Of a DNA stretch of 64,000 nucleotides, positions 1 through 64,000 are shown piece after piece (the first letter of the stretch is position 1; each line of letters starts with the position of its first letter). Both the position numbers and the translations under genes were made by a program. Under the pieces are notes generated by a model. That model worked only from the letters and a program-made list of their open reading frames with translations, had not been told where the DNA came from and did no database searches. The stretch lies in assembly GCF_003669015.1 (NCBI RefSeq), contig NZ_CP033069.1, positions 248,001-312,000 on the forward strand, given 5' to 3'. The stretch is from Acidovorax sp. 1608163. Its GTDB lineage: Bacteria > Pseudomonadota > Gammaproteobacteria > Burkholderiales > Burkholderiaceae_C.

Positions 1-1
1 G

Positions 2-160
2 CTGTTCTATGCCGACTGGACGCACCCCATCGCCGCTACCTACCCGCAGCTGCGCGCGTACCGTGCCCGGCTGCTGGCACGCCCTTCGTTTGCACGCGCG
101 GTGGAGGGTGGGCGACCTTACCGCCACTACTTTCCGCTCGGTGCGCCAGACCGCGACTGA
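2..160 (+). CDS. Glutathione S-transferase, C-terminal fragment (gene starts before the window)
   Basis: An open frame enters from the left edge and ends with TGA at 158-160, leaving 52 residues. It contains YPQLRAYRARLLARPSFARA followed by a PYRHYFPLG tail. This is the usual last helix and tail of bacterial GSTs (tyr-pro, then a conserved helix ending RPSF/RA). Only the C-terminal helical domain end is visible, so substrate and subclass cannot be told. A GST role (glutathione conjugation or peroxide reduction in the cytosol) is inferred from this tail alone. Confidence 0.7.
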   Translation: MFYADWTHPIAATYPQLRAYRARLLARPSFARAVEGGRPYRHYFPLGAPDRD

Positions 161-241
161 GCCACAGAGTGACTGAATGACGGAGCGAGCGACGGGCGGT
201 GTGCAAACGCGCCGCCATCCACCCCACCAGGAGACCCATTG

Positions 242-727
242 ATGATGAATCCAGAACCCCATGCCCTGCACCGCTGGCTGCACCAGTTGTTGGGCGATTG
301 GACCTGTACCTCCGAGGCCGACATGGGCCCCGGCCAACCCCCTGAGCGCGGCACTGGCACCGAGCAGGTGCGGGCGCTGGGCGACTACTGGGTGCTGTGC
401 GAAGGCACCGGCACCATGCCCGGCGGCGGTGAGGCCCGCATGCTGATGACCTTGGGCTACGACCCTGCGCAGCAGGTGTTTCGCGGCAGCTGGGTGGGCT
501 CGATGATGGCGCACATGTTTGTGTACAGCGGCACGCTCGACGCCGACCAGCGCGTGCTGACGCTGGAGACCGAAGGCCCCAGCTTCACGGGCGACGGCAG
601 CACCACACGCTACCGCGACACCATCACCGTGCTGAGCCCGCAAGAGCGCACCCTCACCTCCGCAGGCCTGCAGCCGGACGGCCGCTGGAACACCTTCATG
701 CGCGCCAGCTACCGGCGCGTGGGGTGA
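242..727 (+). CDS. DUF1579 family protein
   Basis: A 161-residue soluble protein. I use ATG at 242 because AGGAG lies 8 nt before it; TTG at 239 and ATG at 245 are in the same frame. The fold shows the DUF1579 pattern: an N-terminal LLGDWTC segment, then GTEQVRALGDYWVLCEG, the core TLGYDPAQQVFRGSWVGSMM, and later ETEGPSFTGDG with YRDTI. Family members are beta-barrel proteins of unknown biochemical role, perhaps ligand binders. It follows the GST fragment by about 80 bp. No signal peptide or membrane segment is seen. Confidence 0.85.
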   Translation: MMNPEPHALHRWLHQLLGDWTCTSEADMGPGQPPERGTGTEQVRALGDYWVLCEGTGTMPGGGEARMLMTLGYDPAQQVFRGSWVGSMMAHMFVYSGTLDADQRVLTLETEGPSFTGDGSTTRYRDTITVLSPQERTLTSAGLQPDGRWNTFMRASYRRVG

Positions 728-750
728 GTGTTGCGCTGGCAAGTGGTGAT

Positions 751-805
751 TTGCTATTGAATGTGTAGCTGCTAGCGCTTGTGGAGACTGCGCTAGAGGC
801 TGAAA
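751..805. repeat. Dispersed palindromic repeat, copy a
   Basis: The stretch carries the core GTAGCTGCTAGCGCTT followed by a short loop and GCGCTAGAGGC, matching six other places in this window (4917, 10061, 15268, 43754, 51431, 63931). The two arms CTAGCGC / GCGCTAG can pair. It sits in the gap between the DUF1579 gene and the membrane protein gene. The remaining part of that gap (806-1021) shows nothing I can name. Confidence 0.75.
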
Positions 806-1021
806 TGGATTGCATGTTGGGTGGGTGCCGGCTACCGTGGGTTAGGGCCGCACCTGCGCAAACCGCAGGCAAGTTGGTACCCACAGCGCCTTAGGGCACA
901 CGGCGGCTGGAGGGGCGGGTTCAGGCCTGGGCGGCTGAAATACCTTGTAACGCAACCCTTGGGGTTTGGCCGGAGGCAGCGCCAGATAATCCTTCGGCCT
1001 TGTCCTCCTCTGCTCCCATCC

Positions 1022-2377
1022 ATGCCGACTGAAAACGCCCTAGCGCCTGTGCTGCCCACCGATCTCTTTGAAGAGCGAAACCGCCAGAGCGAAGAGATGC
1101 TGGTGTATCGCCACGCTACATCACATGAAGTGCCCGTCGTCAGCCTGCGCGTGCAATGGCTGGTGTTGGGCGGGATGGCTGCGGTGGCGACGGCTTTTGT
1201 GGCGTGGACTCTGCTGCGCACGCTTCCCAACTTGGCCCACATGGGCTGGGAAGGCTGGCGGGCCATGGGGGCAGCCCTCATGCAGAAAATGTCGGAAAGA
1301 GAAACACCATGGCTGTTTTTGATCTACGTGATTGGGGCCATGGTTTTCTTGGGGGCGCGTTGGCTGTGGAATCGCCACCTCCGGCTCTACATCACCCCGC
1401 AAGGCTTGCGGCAAGAGCACCGACTGCCGCTGGGCTTGCACCACCTGTTTGGGCAGAACTGGCAGATTGACTGGAGTGAGGTGCGCGGTATCACTGCGCG
1501 TCGCATGGATGTTTGGAATGGGAACGTCAGCCCGATGGCGCGGACCGTGATCGTGCTGCAACTGGGCAGAGGTCGCGAACGTGTGCTGCAGCCCGCGTTC
1601 TGGTTTCGGCCTAGCGATCCACCACGCCCGCAGCTCAAGTCCATACGCAGCTCTTGGTTGTTGTCGCAGCCCTGGGCGGGGGCCGACAACCAAACCCGAT
1701 TGGCGCGAGCGTTTGCAGAGTTGCGTTTGGTGCGCGCGCTGCAGCAATACGCACCCCTGCCGGACGTCGCCTTGCCGTGGCCCGGCATACCAAACTCCAT
1801 CGGCACCGATCTGAATCGCCAGCCTGAGGTGTTGATGCTCTTTGGGGCAGCCGCCGTGGTGTTTGTCACGGGCCTGGCTTTGATGGTGGCGGCCCCGAAT
1901 GTCCACCTGCACGCTACGCCCAGCTGGGGTGCGCGCGCCGCTTGGGCCCTGGGGACCTTGGCCCTGTGGGCGGCGGCGTGGCCAGCGTGGCGGCGCTATC
2001 GGGCCTCGCACCCAGTTCCAGCGCCCACGCAGCAGCCTGCCGTGCCCTTGTCCAAGCCCGCCCTGGCCTTTGCTGCGGTGCTGTGGATGGCAGCGCTGGC
2101 CTTTGTCATCGAGCCCTTGCTGGTCCACTCCGCCTTGCTGGGCCGCGCCGATGCGTGGCACACCCACCGCTTTGCTTTGGGGGGTGGCTGGGCCAAACCC
2201 ATCGGCCTCGAGGCGGCCCACATCCCGCCCATCGAGTTGCCCGGCGCGCAAAGCCGGCTGGCCTGGATCAAACCCGGCAGCGAGGCCGACCTGGCCACGG
2301 TGGAGGGCCACTGGGGGCTGTGGATTTTCAACGACGCGCCTTTGCGCGCTTTGGCCACGCAGCAGGGCGTGCGCTGA
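1022..2377 (+). CDS. Hypothetical membrane protein
   Basis: A 451-residue protein, started at ATG 1022; the frame is open further upstream but that part looks non-coding and overlaps a repeat. It has about four hydrophobic segments: residues 45-65, 98-112, near 290-310 with another close behind, and 360-380. Between the second and third lies a soluble stretch of about 150 residues with PH-domain-like spacing (LRLYITPQGLRQEHR, then IDWSEVRGITARRMDVWNG), seen in bacterial membrane proteins of the YdbT/PH type. That resemblance is weak. A second soluble domain follows the last helix. I do not recognise a family and assign no function. Confidence 0.75.
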   Translation: MPTENALAPVLPTDLFEERNRQSEEMLVYRHATSHEVPVVSLRVQWLVLGGMAAVATAFVAWTLLRTLPNLAHMGWEGWRAMGAALMQKMSERETPWLFLIYVIGAMVFLGARWLWNRHLRLYITPQGLRQEHRLPLGLHHLFGQNWQIDWSEVRGITARRMDVWNGNVSPMARTVIVLQLGRGRERVLQPAFWFRPSDPPRPQLKSIRSSWLLSQPWAGADNQTRLARAFAELRLVRALQQYAPLPDVALPWPGIPNSIGTDLNRQPEVLMLFGAAAVVFVTGLALMVAAPNVHLHATPSWGARAAWALGTLALWAAAWPAWRRYRASHPVPAPTQQPAVPLSKPALAFAAVLWMAALAFVIEPLLVHSALLGRADAWHTHRFALGGGWAKPIGLEAAHIPPIELPGAQSRLAWIKPGSEADLATVEGHWGLWIFNDAPLRALATQQGVR

Positions 2378-2521
2378 TCGCGCAGAGGGCTGATGGCAGT
2401 GGGCACTGTCCTGTTCGCAGGGCGCATTGTTCCAGCGGCCGCACTAGTGCTGGGGCGCGCGGGCCCCATATTCACCCTGCGTGCCGCCCGACAGGGGCGG
2501 CGCATTTCATAAGGAGCCAGC

Positions 2522-3595
2522 ATGTCGTCCGCCCCCACTGCCCCATCCACTGCCGCCAGCAGCCCCGTGCTGCAAACCCAGCCCCTGGGCCCGCTGTGGC
2601 CCACGATGGACCCGTTTCTCTTCTGCGCCTACCACGACGACGCCTACCCCGCTGGCGACGGCGCGTTTGCGCCCGCCGTGTCGCTGGAAGGGCGCCAGAT
2701 GGGCAGCGACTTCAGCCGCAAGGACGGCTGGAGCATGTACCACGGCGACACCGTGCCCGGCTTCCCGGGCCACCCGCACCGGGGCTTTGAGACGGTGACG
2801 CTGGTGCGCAAGGGGCTCATCGACCATGCCGACTCGCTGGGCGCGGCCGCGCGTTTTGGCGGGGGCGATGTGCAGTGGGTTACGGCGGGCAAGGGCATCC
2901 AGCACTCTGAGATGTTCCCGCTGCTCAACGCCACCGAGCCCAATCCGCTCGAACTCTTCCAGATCTGGCTGAACCTGCCCGCGAAGAACAAGATGGTGGA
3001 GCCGCACTTCACCATGCTCTGGAACGAGCGCATCCCGCGCCTGCAACACCGTGACGCTGAAGGCCGCCTGACCACCGTCACCGTGGTGGCTGGTGCATTG
3101 CCAGGCGCCGATGCCCCGTTGAGCCCGCCGCCCGAATCCTGGGCCTCGCAGCCCGATGCGGACGTGGCCATCTGGACGCTGCACCTGGAGCCCGGCGCAC
3201 GCTGGACGTTGCCCGCCGCCACCGGCCAGGGCACGCGCCGGATGCTGTACTACTTTGTGGGCAACGGCCTCACCGTGGGCGCGCAGGCCCTGGCTGGCCA
3301 CGCCGCACTGGAGATCGTGGCCGGGCAAGCCTGGGAGCTGGTCAACACCGGCTCCACGGCGGTGGAATGCCTGCTGCTGCAAGGCCGCCCCATTGGCGAG
3401 CCCGTGGCGCAGTACGGCCCGTTTGTGATGAACACGCAGCAGGAAATCATGCAGGCCATGCAGGACTACCGCCGCACCCAGTTTGGCGGCTGGCCCTGGC
3501 CCGAGAGCGACCCGGTGCACGGGCCTGAGGCGCGCCGGTTTGCGCGCTACCCGGGTCAGTCTGAGGACGAGGTGCCCGGCGCCGCCGCAGGCTAA
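2522..3595 (+). CDS. Pirin family protein
   Basis: A 357-residue bicupin. AAGGAG lies 6 nt before ATG 2522. The N-terminal cupin has the pirin metal ligands His84 and His86 in GHPHRGFETVT and His128 and Glu130 in GKGIQHSE. The C-terminal cupin starts near residue 210. Bacterial pirins bind Fe or another metal in the cytosol; some have quercetinase activity and some modulate enzymes, so the exact role is open. It is about 40 residues longer than many pirins, mainly through an N-terminal Ala/Pro/Ser-rich lead and a C-terminal tail that includes PWPESDPVHG. Confidence 0.92.
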   Translation: MSSAPTAPSTAASSPVLQTQPLGPLWPTMDPFLFCAYHDDAYPAGDGAFAPAVSLEGRQMGSDFSRKDGWSMYHGDTVPGFPGHPHRGFETVTLVRKGLIDHADSLGAAARFGGGDVQWVTAGKGIQHSEMFPLLNATEPNPLELFQIWLNLPAKNKMVEPHFTMLWNERIPRLQHRDAEGRLTTVTVVAGALPGADAPLSPPPESWASQPDADVAIWTLHLEPGARWTLPAATGQGTRRMLYYFVGNGLTVGAQALAGHAALEIVAGQAWELVNTGSTAVECLLLQGRPIGEPVAQYGPFVMNTQQEIMQAMQDYRRTQFGGWPWPESDPVHGPEARRFARYPGQSEDEVPGAAAG

Positions 3596-3741
3596 GCCAC
3601 GCTTACCCGCTGAGCCTCGCTCTGGTGGGTGGGGCGGGGCGCTGGTGGGGGCGCTGCGTCGTGGACAATGCGCGCTTTGATTTCACTGGTGTGTGGCCCC
3701 CGGCTGCACACCCCCGCAACCGAGCCCAAGGCGCACACCGC

Positions 3742-4215
3742 ATGACGACCATCACCAAAGACTCCGCAGTCACCATCACCTACAAGGTGACCACGCCCCA
3801 AGGCAAGCCGCTCGACTCTGGCAGCCTGGCCTATCTGCACGGTGGCTATGAAAACATCTTCCCCAAGGTCGAAGCCGCGCTGGAAGGTCAGGCCGTGGGT
3901 TTCACCGCCAACATCGACCTGGCCGTGGAAGACGCCTTTGGCGCCCGCGATGAAAGCCTGGTGCGCACCATCCCCAAGAGCGAGTTCCCGCCCGGCGTGA
4001 AGGTGGGCGGCCAACTGCAGGGCGTGGGCGCTGACGGCCAGCCCGCCGTGTTCAACGTGGTCAAGATCAAAGGCCCTGAAGTGCACCTGGACGGCAACCA
4101 CCCCTTGGCGGGCGAAGCGCTCAAGTTCAGCTGCAAGGTCACGGCCGTGCGCGCTGCCAGCGCCGAAGAAATCGCCCACCGCCACGTGCACGGCGCCCAC
4201 GGGCACCAGCACTGA
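3742..4215 (+). CDS. slyD: FKBP-type peptidyl-prolyl cis-trans isomerase, SlyD type
   Basis: A 157-residue cytosolic isomerase and chaperone that catalyses proline isomerisation and binds metal ions. The start is ATG 3742, giving MTTITKDSAV; an upstream extension lacks coding character. The FKBP half-domains flank an IF (insert-in-flap) domain around residues 65-125, with ALEGQAVG and EDAFGARDESL as family landmarks. The His-rich end (HRHVHGAHGHQH) fits the nickel-binding tail of SlyD, although it is short and lacks the Cys-rich part of the E. coli protein. The next gene begins 16 bp downstream, suggesting co-transcription. Confidence 0.93.
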   Translation: MTTITKDSAVTITYKVTTPQGKPLDSGSLAYLHGGYENIFPKVEAALEGQAVGFTANIDLAVEDAFGARDESLVRTIPKSEFPPGVKVGGQLQGVGADGQPAVFNVVKIKGPEVHLDGNHPLAGEALKFSCKVTAVRAASAEEIAHRHVHGAHGHQH

Positions 4216-4230
4216 TCGGGCCGCCCCGCC

Positions 4231-4581
4231 GTGCAAGGGTTATTGGACCGCCTGGGCTATGCGCTGATCGGCCTGTTCTTTGGCGCCCTCATCGGCGTGG
4301 CGGGTTGGTGGCTGTATGGCGTGGCGCATTCCGTGCGCTACCGAGGCCCGGGTATGGACCCGCTGCTGCGCCACTGGGTGCAGTACGGCGGCGCCATTTT
4401 TGGCGTGCTGGGCTTCCTCCTGCGCGAGCGTGCGGCCGATGTGGTGGCCGACACGCTGTCTGCGATGCTCCACTTCGAATTCAACCCCGCGCCCGGCCGT
4501 GTGGCGTCTGCCGTGCTGGGCGGCGTGGTGTTGGTGATTGCGGTGGCGGCGATCTGGTTTACCAGCCCGATCAAGGGCTAG
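4231..4581 (+). CDS. Hypothetical small membrane protein
   Basis: 116 residues starting at GTG 4231; the only in-frame ATG (4354) would cut off the first membrane helix. Three hydrophobic segments are visible, about residues 8-28, 50-63 and 90-110. No motif of known function is seen. It starts 16 bp after slyD and ends 3 bp before the next reading frame, so the three probably share a transcript. The start is uncertain because no clear ribosome binding site precedes it. Confidence 0.65.
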   Translation: MQGLLDRLGYALIGLFFGALIGVAGWWLYGVAHSVRYRGPGMDPLLRHWVQYGGAIFGVLGFLLRERAADVVADTLSAMLHFEFNPAPGRVASAVLGGVVLVIAVAAIWFTSPIKG

Positions 4582-4584
4582 CCC

Positions 4585-4908
4585 ATGGCTGGCGCTGCCG
4601 ACCCAGCACTGATCCTCTACCTCCAAAGTGTGGAGGCCGAGGCCAAGCTCGACATCTGCGCAAGCCCATCGGTCGGCATGGGCTCAGATTTTGGGCGTGC
4701 GTTCCAGGCTTGGCGAGCCGCCCATGCAGCCGCACTGGCCGAGGGCGCTGCGATAGTTGCAGAGCGGGGCATGACCGGTGGGACCCGCCCCAGCATTCAG
4801 TCCTTTGCGCGCATGAATGCGCTGACATTGGCGTCCTTGCCCCTCGATGATCGGCAGCGCCGTTGTAACGAGCTTCTGGCATTTTTCAGTGGCAAAGAGG
4901 TCCGATAG
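4585..4908 (+). CDS. Hypothetical protein
   Basis: 107 residues from ATG 4585, three bases after the previous stop. The sequence is Ala-rich and mostly helical, without membrane segment or signal peptide. I do not recognise a family. Tight spacing behind the previous gene supports translation, but codon bias alone does not settle it. Confidence 0.5.
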   Translation: MAGAADPALILYLQSVEAEAKLDICASPSVGMGSDFGRAFQAWRAAHAAALAEGAAIVAERGMTGGTRPSIQSFARMNALTLASLPLDDRQRRCNELLAFFSGKEVR

Positions 4909-4916
4909 ATTGCTCA

Positions 4917-4963
4917 TCTATTGATAGCTGCTGGCGCTTGATTGGTAAGCGTTTTCGGCCAAA
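4917..4963. repeat. Dispersed palindromic repeat, copy b
   Basis: TTGATAGCTGCTGGCGCTTGA, then TAAGCG and CGGCCAAA: the same order of blocks as copy c (10061), with a few changes in the right arm. It lies between convergent genes (stop at 4908 on plus, stop at 4975 on minus), where its hairpin could end transcription. Confidence 0.7.
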
Positions 4964-4974
4964 TGGCATAAAAC

Positions 4975-5895
4975 TCAGCGCCCCTTTCGGGTCAAGCCTT
5001 TGCCCTGTAGCACCGGCTCGGCCGCCAGCCGCTCGCGCGCAAATTCCACAAACGCCCGCACCTTGGCGGGGGCGCGCCGCCCGGCGGGGTAGACGATGTG
5101 CACGGGCACCGGCGGGGGCTCAAACCCGGCCAGCACAATGCGCAGCCGCCCCGCGCGCAGGCTGGCTGCCGCCTGGTAGGCCAGGCAGCGCGTGAGGCCC
5201 AGGCCCGCCTCGGCGGCGGCAATGTCCACCTCGTTCGCATTGCTGATCCACGCGATCTGCGGCTGACCCACCAGCCCGTCGCCAAACTTCCAGGGCGCAG
5301 CGGCGCGGGCATCGAACGAGAACGCAATCGCCCGGTGCTGCGCCAGGTCCTGCGGGTGCTGCGGCTCGCCGTGGCGTGCCAGGTAGTCGGGCGAGGCCAC
5401 CACCAGCCGCCGCAGCACGCCCACGGGCAGGGCGGTGAGGCCCGAATCCGGCAGGTGGGCAATGCGCAAGGCCACATCCATGTCTTCTTCCAGCAGGTGC
5501 ACCAGCCGGTTCACAAACAGTGTGCGCGCCTGCACGCGCGGCTGGGCCTGCAAAAAGCCCAACACGATGGGCGCCACATGCTGGATGCCGAACATCTGCG
5601 GCGCGGTGATGGACAGCAGCCCCTGCGGCTGCACCTGCGCGCCGCTGGCGGTCTGCTCGGCCTCGGCCAAGTCGCTCAGGATGGGGCGGCAGTCGGCCAG
5701 AAAGCGCTCGCCGGCCTCCGTCAGCCGCACCCAACGCGTGCTGCGCTGAAACAGCAGCACACCGAGCCGCGCCTCCAGCGCCGCAATGGCGCGCGTGACG
5801 GCCGCTGCCGAGCAGCCCAGCCGCCGCCCCGCCACGGCAAAGCCGCCCGCATCGGCCACGGTCACAAAGCAGCGCAGGGTGTCGAGGTGGTCCAT
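4975..5895 (-). CDS. LysR family transcriptional regulator
   Basis: 306 residues, started at the ATG whose complement is at 5893-5895 (MDHLDTLRCFVTVADAGGF). Residues 1-60 are the LysR winged helix-turn-helix (AAVTRAIAALEARLGVLLFQR), and the rest is the two-lobe effector-binding domain of the CrgA/DsdC-like subgroup common next to GST or oxidoreductase genes. It is divergent from the GST gene at 6005, with 109 bp between, and may control that gene; LysR proteins usually act on the divergent neighbour. The effector cannot be told from sequence. Confidence 0.92.
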   Translation of the reverse strand: MDHLDTLRCFVTVADAGGFAVAGRRLGCSAAAVTRAIAALEARLGVLLFQRSTRWVRLTEAGERFLADCRPILSDLAEAEQTASGAQVQPQGLLSITAPQMFGIQHVAPIVLGFLQAQPRVQARTLFVNRLVHLLEEDMDVALRIAHLPDSGLTALPVGVLRRLVVASPDYLARHGEPQHPQDLAQHRAIAFSFDARAAAPWKFGDGLVGQPQIAWISNANEVDIAAAEAGLGLTRCLAYQAAASLRAGRLRIVLAGFEPPPVPVHIVYPAGRRAPAKVRAFVEFARERLAAEPVLQGKGLTRKGR

Positions 5896-6004
5896 TGTTG
5901 CGTCTCTCGAAATTCTGAAAGCCGCACTATCGCTATTCACGCCGCCAAGTGCAATAGATAAGGTCGAGTCCTTCACACAATCTGTTTTGACAAGGACGCA
6001 CCCC

Positions 6005-6670
6005 ATGGCCGCTACCCACCTTCCTGCCGCCCCGCTCACGCTGCACCGCACGGCCATTTCTGGCCACTGCCATCGTGTGGAGCTGCTGCTGTCCCTGCTC
6101 GGCCTGCCGCATCGGCTGGTGGAGGTGAACCTGCTGGAGGGCGAGCACCAATTGCCCGCGCACCGTGCACTCAACCCGCTGGGCCAGGTGCCCGTGCTGG
6201 TGGATGGCGACGTGGTGCTGAGCGACAGCAACGCCATCCTGGTCTACCTAGTGCAGCGCTACGCGCCCGGCAGTGCATGGATGCCGCAAGACCCCGTGGG
6301 CCAGGCGCAGCTGCAGCGCTGGCTCAGCCTGGCGGCAGGCTTTCTAGCGGCGGGCATTGGTGGGCCGCGCTTTGCGACGTTGACGGGCAAGCCCATCAAC
6401 GAGGTCGCCCAGGCCCAAGGCCGACGGCTGCTGGACTTCATGGAAGCCGAGCTGCGGGGGCGCGACTGGCTGCTGGGCGGCGCCACGCCCAGCCTGGCCG
6501 ATGTGGCCATGGTCAGCTACACCTCGCAGGCCCATCTGGCAGGCCTGCCGCTGCCCACCGCTTACCCGCGCATCGCCGCCTGGGTGGCGCGCGTGCAGGC
6601 GCTGCCCGGCTATGTGCCGTTGCTGGACCACCTCAGCGGTGTGACTCCCCAGCCTGCGGAGGCCGCATGA
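6005..6670 (+). CDS. Glutathione S-transferase family protein
   Basis: 221 residues from ATG 6005. The N-terminal thioredoxin-fold domain (about residues 8-84) includes ISGHCHRVELLLSLLGL at the glutathione site, the cis-proline context LGQVPVLVDG, and the SDSNAILVYL helix (Glu replaced by Asp-Ser-Asn). The C-terminal helical domain has LLGGATPSLADVAM, the N-capping motif, and ends in YPRIAAWVARVQALPGY. Members conjugate or reduce with glutathione in the cytosol. Its stop overlaps the ATG of the next gene (ATGA), so the two are translationally coupled. The divergent LysR gene is the likely regulator. Confidence 0.92.
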   Translation: MAATHLPAAPLTLHRTAISGHCHRVELLLSLLGLPHRLVEVNLLEGEHQLPAHRALNPLGQVPVLVDGDVVLSDSNAILVYLVQRYAPGSAWMPQDPVGQAQLQRWLSLAAGFLAAGIGGPRFATLTGKPINEVAQAQGRRLLDFMEAELRGRDWLLGGATPSLADVAMVSYTSQAHLAGLPLPTAYPRIAAWVARVQALPGYVPLLDHLSGVTPQPAEAA

Positions 6671-7722
6671 CCGCCCTGCCCACGGGCGGCAGCGAAGGCC
6701 CCGCACCCAGCGCCTGGCACGCCGGCGAGCAGGCGCTGCAGGCCCGCGCAGGCGTGCGCGAGCGCATGGCCGCCGTGGGCGAGGTGGTGGTGCGCGACCA
6801 CATGCCCGACCAGCACCGCGACCTGTTCGAAAAGCTACCCACGCTGCTGCTGGGCGCACTCGACGCGCAGGGCCAGCCCTGGGCCACCATGCTGGCGGGC
6901 CCGCCCGGCTTTGTGCACACGCCCCACGCGCAGCGCATGGACATTGCCGCGGCCATCGACCCGGCCGACCCGGCCGACCCCGCTGACCCCGTTGACCCAG
7001 TGATGGCGGCGTTGGCCGCGCACGGCACCGGCGCACCCGTGGGCGTGCTGGGGCTGGAGCCGCACACGCGCCGCCGCAACCGCATGAACGGCCATGTGGT
7101 GCGCTGGGGCGCGCAGCAGGGCCTGTCGATCACGGTGGCGCAGAGCTTTGGCAACTGCCCCAAGTACATCCAGGCCCGCGCACCGGGCCTGCGCGCCGCC
7201 GTCACGCCACCGCAACCTGCCCAGCCGCTGGGCCCGTCGCTGGATGCCGCCGCGCTGGCCCTCATTGCGCGCAGCGACACGCTGTTCATCGCCAGTGCCT
7301 CGGCCGCCCGACCCGGTGTGAAGCGGGGCGAGGGCGTGGACATGTCCCACCGGGGTGGCGAGCCCGGCTTTGTGCAGGTGAAGCACACGCCCCAGGGCCT
7401 GGAGCTGTGGCTGCCCGACTACCCCGGCAACCTGTTCTTCAATACCCTGGGCAACCTCGCGCAGCACCCGCTGGCCGGACTCTTGTGGGTGGACTACGAC
7501 GATGGCGGCCTGCTGCACGTGGCCGCCCGCGCCGAGCTGCTGTGGGGCGAGGCCGAGCGCGCCCCATGGCCCGGCGCGCAGCGCGTGCTGCGGTTGTTGG
7601 TGCTGGGTGGCGTGTGGCGCGCGCAGGCACTGCCCTGGCGGTGGACGGTGGCGCAGCCCGCGCCGCAGTTCAGTGCGATGCGTCAGGCCTCGGGCGTTCA
7701 GGGGCGGCGCCCACCCACTTGA
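6667..7722 (+). CDS. Pyridoxamine 5'-phosphate oxidase-fold flavin-binding protein
   Basis: 351 residues, starting in the ATGA overlap with the GST gene. It has two PNPOx-like split-barrel regions: about residues 50-170 (LPTLLLGALDAQGQPWATMLAGPPGFV, then RRNRMNGHV, as in proteins that bind flavin nucleotides) and about 200-300 (SDTLFIASA, DMSHRGGEPGFV, GNLFFNTLGNL). This double arrangement is typical of the 'pyridoxamine 5-phosphate oxidase family' proteins beside GSTs. Enzymatic role is unknown; FMN binding is inferred. Residues 98-112 are five D-P-[AV] triplets, coded by a 9-bp tandem repeat. Confidence 0.88.
   Translation: MTALPTGGSEGPAPSAWHAGEQALQARAGVRERMAAVGEVVVRDHMPDQHRDLFEKLPTLLLGALDAQGQPWATMLAGPPGFVHTPHAQRMDIAAAIDPADPADPADPVDPVMAALAAHGTGAPVGVLGLEPHTRRRNRMNGHVVRWGAQQGLSITVAQSFGNCPKYIQARAPGLRAAVTPPQPAQPLGPSLDAAALALIARSDTLFIASASAARPGVKRGEGVDMSHRGGEPGFVQVKHTPQGLELWLPDYPGNLFFNTLGNLAQHPLAGLLWVDYDDGGLLHVAARAELLWGEAERAPWPGAQRVLRLLVLGGVWRAQALPWRWTVAQPAPQFSAMRQASGVQGRRPPT
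6958..7002 (+). repeat. 9-bp coding tandem repeat (Asp-Pro-Ala/Val x5)
   Basis: Five consecutive 9-bp units read GACCCGGCC twice, then GACCCCGCT, GACCCCGTT and GACCCAGTG. They encode DPA-DPA-DPA-DPV-DPV in the first barrel of the flavin-binding protein. The first units are identical, so length variation between strains in steps of three residues would be expected. Confidence 0.85.
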
Positions 7723-7732
7723 ACCGTTCACG

Positions 7733-7774
7733 CTGAGCCTGTCGAAGCGCCGCGCAAGGCTTCGACAGGCTCAG
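7733..7774. repeat. Perfect 16-bp inverted repeat (CTGAGCCTGTCGAAG type), possible bidirectional terminator
   Basis: CTGAGCCTGTCGAAGC at 7733-7748 and its exact reverse complement at 7759-7774 surround a 10-nt loop. This is the dispersed 'CGTTCA..CTGAGC..TGTCGAAG' palindrome frequent in proteobacteria. It stands between two convergent gene ends (7722 plus, 7808 minus), a common location. A diverged half copy is at 27577-27600. Confidence 0.85.
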
Positions 7775-7807
7775 CCCGAATGGGGTTTCATGTGCGGAGA
7801 GGCCGAC

Positions 7808-8683
7808 TCATTCCGGCTCCACGGGTATTGGGCGCTTGAGCGGCGCAATCATCTTGCGCGGCGTGGTGGGCTCTGCTGCCACCATCTGCGCGCTGCGCTC
7901 GTGCGCCGTCTGCGCCAGCTCGGTGATGAGCGCGGCCTCGGGCAGGTTGTGCCAGTAGCGCGTGGGCATCTCTTTTTTCATCATGCCCAGCTTGAGCCGC
8001 GCGGGGTTGAAGATGTGGCGGTAGTAGGTGAGCCACAGCGCCTCGCCTGCGTCGGGCGGTGGCGCGTCACTGCGCTGCGCGCCGGGGCCGGTGTGCAGCT
8101 GCTGGCCGTCCCAGCGCACGCTGGCGTCGGGCGTGAGGATGGCCCAGCGCATCTGCGTGAAGCGGCGGATGAAGAAGCCCGCGTTGGCCTCGGTGATGTA
8201 GTGGTCGGGCTCGAACCAGGCCATGTGCAGGGTCTCGCCATCGGGCTGGGTCACGGGGCGAAAGCGCACAAACGCGTGCATCTTGTGTTTGTCGCGTGCT
8301 ACGGCGCGGACCATGTGGTGGGCCAGCATGCGGTCCGCGTCCAGCGGGTCGTGCCGCGCGGCTTCGGCTTCATTGCCGCCCTGCGCCATGCGCCACAGCA
8401 GGCGGTACATCAGCGGGAAGCGGGCGGGGTCGCGGTGCAGGATGAGCTGCTCGCACAGGTGCACAAAGTCGGGCGGTACGCGCAGCGCGGGCGCATCGGG
8501 GCTTGGTGGTGGCAGGACGTTGTGGCTGTGAGGCTCGGGCGCAAACAGGTCGCTTGCCGCATCGGCTTGGCAGCGCCAGTCCACAGCCTGCGGAGGCACG
8601 TTGGCTTGCACCAGGGCGCGTGCCGCTTGGCGAAAGCCGGGCCAGTCGGTGGGGTGGTCCAGCGTGACGGTGTGGCGCTGCAT
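7808..8683 (-). CDS. DUF4130 protein, TIGR03915-type putative DNA metabolism protein
   Basis: 291 residues. The family signature is clear: FRQAARALVQANVPPQAVDW near the N-terminus, then LMYRLLWRMAQGG, and the block HMVRAVARDKHKMHAFVRF, with AWFEPDHYITEANAGFFIRRF and a C-terminal NPARLKLGMMKKEMPTRYWHNLPEA. In other bacteria this domain is found beside, or fused to, a uracil-DNA-glycosylase-like protein and always near a radical SAM partner like the one 15 bp upstream here. The biochemical function is not established; a role in DNA repair or modification is inferred from these partnerships. Confidence 0.9.
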   Translation of the reverse strand: MQRHTVTLDHPTDWPGFRQAARALVQANVPPQAVDWRCQADAASDLFAPEPHSHNVLPPPSPDAPALRVPPDFVHLCEQLILHRDPARFPLMYRLLWRMAQGGNEAEAARHDPLDADRMLAHHMVRAVARDKHKMHAFVRFRPVTQPDGETLHMAWFEPDHYITEANAGFFIRRFTQMRWAILTPDASVRWDGQQLHTGPGAQRSDAPPPDAGEALWLTYYRHIFNPARLKLGMMKKEMPTRYWHNLPEAALITELAQTAHERSAQMVAAEPTTPRKMIAPLKRPIPVEPE

Positions 8684-8698
8684 GCGGGGCTCTCGCGC

Positions 8699-9991
8699 TC
8701 AAAACAGGCTGCGCTGCACCGGCGGCGGCGTCAACTGCGCGGCGAGGTCGGCAGCGTCCAGCGCACGCCCGGGGCGGTAGTCGGCCGCCTCCACAAAGGG
8801 CAGCACTTTCTTGAGCGGTACATGCAGCCGCGCCAAGTCCGCATGCCGCAGGCGGCGCACGCGGCGCGCGGCCAGCAGGCGGTCCACCGTCTGCACACCA
8901 AACCCGGGCACGCGCAGAAGCAGTTCGCGCGGGGCGGTGTTGAGGTTGACCGGAAAGCGCTCGCGGTGCGCCAGTGCCCAGGCCAGCTTGGGGTCCACAT
9001 CGAGTGCCAGCATGCCGGCCTGGCTGCCGGACTTGCCTTGGCTGGGCGGCACGATCTCGTCGTGGGTAAATCCGTAAAAGCGCATCAGCCAGTCGGCCTG
9101 GTAGAGCCGGTGCTCGCGCACCGTGGGCGGTGCGGCCAGCGGTAGGGCGCGGGCTGCGTCGGGAATGGGGCTGAAGGCTGAGTAGTACACGCGCCGCAGC
9201 CGGTGCACGCCGTACAGGCGCGCGCTGGTGGCGAGGATGGTGCGGTCGTTGGTCGCATCCGCCCCCACGATCATCTGCGTGCTTTGCCCGCCGGGCGCAA
9301 AGTGCGGCACGCTGGCCCGGCGCGTGGTGCGCGATTGCGGCATCGACACGATGGCCTGTGCAGCCTGCTCTTTGCGCGCGGCGCGCGATTCGCCAATGTG
9401 CACGGCCATGCGGGCCATGGAGCGGTCGATGGCGGCGCTGTCCTTTTCGGGCGCCAGGGCCGTGAGGCCTTCGGCCGTGGGCAGCTCGATGTTGATGGAC
9501 AGGCGGTCCGCATAGCGGCCTGCGCGCTCCATCAGCTCCGGCGCTGCATCGGGAATGGTCTTGAGGTGGATGTAGCCGCGAAAGTCGTGCTCTTCGCGCA
9601 GCACGCGGGCCACCTCCACCACCTGCTCCATCGTGTAGTCGGGGCTCTGGATGATGCCGCTGGACAGGAACAGCCCCTCGATGCAGTTGCGGCGGTAAAA
9701 GTCCAGCGTGAGCTGCACCACTTCATCGACCGTGAAGCGCGCCCGGGGCACGTTGCTGGTCACGCGGTTCACGCAGTACAGGCAGTCGTACTGGCAGAAG
9801 TTGGTGAGAAGAATCTTGAGCAGCGAGATGCAGCGCCCGTCCGGCGCGTAGCTGTGGCAGATGCCCATGCCTTCGGTGGACCCCATGCCGCGCCCGCCCA
9901 CCGAGTTGCGCGGCGCAGCGCCGCTGGATGCACAAGAGGCGTCGTACTTGGCGGCGTCGGCCAGGATGGCGAGTTTGGACTGTAAATTCAC
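8699..9991 (-). CDS. Putative DNA modification/repair radical SAM protein with HhH motif
   Basis: 430 residues. Cys66, Cys70 and Cys73 (FCQYDCLYC) form the radical SAM [4Fe-4S] CxxxCxxC motif. The C-terminus carries a helix-hairpin-helix segment (LLLRVPGFGVQTVDRLLAARR, about residues 363-384) as in DNA-binding proteins. This combination defines the TIGR03916 family, found paired with DUF4130 proteins. It starts with MNLQSKLAILADAAKYDASC, a conserved beginning, and is followed 15 bp later by the DUF4130 gene on the same strand. The pair probably acts on DNA using SAM-derived radical chemistry, but the reaction is unknown. Confidence 0.92.
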   Translation of the reverse strand: MNLQSKLAILADAAKYDASCASSGAAPRNSVGGRGMGSTEGMGICHSYAPDGRCISLLKILLTNFCQYDCLYCVNRVTSNVPRARFTVDEVVQLTLDFYRRNCIEGLFLSSGIIQSPDYTMEQVVEVARVLREEHDFRGYIHLKTIPDAAPELMERAGRYADRLSINIELPTAEGLTALAPEKDSAAIDRSMARMAVHIGESRAARKEQAAQAIVSMPQSRTTRRASVPHFAPGGQSTQMIVGADATNDRTILATSARLYGVHRLRRVYYSAFSPIPDAARALPLAAPPTVREHRLYQADWLMRFYGFTHDEIVPPSQGKSGSQAGMLALDVDPKLAWALAHRERFPVNLNTAPRELLLRVPGFGVQTVDRLLAARRVRRLRHADLARLHVPLKKVLPFVEAADYRPGRALDAADLAAQLTPPPVQRSLF

Positions 9992-10060
9992 TGGATAAAT
10001 TTACAGTATTTGGAGGCTCGGCACCAGCCCTGGGGTAAAAGTCCCGGGGGCGTGATGGTT

Positions 10061-10111
10061 CAAAATTGATAGCTGCCAGCGCTTTATGGAAAGGCGCTAG
10101 AGGCCAAAAAA
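10061..10111. repeat. Dispersed palindromic repeat, copy c
   Basis: CAAAATTGATAGCTGCCAGCG, a short loop, then AGGCGCTAGAGGCCAAAAAA. This is the best preserved copy and was used as the reference for the family. It lies upstream of the radical SAM gene (minus strand) and downstream of the ligB-like gene, immediately beside a second repeat type at 10121. Confidence 0.8.
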
Positions 10112-10120
10112 GTGCTAAAT

Positions 10121-10207
10121 CGTAGGTCGGGTTAGCGCAGCGTAACCCGACACCATCGCTCCCGCCGGTCCCTGTCGGGTTACGCCCATTGTGCTAACCC
10201 GACCTAC
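10121..10207. repeat. Inverted repeat GTAGGTCGGGTTAGC...GCTAACCCGACCTAC
   Basis: GTAGGTCGGGTTAGC at the left end and its reverse complement GCTAACCCGACCTAC at the right end border about 57 bp that itself contains a second nested pair (CGTAACCCGAC / GTCGGGTTACG). This is a known style of dispersed palindrome in proteobacteria. It is only seen once here. Along with copy c it fills the gap between the ligB-like and radical SAM genes. Confidence 0.8.
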
Positions 10208-10216
10208 ACCGCTGCG

Positions 10217-11062
10217 TTACACCGCCTCCAGCGCCATCACAGCGGTGGCCGTGTTGGAGATAGGGATGTGATAGTTGCTGTGCACCCGCCGCACGCCCGC
10301 GCTGGCGGTGGCGAGGGCCCCGCGCATGGCCAGCCACATCAGCAGTTCCACGCCCTGGGTGCCGGTCTTTTCCACAAGCTCGTGCACGCTGAACTGCGTG
10401 GCCCATTCGGGGTTGGTGGTCAGGCTTTCGATGAACTGCAGGTCAAACGCCTTATTGATGAAGCCTGCGCGCTCGCCGTCAAGCTGGTGGCTGAGGCCGC
10501 CGGAGGCAATCACTGCCACCTTCTTGTGGCTGTCCCAGCTTTGGATGGCCTGCCCAACCGCCTTGCCCAGCGCGTAGCAGCGCTTGGCTGAGGGCAGCGG
10601 GAACTGCACGGTGTTGATGCACACCGGCACCACCGTCACGGGGCAATCGCCCTCGGGCCAGAAGAGCTTGAGCGGCAGCGTGCAGGCGTGGTCCACCAGC
10701 ATTTCCTGGCAGGTGGTCACGTCAAATTCCTGGTCGATCAGCGTGTTGATGAGGTGCCACGACAGGTCCACCTCGCCCGGGAAGGGCGGCAGCGTGGGGA
10801 TGCCCCAGCCCTCGTCGGCGTTGTTGTATTGCGCCGCTGCGCCCACGGCAAAGGTGGGCATCTTGTCGAGGAAGAAGTTCAGGCCGTGGTCGTTGTAGAA
10901 CATCACCACCACGTCGGGCTGCTTCTCGCCCAGCCATTGGCGGATGGGCGGAAAGCCGTCGAAGAAGGGCTTCCAGTAAGGCTCGTTTTGCAGGCCCTTG
11001 TGGATGGCGTTGCCAATGGCCGGGATGTGCGAGGTGCCGAGGCCGCCGATGAGTTGTGCCAT
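10217..11062 (-). CDS. Extradiol dioxygenase LigB family, beta subunit of a second protocatechuate 4,5-dioxygenase-type enzyme
   Basis: 281 residues. It carries the class III extradiol ligands His12 (GTSHIPAIG), His59 (YNDHG) and Glu239 (GTQGVELLMW), plus the catalytic His192 in GGLSHQLDG. LigB-type subunits bind non-heme Fe(II) and open catechol rings next to the hydroxyls, with the alpha subunit forming the lid. A LigA-like alpha gene lies 120 bp upstream on the same strand. It differs in many positions from the copy at 41890, which sits in the full pathway operon, so a different substrate (for example gallate or another protocatechuate analogue) is possible. Confidence 0.92.
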   Translation of the reverse strand: MAQLIGGLGTSHIPAIGNAIHKGLQNEPYWKPFFDGFPPIRQWLGEKQPDVVVMFYNDHGLNFFLDKMPTFAVGAAAQYNNADEGWGIPTLPPFPGEVDLSWHLINTLIDQEFDVTTCQEMLVDHACTLPLKLFWPEGDCPVTVVPVCINTVQFPLPSAKRCYALGKAVGQAIQSWDSHKKVAVIASGGLSHQLDGERAGFINKAFDLQFIESLTTNPEWATQFSVHELVEKTGTQGVELLMWLAMRGALATASAGVRRVHSNYHIPISNTATAVMALEAV

Positions 11063-11105
11063 GTTATTTTCCTGATGAAGGTTGTTGTGGCATGTGTTGC
11101 TTCAG

Positions 11106-11182
11106 GCGGCGCCGGGCCGCCCCAAGCCGCCTGAGGCCCCCCTGGGGGGCAGCGAACCACACGCAGTGGGGAGCGTGGGGGC
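11106..11182. repeat. GC-rich dispersed repeat fragment (CCGCCTGAGGCCCCCCTGGGGGGC type)
   Basis: The 120-bp gap between the dioxygenase subunit genes contains GGCCCCCCTGGGGGGCAGCG with a self-complementary CCCCCC/GGGGGG core and flanking CCGCC/GGCGG blocks. Related stretches are at 27485-27548 and 28575-28660. These belong to a loose, GC-rich repeat type common in this bacterial family. Its presence between alpha and beta genes may weaken read-through. Confidence 0.5.
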
Positions 11183-11533
11183 TTAGTCTTTTCCTGCGGC
11201 CACGAGCATCGCCTTGAATTCGTCTTTGGTCATGCCCGTCTGCTGCGCGCCGATGTCCTGCATGTCCAGCTTGAAGATGCCCGCGAACTTGGCCAGGTAG
11301 TAGGCGTTGCCGCCTGCGGCGATGAGCTGCAGCACGTTCTTGGCGCGGATGGCGGCGGCCTGCTGCTCGTTCAGGCCGTACTTGCGCATGTACGCCTCTT
11401 CATCGGCCACAAAGGCCTTGCGGTTGGCCTCGTCGTTGAATGAAAAGCACATCTTGTTCAGCGCATAGCCCTTGCGGGCCTGGTCGCCGTCGAACGGCGT
11501 GGTGCCGGGAATCGGGGGCTGTTTGGAAGGCAT
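11183..11533 (-). CDS. LigA-type dioxygenase alpha subunit (second copy)
   Basis: 116 residues from the ATG whose complement is at 11531-11533. The family pattern is visible: IPGTTPFDGDQARKGYALN, then YGLNEQQAAAIRAKNVLQLIAAGGNAYYLAK, and a closing TGMTKDEFKAMLVAAG. LigA subunits shape the active site of LigB partners. It heads a two-gene unit with the beta gene and is divergent from the LysR gene starting 82 bp away. It is shorter than the alpha subunit at 41447 (146 residues), which has a longer tail. Confidence 0.92.
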   Translation of the reverse strand: MPSKQPPIPGTTPFDGDQARKGYALNKMCFSFNDEANRKAFVADEEAYMRKYGLNEQQAAAIRAKNVLQLIAAGGNAYYLAKFAGIFKLDMQDIGAQQTGMTKDEFKAMLVAAGKD

Positions 11534-11615
11534 GGTGTCTCCAGGTCTTGATGTAAGTCAGCGCAGTGTCAAGGCGCCATTGCCAAAGATGAAGGGGGAA
11601 AAGATCATCGAATGC

Positions 11616-12527
11616 ATGAGCAAATTCGATGGATCACAGCTGGACGGGCACCTGCTGAAACTGCTGCTGGCGGTGCTAGAGACGGGCAGCATCACGGCGG
11701 CGGCCGAGCGCCTGGGCGTCACCCAGTCGGCGGTGAGCCATTTGCTCGACAAGCTGCGCGCCATCACCGGCGACCCGCTGTTTGTGAAGCGCGGGCGCGG
11801 CATCGTGCCTACCGCACGCGCCGAGGCCCTGGCCCAGCCCGCGCGCGACATGCTGCACCAGATGCAGCTGTTTGCCCAAGGGGCCGACTTTGACCCGCGC
11901 GCCTGGCAGACCGAGCTGACCATCGCCGCCAACGACTTCCAGCGCGATTTGCTGCTGCCCGCGCTGGCCGCGCGACTGCGCAGCGCTGCACCGGGCGTCA
12001 TGCTGCGCATCCTGCCCAGCGGCGCGCCCAGCGCCGAACTGCTGCGCTCGGACGCGTGCCAGCTCGTCATCAGCCCCCGCCCGCCGGACGGCACGGACAT
12101 CGTGCAAAAGCGTTTGTTTGAAGACCAGTACCGCGTGTTCTACGACGCCAGCGTGCGCAGCGCCCCCGCCACCGAGGCCGCCTACCTGGCCGCCGACCAC
12201 GCCACCGTGGCGTATGAAGCGCACCGTGGGCTGGACCTGGACCGCCAACTGCAGGCCCGTGGCGTGCGCCGCCGCTTCGCCGTGCGCGTGCCGGGCTTTG
12301 CGGCGCTACCCGCGTTTGTGCGCGGCACCGCGCTGCTCACCACGGCCCCGTCGCTGCTGGCCCGTACCGCCCTGGCAGGCCTGGCCAGCGCGTCCGTGCC
12401 TGTGGTGTGCCCGGCCATGCCGATGTATTTGATCTGGCATGCGCGGTATCAGCAGGATGCGGCGCATCGGTGGCTGAGGGCCGAGGTGGAGGGGGGGGTG
12501 GGGCCGGTGTTGCAGGTATCCAGTTGA
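11616..12527 (+). CDS. LysR family transcriptional regulator, divergent to the second ligAB-type pair
   Basis: 303 residues from ATG 11616 (MSKFDGSQLDGHLLKLLLAV). An alternative in-frame ATG at 11589 adds nine residues; no well-placed ribosome binding site separates the two. The HTH is at about residues 15-60 (ITAAAERLGVTQSAVSHLLDKLR). The effector domain has IAANDFQRDLLLPALAARLR, a variant of the LysR core. It faces the alpha-subunit gene across an 82-bp shared promoter region and is the likely activator of that pair. The last codons run through a GGAGGGGGGGGTGGGG tract without frame loss. Confidence 0.9.
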   Translation: MSKFDGSQLDGHLLKLLLAVLETGSITAAAERLGVTQSAVSHLLDKLRAITGDPLFVKRGRGIVPTARAEALAQPARDMLHQMQLFAQGADFDPRAWQTELTIAANDFQRDLLLPALAARLRSAAPGVMLRILPSGAPSAELLRSDACQLVISPRPPDGTDIVQKRLFEDQYRVFYDASVRSAPATEAAYLAADHATVAYEAHRGLDLDRQLQARGVRRRFAVRVPGFAALPAFVRGTALLTTAPSLLARTALAGLASASVPVVCPAMPMYLIWHARYQQDAAHRWLRAEVEGGVGPVLQVSS

Positions 12528-12618
12528 CGCATGGGGGTGTTGCGGCGGCTGTGGGCGCGGGCCTTCACAATCGTTGGCCAACGAATTAGTGACCTTTAGG
12601 CAGGGGAGTAGGGAGGGA

Positions 12619-13017
12619 ATGATGAACGTCAAAAACCGAATGGCCGCAATGTTGGCCATCGCGCTGTGGGGCGCGCTACCAGTTGCGCATGCGCAAGCAC
12701 CTTACAGTCTGAAAACAGTGGAATCGAACCCGGTTCCGCGCACCGAGATGCTCAACCTCTGGCGGGAGGTCGCTTTGCAGCAATGTGCCGATGCGCGAAA
12801 ACGTTTCAACCTGTCGCACGACGACTGCTTGCGTGAGGTGGGCAAGCGGGCCGATGCTTGTACTGCGGCCCAGATGTCTTCGACACCGGCCATCGTGTCC
12901 AGCATGGCCGTATCCAAAGATGTGGGACGCAAATACCTGCATTGCGCAGTGCCGTTCTATTTCTGCAAAGGCGTCGAGGTCAAAACCGAAAAAGAGGTGC
13001 TTGAGCAGTGCCGTTGA
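12619..13017 (+). CDS. Small exported protein of unknown function
   Basis: 132 residues. GGGAGGG lies 4-5 nt before ATG 12619, with a second ATG at 12622; the frame is open further upstream without support. The N-terminus is a signal peptide (KNR, hydrophobic AAMLAIALWGALPV, then AHA for cleavage near residue 27). The mature part of about 105 residues has six Cys, suggesting disulfides in the periplasm, and a helical middle. No family recognised. Codon use is less GC-biased than its neighbours, so recent acquisition is possible. Confidence 0.75.
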   Translation: MMNVKNRMAAMLAIALWGALPVAHAQAPYSLKTVESNPVPRTEMLNLWREVALQQCADARKRFNLSHDDCLREVGKRADACTAAQMSSTPAIVSSMAVSKDVGRKYLHCAVPFYFCKGVEVKTEKEVLEQCR

Positions 13018-13036
13018 TAGGCCGCTGAGCGCCGCT

Positions 13037-13927
13037 TCAGTGACCTTCTTCGACGCGCTGGCGGTCCTTGCGCAGCGCCGTTTTCAGCAACCGCGTCGCC
13101 CGGTCCTTGAGTCCCACCGGCTTGCCCGGCCGCACCGGGTGCTTGCGTGCCTCCACACAGGCCGCCAAAAAGTCCTGCAGGATGGCCGTGTCGTCCAGCG
13201 TGTCCGAGCCTTTTTTATGAAACTCCGGGTGCCACTGGGTGGCCGCGATGTAGCCGCGCCCGGGGGCGGGCTTGAGGCGGATGGCTTCGGGCACGCCGTC
13301 GGGTTCGCTCAGGGCTTCGACCTCAAACTCGGGGGCCACACGCTTGATGCCCTGGTGGTGGATGCTGTTCACCCGCGCACGGGGCGCCTCGGGGTAGAGC
13401 TGGGCCAGGCGCGAGCCGGGAACGATCTGGATGTCGTGGAAGTGCTGGTCGTAGGTGGTGGCGTTGCGGTGCTGCCGTGCGCCGGGGTGCTGGGTTTCGA
13501 TGTCCTGGTACAGAGCGCCGCCAAAGGCCACGTTGATGAGCTGCAGGCCCCGGCACACGCCAAAGATGGGTTTGCCCACTTCGGCAAAGGCTTTGACCAG
13601 GGCTAGGTCGTAGATGTCGCGCACGCGGTCGCCCACCCATTCTTCACGCAGAGGTTCTTCGCCATAGTTGCCGGGCCACACGTCGGCGCCGCCGTGCATC
13701 ACCACGCCATCCAGCCACTCCGCATAGTGCTGCAGGGTCACGTCGCCTCGTGCGGTCTCGCCCGTGGGGCAGGGCACCATCACGACGATGGCGCCGGACG
13801 ACATGATCCAGTGCGCGATGGATTGCTCGACGTACTGCAGCGTCTTATTGGTGAACAGGGGGCGGGTGGGGTCGGCGTGCTGGAAGCAGGCGGACAGGCC
13901 GATTTTGAGGCGGGGGGCGTCGGGCAT
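13037..13927 (-). CDS. Gamma-glutamyl-gamma-aminobutyrate hydrolase family (peptidase C26)
   Basis: 296 residues, started at the ATG complement 13925-13927 (MPDAPRLKIGLSACFQHAD). The class I glutamine-amidotransferase fold is shown by the nucleophile Cys125 in FGVCRGLQL, by MHGGADVWPGNYG near residue 80, and by the His-Glu pair in TQWHPEF near residue 240. PuuD-type members hydrolyse gamma-glutamyl-GABA in putrescine breakdown, but many paralogues have other gamma-glutamyl substrates, and no puu genes lie nearby. It ends convergently with the small exported protein gene, 20 bp away. Confidence 0.88.
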   Translation of the reverse strand: MPDAPRLKIGLSACFQHADPTRPLFTNKTLQYVEQSIAHWIMSSGAIVVMVPCPTGETARGDVTLQHYAEWLDGVVMHGGADVWPGNYGEEPLREEWVGDRVRDIYDLALVKAFAEVGKPIFGVCRGLQLINVAFGGALYQDIETQHPGARQHRNATTYDQHFHDIQIVPGSRLAQLYPEAPRARVNSIHHQGIKRVAPEFEVEALSEPDGVPEAIRLKPAPGRGYIAATQWHPEFHKKGSDTLDDTAILQDFLAACVEARKHPVRPGKPVGLKDRATRLLKTALRKDRQRVEEGH

Positions 13928-14041
13928 AGCGGGGTGGTACTGAAGGTGCGCTGGCGAGGGGGCGCACAGGCCAGCCACGGTTGTAGCACCGCGCTGCCCG
14001 TGGCGGTGTAGGAGAGCGTCGGCTTCCGTTGCCGCATCTGA

Positions 14042-14310
14042 GAACCTGTTCAAAGTCTTTTGGGAGATTGCATTGGAGTGCAATCGGGATGAGTGGATGG
14101 CTCGGATGCGCCGCATGGGCTCGTGCCCATGCAAGCAGCCGGGGCGTCCAATCGCCCGATTTCACTCCAACCCTGCGGGTAAGTGGCTTGCCGGGCGGTC
14201 TGCGTTGTTGCAACGCTTGCCAATAGCACGGGCTATTGGCTGCGCGCTGCGCCTAGCAGCCCATCCCGGCGAGCCACTTGTGCAACTCCAAAAAAACTTT
14301 GAACAGGTTC
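14042..14310. mobile_element. MITE of 269 bp with IS5-type ends (same as the adjacent IS)
   Basis: The left end GAACCTGTTCAAAGTCTTTT (from 14042) and the right end AAAACTTTGAACAGGTTC (to 14310) are near-perfect inverted repeats and differ by only a few bases from the ends of the IS that follows. No open frame of note is inside. The interior holds further pairs, AAGTGGCTTGCCGGG with CCCGGCGAGCCACTT, and the hairpin CCAATAGCACGGGCTATTGG. A bordering TGA on the left and TTA on the right fit the TNA target rule but are not identical. It is therefore probably mobilised by the neighbouring transposase. Confidence 0.8.
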
Positions 14311-14388
14311 TTAGAACCTGTTCAAAATCTTTTCCCGATGAGGTACTGATAGCAGGCTGACTGTGACTGAAGCTAAGCTGCGTGCTCC

Positions 14389-14763
14389 ATGAGAGCCAAG
14401 TACCCCAGCGACATTAGCCCCGAGCAATTTGAACCCATCCGTGCCTTGCTGGAGAGTGCCCGCAAGAGTACGCGCCCACGCAGTGTTGATCTGTATGAGG
14501 TGTTCTGCGCAGTGCTCTATTTGCTGCGCACCGGTTGCCAGTGGCGGGCGTTGCCCAGTGACTTTCCCAAGTGGCGCACGGTGCATGCGTACTTTGCCAT
14601 CTGGAGCGAGCCGCGTGAGGGAGGCAGCCTGCTGGAGCAGGCTTTAAAAAAATCAGGTTGGCGCGGCCCGAGAGAAACTGGGGCGCAACGCCTCAAGCAC
14701 GTTCTTGATCGTGGACGCGCAGAGCGTGAAGAACACGGAAACGGCGGGCAGCAAGGGCTATGA
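14389..14763 (+). CDS. IS5-family transposase, upstream frame (OrfA)
   Basis: 124 residues from ATG 14389. Up to residue 88 it reads as the normal N-terminal part of IS5/IS427-like transposases, including DLYEVFCAVLYLLRTGCQWR, ALPSDFPKWRTVHAYF, and LLEQAL. After an A7 run at 14646-14652 the frame continues without family character to 14763. The other frame picks up the homology with KNQVGAAREKLGRNASSTFL. A single transposase would require shifting between frames at this A run, by ribosomal or transcriptional slippage, as IS elements of this type use. Confidence 0.85.
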   Translation: MRAKYPSDISPEQFEPIRALLESARKSTRPRSVDLYEVFCAVLYLLRTGCQWRALPSDFPKWRTVHAYFAIWSEPREGGSLLEQALKKSGWRGPRETGAQRLKHVLDRGRAEREEHGNGGQQGL

Positions 14764-15181
14764 CGCGGGCAAGAAAGTCTCGGGAATCAAGCGCCATATT
14801 GCAGTGGACACGCTAGGGCTGCCGCACGCCGTTGCGGTGACGACGGCAGAGGTGACGGACCGCAAAGGGGCTTTGCAGGCACTGCAGCGCTGCAAACCTG
14901 CTTTGAGCCGGGTGCAAGCCCTGTTGTGTGACAGCGGCTATGTGGGCCGGCCGTTTGCCCAGGGCGTCCAAGACATTCTGGGCGGACACGTCGTGGCACA
15001 GATCGCCAAGCGCAGTGAACTGCATACGTTCAAGGTGATGCCCCAGCGTTGGGTGGTGGAGCGCAGCTTTGCCTGGTTGGAGAAGAACAGGCGGTTGTGG
15101 AAGAACTGCGAGAGGTTGCTGAACACCAGCTTGCAGTTCGTCCATCTGGCATTCTTGGCTCTGCTGCTCAAAAGATCTTGA
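14705..15181 (+). CDS. IS5-family transposase, downstream frame (OrfB)
   Basis: 158 residues shown from the codon at 14705; family similarity begins already at about 14648 just behind the A7 run. It supplies the DDE catalytic residues: Asp in LIVDAQSVKNTE, Asp in LCDSGYVG, and Glu in VVERSFAWLEKNRR, which also has the IS5 Y/R-E-K type signature. Frame order relative to OrfA is +1 (or -2). No ribosome binding site favours independent translation, so a fused product is more likely. Confidence 0.85.
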   Translation: MIVDAQSVKNTETAGSKGYDAGKKVSGIKRHIAVDTLGLPHAVAVTTAEVTDRKGALQALQRCKPALSRVQALLCDSGYVGRPFAQGVQDILGGHVVAQIAKRSELHTFKVMPQRWVVERSFAWLEKNRRLWKNCERLLNTSLQFVHLAFLALLLKRS

Positions 15182-15267
15182 ACAGGTTCTTAGGCCCGGC
15201 CTACCAGCCCGTGGGGCGATGGACGTGGCGCAGCACCCGCAGGCCCAGCAGGGCCTGGTTAGGCATG

Positions 15268-15320
15268 AAAATGGCCTCTAGCGCTTGTTGAATAAGCGCT
15301 AGCAGCTATATAAAAAATAG
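15268..15320. repeat. Dispersed palindromic repeat, copy d (inverted orientation)
   Basis: AAAATGGCCTCTAGCGCTTGT, then GAATAAGCGCTAGCAGCTATA: the reverse complement order of copy c. The arms CTAGCGCTT / AAGCGCTAG form a hairpin just beyond the 3' end of the SUMT gene (minus strand), where it may end transcription from that gene. Confidence 0.8.
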
Positions 15321-15332
15321 CGTTTGACCCGA

Positions 15333-16208
15333 TCAGGCAGTGACCAGCTCCGGCGCCTGGCGGGCGGCCTCTGCTGCGGCAGGCTGGGCTTGCAAGGCGA
15401 TGCCGGGGTGCGCCAGCAGCGCGTGCAGCTGCACCACCTGGCCCACCATGATGAGGGCCGGGGGCTGCACCTTCTCGGCCACGGCCAGTGCGGGCAGGGT
15501 GGCCAGGGTGGCGGCCAGGCAGCGCTCGGTGGGCAGCGTGGCGTTTTCCACCACGGCAGCGGGTGTGTCGGCGGGCAGGCCGTGGGCGATGAGCTGGCTG
15601 CAGATGGCGGGCAGGGCACCCACACCCATGTAAATCACCACGGTTTGGCGGGGGCGGGCCAGCAGTTCCCAGTCCAGCCCCACGGTGCGGTCTTCGCGCA
15701 GGTGGCCGGTGGCAAACACCAGGGTGCAGGCGTGGTCGCGGTGCGTCAGTGGGATGCCTACCGAGGCCCCTGCGCCCTGCGCCGCCGTGATGCCCGGCAC
15801 CACGTCAAAGCCAATGCCCGCTTGCGCCAGGGCCTGCACTTCTTCGCCGCCGCGCCCAAAGATGTAGCCGTCGCCGCCCTTCAGGCGCACCAGGCTGCGG
15901 CCGCTTTGGGCCAGGCGCACCATCAGTTCAATGATCTGCTCTTGCGGCAGAGTGTGGCGCGAGGACTCCTTGCCCACGTAGATGCGCTCGGCACCGGGGG
16001 CGATGCAGTCCAGCACGGCGGGGCCGACCAGGTGGTCGTACAGCACCAGGGTGGCGCTTTGCAGCGCGCGGTAGGCCTTGCGGGTGAGCAGATCCGGGTC
16101 GCCGGGGCCCGCGCCTACCAGCGTGACATGACCCGCCTGCGGGCATGGGCTTTGGGCCGCGCAGGCCCTGTCTGCGGCGGTGCCGGTCGCGTCGTTCATC
16201 GGGCTCAT
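15333..16208 (-). CDS. cobA: Uroporphyrinogen-III C-methyltransferase (SUMT)
   Basis: 291 residues. It makes precorrin-2 from uroporphyrinogen III with two SAM methylations, feeding siroheme and heme d1. Family motifs: VTLVGAGPGDPDLLT (SAM site), YDHLVGPAVLD, VGKESSRHTLPQEQI, VRLKGGDGYIFGRGGEE, and VVPGITAAQGAGASVGIPLTHR. It lacks the dehydrogenase/ferrochelatase part of CysG, as in standalone CobA/NirE proteins. It is divergent from the heme d1 operon, with a shared FNR-like palindrome in between, so it likely serves as the NirE of this pathway. The long Ala/Cys-rich lead (residues 1-25) precedes the domain. Confidence 0.95.
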   Translation of the reverse strand: MSPMNDATGTAADRACAAQSPCPQAGHVTLVGAGPGDPDLLTRKAYRALQSATLVLYDHLVGPAVLDCIAPGAERIYVGKESSRHTLPQEQIIELMVRLAQSGRSLVRLKGGDGYIFGRGGEEVQALAQAGIGFDVVPGITAAQGAGASVGIPLTHRDHACTLVFATGHLREDRTVGLDWELLARPRQTVVIYMGVGALPAICSQLIAHGLPADTPAAVVENATLPTERCLAATLATLPALAVAEKVQPPALIMVGQVVQLHALLAHPGIALQAQPAAAEAARQAPELVTA

Positions 16209-16263
16209 CGTGGATCTCGTTGTGTGATGGGAACAGGCCCGATGTTTAAACGCAATGCACCGC

Positions 16264-16289
16264 CCGACCTTGACTTAGTTCAAGGTCGG
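16264..16289. promoter_or_regulatory. FNR/DNR-like palindrome between cobA/nirE and nirC
   Basis: CCGACCTTGA-CTTAGT-TCAAGGTCGG is a perfect 10-bp inverted repeat with a 6-nt spacer. Its centre, TTGACTTAGTTCAA (16270-16283), fits the FNR/ANR/DNR rule TTGAT-N4-ATCAA at all but two positions. It lies 56 bp before the SUMT start and 107 bp before nirC. These regulators switch on denitrification genes in low oxygen or with NO, so oxygen- or NO-dependent control of both units is inferred. Confidence 0.8.
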
Positions 16290-16395
16290 CGCTTGCAAGC
16301 CGCGAGACGATGCGTTCATTGGCGGTGACGACCGGCGCAGGGCAAGCACTTGTCTTGCGCATGCCACGCCGCCCACGCTCACCCACGGTGAAGAC

Positions 16396-16797
16396 ATGAC
16401 ACACAACCCCCTCTCCCCGCAGGCCAGCCCGGTGCGTGCGCGCCTGGGCGCCGCCTGTCTGGCCTGGTGTGCCGGCCTGGGGCTGGCAGGCATGGCTGTC
16501 GCGCAACCTGCCCCCGCCGCCCCCAGCCCCGAGCGCCAGGGCGCGCTGGTGCGCATGGTGCGGCAAGACTGCGGCTCGTGCCACGGCATGCGCCTGACGG
16601 GCGGGCTGGGCCCGGCCCTCACGCCCCAGGCGCTGGAGGGCAAGCCCCTGCTGTCCATGGCTTCCACCATCTACGGCGGCCGCCCTGGCACTCCCATGCC
16701 GGGCTGGAGCGCCATGCTCACCCAGGACGAAGCCCAGTGGGTGGCGCAGCAACTGGCCGATGGCTTTCCTGAAGAACCCCGGAGACCCGCTCGATGA
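16396..16797 (+). CDS. nirC: Cytochrome c55x, NirC
   Basis: 133 residues. A signal peptide (hydrophobic LGAACLAWCAGLGLAGMAVA, cut near AVAQ) sends it to the periplasm. Cys59, Cys62 and His63 (CGSCH) bind one c-type heme; the likely sixth ligand is the Met in GTPMPGW. The pattern CHGMRLTGGLGPALTP and the following ALEGKP match NirC of nir clusters, a small electron carrier linked to heme d1 maturation or cytochrome cd1. Its stop overlaps the start of nirF (ATGA). Confidence 0.88.
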   Translation: MTHNPLSPQASPVRARLGAACLAWCAGLGLAGMAVAQPAPAAPSPERQGALVRMVRQDCGSCHGMRLTGGLGPALTPQALEGKPLLSMASTIYGGRPGTPMPGWSAMLTQDEAQWVAQQLADGFPEEPRRPAR

Positions 16798-18038
16798 ACC
16801 CGATTCCCCTTCCTGCCATGCACCGGCGCGGCTGGCTGTCCTTGGCGACCAGCGCTGCGGTGGCGGCCTCTCCCCTGTGGGCCAGCGGCTGCGCGGCCCT
16901 GGCCGATGGTGCGGCGCCCACCGCCGACACCCTGCGCGGCACGGGCGATCTGGGCGTGGTCATCCAGCGCGCACGGGGCGCCATCACGGTGGTCAACACC
17001 AGCCAGCGCACCTTGCTGGGCGAGGTGACCGGGCTGGGCGATCTGTCGCACGCCTCGGTGGTGTTCTCGCGCGATGGGCGCTATGCCTATGTGTTCGGGC
17101 GCGATGGCGGCCTCACGCAGGTGGACCTGCTGCGCGAGCGCACGGTGCACCGGGTGATGCAGGCGGGCAACTCCATTGGCGGCGCCATCAGCGCCGATGG
17201 CACGCTGGTGGCGGCACAAAACTACGTGCCCGGCGGCGTGAAGGTGTTTGACGCGAAAACCTTGGCCCTGCTGGCCGATCTGCCCGCCACCTACGGCACT
17301 GGGCAGCGTTCGCGCGTGGTGGGCCTGGTGGACTTGCCCCAGCGCCGCTTTGCCTACAGCCTGTTCGATGCCGACGCCATTTGCATTGCCGACTGCGCCG
17401 ACCCGGCCCACCCGCGCGTGCACACGCTCGAAGGCATTGGCCGCCAGCCGTACGACGCGCTGGTCACCCCCGACGGGCGCTACTACATCGCAGGCCTGTT
17501 TGGCGAAGACGGGCTGGCCATGGTGGACCTGTGGGAGCCCAAGCCCGTGGTGCGGCGCATTCTGGCGGGCTATGGCCGGGGCCAGCAACCCTTGCCGGTG
17601 TACAAGATGCCGCACCTGCGCGGCTGGGCCGTGGCCGGGCGCCATGCCTACCTGCCCGCCATTGGCCGCCACGAGGTGCTGGTGGTGGACACCACCACCT
17701 GGCAAGAGGTGGGCCGCATCCCGGTGGCCGGGCAACCGGTGTTCGTGATGGCCCGGCCCGATGGCCGCCAGATGTGGGTGAACTTTGCCGTGCCCGATTA
17801 CGACCAGGTGCAGGTCATCGACACCCCCAGCCAGCGCGTGGTGGACACGCTGCGCCCCGGCAAAGCGGTGCTGCACATGGAGTTCACGCCGCGCGGCGAC
17901 GCGGTGTGGATCAGCTGCCGCGACGACCACCTGGTGCGCGTCATCGACACCGCCACGCGCCAGACCCTGGCCACGCTGGCGGTGGATGCGCCCAGTGGCA
18001 TCTTCTTCACGGCGCGTGCACAGCGCATGGGGTTCTGA
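16794..18038 (+). CDS. nirF: Heme d1 biosynthesis protein NirF
   Basis: 414 residues, starting in a 4-bp overlap with nirC. It is a beta-propeller relative of the d1 domain of NirS without heme c. The N-terminus has a Tat-like RRGW run and a possible lipobox ending at Cys33 (LWASGCAAL), suggesting a periplasmic lipoprotein. Characteristic repeats include VVFSRDGRYAYVFGRDGG, DALVTPDGRYYIAGLFGEDG and VWISCRDDHLVRVIDT. NirF acts late in heme d1 formation in the periplasm, in the step(s) before the final dehydrogenation by NirN. Confidence 0.95.
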   Translation: MNPIPLPAMHRRGWLSLATSAAVAASPLWASGCAALADGAAPTADTLRGTGDLGVVIQRARGAITVVNTSQRTLLGEVTGLGDLSHASVVFSRDGRYAYVFGRDGGLTQVDLLRERTVHRVMQAGNSIGGAISADGTLVAAQNYVPGGVKVFDAKTLALLADLPATYGTGQRSRVVGLVDLPQRRFAYSLFDADAICIADCADPAHPRVHTLEGIGRQPYDALVTPDGRYYIAGLFGEDGLAMVDLWEPKPVVRRILAGYGRGQQPLPVYKMPHLRGWAVAGRHAYLPAIGRHEVLVVDTTTWQEVGRIPVAGQPVFVMARPDGRQMWVNFAVPDYDQVQVIDTPSQRVVDTLRPGKAVLHMEFTPRGDAVWISCRDDHLVRVIDTATRQTLATLAVDAPSGIFFTARAQRMGF

Positions 18039-18039
18039 C

Positions 18040-19176
18040 ATGCAAGCCGTGCCCGACCCTGCTGCGCCGTCCCTGGCCAGCCCAAGCCCTAGTCCCTATC
18101 CCAGCCCAGCGCAGCGGCTGTCGCTTCTCAACGCCTGGCAGCGCGGCTTTCCGCTGTGTGATGAACCGTTTGCCGTGGTGGGCGCGGCCCTGGACATGCC
18201 CAGCGCCCAGGTGCTGCAGGCATACCGGCAGCTCGCGCAAGAGGGCGCCCTCAGCCGCATTGGCGCCGTGTTTGCGCCGGGCAGCGGCGGTGCCTCGGTG
18301 CTGGCCGCCATGGCCGTGCCGCCCGACCGGCTGGAAGCCGTGGCCGCTGTGGTCTCGGCGCACTCTGGCGTCAACCACAACTACGAGCGCGAAAACGCCT
18401 ACAACCTGTGGTTTGTGCTGACCGGCGCCAGCGATGCCCAGGTAGAGCAGGCGATGGTGGCGCTGGAAGCTGCCACGGGCCTGAGCGCACTGCGCCTGCC
18501 CATGCTGCAGCCCTACCGCATTGACCTGGCCTTTGACTTGGCGACTGGCCTGACAGCGGGGCCGTGCATTGGCCCTGTGGCTGTGGGCTGCGCTGCGCTG
18601 CCCGCCTCACAAGCCCCCCATGGCCCGCGCGCTGCGGCCACGGCAGTGTTGGCCGATGCCGATTGGCCCCTGGCCGCGCTGGCCGAGGCGGGTTTGCCCC
18701 TGGTGGAGCAGCCCTACGCCGCATGGGCGCAGGCCCTGGGCACCACCGCCGCACAGGTGCAGGCGCGCCTGCAGCAGTGGGTGCACACCGGCGTGCTCAG
18801 CCGCTTTGGCGTGGTGGTGCGGCACCACGAACTGGGCTTTGCCGCCAACGCCATGACGGTGCTGGACGTGCCCGATGCCCAGGTGGATGCCGCAGGCCGC
18901 GCCCTGGCCGCCCAGCCGGGGGTGACCCTGGCCTACCGCCGTGCCCGTGCCACGGGCTGGCCGTACAACCTGTATTTCATGGTGCATGGCGCCCACCGCC
19001 AGGCGGTGGAGCAGGTGCTGGCCAGCGCGCTGGAGCGCAGTGGGCTGGCCGCCGTGCCGCGCGCGGTGCTGTTCTCGCGCCGCCGCTTCAAGCAAACGGG
19101 GGGGCGCCGCTTTGGGTCTGCCACCCCGGTGGCGCCGCAGGGTGTTGTGCAGGGGGTGGCCGATGCCGTCCATTGA
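18040..19176 (+). CDS. nirDL: Siroheme decarboxylase NirDL (fused NirD and NirL)
   Basis: 378 residues from ATG 18040, one base after the nirF stop. It is two AsnC/Lrp-fold siroheme decarboxylase units joined: the first about residues 25-170 (GFPLCDEPFAVVG, HNYERENAYNLWFVL) and the second about 195-355 (GLPLVEQPYAAWAQ, RARATGWPYNLYFMVHG), with an Ala-rich linker. Together with NirG and NirH it decarboxylates 12,18-didecarboxysiroheme precursor steps on the heme d1 path. The lead (residues 1-24) is Pro/Ser-rich. The stop overlaps the start of nirG. Confidence 0.93.
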   Translation: MQAVPDPAAPSLASPSPSPYPSPAQRLSLLNAWQRGFPLCDEPFAVVGAALDMPSAQVLQAYRQLAQEGALSRIGAVFAPGSGGASVLAAMAVPPDRLEAVAAVVSAHSGVNHNYERENAYNLWFVLTGASDAQVEQAMVALEAATGLSALRLPMLQPYRIDLAFDLATGLTAGPCIGPVAVGCAALPASQAPHGPRAAATAVLADADWPLAALAEAGLPLVEQPYAAWAQALGTTAAQVQARLQQWVHTGVLSRFGVVVRHHELGFAANAMTVLDVPDAQVDAAGRALAAQPGVTLAYRRARATGWPYNLYFMVHGAHRQAVEQVLASALERSGLAAVPRAVLFSRRRFKQTGGRRFGSATPVAPQGVVQGVADAVH

Positions 19177-19669
19177 CGACCTGCGTTTGATGGCCTACTT
19201 GCACGGCGGCTTTCCGCTGGTGGACGAGCCCTATGCCGCCGTGGCGCAGGCTCTGGGCACCTCCGAGCAGGATGTGCTGCAGCGTCTGCAGCGTTTGCTG
19301 GGTGATGGCTACCTCAGCCGCTTTGGCCCGCTGTTCCAGATCGAGCGCGCGGGCGGGCAGTTTGTGCTGGCCGCTTTGTCGGCCCCCGAGGCGCAGTTTG
19401 ACGTGGTGGCCGTGCAGGTCAACGCCCTGCCCGAGGTGGCCCACAACTACCGGCGCGAACACGCCCTGAACATGTGGTTTGTGGTGGCAGCCGAGTCGCC
19501 CGCGCAGGCGACTCAGGTGCTGCAGCGCATTGAAGACACCACGGGCTTGAAGGTCCATGCCTTTCCCAAGGAGCGTGAATACCGCGTGGAGCTGCGCCTG
19601 CCGCTGCTGCCGCCCGGTGAAGCGCTGCCAACACCGCAGGAGGTGCCCCATGGCGCTGGATGCGTTTGA
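19163..19669 (+). CDS. nirG: Siroheme decarboxylase subunit NirG
   Basis: 168 residues, ATG 19163 overlapping the end of nirDL by 14 bp. It has the AsnC/Lrp-type HTH-like N-terminal part (GFPLVDEPYAAVAQALGT, VLQRLQRLLGDGYLSRFGPLF) and the second-half core HNYRREHALNMWFVVAAES, with His in the place that binds siroheme in homologues. NirD/L/G/H proteins form complexes that remove two carboxyl groups from siroheme. The C-terminal tail overlaps the nirH start. The exact G versus H label follows the gene order. Confidence 0.88.
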   Translation: MPSIDDLRLMAYLHGGFPLVDEPYAAVAQALGTSEQDVLQRLQRLLGDGYLSRFGPLFQIERAGGQFVLAALSAPEAQFDVVAVQVNALPEVAHNYRREHALNMWFVVAAESPAQATQVLQRIEDTTGLKVHAFPKEREYRVELRLPLLPPGEALPTPQEVPHGAGCV

Positions 19670-20132
19670 CCGGGCGCTGATCGCCGCCACCCAGGCCGGT
19701 CTGCCCCTGGTGCCCCGCCCCTACGACGCTGTGGGCGCTGCCCTGGGCGTGAGCGGTGAGCGCGTGCGCCAGCGGCTGGGTGAGCTATTGCACACCGGTC
19801 TGGTGCGCCGCATCGGTGCTGTGCCCCACCACTACCGGCTGGGCTTTACCGCCAACGGCATGAGCGTGTGGGACGTGGCCGATGAGCAGGTGGACGCGCT
19901 GGCCCAGCAGGTGGCGCTGCTGCCGGGTGTGAGCCACTGCTACTTGCGCCCCCGCAGCCTGCCCGTGTGGCCCTACAACCTGTTCGCCATGCTGCATGGG
20001 CGCAGCCGCGATGAAGTGGCCGAGCAGGCCGCCGACCTCGCCCAACTGCTGGGGCCGCACTGCCGCCAGCACGACATTCTGTATTCCAGTGCAGTGCTCA
20101 AGAAGACAGGCCTGCGCCTGAAGGAAGACTAA
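19650..20132 (+). CDS. nirH: Siroheme decarboxylase subunit NirH
   Basis: 160 residues from ATG 19650, overlapping nirG by 20 bp, with AGGAGGT 5-6 nt before the start. It has the same fold as NirG and the halves of NirDL (GLPLVPRPYDAVGAALGVS, then LRPRSLPVWPYNLFAMLHG). The C-terminal LKKTGLRLK resembles the FKQTGGRR ends of its partners. It completes the decarboxylase set D-L-G-H acting in the cytosol. nirJ begins 2 bp after its stop. Confidence 0.9.
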   Translation: MALDAFDRALIAATQAGLPLVPRPYDAVGAALGVSGERVRQRLGELLHTGLVRRIGAVPHHYRLGFTANGMSVWDVADEQVDALAQQVALLPGVSHCYLRPRSLPVWPYNLFAMLHGRSRDEVAEQAADLAQLLGPHCRQHDILYSSAVLKKTGLRLKED

Positions 20133-20134
20133 CC

Positions 20135-21376
20135 ATGTTTCGCATTAGCCAATACATGCGCGAGCTGGCCCAGGCCGAAGCCACGGGCCAATACCCTGTG
20201 CCCTCTTTGCGCCGGGGCACGCAAGGCCGCAAGGCCCCCGGCCCGGTGGTCATCTGGAACCTGATTCGCCGCTGCAACCTCACCTGCAAGCACTGCTACG
20301 CCCTGTCGGCCGACCACGACTACGCAGGCGAGCTGAGCACCGAGGAGGTGTTCACCGTGATGGACGATTTGCGTGCCTACAGCGTGCCGGTGCTGATCCT
20401 CTCGGGCGGCGAGCCGCTGATGCGCCCGGACCTGTTCGACATTGCGGCGCGTGCGCGCGCCATGGGTTTTTATGTGGGCCTGTCGACCAATGGCACGCTC
20501 ATCGACGAGCCCATGGCCGACCGCGTGGCCGCCGCAGGCTTTGACTATGTGGGCATCAGCCTCGATGGCCTCAAGCCCACGCACGACAAGTTCCGCCGCC
20601 TCGACGGTGCGTTTGACCGCAGCCTGGCCGCCGTGCGCCACCTGGACGCACGCGGCGTGAAGGTGGGCCTGCGCTTCACGATGACCTCGATGAACGCGCA
20701 CGACTTGCCCGCCTTGCTGGCGCTGATGCGCGAGGAGGGCGCGCAGAAGTTCTACTTCTCGCACCTCAACTACGCGGGGCGCGGCAACATCCACCGGGGC
20801 AAGGACGCGCACTTCACCGCCACGCGCGAGGCGCTGGACTTGCTGTTTGAGCGCGCCTGGCAAGCCGCGCTGGACGGGCGTGACGAAGACTACGTGACGG
20901 GCAACAACGACGCCGACGGTGCCTACCTGCTGCAGTGGGTGCAGCAGCGCTTGCCGCGCTGGCAGGCCCCCTTGCGCGAGCGCCTGCAGGCCTGGGGCGG
21001 TAACGCCAGCGGGGTCAACGTGGCCAACATCGACAACCTGGGCCACGTGCACCCCGACACCATGTGGTGGCACCACGACCTGGGCAGCGTGCGCGAGCGG
21101 CCGTTTTCTGCCATATGGGCGGACACCAGCGATCCGCTGATGGCGGGCCTCAAGGCCCACCCACGGCCGGTGGAAGGGCGTTGCGCGGCGTGCCAATACT
21201 TCAGCCTGTGTGGCGGCAACACCCGGGTGCGTGCGCAGCAGCTCACCGGCAATGCCTGGGCGCCTGACCCCGGCTGCTACCTGAGCGATGAAGAGACCGG
21301 CACCGAGCACCTGGCCGTGGCTGTGCCAGTGGCCCAGCACCCCGTGCATTTCATGGAGGTGAGCCATGCGCAGTGA
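20135..21376 (+). CDS. nirJ: Heme d1 biosynthesis radical SAM protein NirJ
   Basis: 413 residues. Cys47, Cys51 and Cys54 (RRCNLTCKHCYA) bind the radical SAM [4Fe-4S] cluster; GGEPLMRPDLF is the SAM-side motif. A C-terminal Cys set (GRCAACQYFSLCGGNTR and PGCYL) fits the SPASM-like auxiliary cluster. NirJ replaces propionate side chains of didecarboxysiroheme by oxo groups in the cytosol. It follows nirH by 2 bp and overlaps the start of the next gene by 11 bp, so the unit is tightly coupled. Confidence 0.95.
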   Translation: MFRISQYMRELAQAEATGQYPVPSLRRGTQGRKAPGPVVIWNLIRRCNLTCKHCYALSADHDYAGELSTEEVFTVMDDLRAYSVPVLILSGGEPLMRPDLFDIAARARAMGFYVGLSTNGTLIDEPMADRVAAAGFDYVGISLDGLKPTHDKFRRLDGAFDRSLAAVRHLDARGVKVGLRFTMTSMNAHDLPALLALMREEGAQKFYFSHLNYAGRGNIHRGKDAHFTATREALDLLFERAWQAALDGRDEDYVTGNNDADGAYLLQWVQQRLPRWQAPLRERLQAWGGNASGVNVANIDNLGHVHPDTMWWHHDLGSVRERPFSAIWADTSDPLMAGLKAHPRPVEGRCAACQYFSLCGGNTRVRAQQLTGNAWAPDPGCYLSDEETGTEHLAVAVPVAQHPVHFMEVSHAQ

Positions 21377-23066
21377 CCGCTTTGCCCGCACCGCGCGCTG
21401 GATCGCGCTGTGCCTTGCCGCCGCCACGGGCGTGTGGGCAGCCGCTGGTGCTGCATGGGCGCAAGCCCCCGCGCCCAGCGCTAACGCGGTTGCTACGGCC
21501 GCTACGGCCAATCTGCCCAATGCACCGGCCCTGTACCAGCAGCACTGCGCTGTGTGCCACGCCCCGCAGCGCACGGGTGCCATGGGCCCGGCCCTGCTGC
21601 CCGAGAGCCTGGAGCGCGTACGCCCGGCCGAGGTGCTGCGCGTCATCGGCCAGGGCCGCCCCGCCACGCAGATGCCCGCGTTTGCCGCCACGCTGAGCGC
21701 CGCCGAAATCCAGGCACTGGCGCAGTGGGTGCGCAGCCCAGCGCCCGTTGCGCCCACCTGGGGCAACGAGGACATCCGTGCGTCCCGCGTGGTCACCCCC
21801 GCGCCAGCCGATGAGCCCGCCAAGCCGGTGTGGTCTGCCGACCCCATGAACCTGTTCGTGGTGGTGGAAGGGGGCGACCACCATGTGTCGGTGCTCGATG
21901 GCGACAAGCTCGAAGTCATCACCCGCTTTGCCAGTCGCTACGCGTTGCATGGCGGCCCCAAGTTCACGCCCGATGGGCGTTATGTGTTCTTTGGCTCGCG
22001 CGATGGCTGGATCACCAAGTACGACCTGTGGCGCCTGCGTGTGGTGGCCGAGGTGCGTGCGGGCCTGAACATGCGCAACGTGGCCGTGAGCGGCGACGGG
22101 CGCTGGGTGATGGCCGCCAACTACCTGCCGCGCAATGTGGTGCTGTTCGATGCCGACCTGAACCTGGTGCGCAACTACCCCGCCACCACGCTGGACGGCA
22201 AGCAGGCATCACGCGTATCAGCGGTGTACGACGCCACGCCGCGCCGCAGCTTTGTGGTGGCCCTCAAGGACGTGCCCGAGCTGTGGGAGATTTCGTACGA
22301 CCCGGCGGCCGCGCCCATCCACGACGGCTATGTGCACGACTACCGCATGGGCGAGTCGATTGCCAAGCCGGGCTTCCAAGGCGTGCGGCGCACAGCGCTG
22401 GAGGAGCCGCTGGACGACTTCTTCTTTGACCAGACCTACACCTACGTGCTGGGCGCCACGCGCCCACGGCAGGCAGAAGGCGCTGGCGCTTCTAGCAAGC
22501 CTGATGCAGCAGCCCCAGCGGCGGCGGCCCCTGGCGCCACCGCCCAGGTGGTGAACCTGGACATCCGTCGCAAGGTGGCCGACCTGCCCATTGCCGGCAT
22601 GCCGCACCTGGGCTCGGGCATCACCTTTGCCTGGAACGGCACCACCGTGCTGGCCAGTCCCAATCTGCAAGGGGGCGCCATCGACGTGGTGGACATGAAG
22701 ACCTGGAAGCCTGTGCGCACCATTGCCACGCCCGGCCCCGGCTTCTTCATGCGCAGCCATGAGAAGACGCCCTATGCCTGGACCGATTCCATGATGAGCC
22801 CCAGCGCAAAAGACACGCTCACCATCATCGACAAGCGCACGCTGGCAGTGGTGGCCCAGGTGCGGGAGCCGGGCAAGACGCTGGCGCACATCGAGTTCAC
22901 CAAGGACGGTCGCTACGCCCTGGCCAGCGTGTGGGAGATGGACGGCGCCGTGGTGGTGTACGACGCGCAGACCTTCAAAGAGGTCAAGCGCCTGCCCATG
23001 AGCAAGCCCGTGGGCAAGTACAACGTGTGGAACAAGATCTCGCGCAGCGAAGGCACCTCGCACTAG
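21366..23066 (+). CDS. nirN: Dihydro-heme d1 dehydrogenase NirN
   Basis: 566 residues. A signal peptide (hydrophobic segment 12-30, AWAQ) leads to the periplasm. Cys61, Cys64 and His65 (CAVCH) bind heme c, and the C-terminal beta-propeller is of the d1-binding type (FTPDGRYVFFGSRDGWITKYDL, AHIEFTKDGRYALASVWE). It resembles NirS but the order nirC-F-DL-G-H-J-N and the ending PVGKYNVWNKISRSEGTSH favour NirN, which oxidises dihydro-heme d1 in the last step and hands it on. An Ala/Pro-rich insert at about residues 373-396 is unusual. It ends the operon. Confidence 0.85.
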   Translation: MRSDRFARTARWIALCLAAATGVWAAAGAAWAQAPAPSANAVATAATANLPNAPALYQQHCAVCHAPQRTGAMGPALLPESLERVRPAEVLRVIGQGRPATQMPAFAATLSAAEIQALAQWVRSPAPVAPTWGNEDIRASRVVTPAPADEPAKPVWSADPMNLFVVVEGGDHHVSVLDGDKLEVITRFASRYALHGGPKFTPDGRYVFFGSRDGWITKYDLWRLRVVAEVRAGLNMRNVAVSGDGRWVMAANYLPRNVVLFDADLNLVRNYPATTLDGKQASRVSAVYDATPRRSFVVALKDVPELWEISYDPAAAPIHDGYVHDYRMGESIAKPGFQGVRRTALEEPLDDFFFDQTYTYVLGATRPRQAEGAGASSKPDAAAPAAAAPGATAQVVNLDIRRKVADLPIAGMPHLGSGITFAWNGTTVLASPNLQGGAIDVVDMKTWKPVRTIATPGPGFFMRSHEKTPYAWTDSMMSPSAKDTLTIIDKRTLAVVAQVREPGKTLAHIEFTKDGRYALASVWEMDGAVVVYDAQTFKEVKRLPMSKPVGKYNVWNKISRSEGTSH

Positions 23067-23096
23067 AGTGCCTGTTCACCGATCGCTGCGCAGGGC

Positions 23097-24065
23097 TTAC
23101 AAATCCAGCACCAGCAGCTTGCTGCGCGCGCGTGAGCAGCAGGGCAGGAACTGCTCGTTGCTGGCGCGCTCTTCTTCGGTCAGATACATGTCGCGGTGCT
23201 CCACCTCGCCCTCCAGCACGCGGGTGATGCAGGTGCCGCACACCCCTTGTTCGCACGCGGTCATGATGTCCACGCCGTGCACGCGCAGGGCGTGCACCAC
23301 CGAGGTGTCTTTCGCAACGGTGTAGGTCTTGCCGGTGCTGGCCAGGCGCACTTCAAAGGTTTGGTCTGCCGACGTGTCTTGCTCGGGGGCGGCAAAGTAT
23401 TCGAGGTGGATGTGGTCTTGCGGCCACGCCAGGTTCTTGGCGGTGTTGACCACATGTTCGATGAATCCTGCCGGGCCGCACACATACAGGCGCGTGCCCG
23501 CCGGTGCATCGGCCAGCAGCGCCAGGGCGTCCAGCTTGTGCCCGCCACTGTCGGCGTAAAAGTGCACGTGCGGCGCCATGGGCGATGCCGCCAGTTCGTT
23601 GGCAAAGGCCGTGCGCTCGGGCGAGCGGGTGCAGTAGTGCAGCGCATAGCTGGCCCCGGTGCGCTGCAGCCGGTCTGCCATGCACATCAGGGGGGTGACG
23701 CCAATGCCCCCAGCCACCAGCAGCGTGTGCGGCGCGGGGTGCAGCGCAAACAGGTTGCGGGGTGTGCTGATGGTGATGAGATCGCCCTCGTGCACGGCAT
23801 CGTGCATGCCCACCGAGCCGCCGCGCGAGGCGGCGTCGCGCAGCACGGCTATGCGGTAGCGGTGCTGCTCGTGCGATGCGTTGCACAGCGAATACTGCCG
23901 CACCAGGCCGCCCGCGCTGGCGGGCAGGTGCACATCGATGTGCGAGCCTGCGCTGAACGGCGGCAGCGGTGCGCCGTCGGCGCGGGCCAGCTCAAAGCTG
24001 GTGATGCCTTCGGCCTCGGCCTGCTTTTGGGTGACGCGAACGAGCAAGGTTTCCTGGGCGGTCAT
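23097..24065 (-). CDS. vanB: Vanillate O-demethylase oxidoreductase, VanB
   Basis: 322 residues. The order of domains is that of phthalate-dioxygenase-reductase proteins: FMN-binding barrel (residues 1-110, with RQYSLCN and GGSVGMHD), an NAD domain (VAGGIGVTPLM, then YVCGPAGFI), and a C-terminal plant-type [2Fe-2S] domain (CEQGVCGTCITRVLEG plus a later Cys in FLPCCSRA). It passes electrons from NADH to the Rieske oxygenase VanA. It begins four bases inside the end of vanA (ATGA), so the two are co-translated. Confidence 0.93.
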   Translation of the reverse strand: MTAQETLLVRVTQKQAEAEGITSFELARADGAPLPPFSAGSHIDVHLPASAGGLVRQYSLCNASHEQHRYRIAVLRDAASRGGSVGMHDAVHEGDLITISTPRNLFALHPAPHTLLVAGGIGVTPLMCMADRLQRTGASYALHYCTRSPERTAFANELAASPMAPHVHFYADSGGHKLDALALLADAPAGTRLYVCGPAGFIEHVVNTAKNLAWPQDHIHLEYFAAPEQDTSADQTFEVRLASTGKTYTVAKDTSVVHALRVHGVDIMTACEQGVCGTCITRVLEGEVEHRDMYLTEEERASNEQFLPCCSRARSKLLVLDL

Positions 24066-25105
24066 GCGGTTTCCTTGAGGGTCTGCTCGGCGGCGAGCAA
24101 GCGGTCCAGAATGCGCCGCGACTGCACACCGCCCGAGTCGATGTTGAGCATGAGCAGCTTGCGGTCAGGGTAGCGCAACAGGTTCTCTTGCTGCAGCTCC
24201 AGCATCTCCTGGTCCTCGGCAAAGATTTTGCCTTGGCCGTCGCGAATCTGGGTCGTCAGCGATGGGTCTTGCGGCTTGAAGTTGCGCGCCATGCCCCAGA
24301 AGTAGTGGATCGAGGTTTCGGTCTCGGGCGTGATGAAGTCCACCACGATGCTGGACGCCTTCTTGTCAGCGGGCGCATCGTAGCCGCCATGGCCTGCCAG
24401 TGCGACGCCGACCTCGATCAGCACATGGCTGGGCGGTGTGAAGTGGCAGATCTGCCAGCGGTCCACGGGCTGGTCGTCGGGCAGGCCATTCATGCGCAGG
24501 GCCATCTTCCAGAACGGCGGGGCTTCAATGCCCTCCATGAAGCGGCTGGTGATCACCTCGTCGCCCTCCACGCGGGTCTTGCAGGGCACCTCGTCAATTT
24601 CCTTTTGGCCGATGCTGGTGGAGTGCACATAGGTCTCGTGCGTCAGGTCCATCAGGTTGTCGATCATGAGGCGGTAGTCGCAGGCAATGTGGTACAGCCC
24701 GCCGCCGTAGGCCCATGCGGGGTTGTTGGCCCAGGGCAGGTGGTGGATGGTGGCCGGGTCGGCCAGGGCGGCATCGCCCGGCCACACCCAGATGAAGCCA
24801 TAGCGCTCGACCACCGCAAAGCTGCGCGCCTTGGGAAAGGCCTGCACCCGCTGGCCGGGCATGGAGACCGACTTGCCCGTGCAGTCGACCCTGAGGCCGT
24901 GGTAGCCGCACTGCAGGTGGCCATCGCACACCTTGCCCAGCGATAGGGGGGCACCCCGGTGGGGGCAAAAATCGTCCAGCGCCGCGACCTGGTCGGGGGC
25001 AGGGCGGTAGAGCACCATCTTTTCGCCGCAAATGGTGCGGCCCAGGGGTTTGTCGGCGATCTCGTCGGGCGTGCAGACCACGTACCAGGCGTTTTTGGGG
25101 AACAT
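24062..25105 (-). CDS. vanA: Vanillate O-demethylase oxygenase, VanA
   Basis: 347 residues. Cys47, His49, Cys66 and His69 (CPHRG and CGYHG) hold the Rieske [2Fe-2S] cluster, and DNLMDLTHETYVH gives the mononuclear Fe ligands of the catalytic domain. The sequence MFPKNAWYVVCTPDEIADKP and IVVDFITPETETSIHYFWGM are typical for vanillate demethylases. It converts vanillate to protocatechuate and formaldehyde, which is the substrate of the pmd operon at 36-44 kb. It faces a GntR gene across a 249-bp region with two TGTATACA motifs. Confidence 0.93.
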   Translation of the reverse strand: MFPKNAWYVVCTPDEIADKPLGRTICGEKMVLYRPAPDQVAALDDFCPHRGAPLSLGKVCDGHLQCGYHGLRVDCTGKSVSMPGQRVQAFPKARSFAVVERYGFIWVWPGDAALADPATIHHLPWANNPAWAYGGGLYHIACDYRLMIDNLMDLTHETYVHSTSIGQKEIDEVPCKTRVEGDEVITSRFMEGIEAPPFWKMALRMNGLPDDQPVDRWQICHFTPPSHVLIEVGVALAGHGGYDAPADKKASSIVVDFITPETETSIHYFWGMARNFKPQDPSLTTQIRDGQGKIFAEDQEMLELQQENLLRYPDRKLLMLNIDSGGVQSRRILDRLLAAEQTLKETA

Positions 25106-25214
25106 CGTGTTTGTCTCCTTGTTCGGGGGGCGGGGCCTGCGGTCTGAATGCCGCTTTCGCCCAAGGCGGAAGGCCCTGTGTCAGCGATGGCATTGTGCAA
25201 AGTGTTGGATTTTA

Positions 25215-25222
25215 TGTATACA
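25215..25222. promoter_or_regulatory. TGTATACA motif (1 of 3), candidate GntR operator
   Basis: A perfect 8-bp palindrome TGTATACA within TTTATGTATACAGAAAA, 110 bp from vanA and about 140 bp before the gntR start. The same 8-mer recurs at 25322 and 26272, always beside genes of the vanillate/transport group. That it is the site of the adjacent GntR protein is inference. Confidence 0.6.
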
Positions 25223-25321
25223 GAAAAATACGATCTGGCTGTTATTGCAATTTGGCATACATCGTAAGTTGTTGTTTTGTATGAACTTCAAAGTGCGGGT
25301 AGATGGTTTTGGAGGTTTTTG

Positions 25322-25329
25322 TGTATACA
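25322..25329. promoter_or_regulatory. TGTATACA motif (2 of 3), candidate GntR operator
   Basis: TGTATACA within TTTGTGTATACATTGATGG, 26-38 bp before the two candidate starts of gntR, placed where a repressor could control its own gene. Surrounding AT-rich DNA (25201-25340) contrasts with the GC-rich genes on either side. Confidence 0.6.
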
Positions 25330-25354
25330 TTGATGGCGTTCAGTGCGACTTTGT

Positions 25355-26152
25355 ATGCAAACCCCAATGAATCCATCAGACCTTTCCTCTGCACACCCTT
25401 CGACAGGCGCTGGGGCCTCGCAGGCGGTGCGTGCGCAGTTGCGGTTGCGCGAAATGATCTTGGCGGGGGACCTGCCTGGAGGCGCCCGCATTGCAGAGCT
25501 GGCGCTGGTGGAGAGGCTGGGGGTGTCGCGCACCCCCATCCGTGAGGCCCTGCTGCGCTTGGAGCAAGAAGGCCTGTTGCATGGCCTGCCCAGTGGAGGC
25601 TATGCGGTGCGCACGTTTTCAGAGGCCGATGTGGCCGATGCCATTGAGCTGCGCGGCACCATGGAGGGTTTGGCTGCGCGCTTGGCGGCTGAGCGCGGGG
25701 CCGATGCGTTGCTGCTGGTCCAGGCCACACAGTGCCTGGACGCCATTGACCAAGTGCTGCAACCGCAGGCATTGGACGACGATGGGTTTGCCCGCTATGT
25801 AGCGCTGAACGCGCAGTTTCACCACCTGCTGACCCGCATGGTGGGCAGTGACCTGGTGGTGCGCGAGCTAGAGCGCATCAAAAGCCTGCCGTTTGCCTCG
25901 CCCTCGGCCTTTGTGGTGGTGCAGACCCATTCCAACGCGGCCCGCGACATGCTGGTGATTGCCCAAGACCACCACCGCCAGGTGCTGGACGCCATTGAGC
26001 GGCGCGAAGGCGCACGCGCAGAGGCCATCATGCGAGAGCACTCGCGCATCACCCGGCGCAACCTGCTGGCGGCCGTGCAAAGCCCCCACCTCAATGGCCT
26101 GCCCGGTGTGAACCTGATCCGCGAGCGCGCCGCAGCCGTGGCGATGCCTTGA
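25355..26152 (+). CDS. GntR/FadR-family regulator, probable VanR-type
   Basis: 265 residues from ATG 25355; ATG 25367 is an alternative four residues later. The N-terminal winged HTH has LREMILAGDLPGGARIAELALVERL (two parts) and GVSRTPIREALLRLEQEGLL, and the C-terminal FCD domain has metal-site His residues in NAQFHHLL, DHHRQVL and EHSRITR. FCD regulators bind small organic acids. Position divergent to vanAB makes it a likely vanillate-responsive repressor. TGTATACA motifs flank it and also precede the ABC transporter operon downstream. Confidence 0.88.
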   Translation: MQTPMNPSDLSSAHPSTGAGASQAVRAQLRLREMILAGDLPGGARIAELALVERLGVSRTPIREALLRLEQEGLLHGLPSGGYAVRTFSEADVADAIELRGTMEGLAARLAAERGADALLLVQATQCLDAIDQVLQPQALDDDGFARYVALNAQFHHLLTRMVGSDLVVRELERIKSLPFASPSAFVVVQTHSNAARDMLVIAQDHHRQVLDAIERREGARAEAIMREHSRITRRNLLAAVQSPHLNGLPGVNLIRERAAAVAMP

Positions 26153-26271
26153 CCATGTAGCGTGGCAAGCTATAGCCGAGATGGCAGCTATTGCATTTGG
26201 CGATAACTAAAAGTTGGAAACCTCGCTTGTGCAATAGCCGGACTGGTTTCACACTGCGGCCTGCATTTTTC

Positions 26272-26279
26272 TGTATACA
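26272..26279. promoter_or_regulatory. TGTATACA motif (3 of 3), upstream of the ABC transporter operon
   Basis: TGTATACA in TTTTTCTGTATACAACGATT, 26 bp before the start of the substrate-binding protein. Same core as the two sites in the vanA/gntR region. Shared control of vanillate demethylase and an uptake system is inferred. Confidence 0.6.
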
Positions 26280-26304
26280 ACGATTATTTCCACAGGAGAC
26301 AACG

Positions 26305-27483
26305 ATGCAAAAACGCACTCTTTTGCGTGCCTCGGCTGCGGCCGCCCTGATCATGGGCGCTGGCATGCCGGGCGCCTGGGCCCAAGATGGCACGTTCAAG
26401 ATCGGCCTGATCCTGCCCATGACCGGCCAACAAGCCACCACTGGCCGCCAGATCGAGGCCGCCGCGCGCCTCTACATGGCGCAAAACGGTGACACCGTGG
26501 CGGGCAAGAAGGTGCAGCTCATCATCAAGGACGACACCAGCCTGCCCGACGTGACCCGCCGCCTGGCCCAGGAGCTGGTCGTCAACGAAAAGGTCAACGT
26601 GCTCGCCGGCATGGGCATCACGCCCTCGGCCATGGCCACCGCGCCCTTGGCCACGCAGTCCAAGACCCCACTGGTGGTGATGGCCGCCGCCACGTCCAGC
26701 ATCACCGAGGCATCGCCCTATGTAGTGCGCACCAGCTTCACGCTGCCCCAGGTCTCCGTCGCGCTGGCCGATTGGGCACCCAAGAACGGCATCAAGAAGG
26801 TTGTGACCCTGGTCAGCGATTACGGCCCGGGCATCGATGCCGAGAAGTATTTCAACCAGCGCCTGACCTTCAACGGTGGCCAGGTGACCGAAGCCCTGCG
26901 CGTGCCGCTGCGCAACCCCGACTTCGCCCCCTTCCTGCAGAAGGTGCGCGACGCCAAGCCCGATGCGCTGTTCGTCTTCGTGCCATCGGGCGCAGGGGCG
27001 GCCGTGATGAAGCAGTTCCTGGAGCGCGGCATGGACAAGGCCGGCATCAAGCTGATTGCCACCGGCGATGTGACCGATGACGATCAACTGAACGACATGG
27101 GTGATGGCGCCTTGGGCGTGGTCACGTCGCACCACTACTCGGCCGCGCACCCTTCGCCGCTGAACAAGAAGTTTGTCGAGGCGTTCGAGAAGGCCAACAA
27201 GGGCCTGCGTCCCAACTTCATGGCCGTGGGCGGATATGACGGCATGCGTGTGATCTATGAAGCGCTCAAGGCCACCAAGGGCGCGGGCGGCGGTGATGCA
27301 CTGCTGGCCGCCATGAAGGGCCAGATCTTCGAGAGCCCGCGCGGCCCCGTGTTCATCGACGCGCAGACCCGCGACATCGTGCAGAACGTTTACCTGCGCA
27401 AGGTGGAGCGGGTGAATGGCCAGCTGTACAACGTGGAGTTCGACGTGATCAAGGACGTCAAGGACCCCGGCAAGACTAAATAA
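26305..27483 (+). CDS. ABC transporter substrate-binding protein (branched-chain amino acid type, likely aromatic substrate)
   Basis: 392 residues from ATG 26305, with AGGAGA 8 nt upstream. A signal peptide (KRTLLRASAAAALIMGAG, cut after AWA) sends it to the periplasm. The periplasmic-binding fold of the LivJ/type I class is clear: IGLILPMTGQQATTGRQIE, MTGITPSAMA-like GMGITPSAMATAPLA, VTLVSDYGPGIDAEKYF, and VGGYDGMRVIYEAL. It starts an operon of five transport genes. Closeness to vanAB and a shared TGTATACA site suggest an aromatic acid or related ligand, but amino acids cannot be excluded. Confidence 0.92.
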   Translation: MQKRTLLRASAAAALIMGAGMPGAWAQDGTFKIGLILPMTGQQATTGRQIEAAARLYMAQNGDTVAGKKVQLIIKDDTSLPDVTRRLAQELVVNEKVNVLAGMGITPSAMATAPLATQSKTPLVVMAAATSSITEASPYVVRTSFTLPQVSVALADWAPKNGIKKVVTLVSDYGPGIDAEKYFNQRLTFNGGQVTEALRVPLRNPDFAPFLQKVRDAKPDALFVFVPSGAGAAVMKQFLERGMDKAGIKLIATGDVTDDDQLNDMGDGALGVVTSHHYSAAHPSPLNKKFVEAFEKANKGLRPNFMAVGGYDGMRVIYEALKATKGAGGGDALLAAMKGQIFESPRGPVFIDAQTRDIVQNVYLRKVERVNGQLYNVEFDVIKDVKDPGKTK

Positions 27484-27484
27484 G

Positions 27485-27548
27485 CCCCCCTGAGCCGCCA
27501 GCGCGGCGGGGCGGCCCTTGCGCGGCGGCCGCTGGTCTGGGCCGCGCC
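27485..27548. repeat. GC-rich dispersed repeat fragment
   Basis: CCCCCCTGAGCCGCCAGCGCG, then GGCGGGGCGGCCC and GGCCGCTGGTCTGGGCC, directly after the stop of the substrate-binding gene. Related to the stretches at 11106 and 28575. It may form strong secondary structure between the first gene and the permease gene. Confidence 0.5.
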
Positions 27549-27576
27549 AGTATTTACGGGCAGGCTCCCTCTCGAT

Positions 27577-27600
27577 CCGTTCGGGCTGGGCCTGTCGAAA
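27577..27600. repeat. Half copy of the CTGAGCCTGTCGAA repeat
   Basis: CCGTTCGGGCTGGGCCTGTCGAAA matches one arm of the palindrome at 7733 (CTGAGCCTGTCGAA) with about three changes. No second arm follows, so it looks like a decayed or partial copy. It lies between the binding-protein and permease genes. Confidence 0.5.
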
Positions 27601-27697
27601 CCGGGGGCCGCAGGTTGAACGTCCGGCTTTGGTGATTCGTCGCACTTCCACAGCCCTGAGCAGGGTGGTGCACTTTTGTCTTCAATGAAGTGATTTC

Positions 27698-28569
27698 ATG
27701 CTGACCATTCTTTTCGACGGCGTTGCCTACGGCATGCTGCTGTTCATCCTGGCAGTAGGCCTGGCCGTGACCATGGGGCTGATGAACTTCATCAACCTCG
27801 CGCACGGGGCCTTTGCCATGGCGGGGGGCTACATCACCGTGCTGCTCATGCAGCGGCTGGATGTGCCTTTCCTCGTCTGCCTGCCCATCGCCTTTGTCGG
27901 TACGGCCGTGCTGGGCGGAGTGCTGGAGCGCACGCTTTACCGCCCGCTGTACCACAAGGCCCACCTAGACCAAGTGCTGTTCTCCATTGGCCTGGTGTTC
28001 ATGGCCGTGGCCAGCGTGGACTACTTTGTGGGCTCCACGCAGCAGATCATGCAGCTGCCTGAATGGCTCAAGGGCCGTACCGAGATCGGCAGCGGTGCCC
28101 TCATGCTGGGCATGGGGCACTACCGCCTGTTCATCATCGCGGTGTGCGCTGCGCTCACCGTGGGCCTGCAGTATGTGCTCACCAAAACCCGCTTCGGCAG
28201 CCGCCTGCGCGCCAGTGTGGACGACCAGCGCGTGGCCGCTGGCATGGGCATCAACGTGAACATCGTGTTCCTGTCCACCTTTGCGTTCGGCTCGGGCCTC
28301 GCTGGCCTGGGGGGGCTCTGGGCGCCGAGGTGCTGGGGCTCGACCCGAGCTTTCCGCTCAAGTTCATGATCTATTTTCTGATCGTGGTGGCGGTGGGCGG
28401 CACCTCGTCCATCACCGGCCCGCTGCTGGCTGCGCTGCTGCTGGGCATTGCCGACGTGGCGGGCAAGTACTACATCCCCAAGCTGGGCGCTTTCATTGTG
28501 TACAGCCTCATGATCCTGATCCTCATCTGGCGCCCCCAAGGCCTCTTTGTGCGCAAGGGGGGCAAATAG
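27698..28569 (+). pseudogene. ABC transporter permease, LivH type, with a one-base frameshift
   Basis: The frame from ATG 27698 gives LivH-like residues for about 206 codons (VGLAVTMGLMNFINLAHGAF, TRFGSRLRASVDDQRVAAGM) and then leaves the family at a run of seven G (28309-28315) and stops at 28369. The other frame continues LivH exactly (GALGAEVLGLDPSFPLKFMI to FVRKGG) to TAG at 28567-28569. Adding one G restores a 290-residue permease. Either this copy is inactive, which would disable the transporter, or the G run is miscounted. The restored protein has about 8 membrane helices. Confidence 0.88.
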
Positions 28570-28574
28570 ATGAA

Positions 28575-28660
28575 GCACCCCCTGAGCCGCTTCGCGTCTT
28601 CCCCCTCTCCTGTGGGAGGAGGACGCACCCGGTGGCCTGGCAAAGCCAGTTCCACGGGTG
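28575..28660. repeat. GC-rich dispersed repeat (CACCCCCTGAGCCGCTTCGCG type)
   Basis: AGCACCCCCTGAGCCGCTTCG, then CTTCCCCCTCTCCTGTGGGAGGAGG and GCACCCGGTGG...CCACGGGTGC: a mosaic repeat familiar from Comamonadaceae intergenic regions. It fills most of the 128-bp gap between the two permease genes. Loosely related stretches are at 11106 and 27485. Confidence 0.6.
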
Positions 28661-28697
28661 CACTGGCGTATTCGCCCTCTTCGTCGGACTCCGAGCA

Positions 28698-29675
28698 ATG
28701 AACCCCGCAACATCCCCCTCCACCGCAGAGTCGTTGCTGCGCGCCCGCCGCTTTCGTTGGTGGGAGCCTGTGCTGTGGCTGCTGGCCTTTGTGGCGCCGC
28801 TGGCCCTGCCCAGCCACGCGCTCATCATCAACGAGATCGCCATCGTCGCGCTGTTTGCCCTGTCGCTGGACCTGATCCTGGGCTACACCGGCATCGTCTC
28901 GTTGGGCCACGCCGCCTTCTTTGGTTTGGGTGGCTACGCGGCGGCGCTGTTTGCCAAGCATGTGATGCCTGACCCGTTGGTGGGCCTGGCCGTGGGCATT
29001 GCTGCGGCTACGGTGCTGGGCGCCGTGGCGTCGCTCACTATCATGCGCGGCACCGATCTCACGCGCCTCATGGTCACGCTGGGCGTGGGCTTGGTGATGC
29101 TGGAGCTGGCCAACAAGCTCGACTGGCTGACTGGTGGTGCCGACGGCCTGCAGGGTGTGGTGCTGGGGCCTGTGCTGGGCCAGTTCGAGTTCGACCTGTA
29201 CGGCCGCACGGCCGCGTGGTATTCGCTCACCGTGCTGCTGGTGTTCTTCCTCATCGCGCGGCGCATCGTGCAATCGCCGTTCGGGGCCACGCTCAAGGCC
29301 ATCCGCGACAACCGGCTGCGTGCCATGGCCATCGGTATCCCGGTGACTGCAAAGCTCGCGCAGGTGTACACGCTGGCCGCTGCGCTGGCCGGGGCTGCGG
29401 GCGCCTTGCTTACGCAGACCACAGGTTTTGCATCGCTTGATCTGTTTGAGTTCCACCGCTCGGCCGATGTGATGTTGATCCTCGTGATCGGCGGCGTGGG
29501 ATGGCTCTACGGCGGCATCCTGGGCGCTATTGGCTTCAAGCTGCTGCAGGACGTGATCTCGTCGGTCACGCCCCAGTACTGGACGTTCTGGATTGGCCTG
29601 TTCCTCGTGGTGCTGGTGCTGGTGGGGCGCGAACGGCTATTTCGTCCCTGGACGTGGTTCGGGAGAAACGCATGA
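28698..29675 (+). CDS. ABC transporter permease, LivM type
   Basis: 325 residues from ATG 28698. About nine hydrophobic helices are visible, with LivM motifs LILGYTGIVSLGHAAFFGLG, IMRGTDLTRLMVTLGVGLVM and the cytoplasmic IRDNRLRAMAIGIPV loop that contacts the ATPase. It forms the membrane channel with LivH. Its stop overlaps the next start (ATGA). The LivH partner is frameshifted. Confidence 0.9.
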   Translation: MNPATSPSTAESLLRARRFRWWEPVLWLLAFVAPLALPSHALIINEIAIVALFALSLDLILGYTGIVSLGHAAFFGLGGYAAALFAKHVMPDPLVGLAVGIAAATVLGAVASLTIMRGTDLTRLMVTLGVGLVMLELANKLDWLTGGADGLQGVVLGPVLGQFEFDLYGRTAAWYSLTVLLVFFLIARRIVQSPFGATLKAIRDNRLRAMAIGIPVTAKLAQVYTLAAALAGAAGALLTQTTGFASLDLFEFHRSADVMLILVIGGVGWLYGGILGAIGFKLLQDVISSVTPQYWTFWIGLFLVVLVLVGRERLFRPWTWFGRNA

Positions 29676-30442
29676 ACACCGATAACACCACCGTGCTCTC
29701 CGCGCAGGGGCTCGTCATGCGATTTGGCGGCATCACCGCCACCAACAATGTCACGCTGAATCTGAAAAAGGGCGCACGCCATGCGCTCATCGGCCCCAAC
29801 GGTGCGGGCAAGACCACGCTCATCAACCTGCTAACCGGCGTGCTGGAGCCCACCGAAGGCTCGATCACGTTGGAAGGCCAGGACATCACCCGCCTTGCGC
29901 CGCACCAGCGTGTGCAGCGCGGCATGGTGCGCACCTTCCAGATCAACCAGCTGTTCGACACGCTCACGCCGCTGGAGACACTGGCGCTCACCGTGTCGCA
30001 GCACCAGGGCCTGGGCGGCAAGTGGTGGCAACCGCTGGGTGCGCGCAAGGCGGTCACCGAACGTTGCGAGCAATTGCTGGAGCAGTTCCACCTGACTTCC
30101 GTGATGGCCGAGGAAACGCGCGTGCTGGCCTACGGCAAGCGCCGCCTGCTGGAGATTGCGATTGCGCTGGCCTGTGAGCCACGCGTGCTGCTACTCGACG
30201 AACCCGTGGCCGGTGTGCCCGCCGGCGAGCGTGAGGAGCTGCTGCAGACCGTGGCGGCCCTGCCCGCCGATGTCTCAGTGCTTTTGATCGAACACGATAT
30301 GGACCTGGTTTTCAGCTTCGCCAATCGCATGACGGTGCTGGTCAACGGCACGGTGCTCACCGAGGGCAACCCGGACACCATTGCCAACGACGCGCAGGTG
30401 AAGGCCGTGTACCTTGGCCATGGGGAGGACGCGCATGTCTGA
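29672..30442 (+). CDS. ABC transporter ATP-binding protein, LivG type
   Basis: 256 residues. Walker A GPNGAGKTT (residues 38-46), a Q-loop in RTFQINQLFD, signature LAYGKRRLLEIAIAL (a variant of LSGGQ), and Walker B VLLLDEPVAG. The C-terminal ALPADVSVLLIEHDMDLVF is the H-loop region. It hydrolyses ATP for the LivH/LivM pair. It starts in a 4-bp overlap with livM and itself overlaps livF by 8 bp. Confidence 0.93.
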   Translation: MNTDNTTVLSAQGLVMRFGGITATNNVTLNLKKGARHALIGPNGAGKTTLINLLTGVLEPTEGSITLEGQDITRLAPHQRVQRGMVRTFQINQLFDTLTPLETLALTVSQHQGLGGKWWQPLGARKAVTERCEQLLEQFHLTSVMAEETRVLAYGKRRLLEIAIALACEPRVLLLDEPVAGVPAGEREELLQTVAALPADVSVLLIEHDMDLVFSFANRMTVLVNGTVLTEGNPDTIANDAQVKAVYLGHGEDAHV

Positions 30443-31160
30443 GCTGTTGCACATTGACGGTTTGAGCGCGGGCTACGGCGAGGCCGTGGTGCTGCAAGGC
30501 ATTTCGCTGGCCCTGCCCGAGGGTGACACGCTGGCCCTGCTGGGCCGCAACGGCACGGGCAAGACCACGCTCATCAACACGCTGGCCGGGGCCACACGCC
30601 AGCACGCGGGTAGCGTGACCCTGGGCGGCATTGCGCTGCACAAGTTGGCGTCCCACGAACGTGCGGCCGCCGGCATCGGCTGGGTGCCGCAAGAGCGCAA
30701 CATCTTCAAGTCGCTCACCGTGCACGAGAACCTCACGGCCGTGGCGCGCCCGGGCCGCAAAGGCTCGACTGCACGGCAGTGGACGCCCGAGCGCGTGTAC
30801 GAAATGTTCCCGCGCCTGGCCGAGCGCAAGACCAACCTGGGCACGCAGCTATCGGGCGGCGAGCAGCAGATGCTGGCCGTGGGCCGCGCGCTGGTGCTCA
30901 ACCCGCGCCTGCTGCTGCTCGACGAGCCGCTCGAAGGCCTTGCGCCCATCATCGTGGAAGAGCTGCTGCGCGCCATCCGCCGCATCACCCGCGAGGAAGG
31001 CCTCTCTGCCATCATCGTGGAGCAGCATCCGCAGGCCATCCTGGCCATCTCCGACCGCGCTGCGGTGCTGGACCGGGGCACGGTAGTGCACACCGGGGCG
31101 GCCGACGACTTGAGTGCGCAGCCCGAGTTGCTGGCGCGCTTGCTGGGTGTGGCAAGGTAA
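30435..31160 (+). CDS. ABC transporter ATP-binding protein, LivF type
   Basis: 241 residues. Walker A GRNGTGKTT, Q-loop VPQERNIFKSLTV, signature TQLSGGEQQMLAVGRAL, Walker B LLLLDEPLEGLAP and the H-loop SAIIVEQH are all intact. It partners LivG. It ends 9 bp before the frameshifted Bug gene, so the operon probably continues. Confidence 0.93.
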   Translation: MSELLHIDGLSAGYGEAVVLQGISLALPEGDTLALLGRNGTGKTTLINTLAGATRQHAGSVTLGGIALHKLASHERAAAGIGWVPQERNIFKSLTVHENLTAVARPGRKGSTARQWTPERVYEMFPRLAERKTNLGTQLSGGEQQMLAVGRALVLNPRLLLLDEPLEGLAPIIVEELLRAIRRITREEGLSAIIVEQHPQAILAISDRAAVLDRGTVVHTGAADDLSAQPELLARLLGVAR

Positions 31161-31169
31161 CGGCACGCC

Positions 31170-32143
31170 ATGACGATCCCACGCAGAACCTGCCTGGCCA
31201 CACTGGCCGTTTCGCTGGCTTCGGGTGCGCGCGCCCAGGCTCCGTTTCCCTCACGTCCGATCCGCATCGTGGTGCCCAATGCAGCAGGCGGTGCGGCAGA
31301 CATCACGGCGCGCACCGTGGCGCAAAAGATGGCGGGCCCGCTGGGGCAAAGCATCGTGATCGAGAACAAGCCCAGCGCGGGCGGAGTGGTGGCCGGAGAC
31401 CTGGTGGCCCGTGCCGAGCCCGACGGGCACACCCTGCTGCTGGTGAGCAGCGGCACGGCCGTGAGTGCGGCGCTGTTCCATACCCTGCCCTTCGATACCT
31501 TCAAGGACTTTGCGCCCGTGTCGTTGCTGGCCACCTTTGATCTGGCGCTGGTGGTCCGCGAAGGCAGCCCCTTCAAGACCCTGGCCGATCTGCTGGCCTA
31601 TGGCCGTGCCCACCCGGGCAAGCTCAACCTGGGCACCCCGCAGATTGGCACCACGCAGCACCTGGCGGCGGAGCTGTTCAAAGCCACCGCCGGGCTGGAT
31701 GCGCAGATCGTGCCGTTCAACGGAACCCCTGGCGTCATCACCGCTGTGCGGGGTGGCGAGGTGGACGTGATGGTGGACATTCTGGGGGCTTGATGCCGCA
31801 AATTGATGCCAAGGCACTGCGGCCTTTGGCTGTGCTGGGGGCGCAGCGTGCGGCGCAACTGCCCGAGGTGCCCACGGTGCGCGAAAGCGGTGGCGCTTTT
31901 GCCTCCTTCAATGTGACCTCCTGGAATGGGCTGGCCGTGCCCTCCAGAACCCCTGCTCCCGTGGTGGAGCGGCTGTCGCGCGAAGTCAACGCCGCGCTGG
32001 CGCAACCTGACGTGAAGAAGCGCCTGCTGGAGCTGAACCTGAATGCGCAGGGCAGCACACCCGCCCAGGCGGGGGAGCACTTGGCTGCCGATATTCGCCG
32101 CTGGAGCGACGTCATCGCCCGTGCGCGCATTGCTCGACAGTGA
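31170..32143 (+). pseudogene. Bug/TctC-type solute-binding protein with a one-base frameshift
   Basis: From ATG 31170 the frame gives a signal peptide and the typical Bug domain (PIRIVVPNAAGGAADITART, PDGHTLLLVSSGTA, NLGTPQIGTTQHLAAELF) but stops at 31791-31793 after ILGA. The next frame (from about 31790) continues the family with MPQIDAKALRPLAVLGAQR to 32143. Inserting one base in the G5 run at 31784-31788 rejoins them into 324 residues, the usual length. Bug proteins bind organic acids in the periplasm; no TctAB membrane partner is nearby. Broken gene or miscounted homopolymer. Confidence 0.88.
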
Positions 32144-32285
32144 GCGGGTTGAGCGCTTGAAAAGCCACCAAATCGAACCCTTGTCATGGCCAATGCATGT
32201 CGTGGGGCCCAGGCCGTGATGGCCTGGTCTGTTTTTCGCGCGCCGCATACCGCAGGTGCCTTCAGGCCAACGAGGGATCTTTGGC

Positions 32286-33233
32286 GTGCTTGATATTTTG
32301 TCCATCACGGGCCCCATCTACCTGATCATTGCCCTGGGCTATGGCGTGACGCGCTGGGGCTTATTTGCCAAGGCCGACATGCGTGTCTTTGGCAAATTTG
32401 TCATGCACCTGGCCTTGCCTGCCATGCTGTTCAGTTCGCTGTCACAGCGCCCTGTCAGAGAGGTGCTCAACCTGCAGTACCTGGGGGCCTACGCGCTGGC
32501 GTGTGGCCTGGTGCTGCTGTTGGGCTTTGCGTGGATGCGCTGGGGTCGGCGCCAGACCATGAGCTTCAGCAGCATGGTGGCCATGGGCATGGGGTGCCCC
32601 AACAGTGGTTTTGTGGGGTACCCGGTGGCCCTGCTGGTACTGGGGGGCTCGGTGGCCAGTGTCAGCCTGGCGCTGAACATGGTGGTGGAGAACCTGCTGT
32701 TGATCCCGGTGCTGCTGGTCTTGTCTGACCTGGGCGACCGCCGCAAGGGTGCCTGGCATGCGGTGCTGTGGCAAAGCCTCAAAGGGCTGGCGCGCAACCC
32801 GACGGTGCTGAGCATTGCGGCAGGCATTCTGGCGTCATGGGCCGGTGTGGCGCTGCCTGCAGCGCTGTCGCGCACGGTGCAGCTGTTTGCGCAGGCCAGC
32901 GGGGCGCTGTCGTTGTTTGTGATTGGTGGCAGCCTCGTGGGGCTGCACATCAAGGGCACGCTGGGCACGGTGGCGCAAATCAGCGTGGGCAAGCTGGTGT
33001 TGCACCCACTGGCCATGCTGCTGGTGCTGGGCTGGCTGGTGCCGGTGGACGACCCGCAGCTGCGCACAGCAGCCTTGCTCAGCTGCGCCATGCCCATGCT
33101 GGGCATTTACGCCATTCTTTCGCAGCGCCATGGGCACGAAGGCATCAGCTCGGCGGCCCTGCTGGTGACCACTGTGGCCTCGTTTTTTACCCTGAGTGCG
33201 TTTTTGTGGTGGCTGGGGCTGGCGCCGGTGTGA
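32286..33233 (+). CDS. AEC family (auxin efflux carrier-like) transporter
   Basis: 315 residues from GTG 32286, with GAGGGA about 10 nt upstream; GTG 32256 is a longer option. Ten membrane helices fit the AEC pattern: ITGPIYLIIALGYGVTRWGL, VMHLALPAMLFSSL, MGCPNSGFVGYPVALLVLGG with its conserved N-x-G in the first half, and CAMPMLGIYAILSQRHG. AEC proteins export or import small organic acids. It may move an acid related to the aromatic pathway, but nothing in the sequence tells the substrate. Confidence 0.9.
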   Translation: MLDILSITGPIYLIIALGYGVTRWGLFAKADMRVFGKFVMHLALPAMLFSSLSQRPVREVLNLQYLGAYALACGLVLLLGFAWMRWGRRQTMSFSSMVAMGMGCPNSGFVGYPVALLVLGGSVASVSLALNMVVENLLLIPVLLVLSDLGDRRKGAWHAVLWQSLKGLARNPTVLSIAAGILASWAGVALPAALSRTVQLFAQASGALSLFVIGGSLVGLHIKGTLGTVAQISVGKLVLHPLAMLLVLGWLVPVDDPQLRTAALLSCAMPMLGIYAILSQRHGHEGISSAALLVTTVASFFTLSAFLWWLGLAPV

Positions 33234-33251
33234 GGGCCCACCAGCAGGCGC

Positions 33252-34160
33252 TTAGCCTTTGAACACGGTCGCCACAGTTTGGCGCACCAGGTCCAGCGCC
33301 GCCTTTTGCACCTGTGTGGACGGCCTTTGCAAGCTCGTGGCCAGCGACAGCGCAATGCGCAGGGGGGGCGTGCCAATGGCCTGCGCGGTGTAAGCGGACG
33401 GGCGCGGCGAGTTGAGCAACGCATTGCGCGAGAGCACGGCACTGCCCGCACCATCGGCCACCAGGTCCAGGATGGCCGACACCCCATCGATCTCCAGCGC
33501 GATCTCGGGGCGGCAGCCAATCTGCGCCATTTCGGATTCGACATGCATGCGGATGGCGTTGGGGCGCGATGGGATGACCAGCGGCAGCGCGGCCACCTCG
33601 CTCAAGGCCACGGGGCCGGGGGGCGGGTCTTCCGACAAACCCGGAGGGCGGGCGCGCACCAGCACCAGGTCCTCGTCCAGCAGGTGCTCCACGTCGATGT
33701 CGCGCGAGGGCTGCCCGTTGTAGAGCACCACGATGTCCAGGTGCCCGCTGTTGAGTCCTTCAAGGATGGCGCCCGACAAGCCTTCGCTGATGGACAGCCG
33801 CGCCTCGGGCAGCACCTGGCGAAACGCACGGGTCAGGGGCACCGTCATCACCCGGGCCACGCTGTTGGGCAGACCAATGGCCACGCGCCCGGCCAGCGCG
33901 CCGCGCACCCGGCCCAGCTCTTCGCGGGCCCGCTCGACCTGGTGCAGGATGCCCCGCCCGTGCTCCAGCAGCACCTTGCCCGCCTCGGTGGGCGTGGCGC
34001 CCCGGCCATTGCGTACCAGCAGGTTTTGCCGCAGCTCCACTTCCAGCAGGCGCACCTGCCGGCTTAGCGCAGGCTGGGCGATGTTGAGCACCACCGATGC
34101 CCGGGTGAAGCTGCCCAGCTCGGCCACCCGCACGAAGTACTCGATTTGCTTGAGGTCCAT
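33252..34160 (-). CDS. LysR family transcriptional regulator, probable pmd operon regulator
   Basis: 302 residues from the ATG complement at 34158-34160 (MDLKQIEYFVRVAELGSF). The HTH is at residues 1-60 (IAQPALSRQVRLLEVELRQNLL). The effector domain has GLSGAILEGLNSGHLDIVVLY. It faces the ModA-like gene and the pmd operon across 229 bp that contains a LysR-type inverted repeat. An activator responding to a pathway intermediate is the usual arrangement; the ligand is unknown. Confidence 0.9.
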   Translation of the reverse strand: MDLKQIEYFVRVAELGSFTRASVVLNIAQPALSRQVRLLEVELRQNLLVRNGRGATPTEAGKVLLEHGRGILHQVERAREELGRVRGALAGRVAIGLPNSVARVMTVPLTRAFRQVLPEARLSISEGLSGAILEGLNSGHLDIVVLYNGQPSRDIDVEHLLDEDLVLVRARPPGLSEDPPPGPVALSEVAALPLVIPSRPNAIRMHVESEMAQIGCRPEIALEIDGVSAILDLVADGAGSAVLSRNALLNSPRPSAYTAQAIGTPPLRIALSLATSLQRPSTQVQKAALDLVRQTVATVFKG

Positions 34161-34211
34161 CGCCTTTGCCTTGTCAAAAGGGGTCTGCAAACTAGCAGAA
34201 TTTTGCATATC

Positions 34212-34231
34212 TCTGCATCACCAATTGCAGA
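34212..34231. promoter_or_regulatory. LysR-box-like inverted repeat TCTGCA-N8-TGCAGA
   Basis: TCTGCATCACCAATTGCAGA, a perfect 6-bp inverted repeat with an 8-nt spacer, in the AT-richer centre of the LysR/ModA-like intergenic region. Its T-N11-A spacing and place fit a LysR recognition site. The flanks TTTTGCATATC and GATATATCTGG may hold the activation half-site. Confidence 0.65.
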
Positions 34232-34389
34232 ATGATATATCTGGTAGTGCCGCAGACTGCTGTCGCAGCGGGGCAGCCCTGTTCACAATGCGGGTGTTTT
34301 CACCTCCGGTAGAGGGGTGATGTGGCGCACCGCTGGGTGTGCGCCACGGTGGCCACGGGATGCCTTTCCCGGGCCTTCAAGGAGACAAT

Positions 34390-35077
34390 ATGACTATCGA
34401 CATCAAAGGCATTTCGTCCATGGCCACCCGCCAGGTGCTGGCAGAGCTGGTGGCCTTGTACGCGCAGCAGTCATCCGACCGCGTGGGCATCGAATCCGTG
34501 GGGGGCGTGGACGCTGCCAAGCGCGTGCAGGCGGGGGAGCCCTTTGACGTGGTGATCCTGGCGTCGGATGCCATCGACAAGCTCGTGGCGGCAGGCCATG
34601 TGAGCGCGGCCAGCAAGGTCGATCTGGTGCATTCCGGTGTGGCCGTGGCCGTGCAGGCCGGTGCGCCGGTGCCAGACATCGGCTCTGAAGACGCCGTGCG
34701 CGCAGCGGTGCTGGCCGCCCCCAGCATCAGCTATTCCACCGGCCCCAGCGGGGTGGCCCTGGCCCAGCTGTTTGAGCGCTGGGGCATTGCCCAAGAGATT
34801 GCGCCGCGCATTATGCAGGCCCCCCAGGCGTGCCTGTGGGCACCCTGGTGGCGCGCGGCGAGGTGGCACTGGGCTTTCAGCAACTGAGCGAGCTGCTGCA
34901 TGTGCCCGGCATTACCCTGGTGGGCCCGCTGCCCGCCGCCATCCAGATCACCACCACCTTCTGCGCAGGCGTGGGCGCTGCCTCTGCCCAACCTGCGGCG
35001 GCGCAGGCCCTGCTGGCTTTCATGGCGTCCCCCAGGCCGCCGATGCCAAGCGCCGCCAGGGCATGGACCCAGCCTGA
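34390..35077 (+). pseudogene. ModA-like substrate-binding-domain protein with two one-base frameshifts
   Basis: From ATG 34390 (GGAGA 5 nt before) the frame matches molybdate-type binding proteins ([59 protein letters not shown]). At C6 (34820-34825) one C is missing, and at C5 (35029-35033) a second is missing; with both restored the product is 229 residues ending QGMDPA. There is no signal peptide. The family usually binds oxyanions, but pathway-linked members may sense or bind an aromatic intermediate. No membrane or ATPase partner is near. Confidence 0.82.
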
Positions 35078-35131
35078 GCAAGCGGCCCGCACCATTTCAA
35101 AACAATCACAACCAACTCAGAGACATTTGCA

Positions 35132-36493
35132 ATGCAGGCACACGGCAAGGACACCGACGTCCAGACTTTTCTTGATGCGCACCCGTTTTCAGCCTACCAA
35201 TGGCTGATTTTTGGGCTGTGTTTTGTGGTCGTGCTGCTGGACGGCTTTGACACCGCTGCCATCGGCTACATCGCGCCCTCTCTGGTGGCCGAGTGGGGGG
35301 TGAGCAAGCCCGCCCTGGCGCCCGTGCTGAGCGCTGCGCTGTTTGGCCTGGCCGCTGGCGCTTTGGTGGCTGGCCCTTTGGCCGACAAGCTGGGCCGCAA
35401 GCGACTGCTGACCGGTTCCGTCTTCCTGTTTGGCGCAGCCTGCCTGGCTTCGGCGTTTGCACCGGGGTTGACCGAGTTGACCGTGCTGCGCTTTGTCACC
35501 GGCATTGGCCTGGGCGCGGCCATGCCCAACGCCGTGACGCTGATGAGCGAATACTGCCCATCGCCCCGCCGTGCCTTGCTGACCAACGCCATGTTTTGCG
35601 GCTTTCCGCTCGGTGCGGCCTTTGGTGGCTTCTTGGCCGCGTGGATGATTCCTCTATGGGGCTGGCGCAGCGTGCTGGAGCTGGGCGGTGTGGCACCCTT
35701 GGTGCTGGGCGTGCTGATGTTGCTGCTGTTGCCTGAATCGGCCCGTTACCTGGTGGCGCACGGTGCGTCCACCGAGCGCGTGCGGGCCATTCTGGTGCGC
35801 ATTTCTGCCTCTGCTGCGCAGGTGGGGCGCTTTGTGGCCGGTGAGGCGCAGGCCGCCCAAGGCGCCAGCGGCCTGGGCGTGGTGCTGTCCGCCCGTTACC
35901 GCTGGGGCTCGCTGCTGCTGTGGGTGACCTACTTCATGGGCTTGGTGATCTTCTATGCGCTCATCAACTGGATGCCCATCTTGTTCAAGGAAGGCGGCAT
36001 TGAGCCGCACACCGCCACCCTGGTGTCTGCGCTGTTCCCCCTGGGGGGCGTGGGCGCGGTGTTCTTTGGCTGGCTGATGGACCGCTTCAACGCCGACCGC
36101 ATCATTGCCCTGGGTTACCTGCTCACCGCACTGGTCATCTATGCCATTGGCCATGCCCTGGGCAATGTGGGGCTGCTGGTGGTGGTGGTGTTTGTGGCGG
36201 GCACGTTGATGAACACGGCCCAGTCTTCCATGCCTGCACTGGCTGCGGCCTTCTACCCCACCAGTGGCCGCGCCACCGGTGTGGCCTGGATGCTGGGCAT
36301 TGGCCGCTTTGGTGGCATTGCGGGCTCGTTCCTCGTGGCCCAGCTGTCGGCGGCCCACATGGGCTTTGGGCAGATTTTTGCGGTGGTGGCCATCCCCGGC
36401 CTGATCGCGGCTGCTGCGGTATGGGCCAAGCAAATGATCTACCCCACGCAAGCGGCCCCCTTGTCTGCCGTGGCGGGCTCGGCAGCCCACTGA
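35132..36493 (+). CDS. MFS transporter, aromatic acid:H+ symporter (AAHS) family
   Basis: 453 residues. The family marker [18 protein letters not shown] is in the first helix and [20 protein letters not shown] in the loop between helices 2 and 3; [15 protein letters not shown] is the matching loop in the second half. Twelve hydrophobic segments are present. PcaK-like members import protocatechuate or 4-hydroxybenzoate with protons. Its place at the head of the pathway genes supports protocatechuate uptake (PmdK-like). Start ATG 35132 follows the ModA-like stop by 54 bp. Confidence 0.92.
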
Positions 36494-36545
36494 CGGCGCT
36501 GCGATCCCTGTTGTCACTGATTTTCGATTTCCTAGGAGCAAACCC

Positions 36546-37580
36546 ATGAGCCTCATCATCGACTGCCACGGCCACTACACCACGGCCCCCAAGGCGCTGG
36601 AGAACTGGCGCAATGCGCAGATCGCCGGTATCAAGGACCCCGCCGCCATGCCCAAAGTGGCAGACCTGAAGATCAGCGACGATGAGCTGCGCGAGTCCAT
36701 CGAGACCAACCAGCTCAAGCTGATGAAAGAACGCGGCAGCGACATCACGCTGTTCAGCCCGCGCGCCAGTTTCATGGCCCACCACATTGGCGACTTCAAC
36801 GTCTCCAGCACCTGGGCTGCCATCTGCAACGAGCTGTGCCATCGCGTCTCCATCCTGTTCCCCGACCACTTCGTGCCCGTGGCCATGCTGCCGCAGTCGC
36901 CCGGGGTGGACCCTGCCACCTGCATCCCCGAGCTGGAAAAGTGCGTGAAGGAATACGGTGCCGTCGGCATCAACCTCAACCCCGACCCCTCTGGCGGCCA
37001 CTGGACCAGCCCGCCACTGACCGACAAGCACTGGTACCCCATCTACGAAAAGATGGTGGAGTACGACCTGCCCGCCATGATCCACGTGAGCACCAGCTGC
37101 AACGCGTGCTTCCACACCACAGGCGCGCACTACCTGAACGCCGACACCACGGCCTTCATGCAGCTCATCCAGGGCGATCTGTTCAAGGACTTCCCCACGC
37201 TCAAGTTCCTGATCCCGCACGGCGGCGGAGCGGTGCCCTACCACTGGGGCCGTTTCCGTGGCCTGGCGCAAGAGATGAAAAAGCCGCTGCTGGATGAGCA
37301 CCTGATGAACAACGTGTTCTTTGACACCTGCGTGTACCACCAGCCCGGCATCGACCTGCTCAACACCGTGATCCCGGTGAAGAACGTGCTGTTCGCCAGC
37401 GAAATGATCGGCGCGGTGCGCGGCATCGACCCCACCACCGGCCACTACTACGACGACACCAAGCGCTACATCGAAGCCTCCAAGATCCTGAGCGCTGCTG
37501 ACAAGCACCAGATCTACGAAGGCAACGTGCGCCGCGTGTTCTCCCGCCTCAACTCCCGCCTGCAAGCCAAAGGACTGTGA
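36546..37580 (+). CDS. 4-Oxalomesaconate hydratase (LigJ type, amidohydrolase superfamily)
   Basis: 344 residues. AGGAG precedes ATG 36546 by 8 nt. Metal ligands His8 and His10 lie in DCHGHYTT, further His in MIHVSTSCN and [16 protein letters not shown], and an acidic residue in [10 protein letters not shown]. This is the LigJ/PmdE pattern. It hydrates 4-oxalomesaconate to 4-carboxy-4-hydroxy-2-oxoadipate, the third intermediate of the 4,5-cleavage path. The next gene begins within 3 bp of its stop. Confidence 0.93.
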
Positions 37581-37582
37581 CC

Positions 37583-38266
37583 ATGTACGAACTCGGCGTT
37601 GTTTACCGCAACATCACCCGCGCGGACCGCACAGCGGCCGATGGCCTGGCCGCCCTGGGCTCAGCCACCGTGCACGAAGCCATGGGCCGCGTGGGCCTGC
37701 TCAAGCCCTACATGCGCCCCATCCAGACGGGTGTGCAGGTCAGCGGCACGGCCGTCACGGCGCTGCTGCACCCCGGCGACAACTGGATGATGCATGTGGC
37801 CGCAGAGCAGATCCAGCCCGGCGACATCGTGGTGGCTGCCATCACCGCCGAATGCACTGATGGCTACTTTGGCGACCTGCTGGCCACATCGTTCCAGGCG
37901 CGTGGCGCACGCGCACTCATCATCGACGCGGGGGTGCGCGATGTGCGCACGCTCAACGAGATGAACTTCCCGGTGTGGAGCAAGTGCATCTCGTCCAAAG
38001 GTTGCATCAAGGAAACCATCGGCTCCGTGAACATTCCTGTGGTGTGCGCTGGCATGCTCGTCACGCCCGGCGATGTGATCGTGGCCGATGACGATGGCGT
38101 GGTCTGCGTGCCCGCCGCCCGCGCGGTGCAAACGCTGGAAGCCGCGCAAAAGCGCGAGAGCTTTGAAGGTGAAAAGCGCGCCAAACTGGCCAGCGGCGTG
38201 CTGGGCCTGGACATGTACAAGATGCGCGAGCCGCTCGAAAAGAAGGGCCTGCGCTACATCGACTGA
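37583..38266 (+). CDS. 4-Carboxy-4-hydroxy-2-oxoadipate aldolase (LigK type)
   Basis: 227 residues from ATG 37583, with AAGGA 9-13 nt upstream; a GTG at 37577 overlaps the hydratase stop. The RraA/HMG-aldolase fold shows in [48 protein letters not shown], and [14 protein letters not shown], with the Asp/Arg metal and phosphate residues. It splits the C6 acid into pyruvate and oxaloacetate, the last step of the pathway. Confidence 0.93.
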
Positions 38267-38321
38267 CCCGGTTCAAGACAGCAAAAACAATACCGACGAT
38301 TCCACGACCAGGAGACAAGCT

Positions 38322-39356
38322 GTGAACATGTACCCCCAAGCCGACCACCCCTTAGCCACCCGCCGCAGCGCCCTTGTGGGCGGCTTGGCGCTGGCCGCGG
38401 CTCTGGCCTGCGCCACCACGGCGCATGCCCAAGGCGCTGCGGCAGATGCTGCCTGGCCTACCAAGCCCGTGCGGCTTATTTCGCCTTATCCGGTCGGGGG
38501 TGGGCCCGACGGCGTGGCGCGCCTGCTGGCCGACAAGCTCTCGCGCAAGTGGGGCAAGCCGGTGGTGGTGGAAAACCGGCCGGGCGGCAATGGCTTCATC
38601 GCCATCGATGCGTTCAAGCGCGGGGCCAAGGACGGGCATGACCTGATCCAGCTCGACAGCGTGCACCTGGCCGCCTACCCGTACATGTTCAAGAAGCTGC
38701 CCTACGACGCGGGCAAAGACTTTGACGTGTTGGCCACCATGTTCAAGAGCTACATGTTCTTTGTGGTGCCCACCAACAGCAAGTACAAGACCGTGGCTGA
38801 CATCGTGGCCGATGCCAAGGCCAACCCCGGCAAGCTCGACTATGGCTCGTGGTCCATTGGCAACCCCGTGCACCTGGGCATTGAGGAGCTGCAGCAGCGC
38901 ACCGGAACCAAGATGGAGCATGTGCTCTTCAAGGAAACCACCCAGCTGTATGTGGCAGTGGCCAATGGCGAGCTGCCTTTCACCCTGGGCACGGCGGGCA
39001 CAGCTGGCCCGCTGTACCGCGCGGGCAAGGTGCGCTTTGTGGCGGTGGCAGCGCCCTACCGTTTGTCGGCTTACCCCAATGTGCCCACCGTGGCCGAGGC
39101 CGGTGGCCCCGCAGCACCCTATGAGGTCAGTGGCTGGAACGCGATAGCCGGCCCCAAGGGGGTGCCCCCAGCCGTGGCCGAGAAGGTGCGTGCAGACATT
39201 GCCGAGGCGCTTTCCACCCCCGATGTCAAAGAGAAGTTCGACTCGTTTGGCTACGAACCCTTGACCCTGGACCGGGCCAAGCTGCAGGCCTACATCCAGA
39301 GCGAATCCGCGCGCCATGAAACCATCATCCAGCGCGCCAAGATCGAGATGGACTGA
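38322..39356 (+). CDS. Bug/TctC-type solute-binding protein
   Basis: 344 residues from GTG 38322, seven bases after AGGAG; ATG 38328 is a later option with poor spacing. A Tat-like or Sec signal (RRSALVGGLALAAALACATT, cut after AHA) precedes the mature Bug domain: PVRLISPYPVGGGPDGVARL, VVVENRPGGNGFIAIDAF, and SWSIGNPVHLGIEEL. Bug proteins bind organic acids in the periplasm. It sits between the aldolase and a second Bug gene inside the pathway operon, without TctA/TctB partners. Confidence 0.9.
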   Translation: MNMYPQADHPLATRRSALVGGLALAAALACATTAHAQGAAADAAWPTKPVRLISPYPVGGGPDGVARLLADKLSRKWGKPVVVENRPGGNGFIAIDAFKRGAKDGHDLIQLDSVHLAAYPYMFKKLPYDAGKDFDVLATMFKSYMFFVVPTNSKYKTVADIVADAKANPGKLDYGSWSIGNPVHLGIEELQQRTGTKMEHVLFKETTQLYVAVANGELPFTLGTAGTAGPLYRAGKVRFVAVAAPYRLSAYPNVPTVAEAGGPAAPYEVSGWNAIAGPKGVPPAVAEKVRADIAEALSTPDVKEKFDSFGYEPLTLDRAKLQAYIQSESARHETIIQRAKIEMD

Positions 39357-39399
39357 TGTGGTGCCTGCACAAAAATTTGAAGCCATGGGAGACAACCCG

Positions 39400-40395
39400 A
39401 TGACCGTGTGGAACACCGAAGGCACCCGCCGTGGCGTGGTGCAGGCTGCAGCCCTGTGTGCTGCGCTGCTGCTGCCCAACTGGGGCTTTGCGCAGGCTGC
39501 TTACCCCACCAAGCCCGTGAAAGTGGTCGTGGGCTATGCCGCCGGGGGGGCGGTGGATGCGGTGGCCCGCACCATCGGGCAGGCGCTTTCTGCCAGCCTG
39601 GGCCAGCCTTTCATTGTGGAAAACAAGCCCGGTGCGGGCACAAACATCGCCGTCAAATCCGTGATTGCGGCAGAGGCCGATGGGCACACCTTGTTGATGG
39701 CCGCCAATGCGTTGGCTGCGAACATGGCCCTGTACCAGCCTGCACCGTTTGATGCCGAGCGCGACCTGGTCCCCGTGTCCCTGGTCGGGCGTGTGCCGGT
39801 GGTGCTGGCCGCCAATGCCCAGGCGCCCTATGCCAACGTGGCGGCCTTGCTCCGTGCCGCAAAAGACAAGCCCGGCAGCATCTCCTTCGCCTCCCCGGGC
39901 AATGGCTCCACGCCCCACATGGCGTTGGAGCTGTTTGAGCGCACCGCAGGCATCCAGTTGCAGCACGTGCCTTACCGTGGCGGCTCGCCGGCCATCACCG
40001 ACGTGATTGGCGGGCAGGTCCCGCTGATTGCGGTGAACGCCCTGGAGGTGCAGCCGCATGTCAAAAGCGGCAAGCTGCGGGTGCTGGCGGTGCTCAGCCC
40101 CAACCGGTCTGCGATCTTCCCGGACGCGCCCACCATGGCGGAGTCGGGCTTTCCCGGCTTTGAGGCCTCGGTGTGGTACGGCCTGGTGGCCCCGGCCGCC
40201 ACGCCCAAGGCCGTGGTGACCAAGCTGCACGCCGAGGTGCAAAAAGCCCTGCAGACCAAGGAAGTGCGCGAGCGCATGACCCAGGTGGGGGGCGAAGTGA
40301 TCCCAGGCAGCAGCGAGATGTTTGCGGCGCTGATCAAGGCGGAGCGCCAGCGCTATGAAAAGCTGGTGCGTGAAGCCAACATCCAACCCGATTGA
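39400..40395 (+). CDS. Bug/TctC-type solute-binding protein
   Basis: 331 residues from ATG 39400 (GGGAG 9 nt upstream; ATG 39385 is an upstream option). Signal peptide ends near GFAQA. The mature part has VKVVVGYAAGGAVDAVARTI, FIVENKPGAGTNIAVKSVI, and SFASPGNGSTPHMALELFER. It shares the fold but only moderate similarity with the gene before it, so this is not a fresh tandem duplication. Likely ligand is a pathway acid, by context only. Confidence 0.9.
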   Translation: MTVWNTEGTRRGVVQAAALCAALLLPNWGFAQAAYPTKPVKVVVGYAAGGAVDAVARTIGQALSASLGQPFIVENKPGAGTNIAVKSVIAAEADGHTLLMAANALAANMALYQPAPFDAERDLVPVSLVGRVPVVLAANAQAPYANVAALLRAAKDKPGSISFASPGNGSTPHMALELFERTAGIQLQHVPYRGGSPAITDVIGGQVPLIAVNALEVQPHVKSGKLRVLAVLSPNRSAIFPDAPTMAESGFPGFEASVWYGLVAPAATPKAVVTKLHAEVQKALQTKEVRERMTQVGGEVIPGSSEMFAALIKAERQRYEKLVREANIQPD

Positions 40396-40503
40396 CCAAG
40401 GCCCGTGCCACCTGAACCTGAATGGAATGGCAGAGCCCAGCGGCAGCACGTTCGTGCGGTGCGCAGCCGTGGTGCCCGGTCCGATTTTTAACAAACCTAG
40501 CAA

Positions 40504-41442
40504 GTGAGCAAATCCATGCAATTTGAAAAAACCCCAGGCTGGCTCGACTGGTACGCCGGTCCGGCCAAGCCGCAGTTCAAGGTGCCTGCCGGTGCGGTGG
40601 ACGCCCACTGCCATGTGTTCGGCCCCGGCGCGGAGTTTCCCTACGCCCCCGAGCGCAAGTACACCCCCTGCGACGCCAGCAAGCACCAGCTGTACGCCCT
40701 GCGCGACCACCTGGGCTTTGCGCGCAACGTGGTGGTGCAGGCCACCTGCCACGGTGCGGACAACCGCGCCATGGTCGATGCGCTGGTCCACTCGGGCGGC
40801 AAGGCACGTGGCGTGGCCACGGTCAAGCGCTCGGTCACCGACGATGAATTGCAAGCCATGCACGACGCCGGTGTGCGCGGTGTGCGCTTCAACTTCGTCA
40901 AGCGCCTGGTGGACTTCACGCCCAAGGACGAGTTGATGGAAATTGCCGCGCGCATCCACAAGCTCGGCTGGCACGTGGTGATCTACTTTGAGGCGGTCGA
41001 CCTGCCCGAGCTGTGGGACTTTTTCACCGCACTGCCCACCACCGTGGTGGTGGACCACATGGGCCGCCCTGATGTGAACAAGCCCGTGGACGGACCAGAG
41101 TTTGAGCTGTTCCTCAAGTTCATGCGCCAGCACCCCAATGTGTGGAGCAAGGTGAGCTGCCCCGAGCGCCTCTCCGTGACCGGCCCCAAGGCGCTGAACG
41201 GCGAGCAGAACGCCTACACCGATGTGATCCCGTTCGCCCGCCGCGTGGTGGAGGAGTTCCCCGATCGCGTGCTGTGGGGCACCGACTGGCCGCACCCCAA
41301 CCTCAAGGACCACATGCCCGACGATGGTCTGCTGGTGGACTTCATCCCGCACATCGCGCCCACGGCCGAGCAGCAGCAAAAGCTGCTGGTGGACAACCCC
41401 ATGCGCCTGTACTGGCCTGAAGAAGTCACTGTGAAAGACTGA
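40504..41442 (+). CDS. 2-Pyrone-4,6-dicarboxylate hydrolase (LigI type)
   Basis: 312 residues from GTG 40504; ATG 40516 is an alternative with a weak AAGTGAG before it. Amidohydrolase motifs: DAHCHVFGPG (His-x-His metal-site equivalent), QATCHGADNRAMVDAL, VRGVRFNFVKR, VVDHMGRPD, and WGTDWPHPN near the C-terminus. It opens 2-pyrone-4,6-dicarboxylate to 4-oxalomesaconate. The next gene, the dioxygenase alpha subunit, starts 4 bp after its stop. Confidence 0.93.
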   Translation: MSKSMQFEKTPGWLDWYAGPAKPQFKVPAGAVDAHCHVFGPGAEFPYAPERKYTPCDASKHQLYALRDHLGFARNVVVQATCHGADNRAMVDALVHSGGKARGVATVKRSVTDDELQAMHDAGVRGVRFNFVKRLVDFTPKDELMEIAARIHKLGWHVVIYFEAVDLPELWDFFTALPTTVVVDHMGRPDVNKPVDGPEFELFLKFMRQHPNVWSKVSCPERLSVTGPKALNGEQNAYTDVIPFARRVVEEFPDRVLWGTDWPHPNLKDHMPDDGLLVDFIPHIAPTAEQQQKLLVDNPMRLYWPEEVTVKD

Positions 41443-41446
41443 CACC

Positions 41447-42780
<1,334 letters not shown>

Positions 42781-42781
42781 C

Positions 42782-43744
42782 ATGACCACCAAAACCATCA
42801 AAGTCGCCCTGGCGGGCGCTGGCGCCTTCGGTATCAAGCATCTGGACGGCATCCAAAACATCGACGGCGTGGAAGTCGTCTCGCTGATCAGTCGCGATCT
42901 GGAAAAGACCCGTGAGGTGGCCGCCAAGTACGGCATTGGCCACGTCACCACCGACCTGGCTGACAGCCTGGCGCTGCCCGAGGTGGACGCCGTCATCCTG
43001 TGCACCCCCACGCAAATGCACGCCGAGCAGACCATCGCCTGCCTGAAGGCGGGCAAGCATGTGCAGGTCGAGATTCCGCTGGCCGATAGCTTGAAGGGCG
43101 CCGAAGAAGTCGTGGCCCTGCAAAAGCAGACGGGCCTGGTGGCGATGTGCGGCCACACCCGTCGCTTCAACCCCAGCCACCAGTTTGTGCACCACAAGAT
43201 TCAGAAGGGCGAGTTCAACATCCAGCAGATGGATGTGCAGACCTACTTCTTCCGCCGTACCAACACCAACGCGCTGGGCCAGGCCCGCAGCTGGACGGAC
43301 CACCTGCTGTGGCACCACGCTGCCCACACCGTGGACCTGTTCGCCTACCAGGCCAACAGCCCCATCGTGCAGGCCAACGCCATGCAGGGCCCCATCCACC
43401 CCACGCTGGGCATTGCCATGGACATGAGCATCCAGCTCAAGGCCGCCAATGGCGCCATCTGCACGCTCTCCTTGAGCTTCAACAACGATGGCCCGCTGGG
43501 CACGTACTTCCGCTACATCGGTGACACGGCCACATACCTGGCGCGCTACGACGACCTGTACAACGGCAAGGACGAGAAGATCGACGTGAGCCAGGTGGAT
43601 GTGTCGATGAACGGCATCGAGCTGCAAGACCGCGAGTTCTTCGCCGCCATCAAGGAAGGCCGCGAGCCCAACGCCAGCGTGGGCCGGGTGTTTGCCTGCT
43701 ACCAGGTCTTGCACCAGCTGGAGCAGCAGCTCAACGCCGCTTGA
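42782..43744 (+). CDS. 4-Carboxy-2-hydroxymuconate-6-semialdehyde dehydrogenase (LigC type)
   Basis: 320 residues. An NAD(P)-binding Rossmann fold at the start (VALAGAGAFGIKHLDGI) and a GFO/IDH/MocA-like C-terminal domain, with VEIPLADSLKGAEEVVAL and MCGHTRRFNPSHQFVHHKI. It oxidises the cyclic hemiacetal of the ring-cleavage product to 2-pyrone-4,6-dicarboxylate. It ends the operon; repeat copy e, a strong hairpin, follows 10 bp later. Confidence 0.94.
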   Translation: MTTKTIKVALAGAGAFGIKHLDGIQNIDGVEVVSLISRDLEKTREVAAKYGIGHVTTDLADSLALPEVDAVILCTPTQMHAEQTIACLKAGKHVQVEIPLADSLKGAEEVVALQKQTGLVAMCGHTRRFNPSHQFVHHKIQKGEFNIQQMDVQTYFFRRTNTNALGQARSWTDHLLWHHAAHTVDLFAYQANSPIVQANAMQGPIHPTLGIAMDMSIQLKAANGAICTLSLSFNNDGPLGTYFRYIGDTATYLARYDDLYNGKDEKIDVSQVDVSMNGIELQDREFFAAIKEGREPNASVGRVFACYQVLHQLEQQLNAA

Positions 43745-43753
43745 TTTCAAGTT

Positions 43754-43809
43754 AGATAGGCTGCTAGCGCTTATTGAATAAGCGCTAGAAGCTATATATT
43801 TGATAGCAA
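43754..43809. repeat. Dispersed palindromic repeat, copy e; possible bidirectional terminator
   Basis: The centre CTAGCGCTTATT-G-AATAAGCGCTAG is a perfect 12-bp inverted repeat with a one-base loop and is bordered by AT-rich blocks (GCTATATATTTGATAG). It stands between the convergent pmd operon and the flavin hydroxylase gene. Its shape and place suit a two-way terminator. Confidence 0.8.
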
Positions 43810-43854
43810 ATGCAGGTGGGCTGCATGCCGCCAGCTCCGCTGCCAGGGTTTCTT

Positions 43855-45183
43855 TCAGCCCCCGGCCACACGCTGCCCCGGCGCAATGGTGGGCGGTGCC
43901 GCATTCAGCGTCTCGATCGCAAAGCCCGCCGCCGCCTTGTAGCGGGCCATGAAGCCCTCGCGCTCCTCGCGCGGCAGCACGTCGTCGATGTGGTCGAACA
44001 CCCCGCCGCAGCGCTCGTCCACCAGCCCCAGCAGGCCAAAGGGGCCAGAGCCCCGGTTGCGCAGCACCAGCGCCGAGATGTCCTTGCACAGCTTGTCGTC
44101 GTAGGCGCGCAGCGCCTGCGGGCCCACGCCATGCGCGACCAATTGAGCGCCCAGCACGCGCGCATCCACAATGGCCTGGCTCGCACCGTTGGAGCCCACG
44201 GGGTACATCACATGCGCCGCATCGCCCAGCAGCGCCACGCGGCCGTCCACCCAGGTAGGCACCGGGTCGCGGTCGATCATGGGGTACTCAAACACGTCCT
44301 TCGCGCCGCGCAGCATGGCGGGCACGTCGAGCCAGCTGTAGTTCCAGCCGTCAAAGTGGTGAATGAACTCTTCCAGCGCCACGCGCCGGTTCCAGTCGCC
44401 TTGCTGCCAGCCGCCCTGGTTGTCCACCGTGATCTCGGCAATCCAGTTGATGGTGGCCAGGCCCGTGGCCGGGTCGGGCGGTGTGATGGGGTAGCACACC
44501 ACGCGGTGCCGCAGTGAGCCCACGCCCACAAACGACGCGCCCGTGCGCACCGGCACCCCCGGCGTGGTGCCCCTCCACATGATGGCGCCACCCCACTGGA
44601 TGGGCGGCTGCGTGGGATGCATCTGCGCCCGCACGGCCGAGTGCAGGCCATCGGCCGCAATCAGCAGCGAGCCCGCCACTTCGCGCCGCTCGCCATCGCG
44701 CGTCTCGATGATGGCCGTCACGCCCTCCGCATCCTGCCGGTAGCCCACCACCCGCTGCCCCAGTTGCACAGCATCGTTTCCCAGGCGCTCTCGCACGGCG
44801 TTGAACAGCATCATCTGCAGCTGCCCCCGGTGCACCGAATACTGCGGCCAGTGGTAGCCCGCATCCAGGCCCCGTGGCTCGGCATACACCTCGTTCCCAT
44901 TGCGCCCCACTAGCGCCCACTCACGCGCCTGCAGGCCAATCGTGTCCAGCACATCGTTGCCAAACCCCAGGTCGTGCAGCTCCCGCACGGCGTTGGGCTG
45001 CAGGTTGATGCCCACGCCCAGCGGCTGCAGCTCTGGCACCGTTTCAAAGGCGATGCAAGGCACACCGATCTGGTGCAGGGTGAGGGCCGTGGCCATGCCA
45101 CCGATACCGCCACCGGCAATCAGCACGGGGCGGGGGGAGGAGGTGTGGGAGGGAGTGGTGCCAGACATGGCGAGATTGTCCAT
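43855..45183 (-). CDS. FAD-dependent aromatic hydroxylase (flavoprotein monooxygenase)
   Basis: 442 residues from ATG complement 45181-45183 (a second ATG five codons later is possible). The dinucleotide fold AGGGIGGMATALTLHQIG, the middle SLLIAADGLHSAVRAQM (DG motif) and GRVALLGDAAHVMYPVGSNG are the three signatures of class A flavin hydroxylases. Such enzymes hydroxylate phenolic acids with NAD(P)H and O2. It could supply a protocatechuate-type substrate, but substrate residues cannot be assigned. It converges with the pmd operon. Confidence 0.9.
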   Translation of the reverse strand: MDNLAMSGTTPSHTSSPRPVLIAGGGIGGMATALTLHQIGVPCIAFETVPELQPLGVGINLQPNAVRELHDLGFGNDVLDTIGLQAREWALVGRNGNEVYAEPRGLDAGYHWPQYSVHRGQLQMMLFNAVRERLGNDAVQLGQRVVGYRQDAEGVTAIIETRDGERREVAGSLLIAADGLHSAVRAQMHPTQPPIQWGGAIMWRGTTPGVPVRTGASFVGVGSLRHRVVCYPITPPDPATGLATINWIAEITVDNQGGWQQGDWNRRVALEEFIHHFDGWNYSWLDVPAMLRGAKDVFEYPMIDRDPVPTWVDGRVALLGDAAHVMYPVGSNGASQAIVDARVLGAQLVAHGVGPQALRAYDDKLCKDISALVLRNRGSGPFGLLGLVDERCGGVFDHIDDVLPREEREGFMARYKAAAGFAIETLNAAPPTIAPGQRVAGG

Positions 45184-45220
45184 GCAATGGCGGGCGAGGC
45201 TTGTCGCGAACGCCGCAGGC

Positions 45221-45247
45221 GAATGGGGAGAATGGGGAGAATGGGTG
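45221..45247 (+). repeat. 9-bp tandem repeat GAATGGGGA x3
   Basis: GAATGGGGA twice, then GAATGGGTG, in the 82-bp gap between the flavin hydroxylase start and the end of the DUF5519 gene. It is short, may vary in length between strains and lies in the upstream region of the hydroxylase gene. Confidence 0.7.
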
Positions 45248-45265
45248 GGGGTTTAGCGAGGCGGT

Positions 45266-45574
45266 CTAGAGCTGGCCGATAGCAAGCTTGACCAGCTCAG
45301 CAGTTCGGTCCACTTCACTCGCTGTTCTGAAGCGCACTTCGATCCAGGGTGAGGAAGGCGAGCGGGTTGGGTGGTGAACGGAACCAGTGGGGTGAGCCAA
45401 TCCCTCGGCTTGGATGACCTTCTTGGTCAGTCGCACATCAAGCTCGTTGTCATTGTGAAAGTGCGCAAACTCGCGCCCCTGATAGAAAAGGGCTGTTCCG
45501 CCCGACACGGGGGAGGGTTCGGCCGTCAGCCCGTCGATGGTGGCAAGTGCCTGCAGAAGTTGTTGCTTGAGCAT
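45266..45574 (-). CDS. DUF5519 family protein (luciferase-like domain)
   Basis: 102 residues. The core FAHFHNDNELDVRLTKKVIQ, then SVHHPTRSPSSPWIEVRF and VDRTAELVKLAIGQL, matches the small domain called DUF5519. Its biochemical role is unknown despite the 'luciferase' label. No signal or membrane segment. It stands alone between the hydroxylase and a small membrane protein gene. Confidence 0.75.
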   Translation of the reverse strand: MLKQQLLQALATIDGLTAEPSPVSGGTALFYQGREFAHFHNDNELDVRLTKKVIQAEGLAHPTGSVHHPTRSPSSPWIEVRFRTASEVDRTAELVKLAIGQL

Positions 45575-45701
45575 GGGCGTGGGCTGCGTGGGGTTTGGAG
45601 TTTTGAAGGTCTGGTGTGGCGACGTGCTTGCGGCTTAACATGAAAGTGATCGGCCGCCGAAGGCTGTCCGGTTGACTGACATGTTGAGTGGAAGCCAGCG
45701 G

Positions 45702-45944
45702 TTAGGAGCATGTGCATTTCTCTCGATACACGCCCCGGGCAGACATTGGGTATTCTTTGTCCGAGACTACCTTCCCCACTCGAGGCGCACACCGTGTACG
45801 GCACTCAGTATGAGCGTCTCGGAGCGGCGGTAGAAAGGGCACAAGTGCCAGGGCTCCTCCGATGAGCAGCGCGAAGGCGAGAAACGTGGCTACTCCCGAC
45901 GGGATCCGGCTAAGAACGCCGCGAACGCGCGCCAGATGTCTCAT
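45702..45944 (-). CDS. Small Cys-rich membrane-anchored protein
   Basis: 80 residues. One hydrophobic helix at about residues 17-38 (GVATFLAFALLIGGALALVP) is followed by a short soluble tail with four Cys (TECRTRCAPRVG, EKCTCS). The pattern resembles small membrane-anchored proteins of beta-proteobacteria whose function is unknown. Base composition is lower in GC than around it. The 274-bp stretch beyond (45945-46218) holds only a hairpin at 46087-46107. Confidence 0.5.
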   Translation of the reverse strand: MRHLARVRGVLSRIPSGVATFLAFALLIGGALALVPFLPPLRDAHTECRTRCAPRVGKVVSDKEYPMSARGVYREKCTCS

Positions 45945-46086
45945 GCCATTTAACGCAATTTAGACAGTAAAACCTGCGGGATCAACTGGGGCGCGCGGGG
46001 TATTCTGGACACGGCTTCCTCCTGAAAGCGGCTTGCAGCTTGGCATTGCGGTCGATGCACTGCTCAAAGAGCAGGTATAAAAATCC

Positions 46087-46107
46087 GTGAAGCCCTGCAG
46101 GCTTCAC
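46087..46107. terminator. Hairpin GTGAAGCC-CTGCA-GGCTTCAC
   Basis: A perfect 8-bp inverted repeat with a 5-nt loop, preceded on the plus strand by TATAAAAATCC. Read on the minus strand it is followed by GGATTTTTATA, i.e. a short T run 3 bases from the stem. It could be a terminator for minus-strand transcription, but no gene end is known there, so it may be a decayed remnant. Confidence 0.4.
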
Positions 46108-46218
46108 CGCTGCCCACTATAGCTTGATGGCCTGCGCTCTGCGTCTGGCGGTCATCACCCCTTCACACCCAAGCCCTAGCCACCCGCTGGGTTGCCGCGC
46201 TTGCCGTAAGCTCACGCC

Positions 46219-47229
46219 ATGCAACAAAGAAACCTTGGACCCTTCTCCGTCTCGGCCATTGGCCTGGGCTGCATGAACCTCTCGCACGCCTATGGCACGC
46301 CGGTGTCTGCCGAGCAGGGCGAACGCGTGCTGCTGTCCGCGCTGGATGCGGGCGTGACGCTGTTCGACACGGCCATGCTCTACGGCTTTGGCGCCAACGA
46401 AACCCTGGTGGGCCGTGTGATGAAGCCGCACCGCAGCCGCTTCACCCTGGCCAGCAAATGCGGCATGCAGGGTGTGGATGTGAATGGCGATGGCAAGCTG
46501 GTGCGTGTGATTGACGGGCGCCCCGCCACGTTGCGCCAGACCTGTGAAGACAGCCTGCGCCGCCTGCAGACGGATGTGATTGACCTGTATTACCTGCACC
46601 GTTGGGACAAGAGCGTGCCCATTGAAGACAGCGTGGGCGCGCTTGCCGACCTGGTACGTGCGGGCAAGATCCGCAGCATCGGTCTGTCAGAAGTGTCTGC
46701 CGCCACGCTGCGCCGGGCCCATGCCGTGCACCCGATAGCGGCCCTGCAAACCGAATACTCGCTGTGGACGCGCAACCCTGAGATTGCTGTGCTCGATGCG
46801 TGCCGCGATCTGGGCGTGGCCTTTGTGGCCTTCAGCCCGGTGGCGCGTGGCTACCTGTGCGGTGATTTGACGGACGTATCGACCCTGGACGCCAAGGACA
46901 TCCGCCGCAGCATGCCGCGCTTTGCGCCTGACAACTATGCGGCCAACCTGAAGCTGCTGGACAGCTACCGCGCTATTGCCCAAGAGGTGGGTTGCTCGCT
47001 GGCGCAGCTGGCCATTGCGTGGCTGCTGCACAAGGGCGAGCACATCATCCCCATTCCCGGCACCACCAGCGTAGAGCACTTGCACGATGACCTGGGCGCG
47101 GCGCAGGTGCATTTGTCTTCCGGGGTGATCGAGCGGCTGCAGGCGCTGTACACACCGCAGGCCGTGGTGGGCGGGCGCTACAACGCGCAAAGTGCCAGCG
47201 AGGTGGATACCGAGAACTTTGCGGCCTGA
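46219..47229 (+). CDS. Aldo/keto reductase
   Basis: 336 residues. The catalytic four are visible: Asp50 (TLFDTAMLYG), Tyr55, Lys80 (LASKCGMQG) and His127 (YYLHRWD). The N-terminus (RNLGPFSVSAIGLGCMNLSH) and IPIPGTTSVEHLHDDLGA fit the AKR13-like group that reduces aldehydes with NADPH in the cytosol. Substrate unknown. It is convergent with gap, with a strong terminator for gap in between. Confidence 0.92.
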   Translation: MQQRNLGPFSVSAIGLGCMNLSHAYGTPVSAEQGERVLLSALDAGVTLFDTAMLYGFGANETLVGRVMKPHRSRFTLASKCGMQGVDVNGDGKLVRVIDGRPATLRQTCEDSLRRLQTDVIDLYYLHRWDKSVPIEDSVGALADLVRAGKIRSIGLSEVSAATLRRAHAVHPIAALQTEYSLWTRNPEIAVLDACRDLGVAFVAFSPVARGYLCGDLTDVSTLDAKDIRRSMPRFAPDNYAANLKLLDSYRAIAQEVGCSLAQLAIAWLLHKGEHIIPIPGTTSVEHLHDDLGAAQVHLSSGVIERLQALYTPQAVVGGRYNAQSASEVDTENFAA

Positions 47230-47325
47230 GGGCCGTGAGCAAGGCCTAGGGGCCTGGCCTCGGCACAACGTTGTGCGGGGCAAGGCGCGATGCCCAGGGC
47301 CTTTTGCACCCGCTGTGGTGCAGGC

Positions 47326-47363
47326 AAAAAAAAGCCGGAGCCCCTGACGGAGCCCCGGCTTTA
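47326..47363 (-). terminator. Rho-independent terminator of gap
   Basis: GCCGGAGCCCC-TGAC-GGAGCCCCGGC (47334-47359) forms an 11-bp stem with two mismatches and a 4-nt loop, followed on the minus strand by eight T (A8 at 47326-47333 on the plus). It lies 55 bp after the gap stop. The plus-strand side has only a weak TTTAAA, so its main use is for gap. Confidence 0.9.
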
Positions 47364-47418
47364 AAGGTGGTAGTTTTCTCTATCGCTTCTTCAACTCAAA
47401 TCTTCGGCAGGGCATGAA

Positions 47419-50602
<3,184 letters not shown>

Positions 50603-50741
50603 GGGGTCTGGGGTTCAGGTGGGTGGAATCAGGGAAACCGCCTATTTTACCGGGGCCGCAGCGCTCACTTCGCTCGGCTTGCCCTGCGCACCGTGTCGGT
50701 ACCCCGCGTTGGGGGCAGTCGATGCACTACAGTGCAGCCCC

Positions 50742-51170
50742 ATGCACGGATTGCACCTCACCGCCGACCTTCACGGATGCCGCTGCGCGCCGCTGTGGCT
50801 GACCGATGCCGCCGCCCTGGGGCGCGCCTGTCTGGAGGCGGTGCAGGCATCGGGGTTGCAGGCGGTGGGGCAGGTGTTTCATGCCTTTCCGGCCACGGTG
50901 CATGGCCCCGGCGGCGTCACGGCCACCGTGCTGCTGGCCGAGTCGCACCTGTGCGTGCACACCTGGCCCGAGCAGGCCGCCGTGACGCTGGACGTGTACG
51001 TGTGCAACTTTGGCGCCGACCACAGCGCCAAGGCCCATGCGTTGATGAACGCGCTGCTGGCTTTGCTGGACGCAACCACCGTGCAGCGCCATGCCTTGCA
51101 GCGGGGCGAGTTGGCCCCTGAGCCCAGTGCCCCTCAATCGCCAACTGCGCCCGGCGCTGCCGTGGTCTGA
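50742..51170 (+). CDS. speD: S-adenosylmethionine decarboxylase proenzyme, small class
   Basis: 142 residues from ATG 50742. The self-cleavage site is LLAESHLCVHTWPE, with the pyruvoyl-forming Ser68 after Glu67; Cys88 in LDVYVCNFG is the catalytic acid of the SpeD1 class. The enzyme makes decarboxylated SAM for aminopropyl transfer in spermidine synthesis. No spermidine synthase gene lies adjacent. The tail of about 25 residues is Pro/Ala-rich and may be disordered. Confidence 0.9.
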   Translation: MHGLHLTADLHGCRCAPLWLTDAAALGRACLEAVQASGLQAVGQVFHAFPATVHGPGGVTATVLLAESHLCVHTWPEQAAVTLDVYVCNFGADHSAKAHALMNALLALLDATTVQRHALQRGELAPEPSAPQSPTAPGAAVV

Positions 51171-51193
51171 TCCCCATCGCTTTGGAGTCCCTT

Positions 51194-51970
51194 TTGTCGC
51201 CCCAGTTTTCCTCTCTCTCCGGCGCTCACCAGGTGCCCGCCATGCTGCTGGCCGCTGGCCGTGGCGAGCGCATGCGCCCGCTGACCGATACCTGCCCCAA
51301 GCCCTTGCTGGTGGTGCAGGGCCAGCCGCTGCTGCAGTGGCACTTGCAGGCTCTGGCGCATGCCGGGGTGCGCCAGGCAGTGATCAACACGGCGTGGCTG
51401 GGCGAGCAGATCAGCGACCGATTTTTAAGTCATTTTGGCCTCCAGGGCGCACTGGATAAGCGCGAGCAGCTATCAATTTCATACTCGCACGAGGGCGTGG
51501 ACTTTGGCGGGGCGCTGGAGACGGCGGGCGGCATTGCCCGTGCGCTGCCGCAATTGGGGCCGGTGTTCTGGCTGGCGGCGGGCGATGTGTTTGCGCCCGA
51601 CTTCACGTTTGAAGCCACTGCCGTGCAGGCCTTTGAGGCCAGCAACCACCTGGCCCACCTGTGGCTGGTGCCCAACCCTGGGCACCATCTGCGTGGTGAC
51701 TTTGGCCTCTCGCCCGAAGGCCTGGCGTTGAACCTGCCTGCAGACGACCCCACCCCCCGGTTCACCTACAGCACCATCGCCTTGCTGCGCGCCGAGTTGT
51801 TTGGGCTGCCGTGGTGTGACATCCCGCCGGGCAACCCAGGTGGCGTGGCCCAGCCCTTGGCGCCCTTGTTGCGCCGCGCCATGGACCTCGGCCGCGTCAG
51901 CGCATCGCTCTACACCGGCCGGTGGACCGATGTGGGCACGCCCGAGCGTTTGGCCCAGCTTCAGCGTTGA
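51194..51970 (+). CDS. Sugar-1-phosphate nucleotidyltransferase (MurU-like)
   Basis: 258 residues if TTG 51194 (GGAG 6 nt upstream) is the start; GTG 51233 and ATG 51242 are also in frame, and the domain begins there. The nucleotide-binding signature is MLLAAGRGERMRPLTDTCPK; WLAAGDVF carries a metal-site Asp and GRWTDVGTPERL is the closing motif. MurU-type enzymes make UDP-MurNAc in cell-wall recycling. Residues of about 79-96 (SHFGLQGALDKREQLSISY) are coded by a dispersed repeat; the regular family segment there is replaced or interrupted. Confidence 0.88.
   Translation: MSPQFSSLSGAHQVPAMLLAAGRGERMRPLTDTCPKPLLVVQGQPLLQWHLQALAHAGVRQAVINTAWLGEQISDRFLSHFGLQGALDKREQLSISYSHEGVDFGGALETAGGIARALPQLGPVFWLAAGDVFAPDFTFEATAVQAFEASNHLAHLWLVPNPGHHLRGDFGLSPEGLALNLPADDPTPRFTYSTIALLRAELFGLPWCDIPPGNPGGVAQPLAPLLRRAMDLGRVSASLYTGRWTDVGTPERLAQLQR
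51431..51483. repeat. Dispersed palindromic repeat, copy f, inside a coding sequence
   Basis: CATTTTGGCCTCCAGGGCGC, then GGATAAGCGCGAGCAGCTATC and AATTTCATA: the reverse-complement order of copy c with most positions kept. It lies entirely in the nucleotidyltransferase gene and keeps the frame open. The palindrome arms are partly eroded (CAGGGCGC versus GCGCGAGC), as might be expected under protein-coding selection. Confidence 0.8.
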
Positions 51971-52000
51971 CATCGCCTGGGCCATCGGTGGCCCAGACCG

Positions 52001-52876
52001 TCATTTGGATGCGGCGGGGGATTGTGGCACGGCGGTCGCTGCCGATGCGGCTGGTTGGGTCGGCAACGCCGGTGCACTGGCGGCTGCGCTGGCGCCCTCT
52101 GCGGTTTCGGGGGCGGTAGGAGCTACGGGGGCGGGCAGCACCCACACCGTGTCGCCTTCAACTGGCGCAGCGGGCTGCACGGTGACGGGCGGCGCGGCTT
52201 CGCAGGTTTTGAACAGCCACTGGCTGGGCGCAAAGCGCGCATTGGGGCCGTCCGGTGGTGCCTTGCCCACTTCGGCGCGCACGTCGTAGTCGATGTGCGG
52301 CACCTGGAAGGTGGCGATCTGCCCTTGTTTGCAGTTGATGTAGGGGACGACCTTGTTAGGCACCCAGCTTTGGCTGGCGGTGTCATAGCGGTACACCGGG
52401 CCGATGCGCTGGTTCTCTGCCAACTCCATGCGCATGGGCAGGGCTTGCAGCGCGTTGACCTGCACGCCCGCCACCTCCACCGGCTGCGGGAATCGCACCG
52501 CATCCAAGCCATGCAGGGCCAGCGGGCGGGTGGGTTCGCCCCGGTCAAACGGGTCGGTGCGGTTGACGAGGCTGCCCGCCGGGATCAGCAACTCGCCGTA
52601 CTGGAAGTCTTGCGGCAGCACAAAGCGCTCGCGGCTGGCGCGCACGGCGGCGCTGTCGTGCCAGGCTTGCTGGGCGCTTTGCGACAGGTACATCTTCACG
52701 CCCAGCCAGCCATTGCACAGCACCGCCACTACCACCAACCCCGCCACAGCCGCTGGGGTGAGCAGCCACTTCTGCGGCACATCAACCCAGCGGTAGTAAA
52801 CGCCGTAGATCAGCAAGAGGGCTGTGATCACCACCCCCAGGGCGGGCACGAAAGTCGTCAGGAAAAAGTTCGACAT
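52001..52876 (-). CDS. Hypothetical membrane-anchored protein
   Basis: 291 residues from the ATG complement 52874-52876 (MSNFFLTTFVPALGVVITAL). Two hydrophobic helices at about residues 7-25 and 40-60 are followed by a soluble domain of about 170 residues with QDFQYGELLIPAGSLVNR, and an Ala/Pro-rich low-complexity tail of about 60 residues. No recognised family. It is convergent with the nucleotidyltransferase gene and divergent from the peptidase gene. Confidence 0.75.
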   Translation of the reverse strand: MSNFFLTTFVPALGVVITALLLIYGVYYRWVDVPQKWLLTPAAVAGLVVVAVLCNGWLGVKMYLSQSAQQAWHDSAAVRASRERFVLPQDFQYGELLIPAGSLVNRTDPFDRGEPTRPLALHGLDAVRFPQPVEVAGVQVNALQALPMRMELAENQRIGPVYRYDTASQSWVPNKVVPYINCKQGQIATFQVPHIDYDVRAEVGKAPPDGPNARFAPSQWLFKTCEAAPPVTVQPAAPVEGDTVWVLPAPVAPTAPETAEGASAAASAPALPTQPAASAATAVPQSPAASK

Positions 52877-53038
52877 GGATAGGTGCAAATGGGAAGAAGG
52901 CCGTGGTGCCCCGGGCGTCCGCATCAGGGACTTTGCCAGCAGGGGTCGGCAGGTTTTGGGCCGTGAGTATCTGGACCAACGGGAGTGGATTCTCTGCGAC
53001 AACCCGGGGGCGGTGTCGGTTGGGCTCAAAATGTGCGC

Positions 53039-54430
53039 ATGAATGCAACGCAATCCATCTACGCCCAGCGCCGTGCCCGCCTCGCCTCGATGCTGGGCGC
53101 TGGCGGCATCGCCATCGTTCCCACCGCGCCCGAACGCCCGCGCAACCGGGACACCGACTTCATCTACCGCCACGACAGCTACTTTTATTACCTGACCGGC
53201 TTTACCGAGCCCGGCGCGGTGCTGGTGCTCACGGCCGAGGGGCACAGCACGCTGTTTTGCCAGCCCAAAGACCTGGAGCGCGAGATCTGGGACGGCTACC
53301 GCCTGGGCCCCGCCGCCGCGCCCGAGGCCTTGGGAGTGGACGCTGCACAGTCGGCCGCCGTGCTGGACGCCCAGCTGCCCCGCCTGCTGGAAAACCGCAG
53401 CTGCGTCTGGTACCCGTTTGCCACGCATGCAGGCCTGGCCGCGCGCGTGGAGGGCTGGCTCAACGCCGTGCGGGCCCGTGTGCGCTACGGGGCCCTGTGC
53501 CCCACCGAGCAAAGCGATGCCTGCACCTTGCTCGATGAAATGCGCCTTATCAAAGACGCGCACGAGCTGGACACCATGCGCCGCGCCAGCCAGATCAGCG
53601 CCCAGGCCCACATCCGTGCCATGCAGCGCTCGGCCCGCATGCTGCGCGCGGGGCAGGATGTGCGCGAATACCACCTCGATGCCGAGCTGCTACACGCCTT
53701 CCGCGAGGGTGGCTCACAGTACCCCGCGTATGGCTCCATCGTGGCGGCCGGGGCCAATGCCTGCGTGCTGCACTACCGTGCCGACGCGGCCCCGGTGCGC
53801 GATGGCGAGCTGGTGCTGATCGACGCGGGGTGCGAGCTCGACGGCTACGCCAGCGACATCACCCGCACCTTTCCGGCCAACGGCAAGTTCACCGGCCCGC
53901 AGCGCGCGCTGTACGACCTGGTGCTGCAAAGCCAGGTGGCCGCCATTGCCGCCACCAAGGCCGGCGCCCGCTTCAACGACCCGCACGACGCCACGGTGGC
54001 CGTGCTGGCGCAGGGCCTGCTCGACCTGGGCTTGCTCGACAAGAACAAGTTCGGCACCGCGCAGGACGTGATCGAAAAGCGTGCCTACTTCCAGTTCTAC
54101 ATGCACCGCACCAGCCACTGGCTGGGCATGGACGTGCACGACTGCGGCAGCTACGTGGAGCCCGGCGAGGTGGGGCAAACCAGCGAGCGCAAGGACCCGC
54201 TTTCGGGCGAGACCATCACCAACCGCCCCAGCCGCGTGCTGCAGCCCGGCATGGTGCTGACCATCGAGCCGGGGCTGTACGTGCGTCCCGCCGAAGGGGT
54301 GCCAGAGGCGTTCTGGAACATCGGCATCCGCATCGAGGACGACGCTGTGGTCACCGACAGCGGTTGCGAGTTGATCACCCGCGATGTGCCGGTGGATGGC
54401 GATGAGATCGAAGCGCTGATGCGCGATTGA
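53039..54430 (+). CDS. pepP: Xaa-Pro aminopeptidase (aminopeptidase P)
   Basis: 463 residues from ATG 53039. The N-terminal domain (YAQRRARLASMLGAGGIAIV, TDFIYRHDSYFYYLTGF) and C-terminal pita-bread fold are both present. Metal ligands: Asp in LIDAGCELDGYASDITRTFP (two Asp), His in HRTSHWLGMDVHDCG, and Glu in TIEPGLYV and IGIRIEDD. It removes N-terminal residues before proline in the cytosol. The gap to pyk (54431-54544) contains an inverted repeat. Confidence 0.95.
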   Translation: MNATQSIYAQRRARLASMLGAGGIAIVPTAPERPRNRDTDFIYRHDSYFYYLTGFTEPGAVLVLTAEGHSTLFCQPKDLEREIWDGYRLGPAAAPEALGVDAAQSAAVLDAQLPRLLENRSCVWYPFATHAGLAARVEGWLNAVRARVRYGALCPTEQSDACTLLDEMRLIKDAHELDTMRRASQISAQAHIRAMQRSARMLRAGQDVREYHLDAELLHAFREGGSQYPAYGSIVAAGANACVLHYRADAAPVRDGELVLIDAGCELDGYASDITRTFPANGKFTGPQRALYDLVLQSQVAAIAATKAGARFNDPHDATVAVLAQGLLDLGLLDKNKFGTAQDVIEKRAYFQFYMHRTSHWLGMDVHDCGSYVEPGEVGQTSERKDPLSGETITNRPSRVLQPGMVLTIEPGLYVRPAEGVPEAFWNIGIRIEDDAVVTDSGCELITRDVPVDGDEIEALMRD

Positions 54431-54482
54431 CCCGTCACCGGGGCGAGTTTCCAGGCGGCGTGTCAGGGTTTTCTGGTAACGG

Positions 54483-54526
54483 GGATGTAACCGATTTCGT
54501 GTGAAAATTGAAACCCGATTACATCC
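54483..54526. promoter_or_regulatory. Inverted repeat GGATGTAA...TTACATCC upstream of pyk
   Basis: GGATGTAA (54483-54490) and TTACATCC (54519-54526) are exact inverse copies with 28 nt between; related inner pieces are CCGATTT and AAACCCGA. It ends 18 bp before the pyk start and could be an operator or an mRNA 5' hairpin. Which of these is not decided by sequence. Confidence 0.5.
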
Positions 54527-54544
54527 ACGCGAAAGAGACACACC

Positions 54545-55981
54545 ATGGCCATTCGCCGCGCCACCAAGATCGTTGCCACCCTGGGCCCCGCTTCCAGCGA
54601 CCCGCAATTGCTGGAGGCGATGATCCGAGCGGGCGTCAACGTGGTGCGGCTGAACTTCAGCCACGGCAAGGCGCAAGACCACATCGACCGCGCCGCCACA
54701 GTGCGCGCTGCGGCCCAGCGTGCCGGGCGCGAAGTGGCCATCATGGCCGACCTGCAGGGCCCCAAGATCCGCGTGGGCAAGTTTGCCGAAGGCAAGGTGT
54801 TTCTGGAGCCGGGCGCCAAGTTTGTGCTGGACGCTTCGCGCACCGAGCCGGGCGACATCAACGGTGTGGGCCTGGACTACAAGGAGCTGCCCCGTGACGT
54901 GAAGGCGGGCGACCTGCTGCTGCTCAACGACGGCCTGATCGTGCTCACGGTGGACGCCGTGCGTGGCGAAGAGGTGCACACCACCGTCAAGCTGGGCGGC
55001 GAGTTGTCCAACAACAAGGGCATCAACAAGCAAGGCGGCGGCCTCACGGCACCGGCCCTCACGGCCAAGGACATGGAAGACATCCGCACGGCCATGAGCT
55101 TCCAGGCCGACTACGTGGCCGTGAGCTTTCCGAAAAACGCGACCGACATGGAAATGGCCCGCCAGCTGTGCAACGTGGCTGCGGCCGAATACCGCCACAA
55201 GCCCGGCCTGATCGCCAAGATTGAGCGTGCCGAAGCCATCCCGCACCTCGAAGCCATCCTGCGCGTGAGCGACGGCATCATGGTGGCGCGTGGCGACCTG
55301 GCGGTGGAGGTGGGCAATGCCGCCGTGCCCGCACTGCAAAAGAAAATGATCCGCATGGCGCGCCAGCTCGACAAGGTCGTGATCACCGCCACGCAGATGA
55401 TGGAAAGCATGATTACCAACCCCGTGCCCACCCGTGCCGAGGTGAGTGACGTGGCCAACGCCGTGCTGGATGGCACCGATGCTGTGATGCTGAGCGCGGA
55501 AACCGCCGCAGGCAAGTTCCCGCTGGAGACGGTGATCGAGATGGCCACCATCTGCGCCGCTGCCGAAGCCGCAGAAGACCACCCGCAAGACGCAGACTTT
55601 ACCGGCCAGACCTTTGGCCGCATCGACCAGTCCATCGCCATGGGCGCATTGTTCACAGCCCACCACCTGGGGGCCAAAGCCATCGTCGCCATGACCGACA
55701 GCGGCGCCACGGCCCTGTGGATGAGCCGCCACCGCATCCACATCCCGATCTATGCGCTGACCCCCAAGATCGCCACCCAGCGCAAGATGGCCATGTACCG
55801 CAATGTGCGCCCCTTGCTGATGGACACCAGCGCTGACCGCGACACGGCCCTGGAGCAGGCAGAGCGCCACCTCAAGAGCCGCAACATCGTGCAAAAGGGC
55901 GATGTCTACGCCATCACCTGCGGCGAGCCCATGGGCGCGCCGGGTGGGACGAATATGCTGAAAATCTGCGTTGCCAGCTGA
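54545..55981 (+). CDS. pyk: Pyruvate kinase
   Basis: 478 residues from ATG 54545. Motifs: RRATKIVATLGPASSD, NVVRLNFSHGKAQDH (ADP site), MADLQGPKIRVG, the active-site lysine in GLIAKIERAEAI, MVARGDLAVEVG, and TATQMMESMI. The C-terminal domain is complete. It makes pyruvate and ATP from phosphoenolpyruvate. Its last 68 bp overlap in antisense the end of a PAP2 phosphatase gene, with no room for a separate terminator. Confidence 0.96.
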   Translation: MAIRRATKIVATLGPASSDPQLLEAMIRAGVNVVRLNFSHGKAQDHIDRAATVRAAAQRAGREVAIMADLQGPKIRVGKFAEGKVFLEPGAKFVLDASRTEPGDINGVGLDYKELPRDVKAGDLLLLNDGLIVLTVDAVRGEEVHTTVKLGGELSNNKGINKQGGGLTAPALTAKDMEDIRTAMSFQADYVAVSFPKNATDMEMARQLCNVAAAEYRHKPGLIAKIERAEAIPHLEAILRVSDGIMVARGDLAVEVGNAAVPALQKKMIRMARQLDKVVITATQMMESMITNPVPTRAEVSDVANAVLDGTDAVMLSAETAAGKFPLETVIEMATICAAAEAAEDHPQDADFTGQTFGRIDQSIAMGALFTAHHLGAKAIVAMTDSGATALWMSRHRIHIPIYALTPKIATQRKMAMYRNVRPLLMDTSADRDTALEQAERHLKSRNIVQKGDVYAITCGEPMGAPGGTNMLKICVAS

Positions 55982-56495
55982 GCGGCGCTTGCGTCACCAG
56001 CCAGCCCGTGGCGCCAGCGGCCAGGATGCCGGTGGTGGCGCCTGCTAGCACATCCAGCGGAAAGTGCACGCCCAGGAAGACGCGGCTCCAGGCGATGGCG
56101 GTAGCCCCTAAAAATGCCACCCCTGCCCACCGGGGCATGCGGCACAAGGCGAGGCTGGTGGCCAGGGCAAAGGCCTGCGCTGCATGCATGCTCGGGAAGC
56201 CCGCCCTGGCGCCATGCTCCAGCCACTGGATGCCCAAACCCAACTGGGCCGGGCGAGGCGCCGGAACCCCCCAGCGCAGCAGGTGAACGCCGACCCAGGT
56301 GACGGCCATGGCCACCAACGCCTTGGCGATCACCCACCGGTGTTCGCGAGTTCCCAGCACGCACCACAGCGCCAGGGCCGCACCCACCAGCAAGGGCAGG
56401 GTGACGGAGACCCAGCGGGCCAGGGCAATGAGAAACAAGGGGGTTGCAGGCCCCGCGTTGATGGCCTCAAAGAGGCTTTGATCAAGAGTGAGCAC
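55914..56495 (-). CDS. PAP2 family phosphatase (membrane)
   Basis: 193 residues with about five membrane helices. The phosphatase motifs are LRWGVPAPRPAQ (motif 1, RP), GFPSMHA (motif 2, PSxH) and SRVFLGVHFPLDVL (motif 3, SRxxxxxHxxxD). It dephosphorylates a lipid-linked substrate such as undecaprenyl pyrophosphate or phosphatidic acid; which one is unknown. The start overlaps the end of the upstream PAP2 gene by 14 bp, and its own 3' end overlaps pyk in antisense. Confidence 0.88.
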   Translation of the reverse strand: MLTLDQSLFEAINAGPATPLFLIALARWVSVTLPLLVGAALALWCVLGTREHRWVIAKALVAMAVTWVGVHLLRWGVPAPRPAQLGLGIQWLEHGARAGFPSMHAAQAFALATSLALCRMPRWAGVAFLGATAIAWSRVFLGVHFPLDVLAGATTGILAAGATGWLVTQAPLSWQRRFSAYSSHPARPWARRR

Positions 56496-57234
56496 GGTGC
56501 TGCGAAGCCCCCAGGGTTGCAGGGGTGCTGTCGAGAAAGACGGCGTGCTGTCTCCAGGCCTGGAACGCCATGTCCCACAGCCAGCCAGCCGTCCAGCACA
56601 GCCAGGCGGTCCAGAGGGTGTGGCTCATGAAGTGGGCGCCACGCACCTGCTGCGCGCCACCCAGAATGAAGCCTGCCAGCAGCGATGCGCCCAACCACGC
56701 CCAGGCGGCCCGTGGGTGCCTGCGCCGCAGCGCGAAGTAGCCCCCTAAAAACGCGAAGCCTGCCGAGGCGTGGCCCGCCGGAAAGCAGCGTCCGCCGCCG
56801 CCGTCCAGAATGCCCAGCGCCCAGTGCGACACGTGCCGGGCCACTCCGCCAAACTCCGCCAGGTCCCAGGGGCAGCTGGTATTGCTGATGTTCTTGAAAA
56901 TGCTGATCACGGCCAAGGCCAGCAAGGCGCTGCTGGCCAGTTGCAGCCGCTCGCTCAACTGAAGCTGCCGCAGGATGCCCTTGGGCCACCACACCCCCAG
57001 CGCCAGCAGCAACACGACCACCCAGCCCAACCGGCGGGCCCCTTCGTGCATGACATGCACGAAAAACCACTGCTCCCGCAGCGGAAAACCGGCTTCTGAC
57101 CCAAAAAGCTGGGCCATGGCCAGGTCTTTTCCTGAGGCATCCCAGGCAATCAGGCAGGCAAAGCAGGCCAGGGTCCATGCCAGCAGGGTGCGGTTGCCGG
57201 GGTAGTCCAGGCTGGAGCGGGGGGTATCAAGCAT
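56482..57234 (-). CDS. PAP2 family phosphatase (membrane), second
   Basis: 250 residues from ATG complement 57232-57234 with about six membrane helices. Motif 2 is GGGGRCFPAGHASAGFAF and motif 3 GAHFMSHTLWTAW, a variant of the SRxxxxxHxxxD motif; the first motif ISIFKNISNTSCPWDL is of the lipid A phosphatase/KdoO-like type. It lies first in a two-gene unit and divergent (141 bp) from a two-component system, a setting often seen for lipid A or membrane-lipid modification. That link is inference. Confidence 0.88.
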   Translation of the reverse strand: MLDTPRSSLDYPGNRTLLAWTLACFACLIAWDASGKDLAMAQLFGSEAGFPLREQWFFVHVMHEGARRLGWVVVLLLALGVWWPKGILRQLQLSERLQLASSALLALAVISIFKNISNTSCPWDLAEFGGVARHVSHWALGILDGGGGRCFPAGHASAGFAFLGGYFALRRRHPRAAWAWLGASLLAGFILGGAQQVRGAHFMSHTLWTAWLCWTAGWLWDMAFQAWRQHAVFLDSTPATLGASQHRAHS

Positions 57235-57375
57235 GCCCGCACTGTAGGAACGGGGCCTTAACAGCTTCTTAAAGTGCAAGAAAATGCAAATGGCAGTGGG
57301 TGGAGGGGCTCCCGCTGCCAAAGTTTGGCGTTGGGGCGCGCCGGGGCCGACGTGGTGTGCAGCGACAATGCCCCC

Positions 57376-58068
57376 ATGCGAATCCTCGTGATTGAAGACG
57401 ATGCAGGCATTGCCGACGGCCTGCGCACCACGCTGCAGCAACGCGGTTACGCCGTGGATGTGTGCGGCGATGTCGCCAGTGCCTGGAATGCCCTGCGCAC
57501 CGAGCGCTTTGACGCCATCTTGTTGGACCTGGGCTTGCCCGATGCCGATGGCGGGGTGCTGCTGCAGCGGCTGCGCTCGGCGCCGGGCAGTGCAGGCTCT
57601 GCGCTGCCGGACCCCGCCACGCCGGTGCTGATCGTGACCGCGCGGGACCAGGTGCAGCAACGCATTGCCGGGCTGGACATGGGGGCCGACGACTACCTGG
57701 CCAAACCGTTTGATATTGACGAGCTGGATGCGCGGCTGAGGGCGCTGCTGCGCCGCGCCGCCGGCCGCGCGGCACCGACCATTCGCCACGCAGGCATCGA
57801 GATGGACCCGGCTGCCCGCACGGTGCGGTTCCAGGGGCAGCCGGTGGACATGTCACCGCGCGAGTTTTCGGTGCTGCGCGTGCTGCTCGAGGCGCGTGGC
57901 CGGGTGCTCTCACGCCAGCAGATCGAAGAGCATCTCTACAGCTGGGACGCCGCCATTGAAAGCAATGCGGTGGAAGTGCACATCCACCACCTGCGCCGCA
58001 AGCTGGGCAGCGCCAGCATCATGACCATGCGCGGAGTCGGCTACTTCATGCCCCAGGAGCCCGCATGA
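57376..58068 (+). CDS. OmpR-family response regulator
   Basis: 230 residues from ATG 57376. The receiver domain has the acidic pair in VIEDDAG, the phospho-acceptor Asp51 (ILLDLGLPD), Thr88 and Lys110 (LAKPFD). The C-terminal winged helix (about 130-228) ends NAVEVHIHHLRRKLGS, MRGVGYF. It is a QseB/PmrA-like transcription factor. It overlaps the kinase gene by 4 bp (ATGA) and is divergent from two PAP2 genes, which are likely targets. Confidence 0.94.
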   Translation: MRILVIEDDAGIADGLRTTLQQRGYAVDVCGDVASAWNALRTERFDAILLDLGLPDADGGVLLQRLRSAPGSAGSALPDPATPVLIVTARDQVQQRIAGLDMGADDYLAKPFDIDELDARLRALLRRAAGRAAPTIRHAGIEMDPAARTVRFQGQPVDMSPREFSVLRVLLEARGRVLSRQQIEEHLYSWDAAIESNAVEVHIHHLRRKLGSASIMTMRGVGYFMPQEPA

Positions 58069-59471
58069 CCGCCCCTGCCGACCCCCGCGCACCCACATCC
58101 GGCGGGCGCGCCTCCCTCACGCGCCACCTGCTGCTGTGGTCCCTGGGGGCTCTGGTGTTGGTGTGGGGCAGTTTTGTCTTTCTGGGTTACAAAACCGGCG
58201 TTCACGAGGCCGATGAGCTGACCGACGGGCATCTGGCCAGCGTGGCCGCCTTGCTGCTGAACCTGCGCGCTTATGAAGCCGTGGATGGCGTGCACACCGA
58301 ACGCACCCTGCTGCCGGGCCTGAAGGCGCACGACTACCAGCAGTCCTTGAGCGTGGCGCAGTGGGATGCGCAGGGGCGCCTGGTGGCGGTGAGCGGCTCG
58401 GCGCAATTGCCCCCGTTCGATGCACGCGAGGGGTTTATTGACCTGCAACTGGGCACACCGCCCGTGGCCTGGCGCGGTTTTTCGCAATGGAACGTGGAGC
58501 GCACCCGCAAGATCATGGTGCTGGTGGCGGTGCACGAGCGCGATGAGCTGGCAGAAGACATTGCCGAGCAAATGATCGAGCCGGGTCTGTGGCTGCTGCC
58601 TGTCATTGCGCTGGCTTTGGGGCTGGCCTTGCGCCGGGGGCTCAAGCCGCTGTATGCCCTGTCGGACGACGTGGCCGCGCTGGACCCGGCCATGGACCAC
58701 CGCCTGGCCTCCCAAAACGCCTGGAAAGAGTTCGAGTCTGTCGAAGCCTCCATCAACACCCTGCTGGACCGCCAGCAGGCCGCCATGGCCCGCGAGCGCC
58801 GGCTGGCCAATGAAGTGGCCCATGAGCTGCGCACACCCCTGTCGTCGATTGCGCTGCAAGCCAGTGCGCTGGACGGCGGCCTGGCGCCGGACGCCCAGGC
58901 GCAGGCTTTGGCGCGCATTCGGCAAGACGCCCTGCGGGCCGGGCATGTGCTCAACCAGTTGCTGGCCCTGGCCCGCGCCAGCCGTGCTGAGCTGGACAGC
59001 GCGACGGCCCAGGTAGACCTGGCCGCCATGGCGCGCGGTGTGTGCGCGGACTATGCCCAGGCGGCCTGGCAGCGGGGCGATGAGCTGGAAGTCAGCGCCC
59101 CGGCCAGCCTGTGGGTGCAGGGGCATGCCGTGCTGCTGGACCTGGTTTTGCGCAACCTCATCGAAAACGCCCTCAAACACACGCCCCCAGGCACCCACAT
59201 TGCGGTGCAAATGGCAGAAGACAGGGCCGAGGACAGTGGGGCCCCGGCGGCTTGGCTGCAGGTGTGCGACGACGGTGCGCGGCCCCACCCTGCCCAAGGC
59301 GGCGCGCCCGCCCCCGTGGTGGCGGTGGACAGTCTGCACCTGGGCCATGAAATCGTGACCCGCGTGGCCCAGGTGCACCGCGCCCGGTTTGGCCAAGCCC
59401 CTGCGCCAGTGCCATTCACCACCTGCTACCGTCTGGATTTGCTGAAGGAGCCTTTCCCCGCGCCCAGGTAA
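58065..59471 (+). CDS. Sensor histidine kinase with degenerate ATP-binding domain
   Basis: 468 residues. Two membrane helices (about 22-42 and 174-190) flank a periplasmic sensor loop. The H-box His253 (NEVAHELRTPLSS) and N-box (DLVLRNLIENALKHTP) are intact. The G1 region reads VCDDGARPHPAQGG in place of a normal D-x-G-x-G, and the F and G2 boxes are reduced to DSLHLGHEIV, lacking GxGLGL. ATP binding may therefore be weak or altered. It forms an operon with the response regulator; signal unknown. Confidence 0.9.
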   Translation: MTAPADPRAPTSGGRASLTRHLLLWSLGALVLVWGSFVFLGYKTGVHEADELTDGHLASVAALLLNLRAYEAVDGVHTERTLLPGLKAHDYQQSLSVAQWDAQGRLVAVSGSAQLPPFDAREGFIDLQLGTPPVAWRGFSQWNVERTRKIMVLVAVHERDELAEDIAEQMIEPGLWLLPVIALALGLALRRGLKPLYALSDDVAALDPAMDHRLASQNAWKEFESVEASINTLLDRQQAAMARERRLANEVAHELRTPLSSIALQASALDGGLAPDAQAQALARIRQDALRAGHVLNQLLALARASRAELDSATAQVDLAAMARGVCADYAQAAWQRGDELEVSAPASLWVQGHAVLLDLVLRNLIENALKHTPPGTHIAVQMAEDRAEDSGAPAAWLQVCDDGARPHPAQGGAPAPVVAVDSLHLGHEIVTRVAQVHRARFGQAPAPVPFTTCYRLDLLKEPFPAPR

Positions 59472-59480
59472 AATCACAGA

Positions 59481-59500
59481 GTTACCAAGCGGTTACCAAG
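59481..59500 (+). promoter_or_regulatory. Direct repeat GTTACCAAG(C) x2 upstream of fba
   Basis: GTTACCAAGCGGTTACCAAG: two copies of GTTACCAAG, 11 bp apart start to start (one helix turn), about 85 bp before the fba start and just after the kinase stop. Spacing by a helix turn is typical of activator half-sites. The binding protein is unknown. Confidence 0.45.
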
Positions 59501-59584
59501 CATTTGCCAATGGCCGCCTGAAAAATTGCCAGCCCGTGAAGGGCCCTGGCGCCCCCTCACCCACCCACAACGGACCCAACGACC

Positions 59585-60649
59585 ATGCCTCTCGTCTCCA
59601 TGCGCGAACTGCTCGACCATGCCGCTATCAACGGCTATGGCATCCCTGCATTCAATGTGAACAACCTGGAGCAAGTCCAGGCCGTGATGGCGGCCGCAGA
59701 CGAGGTGGGGGCCCCGGTCATCCTGCAAGCCAGCGCAGGCGCCCGCAAGTACGCAGGCGAGCCCTTCATCAAGCACCTGATCCAGGCTGCGGTCGAGGCT
59801 TTTCCGCACATCCCGCTGGTGATGCACCAGGACCATGGCACTTCGCCCAAGATCTGCCAGGGCGCGATTGACCTGGGCTTTGGCTCCGTGATGATGGACG
59901 GCTCGCTGATGGAAGACGGCAAGACGCCTTCGTCCTTCGATTACAACGTGGATGTGACCCGCAAGGTGGTGGAGCTGGCACACCAGTACGGCGTTACCGT
60001 CGAGGGCGAGCTGGGTTGCCTGGGCAACCTGGAAACCGGCGATGCGGGTGAAGAAGACGGCATTGGCGCCGAAGGCAAGCTCGACCACAGCCAGATGCTG
60101 ACCGACCCTGAGGAAGCCGCCCAGTTCGTCAAGGCCACGCAACTGGACGCACTGGCGATTGCCATCGGCACCAGCCACGGCGCGTACAAGTTCAGCCGTC
60201 CGCCCACAGGCGACATCCTGGCCATCAGCCGCGTCAAGGAAATCCACGCCCGCATCCCCAACACCCACTTGGTGATGCACGGCTCGTCCTCCGTGCCGCA
60301 AGAGCTGCTGGCCATCATCAACCAGTACGGCGGCAAGATGAAGGAAACCTACGGCGTGCCCGTGGCCGAGATCCAGGAAGCCATCAAGCACGGCGTGCGC
60401 AAGATCAATATCGACACCGACATCCGCCTGGCCATGACCGGCGCGGTGCGCAAGTTCCTGGCCGAGAACCCTGAAAAGTTCGATGCCCGCGAATGGCTCA
60501 AGCCCGCCCGCGAAGCCGCCAAGCTGGTGTGCAAGCAGCGCTACCTGGAGTTCGGCTGCGAAGGCCAGGGCTCCAAGATCAAGGGCCTGAGCCTGCAGAC
60601 CATTGCCGCGCAATACGCTTCGGGCGCTCTGGCCCAGGTGGTGAACTGA
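59585..60649 (+). CDS. fba: Fructose-bisphosphate aldolase, class II
   Basis: 354 residues from ATG 59585. Zn and substrate motifs: [39 protein letters not shown], and [30 protein letters not shown] closes the site. The class IIA Calvin-cycle/glycolytic subtype length is usual (about 345-360). It cleaves or forms fructose 1,6-bisphosphate. A clear terminator follows at 60707. Confidence 0.97.
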
Positions 60650-60706
60650 TGGGGACACGCGGGTGAGGCGCCGGGGCGCTACCCGCAGTGGTCTGCCCGT
60701 CCGCAC

Positions 60707-60739
60707 AGCCCGCAAGCACCTGGTGCTTTCGGGCTTTTT
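60707..60739 (+). terminator. Rho-independent terminator of fba
   Basis: AGCCCGCAAGCACC and GGTGCTTTCGGGCT pair with one mismatch around a one-base spacer, followed by TTTT. It stands 57 bp after the fba stop. Confidence 0.9.
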
Positions 60740-60751
60740 CTTTGGGGGCCA

Positions 60752-60932
60752 GGAGCCTGTCGGACTTGGAAATCGTCGGCTGCAAACCGACCACAGCGGT
60801 CCATTTTTTACCGCCTTTTTGCCCCATAGCTCGGCTATGGGGCTGCAAATTCGGCAAAAACTGTCCTCGCTGGGGCCGCTTTTGTCGAAACCGTTGGTTT
60901 TCGCTGTCGACGCTCCAAGCCCGACAGGCTCC
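60752..60932. mobile_element. MITE-like 181-bp inverted-repeat element
   Basis: GGAGCCTGTCGGACTTGGA at the left end and, inverted, GGAGCCTGTCGGGCTTGGA at the right differ at one of 19 positions. The centre holds a perfect hairpin GCCCCATAGC-TCG-GCTATGGGGC (60821-60843). No protein-coding frame is convincing; a long frame on the minus strand through it is a composition artefact. It has the shape of a non-autonomous transposable or palindromic dispersed element. Together with the fba terminator it fills most of the 420-bp gap to pntAA. Confidence 0.75.
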
Positions 60933-61020
60933 TTGCGTTCATTGGCTGACACAACGCAGCAAAGTCGCCGCCAAGTGCGGTAAACCCCCCATGCCGCCAA
61001 AACAACTTCATGTAAGCTGC

Positions 61021-61038
61021 CGTTCAGAAATCTGAACG
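61021..61038. promoter_or_regulatory. Palindrome CGTTCAGA-AA-TCTGAACG before pntAA
   Basis: A perfect 8-bp inverted repeat with a two-base centre, 31 bp before the pntAA start. It looks like a dimeric regulator site. The likely promoter lies in the segment 60940-61020, which holds no gene. Confidence 0.55.
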
Positions 61039-61069
61039 ACCACCGGGTTCCCCAACGTGAGGAGATGAC

Positions 61070-62185
61070 ATGTTCATAGGAGTGCCAGCAGAGACGGTGG
61101 CCGGGGAAACCCGGGTCGCGGCAACGCCCGAGACCGTCAAAAAGCTCACCGCCCTGGGGCACAGCCTGCGTGTGCAGTCGGGGGCGGGCCTGGCCGCCAG
61201 CGTGACCGATGCGGCCTATGAGGCCGCAGGGGCCGAGATCACCGACGCCGCAGGCGCCTGGGGGGCCCCTTTGATGCTCAAGGTGCGCTGCCCGTCAGAG
61301 GCCGAAGCCCCCTGGCTGCGCAGCGGCACCACCCTGGTGGGCATGCTCAACCCCTTTGATGCCGCCGGTCTGCAGCGGCTGGCGGCGGCGGGTGTCACGG
61401 CCTACGCCCTGGAGGCCGCGCCACGCACCACCCGTGCCCAGAGCATGGACGTGCTCTCTTCCCAGGCCAACATTGCGGGCTACAAGGCCGTGATGATCGC
61501 GGCCGACCGCTACCAGCGCTTTTTCCCCATGCTCATGACGGCCGCCGGTACGGTGAAAGCCGCGCGCGTGGTGGTGCTGGGTGTGGGCGTGGCGGGCCTG
61601 CAGGCCATTGCCACGGCCAAGCGGCTGGGCGCGGTGATCGAGGCGTCGGACGTGCGTCCCAGCGTCAAGGAACAGGTGGAATCTCTGGGCGCCAAGTTCA
61701 TCGATGTGCCCTACGAAACGGCCGAAGAAAAAGAGGCCGCCGAAGGCGTGAGCGGCTATGCCCGGCCCATGCCCCCCAGCTGGCTGGAGCGGCAAAAGAT
61801 GGAAGTCGCCAAGCGCGTGGCGCAGGCCGATGTGGTCATCACCACGGCGCTCATTCCAGGCCGCCCGGCGCCCGTGCTGGTCACGCCCGAGATGGTGCAG
61901 GCCATGAAGGCTGGCTCGGTGATCGTGGACCTGGCCGCGCCGCAGGGCGGCAACTGCCCGCTGACCGAGCCCGGCAGCACCGTGGTCAAGCACGGCGTGA
62001 CGCTGGTGGGCGAGACCAACCTGCCCGCCCTGGTCGCGGCCGATGCGTCGTCGCTGTACGCTCGCAACGTTCTGGATTTTTTGAAACTCATCATCAACAA
62101 GGAAGGTGCCCTGCATGTGGACATGCAGGACGACATCGTGGCCGCCTGCCTGATGGCCCACGAAGGCACCCTGAAACGCGCATGA
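61070..62185 (+). CDS. pntAA: NAD(P) transhydrogenase subunit alpha part 1 (NAD-binding domain I)
   Basis: 371 residues, with GAGGAG 6-11 nt before ATG 61070. The domain I begins MFIGVPAETVAGETRVAATPE; the NAD fold is VVVLGVGVAGLQAIATAKRLGA; DVRPSVKEQVESLGAKF and TALIPGRPAPVLVTPEMV are family landmarks. It is the split form: the membrane part is coded separately at 63642. The proton-translocating enzyme makes NADPH from NADH at the inner membrane. Two other genes separate it from pntAB. Confidence 0.95.
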   Translation: MFIGVPAETVAGETRVAATPETVKKLTALGHSLRVQSGAGLAASVTDAAYEAAGAEITDAAGAWGAPLMLKVRCPSEAEAPWLRSGTTLVGMLNPFDAAGLQRLAAAGVTAYALEAAPRTTRAQSMDVLSSQANIAGYKAVMIAADRYQRFFPMLMTAAGTVKAARVVVLGVGVAGLQAIATAKRLGAVIEASDVRPSVKEQVESLGAKFIDVPYETAEEKEAAEGVSGYARPMPPSWLERQKMEVAKRVAQADVVITTALIPGRPAPVLVTPEMVQAMKAGSVIVDLAAPQGGNCPLTEPGSTVVKHGVTLVGETNLPALVAADASSLYARNVLDFLKLIINKEGALHVDMQDDIVAACLMAHEGTLKRA

Positions 62186-62988
62186 CCCTTTCGACACGCA
62201 TGACCTTATTTACCCGGCTGACCCGTTTGAACACTGCCTCCCTTTTTTCTGAGCCCGCCCGTGCTGTGGGCGCGCTGCGCCAGTGGGGCCTGCGTGCCGT
62301 GGTGGCGGCGGGCGTGCTGGCCACGGTGGCCTGTGCCCCCGTCAAGCCTGCAGCCACCCCTGAATACCCCGTAGGCCGTGCGCGGCTGGCCCTGCCGGAA
62401 GGCACCTGGGAAGACCTGGGCCAAAGCACCGTGGCCCTGCCCGTGCGCCCCGCCCCGGGCACCATCCCCTTGCAGACCCGTGCCGTGGGGCTGCGCGGTG
62501 CCGACAAGGAACTGCTGGCGGTGGCGCTGGTGCAGACCAACAGCACCAACTACCCGCGTGAGCAAACGCTGTGGACTGGCACCTGCCCGCGCCAGGACGG
62601 TGTGTGGGTGGAAGACGCCGCCCAGGCCAGCCCGGTGCGTGTGGACTGCCTGCGCCTCAAGCGCTGGGCCAACAACCGCGACTGGCTGGACAAGAACCAG
62701 CCCGAGTTGGTGCGCTGGATGGCCGACCACAAGGTGGCCTTCACGCGCCCGGTGTCGCACCTCAACTACCGCTACGCCACCCAAGGCGGCGCGTATGTGG
62801 AAGTGAACATCGTCGCCGACCAGCGCCTGGTGCGCCCCAAGACCATCAACAACGAAGAGTTTTTGCGCGCTGGCTACCCCGCGCAAGACTGGGCCCAGAA
62901 AGTGGCGCAGGCCGCACGCCAGAGCGTCAGCATGATGGACGGGTACCTGGCCCTGCCAGCGTTCCCGATTCCCGAGTCGAAGTTGTAG
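62182..62988 (+). CDS. Probable lipoprotein inside the pnt operon
   Basis: 268 residues starting in the ATGA overlap with pntAA; ATG 62200 is an alternative, and MTLSTR/MTLFTR is a small direct duplication at the start. A hydrophobic helix (about 37-50) ends in ATVACAPV, a possible lipobox with the anchored Cys51. The exported part has RLALPEGTWEDLGQSTVALP and ALVQTNSTNYPREQTLWTGTCP. No recognised family. It may be an accessory lipoprotein that happens to share the operon. Confidence 0.8.
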   Translation: MTLSTRMTLFTRLTRLNTASLFSEPARAVGALRQWGLRAVVAAGVLATVACAPVKPAATPEYPVGRARLALPEGTWEDLGQSTVALPVRPAPGTIPLQTRAVGLRGADKELLAVALVQTNSTNYPREQTLWTGTCPRQDGVWVEDAAQASPVRVDCLRLKRWANNRDWLDKNQPELVRWMADHKVAFTRPVSHLNYRYATQGGAYVEVNIVADQRLVRPKTINNEEFLRAGYPAQDWAQKVAQAARQSVSMMDGYLALPAFPIPESKL

Positions 62989-63066
62989 GCGTGCCGGGGT
63001 GCTGCCCTGGTGGGCAGCGGTGTGGACCACAAGAAAACAAACAATCAAAAAGCGGAGGGTTGGAAC

Positions 63067-63618
63067 GTGGGAGTTATTTTGCAGATCCTGGGGTTGGTCA
63101 TCACCTTCACCATGGCCATGGAGGCCTTGCGCCGCTTTGGCATTGATGTGGGGTGGCTCAACCCGCTGACTTTTTTCCACCGCCGGGCATGGCGCAAAAA
63201 GGTGAGCACGCCGCCCCTGTATGCCTTGGACCACCCTGTAGACGTGGTGGCCGTGTTGGCCTTGGCCACGGTGCAGACCACGGGTGCCATCACCACGGCC
63301 CAGAAGGCGGGTGTGCAGTCCTTGCTGCAGCAGCACCTGCAAATGAACGAGTCCGATGCCGCCAATTTATGGGTGGCCAGCGCCCACTTGCTGCGCAGCC
63401 GGGCGCTGGCGCTGAGCGAATTGCCGGATGTGCTGGCCCGCAGTGCGGACAAGTTCACCGACTACCACGTGCAAACCCTGCAGGCTGTGATGCGCGCCGC
63501 CGCCGACATTGAGCCCCCCATCAACGACGCCCAGCGAAAGCTGCTGGACGCCGTGGATGCTTACTTTGCCAAAAGGAAAGCGGCCTCAAGCCCCTGGTCT
63601 TCGGCCAATCCCGGTTAA
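63067..63618 (+). CDS. Membrane-anchored protein of unknown function inside the pnt operon
   Basis: 183 residues from GTG 63067, preceded by GGAGGG at 8 nt; an earlier in-frame ATG at 63010 has no such site. One hydrophobic helix at residues 3-18 (GVILQILGLVITFTMAMEAL) anchors a mostly helical domain (AQKAGVQSLLQQHLQMNES, ADIEPPINDAQRKLLDAVDAYF) with a spacing that recalls TerB-like domains. That resemblance is weak. pntAB starts 23 bp later. Confidence 0.75.
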   Translation: MGVILQILGLVITFTMAMEALRRFGIDVGWLNPLTFFHRRAWRKKVSTPPLYALDHPVDVVAVLALATVQTTGAITTAQKAGVQSLLQQHLQMNESDAANLWVASAHLLRSRALALSELPDVLARSADKFTDYHVQTLQAVMRAAADIEPPINDAQRKLLDAVDAYFAKRKAASSPWSSANPG

Positions 63619-63641
63619 CCCCGTCCCCACAGGAGAACCCC

Positions 63642-63971
63642 ATGGATGCTGTCTCGCCCACGTTGATCAACCTCATCATCTTTGTGCTGGCCATCTATGT
63701 GGGCTACCACGTGGTGTGGACGGTGACGCCTGCCCTGCACACCCCGCTCATGGCGGTGACCAATGCCATCTCGGCCATCGTCATCGTCGGGGCCATGCTG
63801 GCGGCGGCGCTCACCGAGACGCCGCTGGGCAAAACCATGGGGGTGCTGGCCGTGGCACTGGCGGCGGTGAATGTGTTTGGCGGCTTCCTGGTCACCCGGC
63901 GCATGCTGGAGATGTTCAAGAAAAAAGAGCGTAAAGCGCCCGTGGATAAAGCGCAAGAAGCTATCAAATAA
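63642..63971 (+). CDS. pntAB: NAD(P) transhydrogenase subunit alpha part 2 (membrane)
   Basis: 109 residues. Three to four membrane helices with INLIIFVLAIYVGYHVVWTV, TPLMAVTNAISAIVIVGAM and VNVFGGFLVTRRMLEMF are the PntA transmembrane part. It joins PntAA and PntB as the proton channel. The last 14 residues (KAPVDKAQEAIK) overlap repeat copy g, so the tail has probably been replaced by repeat sequence. Most homologues end soon after the MLEMFKKK stretch. Confidence 0.93.
   Translation: MDAVSPTLINLIIFVLAIYVGYHVVWTVTPALHTPLMAVTNAISAIVIVGAMLAAALTETPLGKTMGVLAVALAAVNVFGGFLVTRRMLEMFKKKERKAPVDKAQEAIK
63931..63970. repeat. Dispersed palindromic repeat, copy g, at the end of pntAB
   Basis: GTAAAGCGCCCGTGGATAAA, then GCGCAAGAAGCTATCAAATA matches the right part of copies c/f (GGATAAGCGC-GAGCAGCTATCAAATT). 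It codes the last residues and the TAA stop of pntAB. It is less complete than the others, so the assignment is less sure. Confidence 0.6.
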
Positions 63972-63983
63972 GGAGCAGATGGC

Positions 63984-64000
63984 ATGAGCATGAACCTTGT
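63984..64000 (+). CDS. pntB: Start of pntB (cut by the window edge)
   Basis: AAGGAG lies 8-14 nt before ATG 63984, and the five codons MSMNL lead to the window end; a second ATG is at 63990. Position directly after pntAB makes it the beta subunit gene, but the sequence itself is too short to prove this. Confidence 0.6.

Follow-up and report, generated by a model that had tools for sequence, protein, structure and literature searches.

A repeat present in hundreds of copies in an Acidovorax-like genome is a candidate DNA recognition motif resembling uptake sequences

Uptake signals are, to our knowledge, known from two bacterial families, the Neisseriaceae (DUS) and the Pasteurellaceae (USS). 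The known uptake sequences are 9–12 nt long. Palindromic repeats that lie in frame within many proteins are known from Rickettsia, and these Rickettsia palindromic elements (RPE) add peptide segments to their host proteins. The pattern described for DUS, as summarized in one source, is a preference for the core genome, for permissive sites and for terminators, with absence from recently acquired genes (PMC2397512). Natural transformation is described for Acidovorax temperans, A. facilis and Verminephrobacter in a 2014 paper, the relevant parts of which report that A. temperans was transformed solely by own-species DNA, that transformation in both A. temperans and Verminephrobacter was selective, no motif being named alongside it, and that A. 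delafieldii failed to transform under the conditions used there (PMC4212676). The motif section of a 2017 paper lists, as potential novel motifs, given as separate pairs and with no function assigned, GCTTAT(N)5AAGCG in Acidovorax ebreus (114 copies, 5 in genes) and ATAGCT(N)22CAAAAG in Polaromonas naphthalenivorans (125 copies, 18 in genes); both are described there as mostly intergenic, near gene ends and often between convergent genes (PMC5217627).

An earlier note on the window, a 64,000-nt stretch of an Acidovorax-like genome of 5.05 Mb, had grouped seven palindromic repeats into one family, and a position-weight scan of the window agrees, returning exactly these seven copies at 56–90 bits (Table 1); the same scan gave no hit at 1 bit or more in an 864-kb reversed-sequence control. 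The core TAGCTGCTAGCGCTT has 12 matches in the window at up to three mismatches, against 1.5 expected. Five of the seven copies are intergenic; a stop codon lies 14–91 nt from the core in copies a, b, d and e, and the stop of the right-hand, minus-strand neighbor of copy c is 111 nt off. The genome-wide number, which the note had left to be counted, is about 550: the core occurs 569 times at up to one mismatch (8 in the reversed control), and the pattern of about 48 nt, GCTAT-N7-ATAGCTG-NNN-GCGC-N11-GCGC-N4-GGC flanked by T/A tracts, occurs 462 times (0 in the control). This pattern has 23 specified bases across 48 nt, worth 59–64 bits, and contains two near-palindromes. Its matches divide into 209 forward and 253 reverse (p=0.045), and the strands of copies in the genome sample described below divide 33 to 62 (p=0.004).

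Table 1. Repeat copies and the two host genes in the window
Feature	Position	Strand	Score or domain
Copy a, intergenic	748..817	+	PWM 63 bits
Copy b, between convergent genes	4907..4976	+	PWM 56 bits
Copy c, intergenic	10052..10121	+	PWM 67 bits
Copy d, between convergent genes	15257..15326	-	PWM 86 bits
Copy e, between convergent genes	43743..43812	-	PWM 90 bits
Copy f, inside MurU-like gene, antisense phase 2	51421..51490	-	PWM 60 bits
Copy g, over PntAB tail, stop and GGAGC before next start	63912..63981	-	PWM 60 bits
MurU-like nucleotidyltransferase gene, 262 aa	51182..51970	+	PF00483
PntAB-like gene, 109 aa	63642..63971	+	PF12769

In an 864-kb sample of the genome, with genes called by a codon-score script of our own rather than a published caller, 24 of 95 copies lie within genes, including mutL, glmU, ileS and nadE; they occur in both orientations, and many of the hosts encode core enzymes. 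Three of the 95 copies are duplicates, C1:1-20000 and C1:5020001-5040000 having 17.4 kb in common at 99%, which leaves 92 distinct copies. In two of these three pairs one member was scored as in-gene and its partner as outside a gene; the M48-peptidase pair is a doubtful in-gene case because the called gene overlaps moaC. The match in a thymidylate kinase gene, at only 16 bits, may be chance. Within the window, copy f lies wholly inside the MurU-like gene and keeps its frame, encoding FGLQGALDKREQLSISY, and the final codons of the PntAB-like gene, with its stop, lie within copy g, both as the earlier note had read them. The PntAB-like gene was sought in 30 genomes and matched in 27; in the 14 of these rows that were compared, the tails of motif-free relatives differ in sequence and are mostly of similar length. 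The MurU-like protein, whose best PDB matches are 4y7t and 8hhd, has a motif match at the place and in the orientation of copy f in 33 of 80 named orthologue loci by our count. Its motif codons are frozen across several genera (CTA in 40 of 42, the first TCA in 24 of 38, ATT in 42 of 42 and the second TCA in 40 of 42), with a mean GC3 of 0.12 at these codons vs 0.86 elsewhere, the lowest other column being at 0.29. Between fixed anchors this interval is, by our counts, 33 residues here, 32 in P. citrulli and 33 in P. konjaci, whose genomes hold 2 and 4 copies, respectively, and it is shorter in Delftia (27) and Xenophilus azovorans (24).

The earlier note had proposed that in-frame entry of the repeat is a source of new peptide segments. 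Comparison with motif-poor relatives does not bear this out for GlmU and MutL: Delftia, A. soli, P. citrulli and Variovorax, all motif-poor, encode MutL WxQxAIxF and GlmU GHGAxEVEAA, whole or nearly so, with different codons. At both sites these relatives have GC-rich codons, similar residues and similar length, the equality for MutL being approximate, with rows aligned within a variable linker. By our count, a motif match of at least 20 bits is present at the GlmU site in 12 of 17 motif-rich genomes and at the MutL site in 15 of 17, vs 0 of 13 motif-poor genomes in each case. The training set of the weight matrix comprised every copy, including those within genes, in their own dialect, so that matches in other dialects are undercounted; in this own-dialect scan the GlmU match was absent in motif-rich P. 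valerianellae and two Xenophilus-like genomes, and weak in motif-rich G003 (15 bits) and G125 (9 bits). Motif-poor Comamonas NTP6 has a 44-bit match elsewhere in MutL. GlmU is longer by two codons than in motif-poor relatives and by seven than in other families, against a motif of at least 16 codons. Two further sites were compared in six rows: site A has 33 residues in five of the six, whether the motif is present or absent, and site B is an apparent exception to such overlay. TrmJ, with a longer linker, is also an exception, and one site is lengthened (33 vs 19–21 residues). In-gene copies appear to be largely built over pre-existing codons, and pure in-frame insertion is rejected for GlmU, MutL and site A. 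The orthologue comparison suggested in the note thus goes mostly against insertion; what stands of the idea is the lengthening at a few sites, which do look lengthened or inserted.

The positions of the repeat persist between species. A. temperans carries 429 copies, and among 44 own copies compared with it, 13 of them not scoreable, a copy in the same orientation is retained at 26 of the 31 scoreable places (25 distinct partners, two own copies having been paired with one A. temperans copy); five syntenic places lack one. Copy d has an A. temperans counterpart in the same orientation at the orthologous position, and near the place of copy e the A. temperans copy has the opposite orientation. 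In this comparison TAGC and other motif positions are 96–100% identical, vs 42–58% for the loops. The repeat also forms dialects: A. delafieldii has 263 copies of the form GCGCATGATTCACTAGCGCTTGCGGC, and the Xenophilus dialect is GC-rich. Some close relatives are nearly motif-free (2 copies in each of A. soli and P. citrulli). With the lowest-GC DNA taken as a proxy for acquired DNA, the lowest-GC fifth holds 6 of 93 copies, and eight windows below 58% GC hold none (p=2e-4). Searches of low sensitivity, with one copy as query, found the motif in two plasmid records and in no phage record.

The repeat looks more like a signal for recognition of own DNA than a jumping element. The reading we favor, tentatively and with slightly less than even confidence, is that Comamonadaceae carry a genome-wide motif for DNA recognition, which is maintained at the level of DNA sequence in hundreds of chromosomal positions and would most likely act in the manner of the Neisseriaceae and Pasteurellaceae uptake sequences. 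We infer that a receptor within the type IV pilus machinery for transformation would prefer motif-bearing DNA, and that biased uptake and recombination would keep and spread matches in the core genome; the hairpins of intergenic copies just past stop codons may also help to terminate transcription. With more reserve, we suggest that this could be a third independent uptake system, with a dialect signal of about 48 nt that biased uptake would have written over codons at hundreds of places, mutL, glmU and ileS among them, and that would have been lost repeatedly, leaving sister lineages with codon fossils. comEC was found in 36 of 36 motif-rich genomes and 108 of 114 others (144 of 150 overall); being near universal, its presence in motif-rich genomes says little, and a link to competence through this gene is uninformative. 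In G003, comEC lies in three frames and the motif is weaker (40.8 bits), a single case in which the frameshifts could be assembly errors; G004 has an intact comEC, yet few close motif matches among those listed. Counting against an uptake role are the length of the motif, far above the 9–12 nt of the known signals, the non-transformability of A. delafieldii despite its 263 copies, the motif-rich genomes that lack the GlmU site, and the sites that appear inserted. Motif scores in the own genome are bimodal, with intermediates almost absent, a distribution that is not an obvious outcome of stepwise drive.

The motif could instead be the putative binding site of a protein that organizes or segregates the chromosome, selected site by site and with no connection to uptake. 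Conservation of sequence in both orientations, persistent positions and dialects would fit any site-specific DNA-binding protein, as would the scarcity in phage and plasmid records, and two near-palindromes suit a dimeric binder. We nevertheless consider this unlikely, if a serious contender: selecting hundreds of 48-nt sites one by one, many over the codons of core genes, would be costly, and the near absence of the motif from some close relatives suggests a dispensable function.

An old mobile family of REP or MITE type, whose copies were inserted, some in frame, and later decayed or were kept, appears improbable. The high copy number of the repeat, its hairpin shape and its siting at 3′ ends would suit such an origin, as would the few lengthened sites and the seven additional GlmU codons relative to other families. 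Against it stand GlmU, MutL and site A, where native sequence of similar residues and almost equal length underlies the motif, and the MurU rare codons frozen over several genera. The earlier note had likened the repeats to REP elements and raised the question of a RAYT-type transposase. The own genome has two Y1_Tnp genes. One is free of copies to a distance of 1.5 kb, and the second has a copy about 1.2 kb off, which is not above the expectation from average density. No Y1_Tnp match was found in two drafts, G141 (a relative with 272 copies, 99% complete) and G095 (35 copies, 100% complete), as deduced by elimination, both being among 18 unlisted misses. Given the flanks of the Y1_Tnp genes and the genomes without a match, mobilization by a RAYT was rejected. 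No pair among the 92 distinct sampled copies exceeds 84.3% identity, the contig-end duplicates aside, and the sample shows no sign of a recent burst of copies.

Intergenic copies favor 3′ ends, as the earlier note had observed, with a median of 23.5 nt from a stop codon vs 107 nt from a start. A copy is present in a larger share of convergent gaps (20 of 78) than of other gaps (49 of 426; p=0.002), and a run of at least four T follows GGCC in 41 of 94 copies. Intergenic copies fold 0.9–1.8 kcal better than column-shuffled versions (z -3.1 and -4.7), and their hairpins may have a secondary role as terminators. A structural RNA was set aside, with no Rfam match at the gathering threshold in the window, and so was a pure hairpin function, with column pairs mostly lacking covariation. 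That the family consists of transcription terminators sharing their sequence through descent or conversion is very improbable despite this placement and folding, since a quarter of the copies lie in genes in both orientations, terminators need no common sequence, column-by-column covariation is mostly absent, and the A. delafieldii copies tested (24 of 263) have a less hairpin-like consensus with no extra folding (-14.4 vs -14.8 kcal for column shuffles).

If the uptake reading is correct, a long bipartite motif with dialects in a third family would show what a cell surface can recognize, could account for the restriction of A. temperans transformation to own-species DNA (a barrier that could also stem from poor recombination of diverged DNA), and would offer a new system for weighing drive against selection in the spread of uptake signals. 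Whatever the binder, a set of hundreds of sites that persist, some of them as frozen rare codons in conserved genes, would amount to a chromosome-wide recognition system, with natural losses among close relatives serving as controls.

Several known systems share features with this repeat. The A. ebreus motif GCTTAT(N)5AAGCG exactly fits its second hairpin, and of the Polaromonas pair only ATAGCT can be placed with certainty; the coding overlay and dialects described here are not mentioned in the motif section of the 2017 paper (PMC5217627). Rho-independent terminators, a hairpin and U tract past the stop, match in location, but the intragenic copies do not. REP elements with RAYTs are likewise short, abundant, palindromic and mostly intergenic. 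They differ in that the cognate RAYT is flanked by the repeat and the elements are extragenic, whereas here no RAYT is linked, a quarter of copies are intragenic, places are mostly common to the two compared species and the sample holds no near-identical copies. RPE are similar as palindromic repeats in frame in proteins, but here the peptide mostly pre-exists and the motif does not add its own length of residues, with site B as an apparent exception. The repeat resembles DUS and USS, which also occur in hundreds of copies, on both strands, in intergenic DNA and core genes, with inverted repeats at 3′ ends, permissive core sites, scarcity in foreign DNA, dialects, and coding copies that arise over existing sequence (as in MutL, site A and largely GlmU). 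Unlike those signals of 9–12 nt, the motif described here is about 48 nt long with two near-palindromes and belongs to another bacterial family.

All seven copies of the palindromic repeat family proposed in the earlier note were borne out by a weight-matrix scan of the window, and no eighth copy was found in its 64 kb. The window, C1:248001-312000, belongs to a genome of 5.05 Mb in a single contig, in which the core of the motif, allowing at most one mismatch, has 569 matches (262 forward, 307 reverse), with 8 for a reversed-pattern control. When refined on copies from 41 stretches of this genome (864 kb), the weight matrix gave 95 copies, 94 of them scoring above 30 bits, a score exceeded by no match in the reversed control of the same 864 kb. 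These represent 92 distinct copies, the contig ends duplicating 17.4 kb, and the highest pairwise identity among the 92 is 84.3%, contig-end duplicates excepted. The shared 17.4 kb, found between C1:1-20000 (L113) and C1:5020001-5040000 (L152) at 99.1% identity, reflects either a circle left unclosed or a true duplication. The consensus, TTTGCTATTAAATTAATAGCTGCTAGCGCTTATTTAATAAGCGCTAGAGGCCAATTTT, is a near-palindrome, GCTAT-N7-ATAGC, joined to a second, GCGC-N11-GCGC, and followed by GGC and an A/T tract. Another inverted-repeat family, around GAACCTGTTCAAAGTC, occupies 14037-14066 and 14286-14315 of the window, its arms being 90% complementary, and a related sequence lies at 15169-15200.

Counted as a 48-nt pattern with at most three mismatches, the motif is present in 58 of 150 genomes sampled within the family, with at least 10 matches in 36 of the 150 and a maximum of 617 (see table); outside the family (250 genomes drawn at order level), 10 of 243 genomes have a match, with at most two each. 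The register is kept in other genera with a different filling: the Xenophilus dialect has a GC-rich second half, and that of A. delafieldii, GCGCATGATTCACTAGCGCTTGCGGC, has a weaker hairpin. Among plasmid records just two were matched, and one of them, NZ_CP049911.1, bears the motif within cobN (107821-107874).

Copies of the motif in individual genomes and groups
Genome	Copies	Counted with
A. temperans	429	48-nt pattern
A. radicis	377	48-nt pattern
Diaphorobacter	341	48-nt pattern
A. delafieldii	263	
Rhodoferax TS-BS-61-7	280	48-nt pattern
Comamonadaceae ALPHA2B	386	48-nt pattern
A. soli	2	48-nt pattern
P. citrulli	2	48-nt pattern
Delftia	1	48-nt pattern
Variovorax, two counts	7 and 1	48-nt pattern
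Curvibacter	0	48-nt pattern
Malikia	0	48-nt pattern

Matches to Y1_Tnp, a transposase domain of RAYT type, occur in 112 of the 150 family genomes, motif-rich and motif-free alike, and none was found in G141, G095 or the 74%-complete G040, which carry 272, 35 and 37 copies, respectively. Of the two Y1_Tnp genes in the present genome, just one lies within 1.5 kb of a copy. Many of the 112 genomes, whether or not they hold the repeat, have as their single match a gene whose frame is roughly 230-300 aa long (L111, here C1:815730); this recurring gene is possibly a domesticated transposase.

The 95 copies are divided into 64 intergenic, 7 touching a gene end, and 24 within called genes. Intergenic copies lie a median of 23.5 nt from the neighbouring stop codon versus 107 nt from the start, and a copy is present in 20 of 78 convergent gaps versus 49 of 426 others (p=0.002). 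Of 93 copies, 6 fall in the fifth of 5-kb windows poorest in GC (p=2e-4), and none in 5-kb windows below 58% GC. In-gene copies occupy four of six frames (antisense phase 0, 10; sense phase 1, 8; sense phase 0, 4; antisense phase 2, 2). As named from Pfam and PDB matches, the genes include mutL, ileS, glmU, moaC and nadE, as well as an Hsp70 that we read as HscA-like, an HrpA-type helicase, a TrmJ-like SpoU methylase and a PBP1C-like protein. At C1:494322 (L026, position 1501), the stretch that encodes a small protein's signal peptide, MKKIAACACLISATALFGTASA, appears from sequence to carry the motif. Arm pairing per column is no better than in shuffled columns, except for two weak pairs in this genome. 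The total folding energy of intergenic copies beats column shuffles (z -3.1 here, -4.7 in A. temperans), while in-gene copies gain weakly or not at all (z -2.1, 0.1). In our reading, the element is a motif at the level of DNA sequence, and its hairpin has a secondary role in intergenic copies.

The MurU-like protein has its closest relative, among the matches listed, in A. temperans (86%). A motif match in the same place and orientation was found at 33 of 80 named loci, from Acidovorax to Rhodoferax and Polaromonas. LSIS or LLIS occurs in 42 sequences, among them that of the window and one nearly identical pair, and is encoded with CTA in 40 of 42, TCA in 24 of 38 for the first serine, ATT in 42 of 42 and TCA in 40 of 42 for the second serine. 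Both CTA and TCA are seldom used in genomes this rich in GC. Mean GC3 of these four columns is 0.12, versus 0.86 elsewhere (lowest other column 0.29), and Variovorax, nearly without the motif, retains most of these codons. At this site the DNA itself is conserved, beyond the peptide.

When 44 copies were compared with 400 kb of A. temperans, 31 could be scored, and 26 of these have a counterpart in the same orientation at the orthologous position, with 25 distinct partners in all. Among the five without one, copy e, which lies between convergent genes, has a reversed A. temperans copy nearby. Identity within pairs is 100% at TAGC, the first GC of GCGC and the CT of GCTAT, and 42-58% in the loops. 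Variable positions match at a mean of 0.62 in orthologous versus 0.43 in random pairs, and conserved positions at 0.91 versus 0.83 (four-fold sites, 0.75). Ten of the 26 pairs exceed 97% of random pairs in variable-position likeness and look to have been kept by descent; the others are not clearly separable from random pairs at these positions, and thus some intergenic places retain a copy though its free positions have changed beyond recognition.

GlmU and MutL were compared in 30 family genomes, 17 with at least 77 copies and 13 with at most 7. A match of at least 20 bits was found at the GlmU site in 12 of 17 motif-rich genomes and at the MutL site in 15 of 17, versus 0 of 13 motif-poor genomes at either; Comamonas NTP6, among the latter, has a match elsewhere in MutL. 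This match and the motif-rich genomes without one in GlmU slightly lowered our confidence in a role like that of the DNA uptake sequence (DUS), which already stood just short of even. A second mutL copy occurs near open-frame codon 112 in G125 (L246) and Rhodoferax (L256). The GlmU peptide under the first motif half, GHGAxEVEAA, is the same in A. soli, and full or nearly so in Delftia, P. citrulli, Variovorax and Malikia, all with GC-rich codons. The anchor-to-anchor length of GlmU is 32 residues in 10 and 36 in 2 of the 12 motif-bearing sequences, with a median of 30 in the other 18 family sequences; in 30 genomes from outside the family it is mostly 25, so that about seven codons were gained in most, under a motif spanning sixteen or more. 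In MutL the motif covers linker residues WxQxAIxF, partly common to many motif-poor relatives. Of two sites in a gene near MurU, site A measures 33 residues in all but one of six rows, with the motif present in two of these five, and 37 in the remaining row; site B, an apparent insertion, has 33 in three motif-bearing rows versus 19 and 21, and 40 in one row. By PDB alignment, a FolM-like reductase differs by 0 or 1 residue, NadE by +3 or +1, MoaC by +2 or +6 and GlmU by +7; IleRS is nine residues shorter, and the TrmJ linker is longer by about 31. Together these length comparisons, covering about eight of the 24 in-gene sites, point to overlay on existing codons as common and full insertion as exceptional.

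In the available text of a 2017 motif survey (PMC5217627), two motifs are given as potentially novel, without function: GCTTAT(N)5AAGCG, with 114 copies in Acidovorax ebreus, and ATAGCT(N)22CAAAAG, with 125 in Polaromonas naphthalenivorans; no description of the family as one element, or as a Comamonadaceae uptake sequence, was found in the accessible portions of the open-access literature. Natural transformation has been reported for A. temperans, A. facilis and Verminephrobacter, in the last requiring type IV pili, and A. temperans was transformed by own-species DNA only; the available part of that paper names no uptake motif (Davidson et al. 2014, PMC4212676). The A. temperans and A. delafieldii dialects differ, which fits own-species-only transformation, but that outcome would also follow if diverged DNA recombines poorly. 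In G003, whose copies are weaker than those in two relatives, comEC lies in three reading frames (C1:1836740-1837544, L324). Since its length differs from that of a DUS, the motif is not classed as one here, and uptake would be a candidate role only. It is like the DUS, as portrayed in the accessible sections of PMC2397512, in its hundreds of copies, preference for core genes, overlay on coding sequence, intergenic copies that resemble terminators, and scarcity in foreign DNA, and, going by the title of PMC3630211, in its species dialects.
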